Shown here piece by piece: positions 1-35,283 of a DNA stretch of 35,283 bases. The number at the start of each line of letters is the position of its first letter. The stretch's first letter is position 1. The notes under the pieces were generated by a model. It made no database searches and was not told the DNA's origin. It saw nothing but the letters and a program-made list of their open reading frames with translations. The DNA is from Pseudomonas sp. G.S.17 (lineage in GTDB: Bacteria > Pseudomonadota > Gammaproteobacteria > Pseudomonadales > Pseudomonadaceae): NCBI RefSeq assembly GCF_038096165.1, contig NZ_CP151077.1, forward strand, positions 1 to 35,283, given 5' to 3'. A program made the position numbers and the translations under genes.

Positions 1-19
1 TGGTAACCGGGCTTTCTGG
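1..19 (-). terminator. right arm of a stem-loop split by the window ends
   Basis: Positions 7-19 (CCGGGCTTTCTGG) are the exact reverse complement of 35270-35282 at the other end. Joined, they make a 13-bp perfect stem with a 7-nt loop. Read on the minus strand the stem is followed by TTTCTGCAATTT, a modest T-rich tail, so it can act as the intrinsic terminator of the antisense RNA. Confidence 0.65.
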
Positions 20-27
20 ACAAACTA

Positions 28-63
28 GAACAGGTTTTCTCTTTCGACGGGGTAAACCTGTTC
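28..63. promoter_or_regulatory. repA leader / antisense target stem-loop
   Basis: GAACAGGTTT at 28-37 and AAACCTGTTC at 54-63 form a perfect 10-bp stem with a 16-nt loop. It is the only strong stem in the body of the predicted antisense RNA and thus the likely site of first contact with the repA leader. Further down, an SD-like AGGTGAG (71-77) precedes an ATG at 84 that opens a reading frame overlapping repA out of frame, and a small hairpin (139-143 with 148-152) covers the repA ribosome site at 151-154. This layout fits post-transcriptional control of repA. Confidence 0.5.
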
Positions 64-80
64 ATCGACAAGGTGAGCTG

Positions 81-109
81 ATTATGGCTAGCACTGCGGC
101 TTCTTGCAA
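81..109 (-). promoter_or_regulatory. promoter of the antisense RNA
   Basis: On the minus strand the -35 element is TTGCAA (109-104) and the -10 element is CATAAT (86-81), separated by exactly 17 nt. Both are close to the sigma-70 consensus and the position fits transcription through the repA leader in antisense. Confidence 0.6.
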
Positions 110-157
110 GTTGCAAAATGCTATCCCTGAGAGGCTTGCCGCCGAACGGCGGAGAAA

Positions 158-1468
158 ATGGATTCAACCTCAAAAAAACAAGGCACGTTCGTCCAGCAGG
201 ACGACAGACTGCGAGACCTGCCCACGGCAGGGGCATACACGCCTTCGGCGCGTTTCTCCGAGGACGGCACGGCACTTAACCGCGTCGTCATCGAGGCGCC
301 CTATCTCGCACGTTGCAGCGATAACAAGACCGCCACGCTGGTACGTCCACGCGACTACGCGATCCGCTATCCCTACATGCAGATCAACCGCAGTGGGATG
401 GTGTCGTGGCTGATCTTCGACCTCGACCATGCCAACTCCCTAGCCTGGGACGATGCGGGCCTTCCACCGCCGAACCTGATCGTGCGGAACCGGAACAACG
501 GCCACTCGCACCTTTACTACGCCATTCCCCCGGTCTGCACGACCGAGAACGCCCGAGACAAGCCGATCCAGTACATGAAGGCGGTTTACGAGGCCTTCGC
601 GCTGCGCTTGAACGCCGATCCGGATTACCACAGCGGCCCTGTCGCCAAGACTCCAGGGCATCCATGGTGGTCGACCTCAGAACTGCATAACCACGTATAC
701 GACTTGGGCGAGCTGGCTGACTATGTAGAGCTGCAAGTATCGCCCTGGAAGACGGGCCCCCAGTTGGACGACCTCCCGCACTCCCGGCACTGCATTCTGT
801 TCGAACAATTGCGCTACTTCGCGTACAGCATCGTGAACCAGGAGCGCGGGCGCGGCACGCTTGCCACGTTCACGCGGCGACTGGAGGCATTCGCGCACAA
901 CCACAACAAGTTCGCCCGTGCAGGGTTCTCGCACGATTTGATGCAGTCATCCGTAAGGGCGACGGTCAGATCCGTGGCGCGTTGGACGTGGACGCGCTAC
1001 GAGGGCAGCGCAAAATGTTGCCGGGGAGCGATGGAGCTAGATAAGTCGTTGCCGTTGGCCGAGAGGCAGAGCCTGGCGGCGAAACGTACCCACGGCCTAC
1101 GACACAAGGCTACCGAATCGAAGATCCGCGCGGCATGCAGGGGACTCCAGGAGCGAGGCGCGAAGCTTACACAAGCCTCGATAGCCGCCCTTGCAGGCGT
1201 CTCCCGGCAAACGGTTGCCACCTATGGCCACGTCCTGAAGGAAGTCTCGCGGCCGCAGACAATCGCAGTCCTGCACACCGGCAAAGCCGTTGAAATGCAA
1301 TCAAAAACCGTCGCCGGCGCCGGCGATCGAGGACGCGAATGCAATCATTCCGCGTCCCAGGCTCGCGCAGCTCTGGATGTTAAAGATGGTGTACATCAGA
1401 TAACAGCCCCCTTTGGGGCCGCTCTTGATTTTGCCCTTGAAGGTTCTGAAAGTGAGGATTCTTCATAG
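158..1468 (+). CDS. repA: replication initiator RepA, ColE2/pPT23A-like
   Basis: This is the plasmid replication protein, 436 aa. ColE2-type Rep binds the origin and makes the primer RNA itself. Visible family features are a primase-like block with FDLDHANS near residue 87, NGHSHLYYAI near 114, and GPVAKTPGHPWW near 160 followed by YDLGELADYVEL, as in the Replicase family. A helical segment and an HTH (about residues 336-360, LTQASIAALAGVSRQTV) would bind DNA. The length fits RepA of pPT23A-family plasmids (about 430-440 aa). The start at 158 has GGAG at 151-154; an in-frame stop lies at 128. The ribosome site sits in a small hairpin behind the antisense target. Oddly, the last 60 codons carry one 44-bp-spaced repeat (residues 378-396) and then the origin-like sequence, so the C-terminus may be shaped by DNA function rather than by protein function. 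Confidence 0.88.
   Translation: MDSTSKKQGTFVQQDDRLRDLPTAGAYTPSARFSEDGTALNRVVIEAPYLARCSDNKTATLVRPRDYAIRYPYMQINRSGMVSWLIFDLDHANSLAWDDAGLPPPNLIVRNRNNGHSHLYYAIPPVCTTENARDKPIQYMKAVYEAFALRLNADPDYHSGPVAKTPGHPWWSTSELHNHVYDLGELADYVELQVSPWKTGPQLDDLPHSRHCILFEQLRYFAYSIVNQERGRGTLATFTRRLEAFAHNHNKFARAGFSHDLMQSSVRATVRSVARWTWTRYEGSAKCCRGAMELDKSLPLAERQSLAAKRTHGLRHKATESKIRAACRGLQERGAKLTQASIAALAGVSRQTVATYGHVLKEVSRPQTIAVLHTGKAVEMQSKTVAGAGDRGRECNHSASQARAALDVKDGVHQITAPFGAALDFALEGSESEDSS
1294..1347 (+). repeat. 44-bp-spaced motif pair, element A
   Basis: AATGCAATCA occurs at 1294-1303 and again at 1338-1347, start-to-start 44 bp. The 34-bp spacer holds the palindrome GCCGGCGCCGGC and ends in CGATCGAGGACGCG, a 14-bp string also found in element G (22656-22709, opposite orientation). 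It lies inside the 3' end of repA, 47 bp before the origin-like sequence. It is one of eight such elements in the plasmid. Confidence 0.85.
1381..1440 (+). other. ColE2-like replication origin (oriV) candidate
   Basis: The stretch around 1395-1426 contains ATCAGATAACAGC followed by a GCCCC-CTTT-GGGGC hairpin and a T-rich tail. As I remember it, the minimal ColE2 origin has the same order (TCAGATAACAGC, then a C-rich/G-rich hairpin) and lies just after rep. Here the sequence is still inside the repA frame (about residues 412-423). The resemblance is from memory of the family; the role as origin is inferred. Confidence 0.55.
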
Positions 1469-1533
1469 TGCCGGGGAGTGGTGTGTGAAGTGTGTTGTCG
1501 GAGTGCAGTAGGGACGGAGTGTTAAAGGTGGTT

Positions 1534-2292
1534 ATGGCTATTGATTGGAAGGTTGTAGGGTGGCTCACGTCCTATGACCGCATGCTGGGAACGATGAAAG
1601 ATCGCGAGTTGGCACGGATTCTCGGTACTACTAGGGAGCGGATCCGTTTGCGGCGTGTTGCGTTAGGTATTGCGGCGTTTACTGTCGATGAGGCGATTGA
1701 GCCTTACCGGGATTTGCTGGGGGTTGAGACGGACGCCCATGTCGCCCGCCTCAGTGGCGTGTCCTCATTCAGCGTCGCGGCATACCGGCAGGCGCAAGGG
1801 ATAGCGGCTCGGCCCCGTAGGACTTCACTCAAACGAGTGAAGCCCATTCCAGCAGATCATCCAGTGCGGCCCTACCGGAGCGTCCTGGGACTAGTGCCTG
1901 ACGAAGACATTGCGCGAGTTGCTGACGTAGCGATTGTGGCGGTCACTGCTTTGCGTGAAGCCTGGGAGCTGGGGGAGGCTCAGCCGTTGGCCGAACCACC
2001 CAAGCAAACACCCATGCCCAACTACATCGGGCCTTGGCTTGGGTACGAATCGCTATTCGGCACTATGTCTGCTGCGAAGATCAGCAGGGCTGTTGGAGTG
2101 CCATTCGCGGTGGTGCAGAGCCGACAGGAATTCTTGGGCGTGAAGCCGTATCAGCGAGTTTCGCGCCTTGCTCGCTACTCGCATCTGTTGGGCGCTGTTT
2201 CAGATGGCGTGCTGGGGAAGCTGGCAGGTGTATCACCGTCCCGAGTTGCGGATTACCGCGCACAGAAGGCGGCAGAGCGCGAATCCTCGTAA
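1534..2292 (+). CDS. protein with five HTH-like repeats
   Basis: I do not recognise a named family for this 252-aa protein. It consists almost wholly of five degenerate repeats of about 37 aa, at residues 11-46, 55-91, 111-147, 167-204 and 211-247. Each runs as aromatic residue, xLLG, acidic or small residue, LARLxGVS, xVxxYRxxxGI, which looks like a helix-turn-helix module where the LARLxGVS part is helix-turn and the YR helix is the reading helix. A tandem DNA-binding protein is the likely reading. The start at 1534 is chosen for AAAGGTGG at 1524-1531; a GTG at 1492 would add 14 residues. It directly follows repA and may be expressed from the same side. Function is unknown; a link to plasmid maintenance or to the dispersed repeats is only a guess. 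Confidence 0.75.
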   Translation: MAIDWKVVGWLTSYDRMLGTMKDRELARILGTTRERIRLRRVALGIAAFTVDEAIEPYRDLLGVETDAHVARLSGVSSFSVAAYRQAQGIAARPRRTSLKRVKPIPADHPVRPYRSVLGLVPDEDIARVADVAIVAVTALREAWELGEAQPLAEPPKQTPMPNYIGPWLGYESLFGTMSAAKISRAVGVPFAVVQSRQEFLGVKPYQRVSRLARYSHLLGAVSDGVLGKLAGVSPSRVADYRAQKAAERESS

Positions 2293-2449
2293 AAGTGGCG
2301 GTGTTGCATGCTGCGACTAACTCAGATTTCAACGTAGCGCGTCCTTTCGGACTGCTATGACCTCAAAATTGCGATACGGCAACCAAGCGGCTACCGCGCC
2401 CACGGGCTTGGTGGCTGTTGAACGTCAGCGCGACAAGTCACCCTGCCCT

Positions 2450-2599
2450 TCAACAGCTCAATGGAAATGCAATCAAATTGGGTTCCTGCAGGATCTGCCC
2501 GGGTTTAAAAATGCAATCAAAACCCCGGCAACCCAGACCGATCACCGCCACGACTGCAAACAGAACGATAGCTGCGTACTGAGTTGATATTGTTTTCAT
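2450..2599 (-). CDS. small single-TM membrane protein
   Basis: This 49-aa frame starts MKTISTQYAAIVLFAVVAVI, giving one hydrophobic segment at about residues 8-24. AGGA lies 9 nt before the start. It is the last of four small minus-strand frames that follow each other closely (3239, 3028, 2759, 2599). Its C-terminal 20 or so residues are encoded by dispersed element B, so the native end of the gene may have been replaced when that element arrived. A GCTGTTGAA/TTCAACAGC inverted repeat (2414-2457) overlaps its end and could be a weak terminator. No function can be assigned. Confidence 0.5.
   Translation of the reverse strand: MKTISTQYAAIVLFAVVAVIGLGCRGFDCIFKPGQILQEPNLIAFPLSC
2466..2519 (+). 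repeat. 44-bp-spaced motif pair, element B
   Basis: AATGCAATCA lies at 2466-2475 and 2510-2519, again 44 bp apart. The spacer has the palindrome CCTGCAGG, and its TCCTGCAGGATCT core is shared with the second spacer of element F at 21414-21447. It overlaps the 3' end of the small minus-strand gene ending at 2450. Confidence 0.85.
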
Positions 2600-2609
2600 A
2601 GCTGTTTTC

Positions 2610-2759
2610 CTATGCCCGGTCACGAATCCAGAAGACACAGCCAGCAACGATGCAGGCCAGTCCGATTGCTGCCGAACCGTACAAAGCAAGCCCCTCGGTG
2701 AATAGGCCGACAACGCAAAATGCGATTCCTGGGAACATCAGTGTTGTACTGCGATCCAT
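2610..2759 (-). CDS. small two-TM membrane protein
   Basis: This 49-aa frame is under the usual length cut-off. It begins MDRSTTLMFPGIAFCVVGLF and has two hydrophobic stretches (about residues 8-22 and 28-43), ending in a basic FWIRDRA. The stop lies 10 nt before the next start at 2599, and AGGGA is about 8 nt upstream of its own ATG, so it fits the small-gene cluster. Tiny membrane proteins in such a cluster could act in surface or entry exclusion, but nothing in the sequence shows that. Confidence 0.5.
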   Translation of the reverse strand: MDRSTTLMFPGIAFCVVGLFTEGLALYGSAAIGLACIVAGCVFWIRDRA

Positions 2760-2854
2760 GTGATTTTCCCTGCTCGATCATGAGGGTCGAAAGTGACCCT
2801 GCTCCTACTGCCTCGGCCCAGCATTGCTGGGCTTGGGCGTACCTGGGCGTTTTC

Positions 2855-3028
2855 CTAAGCGTCCACGTCTTCCCGACGGGGGATGAAGAAAACAACTGCC
2901 GCGATCAGAAAGCCCACTATTGAGAGGCCTACCATCCACTTCGGTACTGCACCTTCGTTTATGACGGCGTACAAAACCGGGGCTTGGCAAAGGATGAATA
3001 CAGCTAACGCGATTCGAAGGTTATGCAT
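2855..3028 (-). CDS. small two-TM membrane protein
   Basis: The 57-aa product starts MHNLRIALAVFILCQAPVLY and has two hydrophobic segments (about 5-22 and 31-48) followed by a charged tail PRREDVDA. The ATG at 3028 overlaps the stop of the upstream gene (TAA at 3023-3021), which suggests translational coupling; an alternative ATG at 3058 lacks a better ribosome site. No family is recognised. Confidence 0.55.
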   Translation of the reverse strand: MHNLRIALAVFILCQAPVLYAVINEGAVPKWMVGLSIVGFLIAAVVFFIPRREDVDA

Positions 3029-3239
3029 GTTTCGAAGGCCATGGTTTCGGCTTGTCATAACCACGTTTAGTCTGCATGGACGGTTGCTTTTGGGACTCCA
3101 CCAGAGTGCGAGTAAACGTAGTTTGACCGGCGCTGGTTGGGCCAAAAGTCAGCAAGTGGGTGTACTCGCTTGTAGTGAGCTTCAGCGCGTCATAAGCCGG
3201 TTTCTGTTCCGCTTGTGGTTTGAAGGTCATGGTCTGCAT
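3021..3239 (-). CDS. hypothetical small soluble protein
   Basis: The 72-aa frame starts MQTMTFKPQAEQKP with GAGGA 7 nt upstream; longer versions of the frame run back to 3401 but lack such a site and would cross the big inverted repeat. It is basic and proline-rich at the C-terminus (KPKPWPSKHA). It contains LLTFGPTSAGQTTFTRTLVES, loosely like a P-loop but without the lysine of a true Walker A. It heads the four-gene minus-strand cluster. Confidence 0.45.
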   Translation of the reverse strand: MQTMTFKPQAEQKPAYDALKLTTSEYTHLLTFGPTSAGQTTFTRTLVESQKQPSMQTKRGYDKPKPWPSKHA

Positions 3240-3355
3240 TTTAAATCCTCGGTTGCCGGACGCGAAAATCGCTGTCCCTTTACGACCTTGGCCCCGGCTG
3301 TTTGACGGCCAGGGCTTGGGTACAGCGGGCGATTTTTCCTTTGCTTCGTTGCTTC

Positions 3356-3435
3356 GTTGCTGCATTGGTAAAGCGTTCATTGGACTGTCCCCGGCCAGCA
3401 TGATTGGGCAATGAACGCTTTACCAATGCAGCAAC
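3356..3435. repeat. 27-bp perfect inverted repeat with 26-nt loop
   Basis: The arms at 3356-3382 and 3409-3435 are exact reverse complements over 27 bp. They lie downstream of the gene at 3457-3984 and upstream of the gene starting at 3239, so the hairpin can separate two minus-strand transcripts. There is no T tract next to the stem, so it is not a standard intrinsic terminator. Arms this long and perfect in an intergenic gap are unusual. Confidence 0.85.
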
Positions 3436-3456
3436 TAGGAGCTGGCACTTTCTCGC

Positions 3457-3984
3457 TTAGTTAGAGGACTTTGCGGCGGCCGCCACGAGTCCAAGCTTTT
3501 TGCCTGCGGTGACCTGCTCGACGCCTGCCGCCGTGCCATCAGCAAGCGCCTGAGCGACCTTTTCGGCAGTTAGCTTGTTCTTGTAGCCCTTCGCGTCCGT
3601 TCGCTGCGCTGAACCAGTCACAGACTTGCCATTTTTTACGACATACAAACGGCGTCCACCTGACTTCAACTCAAACCAGACGATCCAGTCGCCTTCTGTG
3701 GCTTTTGAAGGATCAGCAACAGGCGACCAAGACAACGAACCATCGTGTTCGCGGACTACAGCTATAGCCTCGGCTAAGGCACTACCACGTCGCTTAGCCG
3801 AAGCCCAAGCTTGACTTGGTGTTTCGTACAGCACAGCACTCTCCAGGCAACAAGCCCACACGCTCGGCGCTGCATGCACTAGAAAGCCGCCCTCTAGGTC
3901 GCTTTCTACGGCGTAACCGATTACTTCGGCAGCTTGCGCTTTGGACTTGGGATGCTTACCGCCCTCGATCACTCGTAAGTTCAT
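3457..3984 (-). CDS. hypothetical protein, 175 aa
   Basis: No family is recognised. The protein has no signal peptide or membrane segment. The middle (about residues 95-125) reads GDWIVWFELKSGGRRLYVVKNGKSVTG, probably a small beta-rich domain, and the C-terminus is alanine-rich and helical. GGAG lies 8 nt before the ATG. It is the last gene of the minus-strand group 4660-4193-3984 and is followed by the 27-bp inverted repeat. Confidence 0.7.
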   Translation of the reverse strand: MNLRVIEGGKHPKSKAQAAEVIGYAVESDLEGGFLVHAAPSVWACCLESAVLYETPSQAWASAKRRGSALAEAIAVVREHDGSLSWSPVADPSKATEGDWIVWFELKSGGRRLYVVKNGKSVTGSAQRTDAKGYKNKLTAEKVAQALADGTAAGVEQVTAGKKLGLVAAAAKSSN

Positions 3985-4007
3985 GCACGAATCTCCGTGA
4001 ATTCAGT

Positions 4008-4193
4008 TCAAAACAGCCAATCAAGGGTGGTGTCGCGCGTATCGCGCGGATGATCTGATGTTGCTGGACGATCAAACTCCTCACGGCAAGGATCGCACAA
4101 CGTGTAGCAAACACCGGCAGTTGTATAGCTACGGGCGGTTGGCTGATCCGTTCGGCAGCGATCGCAGCAAAGACAAAGCGATTCCATGCTCAT
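4008..4193 (-). CDS. small Cys-rich (zinc-ribbon-like) protein
   Basis: The 61-aa product carries paired cysteines, CLCCDRC near residues 7-12 and CYTLCDPC near 29-36, the spacing of a small zinc ribbon. Its ATG overlaps the TGA of the upstream gene (ATGA) and AAGGAG stands 8 nt before it, so the two are translated together. The role is unknown; DNA or protein binding through zinc is plausible. Confidence 0.65.
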   Translation of the reverse strand: MSMESLCLCCDRCRTDQPTARSYTTAGVCYTLCDPCREEFDRPATSDHPRDTRDTTLDWLF

Positions 4194-4660
4194 AGTTGCA
4201 ACTCCTTTGCTAATTTTTCTGAAAATGGGTAAACCGTTCTAGCTTCTGTGCGCGCTGGGTCAGCGCCTAACTGTATCCAGCTTTCATCATCGTTCCAGCT
4301 GACGATGTTGTCTTTCAGGCCACCGCAGTAAGTGCCGATGGATCCTGGCTCGCTGTGAGCAGTAATGTTCGTGCAGCGGAGCCCGCCATTGTGCGTGATA
4401 GTGGGCTCAAGGTTGCAATCAGGACAGCCCTTGATACCGCCCTGTAGCCGTAACTCACGCTCCAGCTCGATCAGCTCGGCGCGCTTGTCCGCAACCTTGA
4501 GGATCTTTTTCAGGCGCTCTACGAATTCCTCGTTACCGTCCGGATCTTCGTGATACAGATCGACAAGCGTACTGTGCAGATCGGCGCGTGTTGCGACTGG
4601 CCGGGATCCGTAACCGGCATCGATCAGCGCCTTTTGAACTTCAATGTCTTCGGGTTCCAT
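4190..4660 (-). CDS. hypothetical protein with cysteine pairs
   Basis: The 156-aa protein has an acidic helical first half, with a likely coiled segment FVERLKKILKVADKRAELIELERELRL at about residues 47-73 (given here only as a region), and a second half with CPDC, a single Cys in LRCTN and CGG that could bind a metal. It begins 17 bp inside element C, which covers its upstream region. AGAGG lies about 7 nt before the ATG. The stop overlaps the next start. No family is recognised. Confidence 0.65.
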   Translation of the reverse strand: MEPEDIEVQKALIDAGYGSRPVATRADLHSTLVDLYHEDPDGNEEFVERLKKILKVADKRAELIELERELRLQGGIKGCPDCNLEPTITHNGGLRCTNITAHSEPGSIGTYCGGLKDNIVSWNDDESWIQLGADPARTEARTVYPFSEKLAKELQL

Positions 4661-4677
4661 AAACCAGCCTCTCCGTT

Positions 4678-4731
4678 TGATTGCATTTCCGTCAACCAGG
4701 TGAACCTGGCCACGTCCAAAACGATTGCAAT
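4678..4731 (-). repeat. 44-bp-spaced motif pair, element C
   Basis: TGATTGCATT at 4678-4687 and CGATTGCAAT at 4722-4731 are the motif in reverse orientation, 44 bp apart. The spacer has the palindrome CCAGGTGAACCTGG and resembles the spacers of element F (first) and H through GACGTGGCCAGGTT (read on the minus strand). It lies just upstream of the gene starting at 4660. Confidence 0.8.
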
Positions 4732-4744
4732 TAGTTGTTCATGC

Positions 4745-5005
4745 TCATCCTTCAAATAAATCGGTTTGCGCGGCCAGTTCCGCGACCTGAACGCAAGCTT
4801 GGCTAAGGCTGCGCATTGCTTGCTGGTGTGTACGCAATTGCAACTCCAGTGCGGCTATACGCGTCTCTGCCTGGGCCAGCTCTTGCGAGGCAGTGACGCC
4901 GATTTGAGCTGCTTTAACCAGGGCACCGGTTGCTGTGGTCTTGCCGGTCAGAGCTTTGAACTGCTCAACGTCGCTTTCGGCCAAATCACGGATGGTTAGA
5001 GCCAC
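4745..5005 (-). CDS. small coiled-coil protein
   Basis: The 86-aa product has an N-terminal segment TIRDLAESDVEQFKALTGK and then a long helix (about residues 38-80) rich in A, Q, E and L with heptad-like spacing, so a dimeric coiled coil is likely. The start is GTG at 5005 with GGAGG 8 nt upstream. Element D begins 15 bp upstream. It looks like a small plasmid DNA-binding or regulatory protein, but no family is certain. Confidence 0.6.
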   Translation of the reverse strand: MALTIRDLAESDVEQFKALTGKTTATGALVKAAQIGVTASQELAQAETRIAALELQLRTHQQAMRSLSQACVQVAELAAQTDLFEG

Positions 5006-5019
5006 GTATTATCCCTCCA

Positions 5020-5073
5020 TTTGCAATCATTCTGTCGTGCCGGCAGCTGCTCGATCGGCCAGCTTTGCAATCA
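5020..5073 (+). repeat. 44-bp-spaced motif pair, element D
   Basis: TTTGCAATCA lies at 5020-5029 and 5064-5073, 44 bp apart. The spacer has the palindromes GCAGCTGC and CGATCG. It lies upstream of the minus-strand gene starting at 5005. Confidence 0.8.
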
Positions 5074-5103
5074 TTTAGACCTTTGAGGCCCAGGCCGAAA
5101 GCG

Positions 5104-5160
5104 ACTATCAGTTATCTATAGCCATATAATAGCACTGATAGTTTTGGTATGTCACTATCA
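5104..5160. promoter_or_regulatory. A+T-rich control region with inverted repeat
   Basis: ACTATCAGT (5104-5112) and ACTGATAGT (5134-5142) form a 9-bp inverted repeat, and ACTATCA recurs at 5154-5160. A TATAAT box (5125-5130) lies between the arms. This is the only A+T-rich stretch between the divergent genes 5005 (minus) and 5258 (plus), so it probably holds their promoters and a repressor site. The -35 boxes are not clear. Confidence 0.4.
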
Positions 5161-5257
5161 AATTGTCTGTTGCCACTAGATAAAAGATAGATTATCGTAG
5201 CAGGCATAAAACCAGTGTTATTTGATAGCCAACCACTACAAGCGCGGAACAAGTCGA

Positions 5258-5437
5258 ATGAAATTTGGAATAGGTCTGTTTGCCGGTGCGATTGTGATTT
5301 TCCTGATGGCTTACGGTTTTGATGTCATCACTGAACCTGAACCGTACGTCCCGATGCAGAACAATCAAAGCGGTGGGATTCCCGTAACTGATCACCGAAA
5401 TCAAAGCCAGGCGCAACCCGTCAATCCCCAGCCATAG
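5258..5437 (+). CDS. small membrane-anchored protein
   Basis: The 59-aa product starts MKFGIGLFAGAIVIFLMAYG, one hydrophobic anchor or signal sequence, then a hydrophilic tail rich in N, Q and P. The start at 5258 is preferred to a TTG at 5222 because the hydrophobic segment is then N-terminal. It is the first gene of the plus-strand accessory operon that runs to 8227. No function can be given. Confidence 0.5.
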   Translation: MKFGIGLFAGAIVIFLMAYGFDVITEPEPYVPMQNNQSGGIPVTDHRNQSQAQPVNPQP

Positions 5438-5451
5438 GAAAGGAGTCAGAC

Positions 5452-5892
5452 ATGAAGGCAGCTACCAGAACCCAAAATTTCGGCCCAGCAATTCCTCTAA
5501 TTTTTCTGTTCGCAATAGGAGGCGGGATTCTCTCTTCGTGGATCCTCAACACCTTCAACCTAGGGATGGAGATTTCCGGCCTGACCCAAGGTGCGTTGGT
5601 GTACTACATCACAAGCATGATCATTTCGGCGGGCCTTCTGATCGCGTACAAGGCACCGAGGACGGTAGGCATCTTTCTGGCCTTCTATCCGTTCGGCCTC
5701 GGCGGGATCTTCTTCGTAGGATTTAACAGCACCCTTGTAGATCCATCCGAGGCGCCGAATCAATTAGCAGACGGATTTGCAGCGATGCAGGTTGTCATGA
5801 TGCAAATGTTCGTTTGGATTATTCCCGCTGTTGTGCCCAGCTATTACATCTATAAATCCAGACTCAACGCGCCCAAGCCTGAGGGCAAATGA
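5452..5892 (+). CDS. four-TM membrane protein, unknown
   Basis: The 146-aa product has hydrophobic segments at about residues 12-31, 44-64, 72-92 and 110-130 and a short basic C-terminus. AGGAAAGGAG precedes the start. Its stop overlaps the recombinase start (ATGA), so membrane protein and recombinase are translated as a pair, an odd partnership. No family is recognised. Confidence 0.7.
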   Translation: MKAATRTQNFGPAIPLIFLFAIGGGILSSWILNTFNLGMEISGLTQGALVYYITSMIISAGLLIAYKAPRTVGIFLAFYPFGLGGIFFVGFNSTLVDPSEAPNQLADGFAAMQVVMMQMFVWIIPAVVPSYYIYKSRLNAPKPEGK

Positions 5893-6518
5893 AAGCACAT
5901 ATCTATCTAAGGGCATCGACAAAAGACCAGGACGCCGACCGGGCCAAGGCCCAGTTGCTGGACTTCGCGGCGGATAGCGGCTTCCAGATCGCCGGAATCT
6001 ACAGTGAGAACATTTCAGGAACCAAGCTCCAGCGGCCGCAGCTGATGAAGCTGTTAGCCGCGGCTGATCCGGGGGACGTGTTGTTGGTCGAATCCATTGA
6101 TCGTCTGTCCAGGCTCAGCCAAAGCGATTGGGCTCGCCTCAAGCAGATCCTGGCAGAAAAGCAGCTCCGGTTGATTGTGGTCGACCTGCCCACGACCCAC
6201 CTACAGGCAGACAGCAGCATCACCGGCCAGATCATGGCGGTTATCAACGATATGTTGATCGACCTCACTTCGACCATGGCCCGCCTCGATCAAGAGAAGC
6301 GTGTCGAGCGGATCCGCCAGGGCTTGGCGAACAAGCGCGCTCAGGATCCGGACTGGACGCCTCCAGGCAAGCAAAAAAACGCGGAGCTATGGCAGTCGAT
6401 AGAGCGGCTGCTTAGCAAACTGCCCACGGCCTCAGCAGATGAAATTGCCAAGTTGGCATCATGCGGAGTGGCAACAGTGTATCGGGTGAAGAAATCAATT
6501 AAAGAACGAAGCAGTTAA
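5889..6518 (+). CDS. serine recombinase (resolvase/invertase family)
   Basis: The 209-aa protein has the resolvase catalytic domain: YLRASTKDQ with Ser10 as the nucleophile and Arg8, then IDRLSRLS with Arg72 and Arg75, and the long E helix region around residues 120-145. The C-terminal part (about 165-205) ends in SADEIAKLASCGVATVYRVKKSI, a helix-turn-helix as in Tn3/Hin resolvases. The length is typical of a small resolvase. It could resolve plasmid multimers or move nearby modules. Unlike most resolvases it sits inside an operon of membrane proteins. No obvious res site lies next to the gene; the dispersed 44-bp-spaced elements are a possible but untested target. Confidence 0.85.
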   Translation: MKAHIYLRASTKDQDADRAKAQLLDFAADSGFQIAGIYSENISGTKLQRPQLMKLLAAADPGDVLLVESIDRLSRLSQSDWARLKQILAEKQLRLIVVDLPTTHLQADSSITGQIMAVINDMLIDLTSTMARLDQEKRVERIRQGLANKRAQDPDWTPPGKQKNAELWQSIERLLSKLPTASADEIAKLASCGVATVYRVKKSIKERSS

Positions 6519-6530
6519 AGGAATAACGCA

Positions 6531-6788
6531 ATGGCAACGAAGAAACCAATCGACCCTTTACGAGCGAGCGAACTCGAAAGATTCGAGAGAAATTTGGCGA
6601 ATTTTGTGAAGTGTGATCCGGAGGACGGTATGTATCACCGCTTCATGGGCATTTTAGAAAGCCAAGCGGTGACGCTACTGGCATGCGGGGTTATTACTCG
6701 ACAAGGATCGGTGGAGCTTCTTGTGCGGATTAGCGATGCTCAGCTCGAAATCAAAGCTATGGCTGATAACAAGACACCAACAAATTGA
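6531..6788 (+). CDS. hypothetical protein, 85 aa
   Basis: A soluble, mostly helical protein (LRASELERFERNLANFVKCD) with AAAGGA 8 nt before the ATG. It lies 12 bp after the recombinase gene and 8 bp before the next start, so it belongs to the same operon. No motif or family is recognised. Confidence 0.6.
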   Translation: MATKKPIDPLRASELERFERNLANFVKCDPEDGMYHRFMGILESQAVTLLACGVITRQGSVELLVRISDAQLEIKAMADNKTPTN

Positions 6789-6796
6789 GAGACGGT

Positions 6797-7210
6797 ATGG
6801 ACACTAAAACGAGAATCTTTCTGGCCTTCGGGCTGATCGCCGCCGCCGTAGCATCGTCACCGGCTATGGCCGAGTTTGAAATGCGGGACATCACGAACGC
6901 CATGGGTCAAGTGAAAGGCGTTTTGGGGGCCGGGGCTTCCCTGGGCAAACCAGGTGCCTCCTACATTGCCCCTGGGATGGCTATCACGCTAGCCAGCGGT
7001 AAGACAGCCAAAGTGTACGGGTCTGAGTGCAAACCGCGTGAACAGCCGCCCTGCTCTTCTATCAAGGTCGATAACAGCAGCCATAAGGTTCTGATCATGC
7101 CGGACGATGGAAGCCCACCAACGGAAGAACGCTGGACGTTCAAAAAGCTCGAGGGCGACAGACTCGTTGCGCGCCGTCCTGACGGCACGTTCATTGAAGC
7201 CAGCCGCTAA
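6797..7210 (+). CDS. exported hypothetical protein
   Basis: The 137-aa product starts at 6797 (MDTKTRIFLAFGLIAAAVAS) with a clear signal peptide cleaved probably after SPAMA. The mature part has two cysteines (SECKPREQPPC) that could form a disulfide, and a final beta-like repeat WTFKKLEGDRLVARRPDGTF. A periplasmic role is inferred. It follows 6531-6788 and precedes a lipoprotein gene, so the operon makes several envelope proteins. Confidence 0.65.
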   Translation: MDTKTRIFLAFGLIAAAVASSPAMAEFEMRDITNAMGQVKGVLGAGASLGKPGASYIAPGMAITLASGKTAKVYGSECKPREQPPCSSIKVDNSSHKVLIMPDDGSPPTEERWTFKKLEGDRLVARRPDGTFIEASR

Positions 7211-7221
7211 AAGGTAAGTCC

Positions 7222-7566
7222 ATGAAAAGATTATTTGCAGCATTGTGCGTCGCTGCCGCGTTGTCCGGTTGCGGCAACTCTAACGAAGTAAAAGCGAAGG
7301 CAATTGTCGATGAAGTGCGTAAGACATGGGATTCTGTAATGCCGTTTGAACCGGGGCACAGACAAACCGGCATCGTAAGCATGAATAAAGAATTTGTAGT
7401 CGGCTGTTCAGCAAAGTTAAGCGAGGCAATTAATAAGTTTGGCGAACTAAAAATGAGTTTTGCTGATACTCAAGTAGCGAAGTTGGAAAGCACTGCCGTA
7501 TTGAATAAAGATGTGATCCGGTGGGCAAATACCTGCAACGAACTAAAGCATAAGCAAGGATGGTAA
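7222..7566 (+). CDS. small lipoprotein
   Basis: The 114-aa product has a lipoprotein signal with the lipobox LSGC (Cys17), followed by GNSN and a helical domain with two cysteines (VGCSAKL and NTCNEL). It would be anchored in the outer or inner membrane. AAGG is well placed before the ATG. Position between an exported protein and two membrane proteins suggests an envelope complex; plasmid entry-exclusion proteins are often small lipoproteins, but there is no sequence match to support this. Confidence 0.65.
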   Translation: MKRLFAALCVAAALSGCGNSNEVKAKAIVDEVRKTWDSVMPFEPGHRQTGIVSMNKEFVVGCSAKLSEAINKFGELKMSFADTQVAKLESTAVLNKDVIRWANTCNELKHKQGW

Positions 7567-7568
7567 GT

Positions 7569-7811
7569 ATGAGCAGCCCGAAAAGTATTTTCGGTTTTAT
7601 GGACACAATTCCTTTTACCGTAGGTGCAGCAGTTTGGTTCGCACTATTCTCAATGACCATTGATCCGATTAGTAAATTCCAGGTAACGATAATGTTCGTC
7701 AACGTAGCTTTGTCAGCAGGCTATGCGGGCCGTACAGCGGCCCTATTTATGCGCTTCCTGGAGCACGGACGCACCGCAGTGACCAAAACCCCGGAGAATG
7801 TAACCGAATGA
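7569..7811 (+). CDS. two-TM membrane protein
   Basis: The 80-aa product has hydrophobic segments at about residues 14-31 and 40-58. The ATG at 7569 lies 2 nt after the stop of the lipoprotein gene; an in-frame ATG at 7560 would overlap it. The stop overlaps the next start (ATGA). Unknown function, part of the same envelope operon. Confidence 0.6.
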   Translation: MSSPKSIFGFMDTIPFTVGAAVWFALFSMTIDPISKFQVTIMFVNVALSAGYAGRTAALFMRFLEHGRTAVTKTPENVTE

Positions 7812-8227
7812 ACAACAGAAGAGACGACGCGGCACCGTTGGTATTGGGGGTGATTGCTATCGTTGCTTTCCTTGTGGGCATGATGGTCTGGAAGTTCTCA
7901 GAGGCACTGGGCCTGGACTTTGCTGCCGGTGGCAAGCTACTTATGAGTATCGTATTCGCCATCGCGCTCCTGGGCCTGGGATGGTGGCAGGAAAGCCAGA
8001 ACGACGGGATCCTGACGATTAAAGGAATGGCCCCCGCTGCCCTTGCAGTCGCGTGGCTGGGCCTGTGGCCCGCCTTGCAGCAATGGGGCAGCATCGGGCC
8101 GATGTTCCACGGTATGGACGCCCAGGAGGTTGAATGGTGGGCTAACGGGCTGACGCGCTGGCTTGTCCTTCTGGCAATCCTGCTTGGCGGCTACTACTAC
8201 GTGTTCAGCTCCAGGAACAGCTGGTGA
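7808..8227 (+). CDS. multi-TM membrane protein
   Basis: The 139-aa product has about four hydrophobic segments (11-28, 40-58, 72-90, 112-132) and a tryptophan-rich second half. It overlaps the previous gene by 4 nt and is the last gene before a strong composite hairpin. No family is recognised. Confidence 0.65.
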   Translation: MNNRRDDAAPLVLGVIAIVAFLVGMMVWKFSEALGLDFAAGGKLLMSIVFAIALLGLGWWQESQNDGILTIKGMAPAALAVAWLGLWPALQQWGSIGPMFHGMDAQEVEWWANGLTRWLVLLAILLGGYYYVFSSRNSW

Positions 8228-8242
8228 AGAGATTTTAATCGG

Positions 8243-8293
8243 CCCCGGTTTACTTGCTTGACTAGCGAAGTCTGTCAAGTGAGTAAACCGGGG
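8243..8293 (+). terminator. composite hairpin between operon and 8315 gene
   Basis: CCCCGGTTTACT (8243-8254) pairs with AGTAAACCGGGG (8282-8293), and inside it CTTGAC (8257-8262) pairs with GTCAAG (8274-8279). The stem is followed by GAGCTTTT. It can end the membrane-protein operon or act as an attenuator for the gene at 8315. Confidence 0.6.
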
Positions 8294-8314
8294 GAGCTTT
8301 TAAGGGGAACAGGA

Positions 8315-8581
8315 ATGGAAACTTGTCGACGCTTCTGGACGACAGCTGAACTTGCTAGTCTCAAATCGCTTTATGCGAACACGCCAATGATGGATCTTGT
8401 GCGTTTACTGGATCGACCTGTATCGGCAATTTATGCCAAGGCCAGGGAGTTTGCGTTGAAGCGGAGTGCAGAGTTTTTAGCAAGTGCATATAGCGGACGG
8501 GTTAGCGCTGGCAATCAGCGTGGTTTAGCTACGCGCTTCGGAAGTTCCGGCGTTAACAAAAGGCAAAAAAAAACGAGATAG
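8315..8581 (+). CDS. small HTH (SANT/Myb-like) protein
   Basis: The 88-aa product starts METCRRFWTTAELASLKSLY and continues to VRLLDRPVSAIYAKAREFAL, a three-helix DNA-binding fold in which W and A helices frame the LLDRPVSAIYAKA reading helix. The basic tail ends KRQKKTR. The start at 8315 has AAGGGG 8 nt upstream. Its last codons lie inside a hairpin that serves as terminator for the opposite strand. It is probably a regulator, target unknown. Confidence 0.65.
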   Translation: METCRRFWTTAELASLKSLYANTPMMDLVRLLDRPVSAIYAKAREFALKRSAEFLASAYSGRVSAGNQRGLATRFGSSGVNKRQKKTR

Positions 8582-8596
8582 CAAAAGCTATCTCGT
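8565..8596 (-). terminator. intrinsic terminator for the 8616-8780 gene
   Basis: ACGAGATAGC (8573-8582) and GCTATCTCGT (8587-8596) form a 10-bp stem, and on the minus strand it is followed by a run of nine T (plus-strand A run at 8565-8573). Almost the same sequence recurs at 9317-9348. Confidence 0.85.
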
Positions 8597-8615
8597 CGCT
8601 CGAACCACGTTACTG

Positions 8616-8780
8616 TCAGAACGGGATTCGATCTTCGTCAAGTTCAATGAAATCGAGATCAAGACGCTCGCAAATTTCGCGGCGGTAGTTCTCTTCGTCC
8701 ATCAAACTCCATGTTTCGTTATATTCATTCGCAGTGTGAACCACACCGAAATTATCGTGTTGAGCTACTTGAAGACCCAT
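8616..8780 (-). CDS. small acidic protein, 54 aa
   Basis: This frame is shorter than the usual cut-off. The product begins MGLQVAQHDNFGVVHTANEY and is strongly acidic at the end (DLDFIELDEDRIPF). It has its own promoter (TTGCAT, 16 nt, TATGAT at 8877-8850), a leader hairpin, GGAG 8 nt before the ATG, and an intrinsic terminator, so a real transcription unit is likely. It is the first of three similar monocistronic units. Small acidic plasmid proteins sometimes mimic DNA (anti-restriction), which is only a suggestion here. Confidence 0.65.
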   Translation of the reverse strand: MGLQVAQHDNFGVVHTANEYNETWSLMDEENYRREICERLDLDFIELDEDRIPF

Positions 8781-8807
8781 GGGGAAAACTCCGTTAACGG
8801 TTAATAG

Positions 8808-8834
8808 AGAGCATTTCAGTCAGCCGTGTGCTCT
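8808..8834 (-). promoter_or_regulatory. conserved leader hairpin, copy 1
   Basis: On the minus strand AGAGCA and TGCTCT pair (8834-8829 with 8813-8808) around the loop CACGGCTGACTGAAA. It stands 27 nt before the ATG at 8780. The same loop and changed but still paired stems occur before the genes starting at 9223 and 9724. Confidence 0.65.
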
Positions 8835-8849
8835 ATCGCTGACAGGGAA

Positions 8850-8877
8850 ATCATAGCGCATCTGACCAGATATGCAA
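8850..8877 (-). promoter_or_regulatory. promoter of the 8616-8780 gene
   Basis: Minus-strand TTGCAT (8877-8872), 16 nt, TATGAT (8855-8850). The ATGCGCTA string just before and in the -10 is shared with the promoter at 9796-9824. Confidence 0.55.
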
Positions 8878-8884
8878 CAGCCGT

Positions 8885-8909
8885 AAAAAAAGGGCTGTAA
8901 GGCCCTTTT
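8885..8909 (-). terminator. intrinsic terminator for the 8924-9223 gene
   Basis: AAAAGGGC (8888-8895) pairs with GCCCTTTT (8902-8909); on the minus strand a T7 run follows (plus-strand A run from 8885). Confidence 0.8.
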
Positions 8910-8923
8910 ATTCAGCAGGTATG

Positions 8924-9223
8924 CTAATTCCAGTATCGCTCTTCGTTAACAATGTCGAAGTCGCCATCCCATTGAATCGCATCTATCATTTGGTGTGGAA
9001 TATCTAGCCCGAGTTTTTTACACACGGACAAGTAATATTCTAACGATTGAGGCGGTTCGTTGAGGTTTGAATAAACAGGATCTTCCCAAGTAGAAAGACT
9101 CTCTTTTTCTTCATCCTCAAATTTAAAGATTACGCAGTAGAAGCTTTGCATCGGTTTGTCCCAGCCCATCTGTACCTGGAGCAAACCATCCACTGTTTCA
9201 GCTTTAAAAAAATGCTTACTCAT
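8924..9223 (-). CDS. conserved hypothetical protein with GWDKP motif
   Basis: The 99-aa product starts MSKHFFKAE; the ATG at 9223 has AAGGA 8 nt upstream whereas the ATG at 9229 is too close to it. It contains QMGWDKPMQSFYCVIFKFED, then DPVYSNLNEPP and LGLDIPHQMIDAIQWDGD. I recall this pattern (GWDRP, LYSNL, LGI with P) from small conserved Pseudomonas proteins of unknown function, often on mobile elements. It has a leader hairpin of the shared type and its own terminator. Function unknown. Confidence 0.7.
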   Translation of the reverse strand: MSKHFFKAETVDGLLQVQMGWDKPMQSFYCVIFKFEDEEKESLSTWEDPVYSNLNEPPQSLEYYLSVCKKLGLDIPHQMIDAIQWDGDFDIVNEERYWN

Positions 9224-9247
9224 CTTCATATCCTTATCAATTAGTGT

Positions 9248-9272
9248 AGGGCTTTAAGCAGCCGTGAGCCCT
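9248..9272 (-). promoter_or_regulatory. conserved leader hairpin, copy 2
   Basis: Minus-strand AGGGCT and AGCCCT pair (9272-9267 with 9253-9248) around CACGGCTGCTTAA. It lies 24 nt before the ATG at 9223. The stem differs from copies 1 and 3 but keeps its pairing. Confidence 0.6.
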
Positions 9273-9316
9273 TAATGCTGCAAGCCAAGAATACACCAGT
9301 TCATTTCCTAGGGGCA

Positions 9317-9348
9317 AAAAAAAACGAGATAGCATAAGCTATCTCGTT
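9317..9348 (-). terminator. intrinsic terminator for the 9374-9724 gene
   Basis: ACGAGATAGC (9325-9334) and GCTATCTCGT (9339-9348) form a 10-bp stem with a minus-strand T run of nine. It is a near copy of the terminator at 8565-8596. Confidence 0.85.
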
Positions 9349-9373
9349 CGTCGTCCAAACTACAAACTGATTG

Positions 9374-9724
9374 TTAGATCAGTGGGAGCGTAGACATTCT
9401 GTAGTGCTCTTGAGCAATCAGGCAAGCTTCAGAAAGAAGAAGACCTGTAGGAGCAAAATATTTAAAGACCCGAGAAACATCGCCAATAGTACGAACGATG
9501 TACAGGTACTGGTTGTTAGAAAAAGCTTCAACTTTTTCGGTTTTGACAGAACCAGTTGAATCTGCGTGTTGGTGAACTTGTGCCATCCCGAAAGATTTAG
9601 CGCCAAGATAAACCATGTAAGCAGCTGCGTATGGTGCGTGTGTATCAGCTACAGCAGCTTCAACACCCATAGCAAATTCAAAAGCAGGTTCAAACGATTG
9701 GAAATCGAGGTGAATACCATTCAT
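9374..9724 (-). CDS. hypothetical protein, 116 aa
   Basis: The product starts MNGIHLDFQSFEPAFEFAMG at 9724 with AAGGA about 9 nt upstream. It has no signal peptide; the first half is rich in A and small residues (AVADTHAPYAAAYMVYLGAK) and the rest looks like a compact mixed fold. It is the third unit with the shared leader hairpin, followed by the repeated terminator. No family is recognised. Confidence 0.65.
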   Translation of the reverse strand: MNGIHLDFQSFEPAFEFAMGVEAAVADTHAPYAAAYMVYLGAKSFGMAQVHQHADSTGSVKTEKVEAFSNNQYLYIVRTIGDVSRVFKYFAPTGLLLSEACLIAQEHYRMSTLPLI

Positions 9725-9752
9725 GGTATGTATCCTTGTAAAGGTTAGTAGG

Positions 9753-9779
9753 AGAGCGTTGCAGTCGACCATGCGCTCT
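9753..9779 (-). promoter_or_regulatory. conserved leader hairpin, copy 3
   Basis: Minus-strand AGAGCG and CGCTCT pair (9779-9774 with 9758-9753) around CATGGTCGACTGCAA. It lies 28 nt before the ATG at 9724. Loop matches to copy 1 are CA, GG, CGACTG/TGACTG and AA. Confidence 0.65.
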
Positions 9780-9795
9780 AAACGTCGACGGGCTT

Positions 9796-9824
9796 ATCCT
9801 AGCGCATATCCGGTTGCTATGCCA
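9796..9824 (-). promoter_or_regulatory. promoter of the 9374-9724 gene
   Basis: Minus-strand TGGCAT (9824-9819), 17 nt, TAGGAT (9801-9796). ATGCGCTA before the -10 is shared with the promoter at 8850-8877. Confidence 0.45.
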
Positions 9825-9864
9825 GATAGCGGCCACAGATTGTAGGGCTATTCCCACGGCCCCC

Positions 9865-9914
9865 TGCCCGCCTGGGCTGCGGGCACAAAAAAGCCCCATC
9901 AGGTGGGGCCTTTT
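9865..9914. terminator. terminator hairpins downstream of topA
   Basis: TGCCCGC (9865-9871) pairs with GCGGGCA (9879-9885), and GCCCCA (9893-9898) pairs with TGGGGC (9904-9909). A-rich (9887-9892) and T-rich (9911-9914) flanks make the second a possible two-way terminator. It ends the long topA operon on the minus strand. Confidence 0.6.
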
Positions 9915-9926
9915 AGTTGTGAAATG

Positions 9927-9976
9927 ATTGCAATCGGCTCGCGAGCTCGATCAACCAGGTCGAGTGAATGCAATCA
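9927..9976 (+). repeat. motif pair, element E (40-bp spacing)
   Basis: ATTGCAATCG at 9927-9936 and AATGCAATCA at 9967-9976 are 40 bp apart, the one exception to the 44-bp rule. The spacer starts with the palindrome GCTCGCGAGC. It lies 7 bp past the stop of topA. Confidence 0.75.
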
Positions 9977-9983
9977 TTCTACG

Positions 9984-12002
9984 TCATGCCTCCTGTTTGA
10001 CCTTGGGCGAGGCCATGTCCGGTTCGCCGCCTTTGTCCGGATACGATTGCTTGCACCCGTCTTTGAACCCTGAGCAGCCGAAGAACTTCCAACCCCCCTC
10101 CCCTTCCTTTTCGCGATGTATGAGGGGTTTCCCGCAGGATCCGCAGTTGTGATCGCTCAGTACCGGTGCCGACGATGCCCCAGGCTTGCCGTCATCATCC
10201 AAGGCGCTGTAGTCGCACCCGGCATCATCTGGCGTGTAGCCTGCGCAGCTCCACCAGGAGGGATCTTTCTTTTTCTTGCCGAAGTTCATAACCAACCCTC
10301 GACCGCACTTAGGGCAAGGAAACTGGAGCGGTTGGGCCGACTTGAATTTTTCGATTTCGCCATTCAGGCGATCATTAATAAGTGTCAGAAGTTTTACATA
10401 CTGAGTCTTACCCGATTCAACGCCACTTAGTTGTTCTTCTAATATCTTAGTGAAGTTGTATTCGATGAAAGAGAATCGGCCAATTAGCGCTTTTATCAAG
10501 CGGCTCCCTCGGGGAGTCGATTTCAGCTGTTTCTTTTTGCTGAATACTTCCACATAGCTACGATCTTTAATTTCTTCGATGATCGCGCCAAATGTAGATG
10601 GGCGGCCTATGCCCCGCTTTTCCATCTCCTTAACTAAGCTAGCCTCAGTGTAGCGTGCAGGGGGCTTTGTTTTCGTCTGTACCACTTTGCCGCTGATTGC
10701 TTGGACTGCATCCCCTGGGCTCAGCTCGGGAACTGGATTGTCTGAGTCCTGGGCATCCGCAGCGGCAGCGTCATCCGGATCTTCCGCAGTATCAACCGGC
10801 GTGAGCGACTTCCAGCCCTTGTGGACGAGCGTCTTGCCGCGTGCTTCAAAGCTGATCGTTTTGCTGTCCACCGGATCGGTGGCTTCCAGTTTCGCAGTGC
10901 GTACAGCGAACCGCGCATCCTCAAGCTGACAGCCGACAGCTCGCAACCAGATCAAGCGATAGAGCTTGCGTTGATCGTCGTCCTCGCCTGCCTGCGTCAC
11001 ATCAAAATGCGACGGGCGAACGGCTTCGTGTGCCTCCTGCGCGCCTCCCTTCGCATCCCACGTCCTGGGCTTGCTCAGCACTGGCAACCCATTCGCTTTG
11101 CACCACTGCGCGATTTCTTCCAGGGCGTCCGCCGATAGATTCGTGCTGTCGGTGCGCATGTAGGAGATTGCGCCTTGCTCGTAGAGCTTCTGCGCTAATT
11201 CCATGGTTCTTTTCGGCGCAAAGCCCAGGGCATTTGATCCAGCGGCTTGCAGCGTCGATGTTGTGAACGGTGCGGGGGGGGAACTCTTCGTCTCACTTTC
11301 AGCGCAGCTGATTACTTTGAAGTTTGTAAGTTCTGCCACCTTTTGGGCGAAGTCTTTATCAGTCCAGTATTCCTGACCGTCGAGCAGCGCTTTGTTTGCC
11401 CAGGTGGCAGTCCACTCACCAAACTTTATTTCGGCGTTGTAATGAGTGACGACATTGAATGCTGAAATTTCATTCTCTCGGTCATCGACTAATCGAACCG
11501 CGATGCTTTGCACGCGGCCTGCCGATAGTTTTCGATCCCCCAGGTATTCGGCAATAAGTGGACTAACTTTGTAACCGATTAACCTGTCTGTAATGCGCCG
11601 CGCTTCTTGCGCGGCCACTTTCTTTGTGTCAATCGACTGAGGGTCAGCCAGGGCAGCAATCAAGGCTTTTTTTGTGATTTCATTAAATACAAGTCGCTTA
11701 GGCGACTTCAATCCCAATACTTGCTGTAGATGCCATGCAATAGACTCCCCTTCCCTGTCCAGATCGGACGCTAATATAACTTCGTCGCACTCAGCGGCGA
11801 GTCGCTTTAGGCGTGCGGTAACTTCTTTACCGCGTTCTGTGAAAACGTAGTTTGGTTTGAAGTCAGGAGGGGAAACGCCCATTCCAACCTCTGGCAAGTC
11901 GCGAATATGTCCAACACTGGCGGACACGCGATAACCACTGCCTAAATAGCCTTCAATGGTTTTGCCTTTCGCTGGTGATTCAACAATCAATAGGGTAGCC
12001 AT
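9984..12002 (-). CDS. topA: type IA DNA topoisomerase I
   Basis: The 672-aa enzyme relaxes negative supercoils by single-strand passage. The Toprim domain begins LLIVESPAKGKTI (residues 4-16) and has the metal triad DLDREGE (80-86). The catalytic tyrosine is Y281 in GAISYMRTDST. Two C-terminal zinc fingers follow (CPKCGRG...WWSCAGYTPDDAGC and CGSCGKP...FFGCSGF...C). It is shorter than chromosomal TopA (about 865 aa), as is usual for plasmid and ICE versions. It is the last gene of an operon with the coupling protein and parAB, which suggests a role in plasmid topology during transfer or segregation. Confidence 0.93.
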   Translation of the reverse strand: MATLLIVESPAKGKTIEGYLGSGYRVSASVGHIRDLPEVGMGVSPPDFKPNYVFTERGKEVTARLKRLAAECDEVILASDLDREGESIAWHLQQVLGLKSPKRLVFNEITKKALIAALADPQSIDTKKVAAQEARRITDRLIGYKVSPLIAEYLGDRKLSAGRVQSIAVRLVDDRENEISAFNVVTHYNAEIKFGEWTATWANKALLDGQEYWTDKDFAQKVAELTNFKVISCAESETKSSPPAPFTTSTLQAAGSNALGFAPKRTMELAQKLYEQGAISYMRTDSTNLSADALEEIAQWCKANGLPVLSKPRTWDAKGGAQEAHEAVRPSHFDVTQAGEDDDQRKLYRLIWLRAVGCQLEDARFAVRTAKLEATDPVDSKTISFEARGKTLVHKGWKSLTPVDTAEDPDDAAAADAQDSDNPVPELSPGDAVQAISGKVVQTKTKPPARYTEASLVKEMEKRGIGRPSTFGAIIEEIKDRSYVEVFSKKKQLKSTPRGSRLIKALIGRFSFIEYNFTKILEEQLSGVESGKTQYVKLLTLINDRLNGEIEKFKSAQPLQFPCPKCGRGLVMNFGKKKKDPSWWSCAGYTPDDAGCDYSALDDDGKPGASSAPVLSDHNCGSCGKPLIHREKEGEGGWKFFGCSGFKDGCKQSYPDKGGEPDMASPKVKQEA

Positions 12003-12133
12003 GTATCGAACTCCATTAGCATCTTTTAAAGCCGCGAGTCACGCAGTTGACTATGGCAACAAGGGCTCAGGAAGTAATAGGCGCCTAAGCGCAATAGTGA
12101 GTCGATTAATTCCGCTCAATGCGGTAACGATAT

Positions 12134-12155
12134 AGACGGCTCTTGCGAGCCGTCT
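12134..12155 (-). terminator. hairpin between 12165 gene and topA
   Basis: AGACGGCTC (12134-12142) and GAGCCGTCT (12147-12155) make a 9-bp stem with a TTGC loop, just after the stop at 12165. There is no T tract, so it may only reduce read-through into topA. The rest of the 160-bp gap (12003-12133) shows no gene and may hold an internal topA promoter. Confidence 0.5.
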
Positions 12156-12164
12156 AATGCAGAG

Positions 12165-12749
12165 TTAAAGAGGGGTTAGCTCTTTGCGTTGCTTGTGATA
12201 CTGCTTAATGATGATATTCAAGTCATTCATCAATTTACGCAGAGGCTTTGTATAAGCATCTTCGCGCTTCTTATATTCTTTCTTGGAGATAGCCCCGCGA
12301 TAGTGAAGCTCTTTGAGTGAACTGGTGATGTGATCCACCAGGACGAACAGACGAATAAAGCTGTTCACCAGGGGAGCGCCCTTCCCTTTCTCAATGGTGA
12401 AAGTGTATTCCTGCTGTTCTGGAATCGACACGTCGATTTCTTTTATCAGCGGGTCGTCCAGCTCGGCAGTGACTTCACCAAGGCTGACTTTCAATGCATC
12501 TTCGACAGTCTTGATGCTTTCGCCAAGTTGAGGGCGGATGCCTTCGGCAAGCGCCCGTGCCAGCCGATGCGCAGGTTTCGAATTACTCGCGAACGCTTCA
12601 ACAGAAAACAGGCTTTCGGCTACACGACGTCCGCAGATACGCTTGTCGTCCGGGCGAGGCTCAAAGTAGCTCGTATCCCACAGAATAATAAGGTACAGGT
12701 CATGTACCTTTATCCGCACGTCGAACGATGGCGGTTCCATGCTATTCAT
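12165..12749 (-). CDS. AcaB/PFL_4669-like (DUF1845) plasmid protein
   Basis: The 194-aa product has a C-terminal helical part reading IRLFVLVDHITSSLKELHYRGAIS (region only) and KKEYKKREDAY. That pattern, a hydrophobic helix with D, then HYRGxISKxEYxKR, is what I remember of the DUF1845/PFL_4669 family found next to parA/parB genes in integrating conjugative elements and in IncA/C plasmids (AcaB). Its exact job is unclear; regulatory and DNA-maintenance roles have been proposed for members. The ATG at 12749 is 2 nt after the previous stop. The family call is from memory and moderate. Confidence 0.5.
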   Translation of the reverse strand: MNSMEPPSFDVRIKVHDLYLIILWDTSYFEPRPDDKRICGRRVAESLFSVEAFASNSKPAHRLARALAEGIRPQLGESIKTVEDALKVSLGEVTAELDDPLIKEIDVSIPEQQEYTFTIEKGKGAPLVNSFIRLFVLVDHITSSLKELHYRGAISKKEYKKREDAYTKPLRKLMNDLNIIIKQYHKQRKELTPL

Positions 12750-12750
12750 A

Positions 12751-13191
12751 TCAGACTACCTGTAATAAGGTTTGAAGTCGCAGCGCCGTAGACGCTGGCA
12801 ACTTCTGCACCTGGGCATTTAAAAAGGCCAGTTCGTACCGATAGGCCAAGCCGGGTTCCTGAAAGGCGTCAGCCTCAAACTCAAGCGTAATCAGGTACTC
12901 CGGCTGCTTGTACTTCTTCAATATTTCCGCTGTCAGTTTCTTACTTGTTTCGCTTCGCTCGGCAAGGCACCACTCAACTATTAGATCCAGCCGTAAGGCT
13001 GGATCGTTAATAGCCTCATGGCCTGCCGCTACCGCGCATTGCCAATCGTTGAACAGTCGCAAGCCGTTACTTGGATCATCGGTTGGATTGCCAGGGCACA
13101 TCTTGCCGCACCACGTAACACGGTACATGGTGCGCCCGAGTAGATCGAAGGACTCGTAGTCCTCGATCTTAGCTAAGCGCACCAGGGGCAT
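12751..13191 (-). CDS. hypothetical protein in the parAB operon
   Basis: The 146-aa product has conserved-looking aromatic and cysteine positions (YRVTWCGKMCPGNP, WCLAER) and an even hydrophobic pattern, with no signal or membrane segment. Its ATG shares a base with the parB stop (TAATG). Placement between parB and the DUF1845-like gene suggests a maintenance role, as in integrating conjugative elements. I do not recognise a family. Confidence 0.65.
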   Translation of the reverse strand: MPLVRLAKIEDYESFDLLGRTMYRVTWCGKMCPGNPTDDPSNGLRLFNDWQCAVAAGHEAINDPALRLDLIVEWCLAERSETSKKLTAEILKKYKQPEYLITLEFEADAFQEPGLAYRYELAFLNAQVQKLPASTALRLQTLLQVV

Positions 13192-14108
13192 TACTGGGAT
13201 TCCCCAGGAACAAGAGCAGCGAGTTTTTCTAGCAATGCCGCTTGCAACTCCTTTGGATCCAGATCGGGCGAAACATCGAAGAAGCTAGCGACGGCCTTGG
13301 CACATTCTAAAGAAAGCGGCAGGATAATTGTTCCTGTTTCCGATTCGGAAACTCCACCTTGCGGATTATCAGTGCCCTTGCCTTTATCCTTTGATTCTTT
13401 AGGGTCTTTCGCAGGTTTTGGCGACACAGCTTTCAAAGCTTGCTGAAAGGATTCACCTTTAGCAACTTTCTTTTCGAGTTTTGCCAGTGCTTCGTCGTCC
13501 AGTTTCGCGAGGTCATAGACTAAGTTCACGTCTTGGAAGTGCCCACCGCGTACCAACTCCTTTGCACGGTCGTTCAGCTTGTGAATTTGGTTGTACTTGC
13601 TCAGCTGCGTTTTATTGGTCAGACCGTGTACGGCCATGATTTCGTCTGTAGACAAACCGAACTCGTCTTTGTCGCGTTTAATCGAGTTCGCAACCTGGAA
13701 CAACGTCAGCTGCTTACGCGCACCGTTCGCGGCAGTATGGTCGAGGCGTATTTCTTTCTTGTCACCGGTACGGATGATGCACGGAAGAAACTGCACTTCT
13801 TCAGGGCCGTCCTCAGTGGAGCGCCACCGACATTCACCGTCGATGATCTTATGCTTGCCGTTTTCGTCCGCTGGCATTACCCAAAGCGGCGCACGAATGC
13901 CGTAATACTTACCGCCATTCAGTTTGATCCGAGAAGCGCGCCGAATGCTTTCCACGTTCGCAATGGTTGCCGGATCATCCCAATCGTCCCGGTCTTGATC
14001 CTCGTCGGGAATGACTTGCGAGCGGTGAATAATGTGGATGCGTTCACCAGTGGCTTGGTCTTCACGGCCTGCGGCCATCAGGTCAGCAATCGAATTTGAG
14101 TTTGACAT
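13191..14108 (-). CDS. parB: ParB-family partition protein
   Basis: The 305-aa protein has the ParB N-domain (about residues 25-100) with DGECRWRST standing where the family has GERRxRA, the nucleotide-binding box. A helix-turn-helix follows (LTLFQVANSIKRDKDEFGLS and IMAVHGLTNKTQLSKYNQIH, about 135-185), then a charged linker and a C-terminal dimer-like part. It would bind centromere sites and work with ParA, encoded directly upstream (parA stop and parB start are adjacent). Its own gene carries one copy of the 17-bp palindrome (13336-13352), coding VSESET, the same sequence that stands four times before the operon. Confidence 0.85.
   Translation of the reverse strand: MSNSNSIADLMAAGREDQATGERIHIIHRSQVIPDEDQDRDDWDDPATIANVESIRRASRIKLNGGKYYGIRAPLWVMPADENGKHKIIDGECRWRSTEDGPEEVQFLPCIIRTGDKKEIRLDHTAANGARKQLTLFQVANSIKRDKDEFGLSTDEIMAVHGLTNKTQLSKYNQIHKLNDRAKELVRGGHFQDVNLVYDLAKLDDEALAKLEKKVAKGESFQQALKAVSPKPAKDPKESKDKGKGTDNPQGGVSESETGTIILPLSLECAKAVASFFDVSPDLDPKELQAALLEKLAALVPGESQ
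13336..13352. promoter_or_regulatory. parS-like palindrome inside parB
   Basis: GTTTCCGATTCGGAAAC is identical to the copy at 17188-17204 and differs by one central base from three others. Lying in-frame inside parB, it is a fifth probable ParB site. Confidence 0.7.
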
Positions 14109-14936
14109 TTAGTTAATCTCCAGCACTTTCTTACAGAATTGTTCCAGTTCGGCGGCTGCTTCCTGGGCAGACGGGTCGCTGCCCGAAATCCAGCTGCCAG
14201 AACTGAGAGCTTGTTTAATAGGGTTGCGACTGGCAATCACGCCCAGTAGGGCCTTTTCGCCGTAATTCTCTACCAGACCTTCATAGATCATTCTGTCGGC
14301 AGTTGCCTCGGGAACCTTTTTGCCGAGCGTGCGAACCAGCTTAGGCACCCGGTTAATTACAAAGCCGACCCAGTACAGCGATGGGTTCAAGCTTCTACGA
14401 ATCGGTTTGAGCATCTTGGTCAACTCAGCGAGCGAACCAATAGCGTTGTGATCCAGATCGATTGGGGAATAGATCCTGTTCGCGAAGATAAGGGCAGCAG
14501 CAACGGTGTTGCCGTTGCCCGCTGGTGTATCGATGAAAACGTAATCGTACGATGTATAACCCGGCAGGTTTTCCAGCAGGTTGTCTTTCATGCGGGTAAT
14601 CAGGGTCAAGTCAGTGGTGCGGTTTACGTCCGCTACGTCTGAGTGGCCTTGGATTAAATGAAGGTTCTCAGAAATCACACTCACCTTAATTTGCGCGCCA
14701 AGGTCAGGATCCTTGAACAGGTCGCGAACGTCGCTCAGTTCCGGGTGGCGCACATCTGCACCCTGGAAGTTATTGGTAAAACTGCCAATGTTGTCCAGGT
14801 CAATCAGCAGACACTTTTTACCGCGCATGGCCGCGAACAGTGAAAGGGCCGTCAGCGTGGTGGTTTTGCCAACACCGCCTTTTGGCGTGGTGACTGCGTA
14901 AACCAGTGGTTTGATAGTGGAGGGTACTGTGGTCAT
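14109..14936 (-). CDS. parA: ParA-family partition ATPase
   Basis: The 275-aa protein has the deviant Walker A TTPKGGVGKTTTLT (about residues 12-25), the Walker A' LLIDLDNIGS (43-52) and Walker B YVFIDTPAG (about 134-142). It lacks a long N-terminal HTH, so it is a Type Ib-like or short ParA that probably does not repress its own operon. It moves plasmid copies along the nucleoid with ParB. It lies between the coupling-protein gene and parB, with a 2-bp gap to the former. Confidence 0.9.
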   Translation of the reverse strand: MTTVPSTIKPLVYAVTTPKGGVGKTTTLTALSLFAAMRGKKCLLIDLDNIGSFTNNFQGADVRHPELSDVRDLFKDPDLGAQIKVSVISENLHLIQGHSDVADVNRTTDLTLITRMKDNLLENLPGYTSYDYVFIDTPAGNGNTVAAALIFANRIYSPIDLDHNAIGSLAELTKMLKPIRRSLNPSLYWVGFVINRVPKLVRTLGKKVPEATADRMIYEGLVENYGEKALLGVIASRNPIKQALSSGSWISGSDPSAQEAAAELEQFCKKVLEIN

Positions 14937-14938
14937 TC

Positions 14939-17173
14939 TTAAATTCCTTCAATGTTGTCTATGGAGGACAAATCAACAGCGGTCTTTGCTTTGTTTTGTC
15001 CTTCGGACTCTTTCGGTTTACTAGCGGGGCTTTTCAATATCCCGCTTAACGCTTGTTGGATCTTTTCTTGTTCTTCGGCGCTCAGCGCGCCTTTTTTACC
15101 TTTGCTGCCTTTACCAGTGACTGCGGGTTCTGGTGAAACTGTTGCCATTGCCGCGAAAGGATCTTCGCCTTGATCGTCTAGTTCGATGGTTGAAAAATCA
15201 TCGTCCTTGGCATTGGCGACAGCGTGTTCAAATGGGTCTACTTCTTCGCCGTCATCGTTAGTGGATGCAAACGATTCTATGCTGGCCTCGGGCTCGTTAC
15301 CTGCGTTAAACGGATCCTCGGTTGCGTCAGGTTCGTTCATTGCGGCAAACGGATCTTCATCATCTGTAGCGGTTTCGTTCAGTGCAAACGGATCTTCTTC
15401 GACTACTGTTGTGTCGGTTGCATTAGCGACCAGAGCGACAGGTTTAGGCGTCTGTGGTATTACCTCATTTCGCCCAGGCATGCCCTTAGGGTTCTCTACC
15501 GGAATCCAGCAGGTATAGAGCAAGGTAGAGAGCTTGTTTGGGCGAATTAGAGCGCTGACACGTGGCGGAAGGGCTAATAATTGGTTGGTGGTGATATAAT
15601 TTTCCTCAACCTGACCAACGGAGCGCTCTTCACCCCAAACTTCGGCCCCCGCTTTGTTGACGTCTACCTTCTCCATTTTCGTGACGGTTTTTTGGCCCTT
15701 GCCGGTCTGGTCTGAAACCCATTCGGCTGTTTCAAAATCATTGGCCCGATAGCTCATCGTCACTTGAGTGTTGGTATCAATACCGCCTCGGATTGAATCC
15801 GCATTCAGCGATTTATCGGGAAGATTGAGCAAGTCAGTGATGGCCTGATATGTCAGTGCCATGTTCACGCCCTTTGAAAGAAGCGTTGCCAGCGCATCGG
15901 CTAAGGTATCCGAAACGATGAACTTGATTTCGTCGAGAACTATGAATACAGGTGTTGGAAGCTTGTTTCTAAGAGTGACTTGAACAATTTCGTCAATCAG
16001 CGCAATGCAAGCTTTCCGTACAATCGTGTCCTTCATGTGTGACCGAACATAAACCACGTCAGCACCCAGCAATGCGTCCGAAACGTTAAAACTTTCTTCG
16101 GGCGTTGCAAGCAGGGTTTCTAGCTGCATAAATTCGCTTGTGTTGGAATCAAGGCTACCTGAATTCGCCGTGATCCAGCTACGTTTTGCGTCAGTAATTT
16201 CAGGATGCGCACCGCGCAACAATTTATCTAAATGGCGCAAAGAGCCGTCCCAATACGGCATTATGAAATCCAGAATCTTACGCTCGATTCGCTTGTAGTA
16301 GTCTGCCCCTGTGCCGGAGTCAGCCATGCCGTAAGCTTTGACTACTCGCTCGCGACGTTCGCGGCGAGTGCCGTGAGCGAATGGCGCATAAGCCCCAGGC
16401 CCGACCCCGTTAAGGTCTAAATATTTAGGTGCTGGGCGCTTATATCGCTCGCAGCTTTCACCCATAATATCGCAGATAAAGTCGTCTGGTTTTTGGTCGA
16501 TAAACCAAGCCCCCCAGCCCTTCATAATTGCTTGATCGAGTAAAACGCCCAGGACGACACCCTTACCAGTTTGCGATGGCCCGATAACCTTTTTATGGTT
16601 TTTTAGGAATGTTTCATCGTCCATGTGGATCGGTTCGCCGTGTTCATCCAGGCCGAGGAACATTTGCCCTGGCAGATAAAAAGATCGAGGGTCGAAGTCT
16701 TTAGCTTTGATTTTACCCACTTCAACACGAATATCCGAGAGAGCATCACCGCTCTGTTTTACGCGGAATTTGCGCGCCCAGTTAGACAGGGCAGGGCGCA
16801 CAAATCGCAACATGAGCGTGCGGATAAACATTGGTAGAGCAAGGACAACGAGCAGCGACCACCATAGGTCAGAGACTGCCGCTTTGAACTCACCGAACCA
16901 AAGATCCATGAATTGATTCGCGGCTGACCAGTCCTTGTTGTAGACGACATAGGAATAAACATACAGGCCTGCGATGAACATCGGCAGGCTGACCGTGAGC
17001 AAAATCACGATTGATCTACGGAGCCAAACTAGGAAGACTTCCAGTGCGGTTGTTTCGTCCGTTTCGCGCACTGCGCCGGTTACGCTCAAAACAAGCAGAA
17101 TCCCAATCAGTAGCGAAAACAAAGCTGTCAGCCCTGGGTTCGTGTTCAACAAGATAAAGCGTAAGATTTCCAT
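14939..17173 (-). CDS. type IV coupling protein (VirD4/TraD-like ATPase)
   Basis: The 744-aa protein brings the relaxase-DNA complex to the secretion channel at the inner membrane. Three hydrophobic segments lie in the first 125 residues (about 12-32, 54-77, 104-121). Walker A is GPSQTGKG (198-205) and Walker B is VFIVLDE (409-415). The C-terminal 150 residues are a low-complexity acidic tail with the motif EDPF or VDPF repeated five times, each followed by A or N rich residues. Such tails in coupling proteins contact relaxosome partners; that role here is inferred. Four palindromes lie just upstream, so ParB or another regulator may control this promoter. It heads the operon with parA, parB and topA, an unusual combination. 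Confidence 0.87.
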   Translation of the reverse strand: MEILRFILLNTNPGLTALFSLLIGILLVLSVTGAVRETDETTALEVFLVWLRRSIVILLTVSLPMFIAGLYVYSYVVYNKDWSAANQFMDLWFGEFKAAVSDLWWSLLVVLALPMFIRTLMLRFVRPALSNWARKFRVKQSGDALSDIRVEVGKIKAKDFDPRSFYLPGQMFLGLDEHGEPIHMDDETFLKNHKKVIGPSQTGKGVVLGVLLDQAIMKGWGAWFIDQKPDDFICDIMGESCERYKRPAPKYLDLNGVGPGAYAPFAHGTRRERRERVVKAYGMADSGTGADYYKRIERKILDFIMPYWDGSLRHLDKLLRGAHPEITDAKRSWITANSGSLDSNTSEFMQLETLLATPEESFNVSDALLGADVVYVRSHMKDTIVRKACIALIDEIVQVTLRNKLPTPVFIVLDEIKFIVSDTLADALATLLSKGVNMALTYQAITDLLNLPDKSLNADSIRGGIDTNTQVTMSYRANDFETAEWVSDQTGKGQKTVTKMEKVDVNKAGAEVWGEERSVGQVEENYITTNQLLALPPRVSALIRPNKLSTLLYTCWIPVENPKGMPGRNEVIPQTPKPVALVANATDTTVVEEDPFALNETATDDEDPFAAMNEPDATEDPFNAGNEPEASIESFASTNDDGEEVDPFEHAVANAKDDDFSTIELDDQGEDPFAAMATVSPEPAVTGKGSKGKKGALSAEEQEKIQQALSGILKSPASKPKESEGQNKAKTAVDLSSIDNIEGI

Positions 17174-17186
17174 TCGTCACCTTTGT

Positions 17187-17332
17187 AGTTTCCGATTCGG
17201 AAACTCTACATCGTTTTGCCCTGTTTCCGAATCGGAAACTTCCGAAGCGCTTAATAAAGTTTCCGAATCGGAAACTTAACTCGGGGGAGGGCATGCCTCC
17301 CCCTCGGTGGAGCAAGTTTCCGAATCGGAAAC
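17187..17332. promoter_or_regulatory. cluster of four parS-like palindromes
   Basis: GTTTCCGAATCGGAAAC or its one-base variant stands at 17188-17204, 17223-17239, 17259-17275 and 17316-17332. The first three are 35 and 36 bp apart, the last 57 bp. They lie directly upstream of the coupling protein-parA-parB operon, and a fifth copy is inside parB. Such iterated perfect palindromes next to parAB are typical of a centromere, and the position over the promoter also fits autoregulation. Confidence 0.75.
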
Positions 17333-17382
17333 TTTCTTCCGAGGCAGAAATTATAATTTCTCCCCCTACAGATAGCCAGCAA

Positions 17383-17492
17383 ATTATGCGCATACCTATG
17401 CGCATAATCCTATTGCCTTTCTATTGCGTTTGCAATAGGCTAGACAATAGAAAGTCAATAGAAAGAGGCATAGAAAAAGCATGCTTTTTCTA
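17383..17492. other. oriT-like palindrome cluster
   Basis: In 110 bp of A+T-richer DNA there are: ATTATGCGCATA and its complement (17383-17394 and 17397-17408); CCTATTGC/GCAATAGG (17409-17416 and 17432-17439); CTTTCTATTG with CAATAGAAAG (17417-17426 and 17445-17454) plus a second CAATAGAAAG (17456-17465); and a perfect 22-bp palindrome (17471-17492). The pairings compete with each other. Short inverted and direct repeats next to relaxase and coupling-protein genes are what an origin of transfer looks like. No nic sequence can be named. Confidence 0.5.
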
Positions 17493-18576
17493 CCAAAAGC
17501 AAAGCCGAAAAGCTCGCCACCCTACGGGTGTCGTGGGTGCCCCTGTGGGCACCCATAGACCGCCGGGGGAGCGCCCCGTCTGTCTTTCAGGGTTCCGACT
17601 CGCTTCGCGAGCCTCCACCCTCTTTTGCCTCATACGCCCTGGACGGGCTAATCGGCAAAATTCACCCGCGCGGGCGTCCGATGAAGCCGGACCACCCCGC
17701 TTCCTGCCATTGCGCTACGCTTCGGTGCGAGACTTCGTCTCTTCCTCAGCTGCTTCATGGCGAAACCAGGGTGGTCCGGTTTCACCGGACGCCCGCGCGG
17801 CTACCGCCTTACGGATGCTGCGCACCTTTACTACGCCCTGGACGGGCTTCGTAAAGGCAGACCGGACAAATTGGCCTGGGGGCCATTTGTCCTCACCCCC
17901 CTCGTGGGCTCGGGGGGCGTCTGTCCTCTTCGCTCTTTATCGCGTCCTTCATCGCTGCGCTCTTCGTGACGCTCGACGCGCCCTGCCGGTCGCTGCAATC
18001 AAAAGCAGCCAACGACTTGAAGTCGTTGACGCCTCCCTGTGGGTCGGCAGAGGCATCAATCGGCTAAGGCCGATTGCCTCAAGCATCAATCGGCTAGGGC
18101 CGATTGACAGGGCACCACGCCCTGCGACGACGCTGCCCCTGGATGATAGAGCCATCCAGGCCCTGCCCCTTCGGGCGGCTACGCCGGTCTTTGCTCAGAG
18201 CAACCAACAGCTTTTGGCTGTTGGTGCCTCCCTGTGGGTCGGCAGAAGCCATCACCGGCTATGGCCATTGAGCGCGACTTTGAGTCGCGCAAAGCACGCC
18301 CCCTTTACGGGTCGTTCCTATCGGGTGGTGTCTGTCCGATTTTCACCCTGCGCGCGCGTTGCCCTTGCCCAGCCTTCGGCGGGCTCGGCTCGCGCGCTCC
18401 GGGTTCAATCTCGTTTTGTGTGGGCCGAACAGTCCGACGCTTTGCCTTTGCCCAGCCTGACGGTGGGCTTGGCTCGCTTCGGACTGGTCAGCCTTCATCC
18501 CGCAATCGTAATTTGCGCGCATCGCTGCATCGGCTTTGCCTCGCTCGATGCGCGCAAATTCGTTGCGGGGTTTTTT
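17493..18576 (+). other. gene-free region with an array of perfect hairpins
   Basis: About 1.1 kb has no credible gene; the open frame through it is arginine-, alanine- and serine-rich and is dictated by G+C. It holds many perfect stems: 17534-17555 (9 bp), 18010-18028 (8 bp), 18057-18076 and 18087-18106 (both CAATCGGC/GCCGATTG), 18138-18160 (8 bp), 18204-18224 (8 bp), 18272-18290 (8 bp). Two 32-bp arms with two mismatches (17666-17697 and 17769-17800) face each other, TACGCCCTGGACGGGCT is repeated directly at 17633 and 17832, and a 21-bp string recurs at 18031 and 18226. The array ends in an intrinsic terminator. A long structured RNA, a transfer-related site or both are possible. Confidence 0.55.
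18499..18576 (+). terminator. long-stem intrinsic terminator
   Basis: CCCGCAA (18499-18505) pairs with TTGCGGG (18563-18569), and inside it 15 bp at 18510-18524 pair perfectly with 18546-18560; T6 follows at 18571-18576. It stands 86 bp before the relaxase candidate, so transcription of the hairpin array on the plus strand would stop here. Confidence 0.75.
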
Positions 18577-18662
18577 GTCCGGCTGCTACGTCAGTTCGCA
18601 GGGCGATGCACAGCCGTTGGCTGGCATCACCTGCGCCTGTCGTTCGCCCTTGAGTGGAGTAA

Positions 18663-19439
18663 GTGAGTTTGGAATCTGTCGTAAAAACGTCGCTGGCTGA
18701 CGGCGGCTGGACGCGCGCCTCGGCCATCGACCGCAGCAAGGATAAACTTGAGTCGGTGATTCGTTGGTTGGGATGGTTTGACTATTCCGACCGGGAAACA
18801 ATTGCCTCAATGCTGGGTGTTTCAAAGGACGGCCAAAGCGCCTTTTTCAAACGCCTGGAAGAGTCCGGTTTTCTTTGTTCAGAAAACGCCCCAGGGATTC
18901 GAAAAGTCATCTACAGCCTGGGTGACGCAGGCTTTGAATATGCACTGATGCTGTTGCCAGAAATAGACCTCAAACGACGCCGCCGTTTGCCTTCATGGGT
19001 GTCACTGGTGCACACCTTTTCGGTACAAGCGGCAGTGATCGCGCGACTCGAAAAAATTGAAAGCATCCAGCCGGAAAAAACCCTCAAGCATCTGCGCGCC
19101 GTGCGGCTGCCCGACGCCATTTTGAAGATGAAAGATGGAACAACCGTCGCGCTGGAAGTGGAGTTAAATCACAAATCAGGCGCTCGGGTTTACAACATCT
19201 TCCTTTCGCACCTCAAGAACATCAGAAACAACAACTACGAGCGGGTGGTTTACCTGTTTCCGAATGACGGCCTTTGCCGGCTGTATCGCGAAAAATACGA
19301 TCAGCCTCGCTGGCCGATCTACACGGCAAAAGCTGGTAGCACGCGCCTAGTGATGAATGCACAGCAAAGCTTCGACGCTGAACACGTACGCGGCTCTGGC
19401 CTTTTCCAGTTCCAAACAGAGGATATGTATTCACTATGA
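18663..19439 (+). CDS. MOBC-type relaxase candidate (replication-relaxation family)
   Basis: The 258-aa protein begins with a winged-helix-like part (DRETIASMLGVSKDGQSAFFKRLEESG region, about 43-70), followed by LPSWVSLVHTFSVQAA (109-124) and LPDAILKMKDGTTVALEVE (149-167) with K171. The order P150-D151 ... E165-x-E167 ... K171 is a restriction-nuclease-like PD-(D/E)xK signature, as in MOBC relaxases (CloDF13 MobC, pAD1 TraX) that lack the HUH motif. No other relaxase candidate is visible on the plasmid. GTG at 18663 follows GGAG closely; TTG at 18669 is an alternative. The stop overlaps the virB11 start (ATGA), and the oriT-like region is just upstream, which fits a relaxase. The call is inferred from motif and context. 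Confidence 0.62.
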   Translation: MSLESVVKTSLADGGWTRASAIDRSKDKLESVIRWLGWFDYSDRETIASMLGVSKDGQSAFFKRLEESGFLCSENAPGIRKVIYSLGDAGFEYALMLLPEIDLKRRRRLPSWVSLVHTFSVQAAVIARLEKIESIQPEKTLKHLRAVRLPDAILKMKDGTTVALEVELNHKSGARVYNIFLSHLKNIRNNNYERVVYLFPNDGLCRLYREKYDQPRWPIYTAKAGSTRLVMNAQQSFDAEHVRGSGLFQFQTEDMYSL

Positions 19440-20518
19440 CTGCTCAAGCGAACGTCTCGCAGGCTGCACAGCAGCCCACGGATTTGTCCATGGTGGAAAC
19501 GATCTTTGGTTTCGTTCCCGTGAAAGACGTTGAAGACTGGGATCTTCTGCGACATTACTTTCAACCGATCCTGGACTACTACACCGATCCGGAAATCACT
19601 GAGGTTCTGATTAATCGGTTTGACCACATCGAGGTAGAGCGGGGTGGTCGATTGCACCACTTGCCCGATGCGCGTTTTGCATCCGAAGCAGATCTACAGG
19701 AATTGATTTTCCAGGTCGCAAATCGCCTGAATCAACTCATCGACGACGAAAACCCGACGATGGATGCCCGCTTCCCTGACGGGTCGCGGTTGTGCTGCAC
19801 ACTGCCAGCGGTCAGCCCGAAAGGCTCAACCGTCACGCTCCGCTGCAAGCCGCGCGATGCATATACGTTCGCTGACTTGGTGCGCTTTGGGGCCCTCACT
19901 GGGGAAATGGTCGAGTACATCAAGCAGCGTGTAGAGAGCGCAGACACGATGTTGGTCACCGGCAATACTGGTTCCGGTAAAACCACGCTACTGCGTGCGT
20001 GTGGACATTTTATTGACCCGCGTGAAAGGGTCATCACAGCAGAGGACACGGCAGAACTGCATATGGGTGAAATGCTTCCCGGGGTTGTGTCATTGGAGGC
20101 GCCAAAGCGCCGTTTGAAGGATGGGCAAAAACCGATCGAACTCGCCAGTCTTATCAAGCTGATGCTCCGGATGCGTCCAGACCGTGGGTGGGTGGGGGAA
20201 GTGCGCGATGCAGCAGCTGCGGATGCTGTGGTGCAGCTTTCCAACACCGGCCACACCGGAGGTGCGACGAGCATGCACGCCAATGGGCCTGATGACGCTA
20301 TCAGGCGCTTTCAATACCTGTTGGCTTCGGCTGGTTTGGTCAGCTATGAGCTAGCGGGCCATCAAGTGTTGAACTCGTTTCAGCTCTTGATTCATGCGCA
20401 TCGTAGTTATCAGTTCGGTCGGAAAGTCACCCACATTTGCCGAATCGAGAACGAAAAGATCGTTCCGATTTTTCTGTTTAATGAGCAAACCGGCAAGCAT
20501 GAAAGGGTAGGGGAATGA
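19436..20518 (+). CDS. virB11: VirB11-family secretion ATPase
   Basis: The 360-aa hexameric ATPase powers pilus and channel assembly at the inner membrane. An N-domain of about 150 residues precedes Walker A GNTGSGKTT (176-184), the Asp box ITAEDTAELH (200-209), Walker B-like RPDRGWVGEVRD (about 253-264) and the His box TGHTGGATSMHAN (about 280-292). The length fits VirB11/TrbB. It is separate from the main T4SS operon at 23280 and is instead coupled to the relaxase gene by a 4-nt overlap. Confidence 0.92.
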   Translation: MTAQANVSQAAQQPTDLSMVETIFGFVPVKDVEDWDLLRHYFQPILDYYTDPEITEVLINRFDHIEVERGGRLHHLPDARFASEADLQELIFQVANRLNQLIDDENPTMDARFPDGSRLCCTLPAVSPKGSTVTLRCKPRDAYTFADLVRFGALTGEMVEYIKQRVESADTMLVTGNTGSGKTTLLRACGHFIDPRERVITAEDTAELHMGEMLPGVVSLEAPKRRLKDGQKPIELASLIKLMLRMRPDRGWVGEVRDAAAADAVVQLSNTGHTGGATSMHANGPDDAIRRFQYLLASAGLVSYELAGHQVLNSFQLLIHAHRSYQFGRKVTHICRIENEKIVPIFLFNEQTGKHERVGE

Positions 20519-20727
20519 ATAATCCACTGATACAGGATCCGCGCGCCCTTGATCGAATGATCGATCCTGAGCAGTTGTATATGGAATTGCTCGATCAAGG
20601 ACACGCGAGCGGGGGAGACGATCCGGTCGGTCGATGCATTCAACTTCTGAATGAGGCATTGGCTGGCATGGTGTCGGATGCGGATCGGAAACTGTTCGTA
20701 GAAACTGGAGAGCGTATAGATCCGTAA
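20515..20727 (+). CDS. small acidic hypothetical protein
   Basis: The 70-aa product is acidic and helical, with LYMELLDQGHASGGDDPVGR in the middle. It overlaps virB11 by 4 nt (ATGA), so it is translated with it and may assist the relaxase-VirB11 unit. It is followed by a hairpin-rich gap. No family is recognised. Confidence 0.65.
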   Translation: MNNPLIQDPRALDRMIDPEQLYMELLDQGHASGGDDPVGRCIQLLNEALAGMVSDADRKLFVETGERIDP

Positions 20728-21041
20728 GGGGGGCTTGAAAGTCGCCTCCGGCGGCCAGGGGTGACCCCTGGACGGCATATACAAACCAAGGGCGCGGCCC
20801 TTGTTATCTCGATGGGGTCGCCCATGGCTCAGGTGCGCGGGGTGGTGAAGCTACCCCACACACCCTCACGGAGACTGGGGGTCACTGCGCACCGTCAAGC
20901 AGAATATGGCCTGTCGGCCAGTCCTGCGGACGCGGAACCCACCCCCAAGGGGTGCGGGGCCCCCGCCATTCAGCCTGACCGCGCTTCGCTCAACGGCGCA
21001 CCGTGCCCAGGGTGTGGCGGCTACTGGCCTAGCAGGAAACG
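20728..21041. other. gene-free G+C-rich hairpin region
   Basis: About 310 bp without a credible gene (the open frames have no ribosome site and a composition set by G+C). Perfect hairpins include CCAGGGG-TGA-CCCCTGG (20755-20771) and CAAGGGC-GCG-GCCCTTG (20787-20803). The first can end the relaxase-virB11 transcript, though no T run follows. In style it resembles the larger hairpin region at 17.5-18.5 kb. Confidence 0.5.
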
Positions 21042-21293
21042 CTAGCCATGCACGCGCTCACGCTCCGAATACAGCACCTGCTTTAGCAAATGAAAGGCAA
21101 CGAGGTTGCTGCCCTGTTCCTCAAGCCACGCTTGATGAACCGTTTTGCAGAGCTGGTCGACCTCTGCGAACAACCTGCGGTAATGCTCGACCTCAAGCGT
21201 AAGGCGGCGTATATCGCTGCTGGGGTGTTCTGTCCAGATCCGGCGTAGCTCAGCGATGGTAACGGGCTGAAACGGCGGTAACGTGCGACTCAT
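21042..21293 (-). CDS. hypothetical helical protein, 83 aa
   Basis: The product begins MSRTLPPFQPVTIAELRRIW and is almost all helix, with a likely coiled segment around residues 27-55 and a basic end. The frame is open to 21410, but upstream residues come from element F and are not protein-like, so the start at 21293 is chosen. The ribosome site is weak. It stands alone on the minus strand between the hairpin region and element F. No family is recognised. Confidence 0.5.
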   Translation of the reverse strand: MSRTLPPFQPVTIAELRRIWTEHPSSDIRRLTLEVEHYRRLFAEVDQLCKTVHQAWLEEQGSNLVAFHLLKQVLYSERERVHG

Positions 21294-21359
21294 AACGCAC
21301 CATTTACTGTATATGGAAACAGTAGTATGGCTGGGGTGGGGCGGCAGGACAACCCGATG

Positions 21360-21457
21360 AATGCAATCAAATCTGACGTGGCCAGGTTGACCAGGTGCGC
21401 GGAAATGCAATCAATCGTAAGTCCTGCAGGATCTTCCAGGGCGAGTAAATGCAATCG
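21360..21457 (+). repeat. 44-bp-spaced motif triplet, element F
   Basis: AATGCAATCA at 21360-21369 and 21404-21413 and AATGCAATCG at 21448-21457 give two exact 44-bp intervals, so the elements can be chained. The first spacer matches that of element H in 31 of 34 positions (opposite orientation), and the second shares TCCTGCAGGATCT with element B. Confidence 0.9.
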
Positions 21458-21472
21458 TTCCCAAAATAAAAA

Positions 21473-21526
21473 TAGGATCAAAGATCCTAAATACCGCTGT
21501 CAAAATAGGATCGATGATCCTATAAT
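21473..21526 (+). promoter_or_regulatory. promoter with twin operators
   Basis: TAGGATC-AAA-GATCCTA (21473-21489) and TAGGATC-GAT-GATCCTA (21506-21522) are matching palindromes 33 bp apart. The second overlaps the spacer of a promoter with CTGTCA (21497-21502), 18 nt, TATAAT (21521-21526). Three helical turns between the sites suit a dimeric repressor. It drives the gene at 21598. Confidence 0.65.
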
Positions 21527-21597
21527 AGCTGTGTTGGTGGCATGCAGAAGGCCACTCGACTCCGAGCAGGCCAGTCATGCTGGCAACGGGGAACGAG

Positions 21598-21885
21598 ATG
21601 AAGCTTTCAGATGTTGCGACCATCCATACGAACTTTCCAGAGGCGCATTTCTGGCTTGTTCGTAGGGGCTCAGCGGAGCGATGCGGCGAACCGGTACGAG
21701 AGTTCAACCCTGAACATATCGGCATCCAGGTAAACCGATTAGACCTCTTGCTCCCGGACTATCTCTTTTACGCCTTGATGCACGTTCACCGAGGCGGGTA
21801 CTGGAAGATGTTAGCGACGGGCACACTGAGTTTGGTCAACATCCGTGTTTCAGACGTTCGTCATATCGAGCTGTCACCACGGTGA
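21598..21885 (+). CDS. short protein like a type I restriction S-subunit half-domain
   Basis: The 95-aa product starts MKLSDVATIHTNFPEAHFWL (GGGGA is 6 nt upstream; an ATG at 21577 is less likely). The second half, VNRLDLLLPDYLFYALMHVHRGGYWKMLATGTLSLVNIRVSDV (region about 44-87), resembles the end of a target-recognition domain of type I restriction specificity subunits, where the polypeptide reads DPxYLxYxL, then GxxxxxxI, xxLxxIxI. It is far shorter than a full S subunit and no hsdM or hsdR is present. It may be a free-standing DNA-recognition or decoy protein. The twin operator before it implies tight control. Confidence 0.55.
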   Translation: MKLSDVATIHTNFPEAHFWLVRRGSAERCGEPVREFNPEHIGIQVNRLDLLLPDYLFYALMHVHRGGYWKMLATGTLSLVNIRVSDVRHIELSPR

Positions 21886-21888
21886 AAA

Positions 21889-21906
21889 GGGGGCCGAAAG
21901 GCCCCC
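21889..21906 (+). terminator. GC hairpin after the 21598 gene
   Basis: GGGGGCC-GAAA-GGCCCCC is a 7-bp stem with a stable tetraloop, 4 bp after the stop. No T run follows. Confidence 0.6.
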
Positions 21907-21939
21907 GGTCACTGCATTAGGGTTATTTAAGGAGTTGTC

Positions 21940-21984
21940 ATGAAGCCAATTATGGGTTCGCACGAAGCGAAATTGAGGGTGTGA
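21940..21984 (+). CDS. possible 14-aa leader peptide
   Basis: An ATG with GGAG 5 nt upstream opens MKPIMGSHEAKLRV and stops at 21984, 2 nt before the next ATG. Its last codons cover the ribosome site (GAGGGTG) of the membrane-protein gene, so it may couple or tune that gene's translation. It is too short to judge as a protein. Confidence 0.3.
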   Translation: MKPIMGSHEAKLRV

Positions 21985-21986
21985 CC

Positions 21987-22235
21987 ATGCCACCGGTTCT
22001 ATTGTTTATGATACTGGCGGGAATGACGTTCGTGCTTTACCCGTTCGTGCATGACTTTGCGGGCTACCTTTTCGCGTATCCCATCGACTGGTTGGGGTGG
22101 CCTGGGGCTCTTACGCAAAGTTTTTTATTCAAGGCCAGCAGCGCGCTAGTTTCGTACTTTTTGGCGGGATTCGTGTTCATGTTTATCCGTTGGGTAGCGT
22201 CAATACCCAGCCGAAGGAGTGACAATGAAAATTGA
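21987..22235 (+). CDS. two-TM membrane protein
   Basis: The 82-aa product starts MPPVLLFMILAGMTFVLYPF and has two hydrophobic segments (about 3-24 and 46-70), with a polar end. The ATG at 21987 follows GAGGGTG; a GTG at 21981 is the alternative. It overlaps the next gene by 11 nt. No family is recognised. Confidence 0.6.
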   Translation: MPPVLLFMILAGMTFVLYPFVHDFAGYLFAYPIDWLGWPGALTQSFLFKASSALVSYFLAGFVFMFIRWVASIPSRRSDNEN

Positions 22236-22644
22236 TCTACCGAGCATTCAAGATCAGCACCGGCTGATTTTCGAAGAGGCTACCAGGGAGGCTGTCGCGC
22301 AGTTGCAAGCGAATCTAGAAGCGCCGAGGCTCCCCGCCCAGGACTTAGTAGACGAAAGCCTTTACCCGCGCGCGCACTTGCTGCGCGAGCATGAAGGCTG
22401 GGAGGCTCCGGATCCGGTCGTTGTGAAAGCGTATTTCCGGCACTTTCAGGACTTGTTCCCCGATTACGGAACAGACGCCAAGCTGGCCCAGTTACTGGGC
22501 CTTAAGAGCGCTGGAGCGGATAGACGAATCAGGGCATTCAAGGACGGCAGCAAGAAGCCGCCTTACGGCGTCTGGAGGCGATTTCTGGTTATGACCGGGC
22601 GGGCTCCCCAGGAGGTAATCCGCGTGCTGGGGTTCTTGGCGTAA
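22225..22644 (+). CDS. hypothetical protein with an HTH-like C-terminal domain
   Basis: The 139-aa product starts at 22225 with AAGGAG 5 nt upstream. The C-terminal half has FPDYGTDAKLAQLLGLKSAG, then RRIRAFKDGSKKPPYGVWRRFL, which looks like a Cro/CI-type helix-turn-helix where the second stretch is the recognition helix and the YGVWRRFLVMTG part closes the fold. It is therefore a probable DNA-binding protein. It overlaps the membrane-protein gene and is followed, 11 bp after its stop, by element G. Confidence 0.6.
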   Translation: MKIDLPSIQDQHRLIFEEATREAVAQLQANLEAPRLPAQDLVDESLYPRAHLLREHEGWEAPDPVVVKAYFRHFQDLFPDYGTDAKLAQLLGLKSAGADRRIRAFKDGSKKPPYGVWRRFLVMTGRAPQEVIRVLGFLA

Positions 22645-22655
22645 CGATTCGGGAA

Positions 22656-22709
22656 TGATTGCATTCGCGTCCTCGATCGTTGGCGCCGGCATGGCCTTTT
22701 GATTGCATT
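22656..22709 (-). repeat. 44-bp-spaced motif pair, element G
   Basis: TGATTGCATT at 22656-22665 and 22700-22709, 44 bp apart, minus orientation. The spacer shares GCCGGCGCC and CGATCGAGGACGCG with element A. The 200 bp after it (22710-22884) show no gene. Confidence 0.85.
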
Positions 22710-22884
22710 TTGTGCGATATTGAAGCTGTGATCGATGATTTTCGCTGCTTTCTGCACATTTCTGTTCAGGAATGATTCAGTAAAGTGTTCAAGATCGTTC
22801 AATTTCTGTTGCATTGTCGTTACAACCAGAAGCAAAATACGCACGCTTTTTGACGGCTTTTTCACAAAACCGTCGCAGGCAAGG

Positions 22885-22901
22885 GGGAGCGTTAAGCTCC
22901 C
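22885..22901 (-). terminator. hairpin after the ribbon-helix-helix gene
   Basis: GGGAGC-GTTAA-GCTCCC lies 35 bp past the stop at 22936 on the minus strand. No clear T run, so it may be a weak terminator. Confidence 0.45.
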
Positions 22902-22935
22902 GCCGTGTCGATAGGTATCATCGGACGATGCCAGA

Positions 22936-23181
22936 TTAACTCTCCGTGCGATCCTTCAGGATCCGGCGCAACTCACCTTTCAGCGACTCGTAGTCACGAA
23001 TCGCCTCAGGGTTGAACCTAGCGCCGTTCTCAAGTGCGATTTCAAGCAAAGCCCTTATGACCATAGAACGTGATGGTCTTCCGAAAAATTTTTCGGACTG
23101 AAGCGGCTCCACCAATCGTTTATCGGTGTCTTCCAGAACGTGAACTGGAAGCGTGATGTTTGTCGGCGTTGACCTGCTCAT
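22936..23181 (-). CDS. ribbon-helix-helix DNA-binding protein
   Basis: The 81-aa product begins MSRSTPTNITLPVHVLEDTD, where TNITLPVHV is a beta strand of the RHH type, and continues RPSRSMVIRALLEIALENG, the two helices of the fold. Such proteins bind palindromes as dimer pairs and often regulate conjugation operons or assist relaxases. The gene is divergent from virB3, and the palindrome TATGCGCATA lies in the 98-bp gap. Two more copies of the palindrome are in the oriT-like region, so this protein is the natural candidate to bind both places. Role inferred from fold and position. Confidence 0.7.
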   Translation of the reverse strand: MSRSTPTNITLPVHVLEDTDKRLVEPLQSEKFFGRPSRSMVIRALLEIALENGARFNPEAIRDYESLKGELRRILKDRTES

Positions 23182-23206
23182 TCAGTCGCCCCGGCCCGGA
23201 AAAACA

Positions 23207-23245
23207 TTGCCTCAGCTTTCGATATGTGTATATATATGCGCATAT
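23207..23245 (+). promoter_or_regulatory. T4SS operon promoter with operator palindrome
   Basis: ATATGCGCATAT (23234-23245) is a perfect 12-bp palindrome in the gap between the divergent regulator and virB3 genes. TTGCCT (23207-23212), 18 nt, TATATA (23231-23236) is the best promoter, and the palindrome overlaps its -10. Its core TATGCGCATA also occurs at 17385-17394 and 17397-17406. Confidence 0.55.
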
Positions 23246-23279
23246 TGTTGTGCATTTCTCCACAGGGAGTTGTAAACAA

Positions 23280-23651
23280 ATGGGCGAGCATAGAAACCCC
23301 AACCTGAAAAATAAAGCGGTATTCACCCAACACCACATGATTTGGGGGATTCCGTCGCGGGTATTCGTGGGCACGCTCTTCTTGACCTTTTTTAGCGCCT
23401 TCGTGTTTTGCAAATACTTGCCGCTGTGGATTGGTGTTCCAGCCAGTCTAGTTCTCGCGTTCGTAATCCTCCTTCCGGTGTACCTGATCCATAAAGAAGA
23501 CCCGGAAGCCTACATCGTCTGGATGCGCAGCATGTTCGCGCCGTCCAGGCTCTCCGCAGGCCGCAGCGTCCGTCGCCGGGTGCTGATCCTCGTTCCCGAC
23601 TCCGGGGGCGTTCTCAAAGTGAAACCCATATCCCAAGGATTGAAAAAATGA
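23280..23651 (+). CDS. virB3: VirB3-like T4SS inner-membrane protein
   Basis: The 123-aa product has two close hydrophobic segments (about 26-45 and 49-69) near the N-terminus, then ...HKEDPEAYIVWMRSMF and a basic end. VirB3/TrbD proteins are about 100 aa with this TM pair and sit next to VirB4. The ATG at 23280 has GGGAG about 10 nt upstream. It heads the T4SS operon and overlaps virB2 by 4 nt. Confidence 0.7.
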   Translation: MGEHRNPNLKNKAVFTQHHMIWGIPSRVFVGTLFLTFFSAFVFCKYLPLWIGVPASLVLAFVILLPVYLIHKEDPEAYIVWMRSMFAPSRLSAGRSVRRRVLILVPDSGGVLKVKPISQGLKK

Positions 23652-23968
23652 TGAATCGTGTCTTTTGGTCGCTGTGCGGCCTCTTCCTGGCACCGGCTGC
23701 ATTCGCTGCCAACAACGATGTCGATTTGGGCAGTACAGGCGGCGGGCCGCTAGAAGCGTTCTCTGCGTTCATGCAGGAGCTGGTGAACTTCGTTGGTGGC
23801 CCAGGTGTTCTGTTCATCGCCTTTGTGTCTGCTGCTGCCGCTGTGAGCCTTTGGGTTGCCGCACCTAAGCAGGGTTCAGCTGCTATGGCTTGGGCGTTCC
23901 GCGTATGTGTCGGCGTCATCCTGTTGATGAACATCGCCATTCTGTTGACTTGGCTGCAAGGCTTCTAA
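23648..23968 (+). CDS. virB2: VirB2-like pilin
   Basis: The 106-aa product has a signal peptide (MMNRVFWSLCGLFLAPAAFA, cleaved probably after AFA) and two hydrophobic segments in the mature part (about 49-70 and 82-101), the usual shape of the VirB2/TrbC conjugative pilin. Its position between virB3 and virB4 supports this. In most systems virB2 precedes virB3; here the order is inverted. Confidence 0.7.
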   Translation: MMNRVFWSLCGLFLAPAAFAANNDVDLGSTGGGPLEAFSAFMQELVNFVGGPGVLFIAFVSAAAAVSLWVAAPKQGSAAMAWAFRVCVGVILLMNIAILLTWLQGF

Positions 23969-23970
23969 AC

Positions 23971-26556
23971 ATGACCACAGCGACGACAGCAAAGCTCGCG
24001 GGCGAGCCAATCAATGAAATGCTGAACACAGCCGGTCTGTGGAAGGGTTTCGGCCTGACTCACACAGGCAGTTTGATTGGTGGGCTCGAAATGTCAGGAA
24101 TCGACCCAAAGGGCCTAAGCGATTCAGATCTTGAGCGCTCTACCGTCCTTTTGCGAAACCTGATCCAGACCCAGCACCCCGACACAGTAGTGACTCAGTA
24201 TTACTGGCACTACGAGGGGGCGCAGGTTGAATTCAAACCTCGCAAAGATCCGCGTAGCAGCATGCTGTCGAAGCAACGCGAGCGGTTTTTGAACGTGGAA
24301 CGGAACCTCAGTACCAGCCGCCTTTTTTGGATGCTGGACGTTCCGAGCGAAGCCAACATAAACAAATTGTTTACCGCAGCCACGGCCAAAATGCTGTTCA
24401 CAGCACCATTTGAGCGTTCCGCACGCTCAGCACTTATGGCGAAGTTCAGCAACTGGGGATCTTGGCTTGTAGAGCAAGCCGAGTTGCGGCGTCAGACAGA
24501 CCTTTTGGACGGCGCACTGGCCGACCTGGACGCGAAGCTCCAGATCGTTTCACCAGATAACACCCGCATGACTCCCGCTGAATTGTGGGCCCAATGCAGG
24601 GCTTTGGTGAACCTTCGCCCTGAGTACCTGGAGACTGCAAAAACCGAAACCGTACCATCTGAGGATTGGGATCGTCTGTTGGCTGACGGCGATGTTCATC
24701 CCGTTGTTGTTGATGGCCTGGACTGCCTGAAAATTGAAGGCCCCGAGCCGGTGTACGCTCGGATCGCATCTATGGTCGGTTACGGCGGTGAATACGTTCC
24801 TGAGGGTATGTGGGGCATGGGTGACAGCAAGCCCATTCTCCAGAAAGGCAATTACCTCATTATGACCAGGGCGCGGCCTCTCTCGATGATCGAGCGAGCG
24901 CTGATGCTATCGGGCAAGGAAAATGAGCTGCACCGTAGTCAGATGAAATTCAGCTCCATGCTGAAAGGCGACGATGCGAGCAGTGAGATTGAGCAGAAAA
25001 TCAACAGCAGCGAGCTTCTGAAAAAGAAAGTGCGCGAGCTGGAGGAAGCTGCCAACTCCCCGGATCGCTACTACAACTACCACTCCCATGTAGTTATTTT
25101 CAACAAAGACCCTACCAAGCTACGTGACGCTTGCCGGTTGATGAATACCGCACTCACGCAGAGCGGCTTTAGCGTGGTGTGGGAGTCAGCCGGAATGGTT
25201 GACCTGTTCCCAATGCTGATGCCTGGATACGCCAAAAAATGCTTTCGCAGTGCCGAGTTCACATCCTCGCAAGCTGGTGCTTGCTCGATGGTGTACAAGT
25301 CGAGCGAAGGCATCAAACAGTGGGGCGAGCAAAAGGAAGAGGCGGTTTACGTCTTTGAAAGTGAAGACGGCACGCCATTTCACTACAGTCCTTTTATTGG
25401 CGATAAATGTCTGTCTATCGGCGTTGGCCCTACCCGTTCGGGTAAGACCTTCCTGAAAAACATCATTGCCGCGCACTTCCTGAAATATGGCATCGAAGCC
25501 TGCGAGGCGACTGCCACTCAGCCAGCGCGAGAGGCTAAAGGCTCAATCTACGAAGCAATCGACGTGGATCCAGGTTCGGAACCATTGGCGGCATTCTTCA
25601 AGGAAGACGGCGGGATTTTCCGAATTCGCAACCCTGAAACCGACCGTGGCGCGAACCCCTTTGTTACCGCCGAAGGGGAATCGGATAGCCACTTCAAACA
25701 CCACATGCTCAAGCAAGTCCGCATCATGCTGTCGCTCAACGAGAGCGAGGAAATGCGCCGGATCGAACCGTATGAGCAGCAAGAGCTTGACCGTGCGTTA
25801 AATGCAACGCTGCGCTTACCGCGTGAGCTGCAACACATGAAAGCGTTCTACAACCATTGCAGTGATGGCCTTAAGGTCAAACTGGCACGCTGGGTTCGTG
25901 GCGGCATCTACGGCAACTTATTCGACAATGCCGTTGACGGCATCGGCTCGCTGGAAAAGCGCGTGTCCGTGTACAACTTGGAAGGTGTCAAGGATAAGCC
26001 TGAGCTTGCGCAGCTGGTGATGAACGAGATTTTCTATCGAATCATTAAACGTTTTGAAGACCCTAAAAACCGCAGCATCCCCAAATACGCCGAGTTTGAC
26101 GAAGCTAAATATATTTTCGGCATTCCAGGCACCGTTGATTTAGTAGCTACTAAAGCACGTACTTGGTTCAAGCACTTCGGTGGTATGGGTTTTTGGTCTC
26201 AGGGCGTTAATGATTACGGAAACCTGAAAGACTGGGACACGTTGCGTTCTTCTGCATCAACGTGGTGGTTCCTGGCCGACCAGAACATGGACAAGAAGGC
26301 TTATAAGAAAGTGTTTGACCTGAAAGACGGCGAATGCGATGCCATCGCTGCACTGATTCCGCGTAAGCAGGCTTATATCATTCAGCGCGAAGCTGGTATC
26401 TCTAAAACAGTGAACATTGTCGCAACTAAGCAGGAGTATGTGATTTCTACTAGTCGGCCACATGAAGCAATTATCGTTAATGAAATGCTTGCGAAATATC
26501 CAGACATTGACGAAGCGGTTGCGGAAATGGTCAAACGCATTTTCCCGGAGGAATAA
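23971..26556 (+). CDS. virB4: VirB4-family T4SS ATPase
   Basis: The 861-aa protein is the largest ATPase of the channel and drives substrate transfer and pilus assembly. Walker A is GPTRSGKT (about residue 487) and Walker B is YAEFDEAKYIF (about 706-716). The length fits VirB4/TrbE (about 800-870). The ATG at 23971, just after the virB2 stop, is chosen; the frame is open further upstream inside virB2 without a ribosome site. No frameshift is seen. Confidence 0.93.
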   Translation: MTTATTAKLAGEPINEMLNTAGLWKGFGLTHTGSLIGGLEMSGIDPKGLSDSDLERSTVLLRNLIQTQHPDTVVTQYYWHYEGAQVEFKPRKDPRSSMLSKQRERFLNVERNLSTSRLFWMLDVPSEANINKLFTAATAKMLFTAPFERSARSALMAKFSNWGSWLVEQAELRRQTDLLDGALADLDAKLQIVSPDNTRMTPAELWAQCRALVNLRPEYLETAKTETVPSEDWDRLLADGDVHPVVVDGLDCLKIEGPEPVYARIASMVGYGGEYVPEGMWGMGDSKPILQKGNYLIMTRARPLSMIERALMLSGKENELHRSQMKFSSMLKGDDASSEIEQKINSSELLKKKVRELEEAANSPDRYYNYHSHVVIFNKDPTKLRDACRLMNTALTQSGFSVVWESAGMVDLFPMLMPGYAKKCFRSAEFTSSQAGACSMVYKSSEGIKQWGEQKEEAVYVFESEDGTPFHYSPFIGDKCLSIGVGPTRSGKTFLKNIIAAHFLKYGIEACEATATQPAREAKGSIYEAIDVDPGSEPLAAFFKEDGGIFRIRNPETDRGANPFVTAEGESDSHFKHHMLKQVRIMLSLNESEEMRRIEPYEQQELDRALNATLRLPRELQHMKAFYNHCSDGLKVKLARWVRGGIYGNLFDNAVDGIGSLEKRVSVYNLEGVKDKPELAQLVMNEIFYRIIKRFEDPKNRSIPKYAEFDEAKYIFGIPGTVDLVATKARTWFKHFGGMGFWSQGVNDYGNLKDWDTLRSSASTWWFLADQNMDKKAYKKVFDLKDGECDAIAALIPRKQAYIIQREAGISKTVNIVATKQEYVISTSRPHEAIIVNEMLAKYPDIDEAVAEMVKRIFPEE

Positions 26557-26559
26557 AAC

Positions 26560-27423
26560 ATGAACTTTAAGGAAAAATTCAGTAAGACTTTTCGGGGTGT
26601 GGTCGTTGCTGTGCTGGTAAGCATTCAGCCGGTGACTACTTTCGCTAGCGGCTTTCCGGTCGTGGATATCGCATCCATTGCGCAGGCCGTGGCGGATTAT
26701 TCAAACCAGTTGCTGCAATACACCGAACAGATGCAGCAAACGATTTTGGAAGAAAGCCAGCTCGCGCAACTGATCCAGCAGTACGAACAAACGATGGTCA
26801 GTTACAACCACATGCTGACCCAAATGACGGCGCTGAAACGGATGATGGATCGCCGCGACTGGGAAGGGCTGTACAAAAAGTACGCCAGTGTGATCGACAG
26901 CTATCCAGGTTCCTCTATGCCGGACTTCAACTCCGGCAAATGGATCAACAAAGGTAAAGACTTGCAAAAGCTGTATGCGCGGATCGACCGGGCGAAAGAC
27001 CTGGAGACTGCAATCAGGGCGATCCCGTTCGATGCGAAGTCGGAAACGCGAGCTACCACGTCGTCAGAGCAGAGTTTCGCGCGTGAGCAGCTGGCCGTGG
27101 GCCAAAGCTTGTTCGTCGAGGACATGAATGACGAGCTTGAAACTCAAATGACGCGCTACGGCGAAGTGGCTGAAAAGCGTGCTTCGTTGGGCCCTGAGGA
27201 TCATCTGAAAACGCTCCAGGTCATGGCCGAACAAAACGAGCTGGTGATCGAGGCTGCGCAGCAACAAAACGCGATCAACAACGCACAACTTCAATATTCG
27301 AACCAACTGCCAGCGCACATTTTTGCGTTGCAGAACCAGGGACGGATGGCGGCATTGGCCGAAACGAAAGCCAAGTTATCGGAAGACATTGTCGTTGATG
27401 AAACGCCTTTGGCCGACTACTGA
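26560..27423 (+). CDS. virB5: VirB5-like T4SS protein
   Basis: The 287-aa product has a signal peptide (about 1-30, ending TTFA) and a long helical mature part rich in Q and A, as in VirB5/TrbJ, which sits at the pilus tip. The motif QLLQYTEQMQQTI early in the mature part and late coiled helices are typical. CGGAGG stands before the ATG. It follows virB4 by 3 nt, the usual place. Confidence 0.8.
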   Translation: MNFKEKFSKTFRGVVVAVLVSIQPVTTFASGFPVVDIASIAQAVADYSNQLLQYTEQMQQTILEESQLAQLIQQYEQTMVSYNHMLTQMTALKRMMDRRDWEGLYKKYASVIDSYPGSSMPDFNSGKWINKGKDLQKLYARIDRAKDLETAIRAIPFDAKSETRATTSSEQSFAREQLAVGQSLFVEDMNDELETQMTRYGEVAEKRASLGPEDHLKTLQVMAEQNELVIEAAQQQNAINNAQLQYSNQLPAHIFALQNQGRMAALAETKAKLSEDIVVDETPLADY

Positions 27424-27436
27424 GTAAGGGGATTAC

Positions 27437-27934
27437 ATGAAATATCTAACTGCGCTCGCGCTTTCTCTGTTTGCTCTGTCAGCAGCCGCTGACAGCAAAT
27501 CCGAAGATGCAGCACGTTCGAAAATGATTCAGGCGGGCATCAAGGTTTGTGATGCGAAGGGCTTCAAAACGGTCGGTGAAAAAGACGCATGCGTCAGCCA
27601 GTACACCGAGAAAGCCAACGGCCTGTACCCAGCTCGCGGCACTGACGAGTATTCCCGCAAGCATTACGCAGGACTGAGCAAAGCCGCTGCCGAATCGACC
27701 TTGCAGTCGCTCCAGAACGAATGGAAAACCGCCGAGAAGGGCGGCTATTTCAGCGCTCGCCGCAAGCCGGGCGTAGTGAGCAAAAAGGCTGTCGTGAGTG
27801 AAGGGTGGTGGATCCAGACCCACATCCTCGGCGCGCGCCAGAGCCAGGACGATCCATGGTTCGTTGAGTGCAAAGGCTTGAAGTCTTCTGGCGTTCTTCG
27901 TCGCTGCCCACTGGGTAAAGGGGGCGAGGAGTAA
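27437..27934 (+). CDS. exported protein of the T4SS operon, unknown
   Basis: The 165-aa product starts MKYLTALALSLFALSAAADS with a clear signal peptide. The mature part has four cysteines (KVCDAKG, KDACVSQ, VECKGL, RRCPLG) that could form two disulfides, and basic patches. Members of this position in other VirB operons are small exported accessory proteins. AAGGGG precedes the ATG. It shares a base with the virB6 start (TAATG). No family is recognised. Confidence 0.65.
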   Translation: MKYLTALALSLFALSAAADSKSEDAARSKMIQAGIKVCDAKGFKTVGEKDACVSQYTEKANGLYPARGTDEYSRKHYAGLSKAAAESTLQSLQNEWKTAEKGGYFSARRKPGVVSKKAVVSEGWWIQTHILGARQSQDDPWFVECKGLKSSGVLRRCPLGKGGEE

Positions 27935-29121
27935 TGAACCCTTACCTGATTTCTTTAATCCTGCTGGCAGGCACCATCGCCTCGATTGCTGGGACGATCA
28001 TCGTAATCAAAGGTCGCCGCCAGGATCGGAAGAATCAGGCGCCGGTAGCAGTCCCGCTGTTCACCCTGAACGCAAACGGTCAGTACGTGGTGGCTGGTCA
28101 GACTTTCATCGCGCAACCGCTTGTAGCGCTCCCTGGCGGCTGGAGAGCGAAGCACAAAAAGACGATCGTCCTTGCTCTTTCCATGCTGGCCGCGTTTTGC
28201 TCGCCGCTGGTGTTCATGGCTCCAGCAGAGGCCGGACTGTCCCAGGCCATGCGCGGGATCTTCAACGGTGCGTTGAAGGACTTCGTCGACGGCATCATGG
28301 GGGATACCGGAGGCGCCGTTTACGGCTTCGCCTGGATGATGTTTCTCGCCGGGTCGGTACTGCTGTTTTTCTTTGAGATAGTGAAGTTCATCTTCAAAGG
28401 GCAGGATCCAGAGTCGCATTTTCTGGCGGTTGTTTGGTGGTTCATCACATTCAGCCTTATGACCGGTTACAACTCAGCTACCAGTGCAATTTGGGGTGTG
28501 GCGGTTGGTATCTCCAACGGCTACCAGGAGTATTTGGTAGGCAACACGGACAACTTCTTTTTGGCGCAGTGGATTCATAAAGCGATGGCTGCGGTTTCAG
28601 CCGAAGATGTTGGCGCCTTCGACACCATCAAACTGATTAGCTATTACTTTTCATGGATGGTCGCCGGGTTCCTGCTCGATCTAATCGCATCGCTCGCGGC
28701 TATGTGGGCCGACTTCGGTTATGCCCTGGCGAAAGTGGTCGGATTTATCTTCGTTCCGTTCATGCTTTTGCAGCCAACACGCGCACTGTTTGACGCATGG
28801 TTCAAGTTCTTCACCGGCTTCGGGTTTCTGCTCATTGTTCTGAAAGCAACTATGGTTGTCGCCGCCATTTCGGTTAAAGCAGTAGTTGAATCGCTTGGCG
28901 TCAGTTTCTCAGGCAATGGTTATGGCGACCCGGCTACGGTAGTTCAAATCGGTTTAGATAACTTGTACATCCTAGGTGATGCGTCCGCGATGCTGATTAT
29001 CGCTGCATTGTTCGTCCTGTCGTCGTTCGCTTTCGCTTCCGCCCTTGCCGGTGGTTTGGGCAACTTGAGCGGTGGTTTGGGAACAGCGGCCAATATGGCT
29101 GTACGAAAAATTTTGAAATAA
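27934..29121 (+). CDS. virB6: VirB6-like polytopic T4SS protein
   Basis: The 395-aa inner-membrane protein has an N-terminal segment (about 6-24), then five or more hydrophobic segments from residue 75 to 375, as in VirB6/TrbL, which forms part of the inner-membrane channel. Conserved-like features are the central W/F-rich helices and a glycine-rich C-terminus (GGLGNLSGGLG). The order virB5-orf-virB6-virB8 supports the call. Confidence 0.82.
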   Translation: MNPYLISLILLAGTIASIAGTIIVIKGRRQDRKNQAPVAVPLFTLNANGQYVVAGQTFIAQPLVALPGGWRAKHKKTIVLALSMLAAFCSPLVFMAPAEAGLSQAMRGIFNGALKDFVDGIMGDTGGAVYGFAWMMFLAGSVLLFFFEIVKFIFKGQDPESHFLAVVWWFITFSLMTGYNSATSAIWGVAVGISNGYQEYLVGNTDNFFLAQWIHKAMAAVSAEDVGAFDTIKLISYYFSWMVAGFLLDLIASLAAMWADFGYALAKVVGFIFVPFMLLQPTRALFDAWFKFFTGFGFLLIVLKATMVVAAISVKAVVESLGVSFSGNGYGDPATVVQIGLDNLYILGDASAMLIIAALFVLSSFAFASALAGGLGNLSGGLGTAANMAVRKILK

Positions 29122-29131
29122 GGGGTGGTCT

Positions 29132-29902
29132 ATGACAGCCATTGCGGATGAAAAAGAAATTAAGAAAAACAGTGACAGCGAGGTTCCGAAAAAGAACGCT
29201 GCGTTGAATGCTGCAAATAACCGTTACCTGCTAATCATCATTCTGTTGTTGCTGGGCCATTTCGTGGAAGGTTGGGTAAATGCGTCCAACTTTTCAAAAG
29301 CGCAGAACAACAAAGAAATCGTCTACGTCAAGCTGTACCCGGATGGCACCTCTGACGTTAGCGAATTCAAGCCGGAAGATGAACAGCTCTACTTCCGTTC
29401 GACGATTGACGCAGCACTTGAGCGATTCGCAAAAGCTCGCTACGGCCAACAGCCGGAAACCATTCGCCGCAATTACGGTGAAGCAGGCGTGTTTATGTCT
29501 GACCCGTTGATGAATGACTTCGTGAGCACTCAGCCAGGGGGCTTCAATGCGAGTCAGAAGGCCGTCGATATTGCGGCAGACAAGAACTCTGATCGGATAG
29601 ATGTTGAATGGGGCTTTGCAGACCACTACGACCGCATTCCGGCAGTGTTTGAGAAGAAAGCAGGCGAAGTTATCCGGTCGAACGTTTACCTCACTATCAC
29701 GACCAGGAACGCGGGCGGAATTATCAAAGGCACCCCGGAGAAAAAGATTCTCCGTGTGCAATGGCGCCTGTTGCCGAAAAAGGCATTGGCAGAGAAGAAA
29801 ATGGATTGGTTACGAATTAACCCTATCGGTCTTGAACTGGTCGAGTACGACTTGATTGACGATCCGGCAGGCTACAACAGCGCAGAGGTCAAAGCACAAT
29901 GA
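29132..29902 (+). CDS. virB8: VirB8-like T4SS protein
   Basis: The 256-aa product has one hydrophobic anchor (about 33-47, YLLIIILLLLGHFVEG) and a periplasmic domain with mixed helix and strand, as in VirB8/TrbF, which nucleates the channel. The second half (NVYLTITTRNAGGI, ILRVQWRLLPKK) fits the NTF2-like fold of the family. It overlaps virB9 by 4 nt. The identity is not as strong as for virB9 and virB10 and rests partly on position. Confidence 0.7.
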   Translation: MTAIADEKEIKKNSDSEVPKKNAALNAANNRYLLIIILLLLGHFVEGWVNASNFSKAQNNKEIVYVKLYPDGTSDVSEFKPEDEQLYFRSTIDAALERFAKARYGQQPETIRRNYGEAGVFMSDPLMNDFVSTQPGGFNASQKAVDIAADKNSDRIDVEWGFADHYDRIPAVFEKKAGEVIRSNVYLTITTRNAGGIIKGTPEKKILRVQWRLLPKKALAEKKMDWLRINPIGLELVEYDLIDDPAGYNSAEVKAQ

Positions 29903-30741
29903 ACAAGTTAATCACCAACGTAGGCACAACCGTTTTGCTGCTGGCTGCTGCTGTATCCGCAGAAGCCGCAACTTGCCGTGTTATTCACTGGAAGCCTGAT
30001 TCGGTTTTGCAAATCAATACCGCAATGAATTTGGGTACTCGTGTTGAGCTTCCAGCGGACACCATCACGGATCCGGTTTCCAGCTCCACGCTTTGGGACA
30101 CGGAAGGCGCATCGAACCAGATCGTCATCAAGCCGAACAGCAATGAGCCACTGGGGGAGTCCGCCGTCATCCGCGCCTGGACTTCGGACGGCAACTCCTA
30201 TGACATCATGGCGAATCGCGTAGCAGCCGCGAAGAACGACATTTGCGTCAAGATCGTAGCGGACGGCATGTTCTTCACCCCTGGCGCACGCGCTGCGCTT
30301 AGCGCTCAGTCGTCCAACATGGCTCAGGGGGCGGCAGCAGCAGGGGTGCAGGCTCAGCAGTTGCAACAGCAGCTGGCCCAGGTGAAGCGTCAGGCCGAGG
30401 ACGACAAGAAGAAAGCCGTTATGGAAGCGCTGCGCCGGTTCCGCTACCACGTTTACACCCGTTACAGCTGGGATCAGGGTAAAGGCTTCGCGGCTCAGAA
30501 CATCATTTCGGACGTGTACGACGATGGTCGATTCACTTACATCCGCTTGAACACTCCGAACCGTGGCCTACTTTCCGTTGAGACGGAAGTTGGTGAAAAG
30601 AACGCCGTTGTACCTACTAAGTACGACGACGCTTACGGTATGTATGTTATCTCGGGCATCTACCCAAGTTTCACCCTTAGAGCTGACGAAGCGAAGATCA
30701 ATATTTCGCGGGCCGATAGCAAAACTCACGGCGAGTTCTAA
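29899..30741 (+). CDS. virB9: VirB9-like T4SS core protein
   Basis: The 280-aa product starts with a signal peptide ending VSAEAA and has the conserved C-terminal stretch RFRYHVYTRYSWDQG and VYDDGRFTYIRL seen in VirB9/TrbG. With VirB10 and VirB7 it forms the outer-membrane core. A Q-rich helical linker (about 150-172) lies between the N-terminal and C-terminal domains. Confidence 0.85.
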   Translation: MNKLITNVGTTVLLLAAAVSAEAATCRVIHWKPDSVLQINTAMNLGTRVELPADTITDPVSSSTLWDTEGASNQIVIKPNSNEPLGESAVIRAWTSDGNSYDIMANRVAAAKNDICVKIVADGMFFTPGARAALSAQSSNMAQGAAAAGVQAQQLQQQLAQVKRQAEDDKKKAVMEALRRFRYHVYTRYSWDQGKGFAAQNIISDVYDDGRFTYIRLNTPNRGLLSVETEVGEKNAVVPTKYDDAYGMYVISGIYPSFTLRADEAKINISRADSKTHGEF

Positions 30742-30750
30742 GGGGGATTT

Positions 30751-32169
30751 ATGACAGAAGAATCATCGCCTCGGGTTGAGGAAAAACCCGCGACACATAA
30801 AAGGAAGGTTCAACTGTGGTTATGGGCCTCGGCTGGTGTAGTGCTGACGCTGTTGTTGGTACTGACCGCGATGAACATCTATCAAAAGATGAATGGCGGA
30901 CTTACTAAAACACGGCCAGAGCCTGCCCCTGTAGCTGGTTCCAAACCTGGGAGCGATAAGCAGGATCAGTTCAATCAACTGTTGAGCAACCGGAAGCCTA
31001 CCGTCCGCTCCGAAATCGAACCGGCTCCGGCTGGGTCGTTGGAGGAACAGCTCAACAACATCAAAGGCGGCGCTGCTCCAGCTGCTAAAACTGGGCGCCT
31101 CGGCGGGCAGGAAGGGGAGAACGACACCGTTTCGATGGAAGAGAAGTCCCTCCGCCAGTGGAAGGCCCGCGAAGCCCTTCGCGCCTTGGATAGCGCGAAA
31201 ACCAAGTGGGGCCTTGAGAAGGTGAGCAAGTCGGGGTCAGCGGCATCCAGTGGGGCTCATAGCTCACCAGCGCTGGCTAACGCACCGGCAGCGGCTAGCG
31301 GCGATATGAATGCACAGATCGCGCAACTCAACAGGCCGTTCACCGAAGGCGCAAGCCTGGAGCAACGCCGCGAAGAGGTTCGTCAGCGGATCAACGAGGC
31401 TCAGAAGCTGCGCGCGTCTCTTGCAGCCAATGGCGCCGCTGGGTTGCCCCAGTCGGGCCCACGTCCGATGGATCGCGTGCAAGTTCGGCAAGACCTGCAA
31501 CAAGTGTCGTCAGGCTTTAACAAACCGCCTGAGAACGTAGTCGGCTACACCGAGGACAATCAGTACAACGCTGATATCGCGGGCAAAATGAAAATGCCGC
31601 CCGGAACGGAAATGACGGTTACGTTAACGAAGAAAGCGATTTCCGATTACATGAATTCTTCGCTAAAGGCCATTGTTAACCGCGACGTTTACGACATTAC
31701 TCGCCAGTACGTTCTTGTTCCGAAAGGCACAGAGATAAATATCGGCATTCTGCGAGTTCGTAACGTCAACGAAGCAATTTCTAATCGCATGGCGTTCATG
31801 GTCAAAAACGCAGTTCGACCAGACGGCAAAGTCATCGACTTTACCAAGTCGGCATCGGTTGCCGACCGCGAGGGCGTAGGCGCTATTGAAGATCAGACCG
31901 ACTATCACTTCATGGCGCAGTTCTTGGGTGTTGCAGCGTACGCGCTGGTAGGAACTCAGAGCAGCTATTCAGGTACTGGCGATAAAGAAGGTAGTTATGC
32001 CGGTGATGTTGGAGAGAATAGCCGCGAGCAGTTTGCACCGCTGGTTCAGAAGTATTTGAACATTGTCCCAACTCAAACAATTCGCCCAGGACAGAGCATG
32101 CAAATTGTCCTTGAGAAAGAAGTCTACATCGAACCTTGGAGCGATCTTTATGCGAAATATGTTGATTAA
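30751..32169 (+). CDS. virB10: VirB10-like T4SS core protein
   Basis: The 472-aa protein has one TM segment (about 26-46), a long proline- and alanine-rich linker (about 50-250) and the TrbI/VirB10 domain at the end, with PPGTEMTVTLTKKAISDYMN, then YVLVPKGTEINIG and IRPGQSMQIVLEKEVYIEPW. It bridges inner and outer membranes. The frame is intact. It overlaps the next gene by about 20 nt. Confidence 0.92.
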   Translation: MTEESSPRVEEKPATHKRKVQLWLWASAGVVLTLLLVLTAMNIYQKMNGGLTKTRPEPAPVAGSKPGSDKQDQFNQLLSNRKPTVRSEIEPAPAGSLEEQLNNIKGGAAPAAKTGRLGGQEGENDTVSMEEKSLRQWKAREALRALDSAKTKWGLEKVSKSGSAASSGAHSSPALANAPAAASGDMNAQIAQLNRPFTEGASLEQRREEVRQRINEAQKLRASLAANGAAGLPQSGPRPMDRVQVRQDLQQVSSGFNKPPENVVGYTEDNQYNADIAGKMKMPPGTEMTVTLTKKAISDYMNSSLKAIVNRDVYDITRQYVLVPKGTEINIGILRVRNVNEAISNRMAFMVKNAVRPDGKVIDFTKSASVADREGVGAIEDQTDYHFMAQFLGVAAYALVGTQSSYSGTGDKEGSYAGDVGENSREQFAPLVQKYLNIVPTQTIRPGQSMQIVLEKEVYIEPWSDLYAKYVD

Positions 32170-32527
32170 AACACTGTGCGCTTTGGCATTCGTTCCAATG
32201 GTTTCTTTTGCCCAGGACGCGAAGACAGCGAAGCCTTACATCATGGATCCGCTGTCGCTGTACGCGCGCACCGTCTACCCGGAAGACGCTAAGACCGTGG
32301 GTGACGCTGCACGTTATCTGCTGGAGCCAACAGGCTATCGACTGGTGACGAACTACCCGGCGCCGAATGATGCCGTCTCATTGGCAGGGGAGCGCATCCC
32401 TCCCATTGCGAAGGTTCACCGCACCATGCCGATTATTGATGCGCTGCAACTGCTGATCGGTACAGATCATTGGATTGTGATTGATCGCAATCACAGGCTC
32501 ATTTCGTTCTCGGAGAAAAAGTCGTGA
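32150..32527 (+). CDS. PilL/TcpQ-like periplasmic protein in the T4SS operon
   Basis: The 125-aa product has a signal sequence and then a domain reading LYARTVYPEDAKTVGDAARYL, GYRLV, and HRTMPIIDALQLLIGTDHWI and VIDRNHRLISF, which resembles the N-terminal domain of PilL/TcpQ-type proteins that support secretin complexes. Full PilL is longer; this is a stand-alone domain. The ATG at 32150 has GGAG 8 nt upstream. Placement between virB10 and virB7 suggests it is part of the outer-membrane core. The match is from memory, moderate. Confidence 0.55.
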   Translation: MRNMLIKTLCALAFVPMVSFAQDAKTAKPYIMDPLSLYARTVYPEDAKTVGDAARYLLEPTGYRLVTNYPAPNDAVSLAGERIPPIAKVHRTMPIIDALQLLIGTDHWIVIDRNHRLISFSEKKS

Positions 32528-32718
32528 TGAAAACTATTTTGCTGATTAGTGCAATCGCCGTCTTAACGGGTTGCACATCGACAAGCGTTGTAGGCACTGG
32601 TGACTTTTTCAATCTGAACAGCCGCAACGTTGTTTACCGTGACCTCACTCGGCCTGTGAGCGTTGATAATGAGCCGGAGCAAACGAACTATGTCGTTCTT
32701 CCAGCCGCAACTAAGTAA
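32527..32718 (+). CDS. virB7: VirB7-like lipoprotein
   Basis: The 63-aa product starts MKTILLISAIAVLTGCTSTS, a lipoprotein signal with lipobox LTGC (Cys15). A small outer-membrane lipoprotein next to virB9 and virB10 is what VirB7 is, stabilising VirB9. The start ATG at 32527 shares a base with the previous stop (TGATG); a GTG at 32524 is the alternative. Its end overlaps the virB1 gene. Confidence 0.65.
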   Translation: MKTILLISAIAVLTGCTSTSVVGTGDFFNLNSRNVVYRDLTRPVSVDNEPEQTNYVVLPAATK

Positions 32719-33460
32719 GACGCTGATCGTGTGTTCGCTGCTCCTGGGCATGACTGCCCAGGTCAGCGCAGCCGATGCAGAAGCGCCGAATACTGACGAG
32801 CTTTACGAGTACTTGTTTCCGGAGGCTCGCGGATCGGCGCACGTCGCCGCAGCCCCTAGCGCAGTGCCTGGGGCTTCGGCCCCGGCGCCGCGACCAATGT
32901 CCGCGTTCCGCGATCAGAATCGCCGCGCGAGCTGGTCAGAAGACCAGATCCAGGCAATGAAAGGGGCATTCAAGGCCAAGGAACCGGCACCGGTTGAGCG
33001 TCAGATTGCCGGTGCCGTTGCTGTACCGGCTCAGTCGAGCCCGTTCGACGCTGCATCGGTCAGCTTGGGAGACAGGCCTTTCGCGGATCTGATCCAGGTG
33101 TACGCAGCGAAACGCAATCTGAACCCGCGCCTCGTTAGCATGATGGTTAAGCAAGAATCCCGCAGCGACCCGAACGCCATTAGCCCCAAGGGGGCTCAAG
33201 GGCTGATGCAGCTCATGCCGGATCTGTCGAAGCAATTCAACATCGACCCGTTTGATCCGGAAATGAACATCAAAGTCGGTACCCAGTATTTCGCTGATTT
33301 GCTCGCGAAATACGGGCAAGTCGAACTGGCTCTGGCTGCGTACAACGCAGGCCCTGGGGCAGTCGATAAATACGGCGGCATTCCGCCGTTTTCCGAGACG
33401 CAGAACTACGTCAGCACGATCATGGCGGGTGTCGCGCAGCTGGAGGCGAACAATCAATGA
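32690..33460 (+). CDS. virB1: VirB1-like lytic transglycosylase
   Basis: The 256-aa product has a signal peptide (MSFFQPQLSKTLIVCSLLLG) and a C-terminal SLT domain: LNPRLVSMMVKQESRSDPNA with the catalytic Glu in KQES, then SPKGAQGLMQLMP, and ALAAYNAGPGAVDKYGG, which are all signature pieces of lytic transglycosylases. It opens the peptidoglycan for the channel. The start at 32690 is chosen for the signal peptide and GGAG at 32676-32679; 32669 is also possible. It lies unusually at the end of the operon. Confidence 0.9.
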   Translation: MSFFQPQLSKTLIVCSLLLGMTAQVSAADAEAPNTDELYEYLFPEARGSAHVAAAPSAVPGASAPAPRPMSAFRDQNRRASWSEDQIQAMKGAFKAKEPAPVERQIAGAVAVPAQSSPFDAASVSLGDRPFADLIQVYAAKRNLNPRLVSMMVKQESRSDPNAISPKGAQGLMQLMPDLSKQFNIDPFDPEMNIKVGTQYFADLLAKYGQVELALAAYNAGPGAVDKYGGIPPFSETQNYVSTIMAGVAQLEANNQ

Positions 33461-33783
33461 AACGGCTAATTCTGCTGGGGCTATTGGTATCTGGAAGCGC
33501 GTTCGCAGGTAGCGAATTCGACTTCGATTACAACGACAAGAACGACATGCGCGGTGCTTACAAAATGTGCGCTACCACGGGGTTTACTCAGGGCGACTGC
33601 CCGAAGGTTTATCAGAAGTGCTGGCAGCCTCCGATGATCTACCGCAAGAAGCATAAGACCAAAACCTATTGCGTCGACGCACCTAGTTTTAGCGTCAGCG
33701 ACAGCGACAAAGATCGCTACCTGGACGAAGGCGCACGGCGAGCCAACGAGAATTCCGACGAGAATTCCGATTCCGATCAGTAA
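33457..33783 (+). CDS. exported Cys-containing protein at the end of the T4SS operon
   Basis: The 108-aa product has a signal peptide (MKRLILLGLLVSGSAFA) and a small mature domain with four cysteines (YKMCATTGF, GDCPKV, QKCWQP, TYCVDA) and an acidic, asparagine- and serine-rich end (NENSDENSDSD). It overlaps virB1 by 4 nt. Together with the 27437 protein it is a second exported Cys protein of this operon. No family is recognised. Confidence 0.65.
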   Translation: MKRLILLGLLVSGSAFAGSEFDFDYNDKNDMRGAYKMCATTGFTQGDCPKVYQKCWQPPMIYRKKHKTKTYCVDAPSFSVSDSDKDRYLDEGARRANENSDENSDSDQ

Positions 33784-33818
33784 AGCTTTTTGAAGTAGGC
33801 CGCTTGCGAATTTCGCCT

Positions 33819-33947
33819 AGCGGTTGCGTCACCTGCTTAGTGGTGGGGGGCCGGGGCATCCGGCAGCAAGTTGTAGACCGCAAACAGGTTCTGTCAGCGG
33901 TCGCGTCACCTGCTTAGTGGTGAGCTGGCCGGGGCATCTGGCACCAA
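33819..33947 (+). repeat. two tandem ~51-bp repeats
   Basis: A unit of about 51 bp beginning AGCGGT and containing GCGTCACCTGCTTAGTGGTG recurs at 33819-33869 and 33896-33947, 77 bp apart, with a few differences. Each unit also has GGCCGGGGCATCYGGC, a 5-bp stem. They lie between the T4SS operon and the gene at 33993, in a 209-bp gap with no other feature, and may be a terminator pair or a regulatory RNA. Confidence 0.75.
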
Positions 33948-33992
33948 ATTCAAGTACCAAAACATTCAATGACGACACCGAGGGACACACCG

Positions 33993-34211
33993 ATGGCAAC
34001 TGAAACCAAAGCAAAAGTCCGTTACGACGCTCTGATCCCACACGAATACAAATCCGGCGAAGAGACAAAAACCGCCTGGACGAAGGTCGGTGCCGCATTC
34101 CCGACAGCGGACGGGAAGGGCTTCAATGTGGAGCTAACGCCGAACATCGCCGTCAGTGGTCGCATCGTTTTGCGTGTGTACGAACCAAAGCCACAACCAG
34201 CAGCAGAGTAA
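33993..34211 (+). CDS. hypothetical small beta-rich protein
   Basis: The 72-aa product starts MATETKAKVRYDALIPHEYK at 33993 with AGGGA 7 nt upstream. The middle reads TAWTKVGAAFPTADGKGFNV and ends SGRIVLRVYEPKPQPAAE. I recall this pattern, WTKVGxAFPxxDGKGF, then GRIVLR, from small conserved proteins of plasmids and phages of unknown function. No signal or membrane segment. Confidence 0.65.
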   Translation: MATETKAKVRYDALIPHEYKSGEETKTAWTKVGAAFPTADGKGFNVELTPNIAVSGRIVLRVYEPKPQPAAE

Positions 34212-34483
34212 GGCCCGCCCAGGCCCGCTAACGCGCGCCAGGGCACGAACATGCGTTACCCGTCACGAAGAGCGGTCAAGGGGTTGGAGCGGCCCGCAGC
34301 GAAGCGAGGACACGGCCCCTTGACGGCTAGAAGTGGCAGCAGCCTCCGCTAGGGAGGCTGGGGAAGGCTTCACCCCCCAGCTTCCCGACGCCTCGCGGGC
34401 AAGAGCGGGTTTGGAGAGAAGGCGCCGAAGGCGTCGCGAGAGGCGGGCAGAGCCCGGCCTCTTGAAAGACAGACAGCTTAGTT
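34212..34483. other. gene-free G+C-rich stretch with hairpins
   Basis: About 270 bp (up to 34567 with element H) without a credible gene. TCAAGGGG (34277 on) pairs with CCCCTTGA (34316 on) across about 30 nt, and AGCCTCC/GGAGGCT forms a short stem near 34340-34356. The open frames here have arginine-rich composition set by G+C. It may hold terminators for the 33993 gene. Confidence 0.45.
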
Positions 34484-34537
34484 TGATTGCATTTCCGCGC
34501 ACCTGGTCAACCTGGCCACGTCGCAATTGATTGCATT
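34484..34537 (-). repeat. 44-bp-spaced motif pair, element H
   Basis: TGATTGCATT at 34484-34493 and 34528-34537, 44 bp apart, minus orientation. The spacer read on the minus strand is 31 of 34 identical to the first spacer of element F. It lies 30 bp before the gene at 34568. Confidence 0.9.
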
Positions 34538-34567
34538 CCGGCAGCAGAATCGGATTAAGGACAGACA

Positions 34568-34852
34568 GTGCGTTTACTTTTGTTGAAGCAGCTAGCCAGC
34601 GCGGGCGTTGTCGCCAGTGTCGCCGTAGAACCGGCTCCCGATGCTCCCGGCCAATGGGTGCTTAACGTCACCAAAACCGATGGCGAAACCATCCCTGTGA
34701 GCATTGCAGGCGATGGTAGCCGCGTGAAGCACTACGTCAGACTGACCGCTGCGCTGATGGATGCCCATCGGCTGGGCGCGCGGGAAGTCGTGACCCGACT
34801 CCCTGAGGATTTTGAGCTGAATTATGGCGCGCGTAGCGCGGCACGGAAGTAG
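34568..34852 (+). CDS. hypothetical protein, paralogue of 34994-35254
   Basis: The 94-aa product starts with GTG (AAGGA 6 nt upstream) as MRLLLLKQLASAGVVASVAV. It shares a pattern with the next gene: WVLNVTKTDGE against WVLTVVRTDGS, and DAHRLGAREVVT against DARKVGFMEVRT, at similar distances. The two are tandem duplicates of a small mixed fold. Both lie just upstream of the repA control region. No function is known. Confidence 0.65.
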   Translation: MRLLLLKQLASAGVVASVAVEPAPDAPGQWVLNVTKTDGETIPVSIAGDGSRVKHYVRLTAALMDAHRLGAREVVTRLPEDFELNYGARSAARK

Positions 34853-34923
34853 GGCGGCCTTACATAAAATCCAAATTTCTGCATCTGGCGTCCCGGAAAA
34901 GCCCGTCGAAATGGCTTTTTCAC

Positions 34924-34969
34924 TGCACGAATTGCTTTTTCGTGCAACGACGCTTAGGCTTGAGTCGTT
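34924..34969 (+). promoter_or_regulatory. two hairpins before the 34994 gene
   Basis: TGCACGAA (34924-34931) pairs with TTCGTGCA (34939-34946), and directly after, AACGAC (34946-34951) pairs with GTCGTT (34964-34969). They fill the gap between the two paralogues and may end the first transcript or tune the second. Confidence 0.45.
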
Positions 34970-34993
34970 ATTACCAACGATTTTGAGGGCGTG

Positions 34994-35254
34994 ATGGCCG
35001 TGGATATCGCTGCAATGCGCAAGCTGTTCAAGGACGGTGTCTTGAAAGAGGCCATCGTCGCACCCGAGGCTCTGTTGCCAAATGGCGAAGCGTCGTGGGT
35101 GCTTACGGTTGTCCGTACTGATGGATCGCGGGAGTGGCGGGAATACATGACCTTGGCGCGCTCAGATGAACGCAAAATCTACAAGAGTCTTGATTCTGTT
35201 CATGCCGATGCAAGAAAGGTGGGTTTTATGGAAGTGAGAACGCTGGTGGCATAA
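34994..35254 (+). CDS. hypothetical protein, paralogue of 34568-34852
   Basis: The 86-aa product starts MAVDIAAMRKLFKDGVLKEA at 34994 (GAGGGCG just upstream; GTG at 34991 is possible). It repeats the fold of the preceding gene: W and V TDG strand pair, then a helix with DARKVGFMEV. It is the last gene before the repA leader, so its read-through could feed repA. Function unknown. Confidence 0.65.
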   Translation: MAVDIAAMRKLFKDGVLKEAIVAPEALLPNGEASWVLTVVRTDGSREWREYMTLARSDERKIYKSLDSVHADARKVGFMEVRTLVA

Positions 35255-35269
35255 AGCAAATTGCAGAAA

Positions 35270-35283
35270 CCAGAAAGCCCGGC
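35270..35283 (-). terminator. left arm of the stem-loop split by the window ends
   Basis: CCAGAAAGCCCGG (35270-35282) is the exact complement of 7-19. See the entry at 1-19. It supports circular closure of the sequence. Confidence 0.65.

Follow-up and report, generated by a model that had tools for sequence, protein, structure and literature searches.

Paired 8-bp boxes across a Pseudomonas plasmid as probable composite operators of a plasmid-borne RHH-like protein

The second contig of Pseudomonas sp. G.S.17, analysed here as a whole (35,283 bp, the window), raises the question of what purpose is served by a short repeat that recurs in evenly spaced pairs. The first-pass annotation had listed 17 copies of a 10-bp motif, most of them 44 bp apart, and had suggested a protein-bound composite site used for recombination, segregation or global regulation. 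All 17 copies are present, with the TGCAATC core lying 2 bp past the start of the motif on the plus strand. Scanning both strands with at most one mismatch per pair defines the repeat unit as an 8-bp near-palindrome, TGCAATCA, whose nine pairs sit at eight separate places on the plasmid (Table 1). The reported spacing holds for eight intervals as described, and the 40-bp exception is an orientation artefact, since it joins a minus-strand box at 9925 to a plus-strand box at 9969 and is itself 44 bp once either strand is read; all nine intervals are thus exactly 44 bp. A fixed box orientation was dropped, as inverted and everted pairs exist. The same scan yields an additional pair at 2512/2555, separated by 43 bp and with a mismatch, which is taken as chance. 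The placement of the elements at module borders or gene ends is borne out except for 1296-1347, which lies inside the rep ORF 158-1468.

Table 1. Paired-box elements and the gene of the candidate box-binding protein in the window
Feature	Coordinates	Strand	Boxes, interior words and surroundings
Element 1	1296..1347	+	Boxes 1296, 1340 (+); GCCGGC, GGCGCC, GCCGGC, CGATCG; in rep ORF, near 3' end
Element 2	2468..2519	+	Boxes 2468, 2512; CTGCAG, CCCGGG
Element 3	4678..4729	-	Boxes 4678, 4722 (minus, one with mismatch); directly 3' of RHH-like gene; 19 bp before ORF 4190-4660
RHH-like DNA-binding protein gene	4745..5005	-	86 codons, GTG start; putative box binder
Element 4	5022..5073	+	Boxes 5022, 5066; GCCGGC, CAGCTG, CGATCG; 17 bp upstream of RHH-like gene
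Element 5	9925..9976	.	Everted boxes 9925 (-), 9969 (+), 44 bp; TCGCGA, GAGCTC, CCAGG
Elements 6 and 7	21362..21457	+	Boxes 21362, 21406, 21450 (last with mismatch), middle box common to both; 121 bp upstream of ORF 21577
Element 8	22656..22707	-	Boxes 22656, 22700 (minus); between ORF 22219-22644 and T4SS genes
Element 9	34484..34535	-	Boxes 34484, 34528 (minus); 33 bp upstream of ORF 34568

Box pairs were absent from 60 mononucleotide shuffles of the window, and TGCAATC occurs 23 times against 7.35 expected, a count that none of 100 shuffles reached. In the organism's own genome, a pattern of two cores with 33-41 bases in between finds nine pairs on contig C2 and none on the chromosome, C1 (6,237,492 bp), with no match for the reversed control; the window is therefore the entire second contig. 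Across the genus the exact TGCAATC pair at 44 bp is found in 35 of 398 genomes, including this one, so that the pair by itself is no unique signature. In 27 of these 35 it belongs to one recurrent sequence, beginning TGCAATC(G/A)ACGGTGTA, which is unlike the elements of the window. The Pseudomonas-wide check proposed earlier must take in the interior and the protein. The window has no Rfam match, and no description of the paired-box element was found in the open-access literature searched, including the accessible part of PMC5304414. Unlike acquired CRISPR spacers, the interiors are found repeatedly, both in different plasmids and inside a single one: that of element 4 is shared with pBS1142 and Drgb7, and elements 9 and 6 have 40 identical bp in common. 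The place matching element 1 is also occupied by an element in p11K1 (38 bp), CP034081 and MK621012.

The identity of the box is what points to its probable reader. In related plasmids the geometry, on whose conservation the earlier proposal depended, is kept while the box is switched plasmid-wide, being either TGCAATCA or TGCTATCA; CP133299, CP016851, MK621012 and CP034081 carry the one-base-different TGCTATC at 44 bp. Inoviruses and a P2-satellite-like element have TGCTAGCA, and others TGGTACCA or TGATATCA. All nine plasmids compared encode an orthologue of the RHH-like protein with a box pair within 1.5 kb, and pZM21, first recognised by its A-type protein, was then found to contain TGCAATC pairs at 44 bp. 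Each of 31 IMG/VR loci encoding the protein family has TGCTAGC pairs at 40-48 bp, as against none after one shuffle per locus, although 10 of 40 IMG/VR loci with TGCTAGCA pairs lack the protein gene in the stretch covered, which speaks against this reading. Among the matches listed in the scan of genome contigs, loci L063, L069, L088 and, by way of its record, CP093282 were used.

The correspondence extends to the residues of the predicted strand. Among 43 distinct proteins, all showing the strand pattern and each counted once, ALTIR accompanies TGCAATCA (5/5), (T/I)LTLR accompanies TGCTATCA (6/6), (L/M)LTIR accompanies TGCTAGCA (26/26), HLIVR accompanies TGATATCA (1/1) and LVKI(L/Q) accompanies TGGTACCA (2/3), and two LLTLR proteins go with both TGCTAGCA and TGCTATCA. 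Of 14 further loci retrieved once this rule was in place, 11 contain an exact pair, and in every case the box is the one that goes with the nearest strand type; the other three have pairs if one mismatch or a spacing of 42-43 bp is allowed. Elements residing in the same host use separate boxes, the plasmid TGCAATCA and the host's own inovirus copies TGGTACCA. In unrelated plasmids and viruses alike, a different box word goes with a different version of one small protein, so that the box is very probably where this protein docks; the co-variation strongly supports the notion of a protein-bound composite site.

The protein in question, the product of 4745-5005, belongs to phrog_8031, a family of unknown function, and has no Pfam match. 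Its structural model (pLDDT 89) has no helix in residues 1-8, followed by helices at 9-19 and 24-84, and the monomer shows no assigned strand. In Foldseek comparisons, five of nine matching chains were RHH or RHH-like, weakly so, as every E-value exceeded 7; re-examination of the fold matches with VIA-align covered 11 chains. Curated RHH profiles gave nothing above cut-off, the best being FitA-like_RHH (E 0.015), which matched five of 18 N-terminal pieces and had no match in that of the window's own protein; the remaining profile matches of the family are coiled-coil-type noise. The protein, whose model ends in a long C-terminal helix, is therefore named ribbon-helix-helix-like (RHH-like) only.

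Other plasmid proteins were considered as readers of the box. The recombinase encoded at 5889-6518 was rejected, as its identity does not follow box type: that of the window, an A-type plasmid, is 89% identical to that of one T-type plasmid and 73% to that of another A-type plasmid, with no match at E 1e-5 in Drgb7. The ParB/KorB-like protein is likewise not favoured, as both A-type and T-type plasmids have it and it does not divide along the same line. The KorB operators of RK2, which the first-pass annotation had cited, are dispersed plasmid-wide operators of a plasmid regulator, each a 13-bp palindrome, TTTAGCSGCTAAA, bound by a ParB-family protein. The plasmid-wide dispersal is alike, but the operator sequence is not: this palindromic motif was not found on the plus strand of the window with up to two mismatches, and the absence of a KorB-type operator speaks against the ParB/KorB-like candidate as well. 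The other precedent cited, sopC of F, has a similar period (43-44 bp) but is a tandem array at one locus, whereas the pairs of the window are dispersed over eight places.

Placement relative to genes suggests what the protein may do at these sites. In 17 of 21 loci a pair lies within 45 nt upstream of the start of the gene that encodes the protein, and in 16 of them two pairs stand there in tandem; the four loci without a pair right before the start speak against autoregulation. In four annotated relatives, 16 of 24 intergenic elements lie no more than 150 bp upstream of a start, a number reached in 48 of 2000 random draws, but seven of the 24 sit where two genes converge, an unexpected position for an operator. 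Of the three uses first offered, global regulation fits this placement best, and the elements are probably composite operators of a plasmid-borne autoregulator. Each would be a composite site for the RHH-like protein, with one dimer on each 8-bp (pseudo)palindromic box and the two boxes, their centres 44 bp apart, holding or bridging the 36-bp interior. The pair before the protein's own start would act as an autoregulatory operator, and through the remaining sites the protein would control, plasmid-wide, the operons of small, establishment-type genes found at module borders. That it binds the boxes, forms dimers, bridges them by means of its long C-terminal helix and acts as a repressor is inferred.

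A regulon of this kind has been described for Reg of the Bacillus plasmid p576 and clade II pLS20-family plasmids, a small plasmid protein, predicted to be RHH, that shuts down its own gene along with several further promoters of an establishment regulon, with operators on one or both sides and an anti-restriction gene among its targets (PMC8708921). The likeness is by position only, namely an operator at the regulator's own start and sites at other promoters; the hosts there are Bacillus, and 44-bp paired boxes, palindromic interiors and a phage/plasmid box code are not described in the accessible part of that paper (PMC8708921).

The operator reading leaves the palindromic words of the interiors unaccounted for. 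Each 36-bp interior is GC-rich in the middle and usually has a further palindromic word per half (GCCGGC, CTGCAG and CGATCG among them), at about threefold the level of column-shuffled controls. For word counts CP093282 was trimmed to one 42,440-bp unit. In 47 non-redundant interiors, drawn only from 44-bp intervals and after removal of any that matched a retained interior of its group at 75% identity or more, there are 85 six-bp palindromes against a column-shuffle mean of 28.7 (maximum 45) and 38 CCWGG words against 6.0 (maximum 14), a sixfold excess, and 35 of the 47 have a word in both halves. The interiors are possibly linked to host restriction. They might serve as a lure or sensor, in which a protein of the mobile element itself clamps words that host restriction-modification systems target, so that cutting, methylation or occupancy alters the protein's grip and switches establishment or anti-restriction genes, or so that the words harmlessly absorb enzymes. 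Both CTGCAG sites, the single GAGCTC and four of five GCCGGC sites of the window fall within the 480 masked element bases, and in Drgb7, P. silvicola p2 and CP133299 annotated antirestriction genes have an element 87-88 bp upstream of them. We nevertheless regard this as rather unlikely. The host chromosome, too, has a deficit of the enriched words (rho -0.41; plasmids -0.31, phages -0.37), a control that weakens the strong form, in which the plasmid would have been cleared of such sites everywhere but in its elements; the link is not significant for GC-rich words alone (p 0.09), and CCWGG is not avoided outside elements. CCGCGG, CTCGAG and GGTACC occur once each in the window, all outside elements, as do 13 of 15 GGCGCC sites, and a plasmid purged of sites would be safer with none whatsoever. 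Four queries with antirestriction proteins of relatives found no match in the window. Guesses that ORF 4190-4660 is Lar-like and ORF 21577-21885 HsdS-like (model pLDDT 53.7 for the latter) were unsupported by Pfam, NCBIfam, PADLOC and PDB sequence searches. The fuller proposal is that one module is common to Pseudomonas plasmids, filamentous phages and a phage satellite: a small DNA-binding protein would clamp islands of restriction-type palindromes, with a private 8-bp box for each mobile element, and the islands would read out or disarm the restriction-modification enzymes of the host and switch establishment genes. This is improbable to a similar degree.

Recombination, with boxes or elements as joints for gain, loss or duplication of small gene cassettes, finds limited support and is an unlikely explanation. 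A box marks the exact start of two duplications, one of 216 identical bp in CP133299 and one of 56 in CP034081. For BLAST segments of at least 120 bp, 71 ends fall near an element edge, where shifted positions average 23.5 and one in 1000 shifts gives as many; intergenic location by itself favours segment ends, however, and in the window none of them is near an element. Also in favour, two elements share a box at 21362..21457, where pBS1142 has, at a similar place, a 92-aa gene flanked by two elements. Recombinase identity is independent of box type, and no conserved crossover sequence was seen in the interiors listed, the phage part of which also took in nested box repeats and loci lacking the protein gene. 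A centromere-like or architectural role, in which the protein would fold or segregate the plasmid by bridging the dispersed sites or spreading over them, is very unlikely, although nine dispersed intervals and a modelled C-terminal helix that could bridge are compatible with it. StbA, described as a homologue of TraK of RP4, is a precedent on the direct repeats of R388 (PMC3098194). Its stbDR sites, as given in the accessible part of that source, are 9-bp repeats with two-nucleotide spacing in sets of five, unlike pairs at 44 bp (PMC3098194). The plasmid already has its own ParA and KorB/ParB-like genes, and inovirus-like replicons, which have this system too, would not obviously make use of a centromere.

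Read as composite operators, the elements provide the uncharacterised phrog_8031 family with a likely DNA target and tie unrelated Pseudomonas mobile elements to one regulatory module. The strand residues appear to form a natural specificity code, with apparent intermediates, that is testable by simple residue swap. The non-random palindromic interiors constitute an unexplained cis-element, which could make the sensing or evasion of host restriction directly testable.

The TGCAATC core occurs 23 times in the window, the complete 35,283-bp second contig of a Pseudomonas genome with a first contig of 6,237,492 bp, against 7.35 expected (0 of 100 shuffles reach as many), and eight exact pairs of this core lie on one strand at 44 bp. 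When TGCAATCA is read as an 8-bp box on either strand, all nine intervals in the window are exactly 44 bp from start to start, including the one that the first-pass annotation had measured as 40 bp. Scanning the same genome for such pairs yielded nine, every one on the plasmid, and none in the reversed control, while single copies of TGCAATCA number 18 in the window versus 7 in 180,000 bases of chromosome. The dispersed motif with fixed spacing that had been proposed is thus real. Extra direct TGCTATCA pairs at a spacing of 54 bp, about one helical turn beyond 44, were seen in three of the compared loci (L153, L155 and L156).

Related plasmids were scanned by k-mer pairs without assuming any motif. 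This recovered 44-bp TGCAATC pairs in pBS1142 and Drgb7 (A-type), and TGCTATC at exactly 44 bp in CP133299, CP016851, MK621012 and CP034081 (T-type), relatives without TGCAATC pairs. The spacing is therefore kept among relatives, but the letters of the box are not in some of them. One box is common to the paired elements of any given plasmid, and the matching elements that A-type and T-type plasmids carry at the 3' end of rep differ at that one base. The box change is thus concerted, which points to a putative trans-acting reader. Among the relatives, P. silvicola p2 (L149/L150) apparently consists of two 42,440-bp units joined head to tail, and CP133299 (L153) contains a large duplicated region.

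Comparison of the window ORFs with those of relatives yielded a candidate, the RHH-like product of 4745-5005 (-), which splits by box type. Each of the eight element-bearing plasmids in the first comparison, the window counted, encodes it with a box pair at most 1.5 kb away, and pZM21, picked out by its A-type copy, turned out to have TGCAATC pairs at 44 bp. Searching a plasmid collection returned nine records for the T-type query and four for the A-type query, comprising plasmids already compared, inovirus-like replicons and a P2-satellite-like element of Pseudomonas; in the replicons and the satellite-like element, TGCTAGCA, a perfect palindrome, occurs on both flanks of the gene, here too with a spacing of 44 bp. 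In IMG/VR, TGCTAGC pairs at 40-48 bp were present in 31/31 loci encoding the RHH-like family, and the family was encoded in 30 of 40 loci found through the pair alone. Divergent copies of the protein go with TGATATCA or TGGTACCA. Two such divergent gene copies, separated by about 7.5 kb and accompanied by TGGTACCA pairs at 44 bp, lie on the own chromosome at ~2,903,650-2,911,630 (L271:7646-15631) and adjoin inovirus genes of Zot and G2P type; this is a co-resident inovirus with a box other than the plasmid's. The predicted binder encoded at 4745-5005 (-) is very probably the reader of the boxes.

An AlphaFold2 model of this protein (44 sequences, pLDDT 89.2) has an N-terminus without helix, followed by helices at 9-19 and 24-84. 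Foldseek with this model gave no significant match and nine weak ones, five of which we take to be of RHH or RHH-like class. More N-terminal pieces matched FitA-like_RHH than any other family (5/18, best E 0.015), and the copy in the phage 36-2 record is annotated as a 7NUV-like 'DNA-binding protein'. The protein may thus be called RHH-like, and is no established member of the RHH class.

Across the 43 distinct proteins with DNA available, the box type corresponds to the residues of the N-terminal strand (table), the 26 (L/M)LTIR proteins not being 26 independent events because many are close relatives.

N-terminal strand residues of the RHH-like proteins and the boxes at their loci
Strand	Box	Proteins
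ALTIR	TGCAATCA	5/5
(T/I)LTLR	TGCTATCA	6/6
(L/M)LTIR	TGCTAGCA	26/26
HLIVR	TGATATCA	1/1
LVKI(L/Q)	TGGTACCA	2/3
LLTLR	loci with both TGCTAGCA and TGCTATCA pairs	two

A later search, made after this code was noted, covered 198 genomes from the family, the window's own among them. Matches came from 9, and 14 loci other than the window were retrieved. Of the 14, 11 contain an exact TGNNNNCA pair at 44 bp (6/8 genomes; for each locus, 0 or 1 of 200 shuffles), and in all 11 the box was that of the nearest strand type. Only two of these 11 have a strand already in the table (ALTIR, LLTIR); the other nine have variants (VLTIR, LVKFQ, LIKIP), seven of the nine being copies in two genomes. The remaining three loci, from two genomes, have expected-box pairs at one mismatch or at 42-43 bp.

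Intergenic sequence makes up only 12-18% of positions in the four relatives with annotation, and it holds 24 of their 26 elements. Of these 24, 16 are at most 150 bp upstream of a start (against 10.6 expected, with 16 or more in 48 of 2000 draws) and seven sit between converging genes. At the protein's own gene, a box with at most one mismatch begins no more than 45 nt ahead of the start in 18/21 loci, with a partner 42-46 bp further upstream in 17/21; two tandem pairs, whose facing boxes start 23-33 bp apart, precede the gene in 16/21, whereas the window carries a single pair there. This layout, kept across plasmids and phages, looks like a putative operator region. Regulation, one of the uses offered by the first-pass annotation, is the simplest account: the RHH-like protein would be an autoregulator acting on its own gene and on operators across the plasmid. 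Recombination at the boxes, another of those uses, is suggested by two duplications that begin exactly at a box and was not seen within the window. The proposed autoregulator with plasmid-wide operators resembles p576 Reg (PMC8708921) and StbA (PMC3098194), but the passages considered from those reports mention neither the 44-bp geometry nor the structured interiors found here.

Two further features of the window were noted. A conserved small protein (21577-21885; 255 homologues at E<=0.001) lies downstream of the double element, and in three of the four T-type plasmids its counterpart directly follows the gene for the RHH-like protein. A 38-51-bp segment with an inverted repeat (34275-34325), without an Rfam match, recurs at 94-97% identity in plasmids from Marinobacter, Vibrio, Acuticoccus, Phaeobacter and Yoonia.

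The interiors were analyzed as 47 non-redundant 36-bp sequences, with bases shuffled within columns as the control. They have AT-rich ends and a GC-rich middle, and hold 85 six-bp palindromes (shuffle mean 28.7, maximum 45) and 38 CCWGG (6.0, maximum 14), with a word in both halves in 35/47. CCWGG lies 7.5 bp from the centre in 20 of 38 cases; the six-bp words are less sharply placed (41/85 at 5-7 bp, 11 at the centre). Related interiors are found in both orientations relative to the boxes, and the box pairs are direct, inverted or everted, as would be expected of a two-fold symmetric reader. Elsewhere, Marinobacter plasmid pD15-8W (L161) repeats TGTGACC at spacings of 46 and 49 bp, the GC-rich interiors holding similar words, and no homologue of the RHH-like protein was detectable in the 50 kb compared. 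P. aeruginosa pPH3PALO502 (L159:28865-31200) has repeats with a period of 104 bp (44 + 60) in which GCCGGC, GGCGCC and CAGCTGG abound, and other dispersed, near-identical four-copy repeats in both orientations occur in L154, L156 and L149 (GAGCCCT pairs at 35 bp, GCCTGGG at 42 bp, CCTGCGG at 30 bp).

Among the words enriched in the interiors are GCCGGC, CTGCAG, CGATCG, TGGCCA, GGCGCC, CAGCTG, CCGCGG and CTCGAG, several of them classic type II targets, consistent with a rival reading in which they are linked to host restriction. Some are rare on the rest of the plasmid, with both CTGCAG and four of five GCCGGC falling within the 480 masked element bases, and in three relatives elements lie 87-88 bp upstream of annotated antirestriction genes. 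However, these words are also scarcer than expected in the host chromosome, significance is not reached when GC-rich words alone are compared (p 0.09), CCWGG shows no avoidance outside elements, and three other such words occur in the window only outside elements; host restriction is therefore retained as a rival, and the interior lexicon constitutes a new puzzle.
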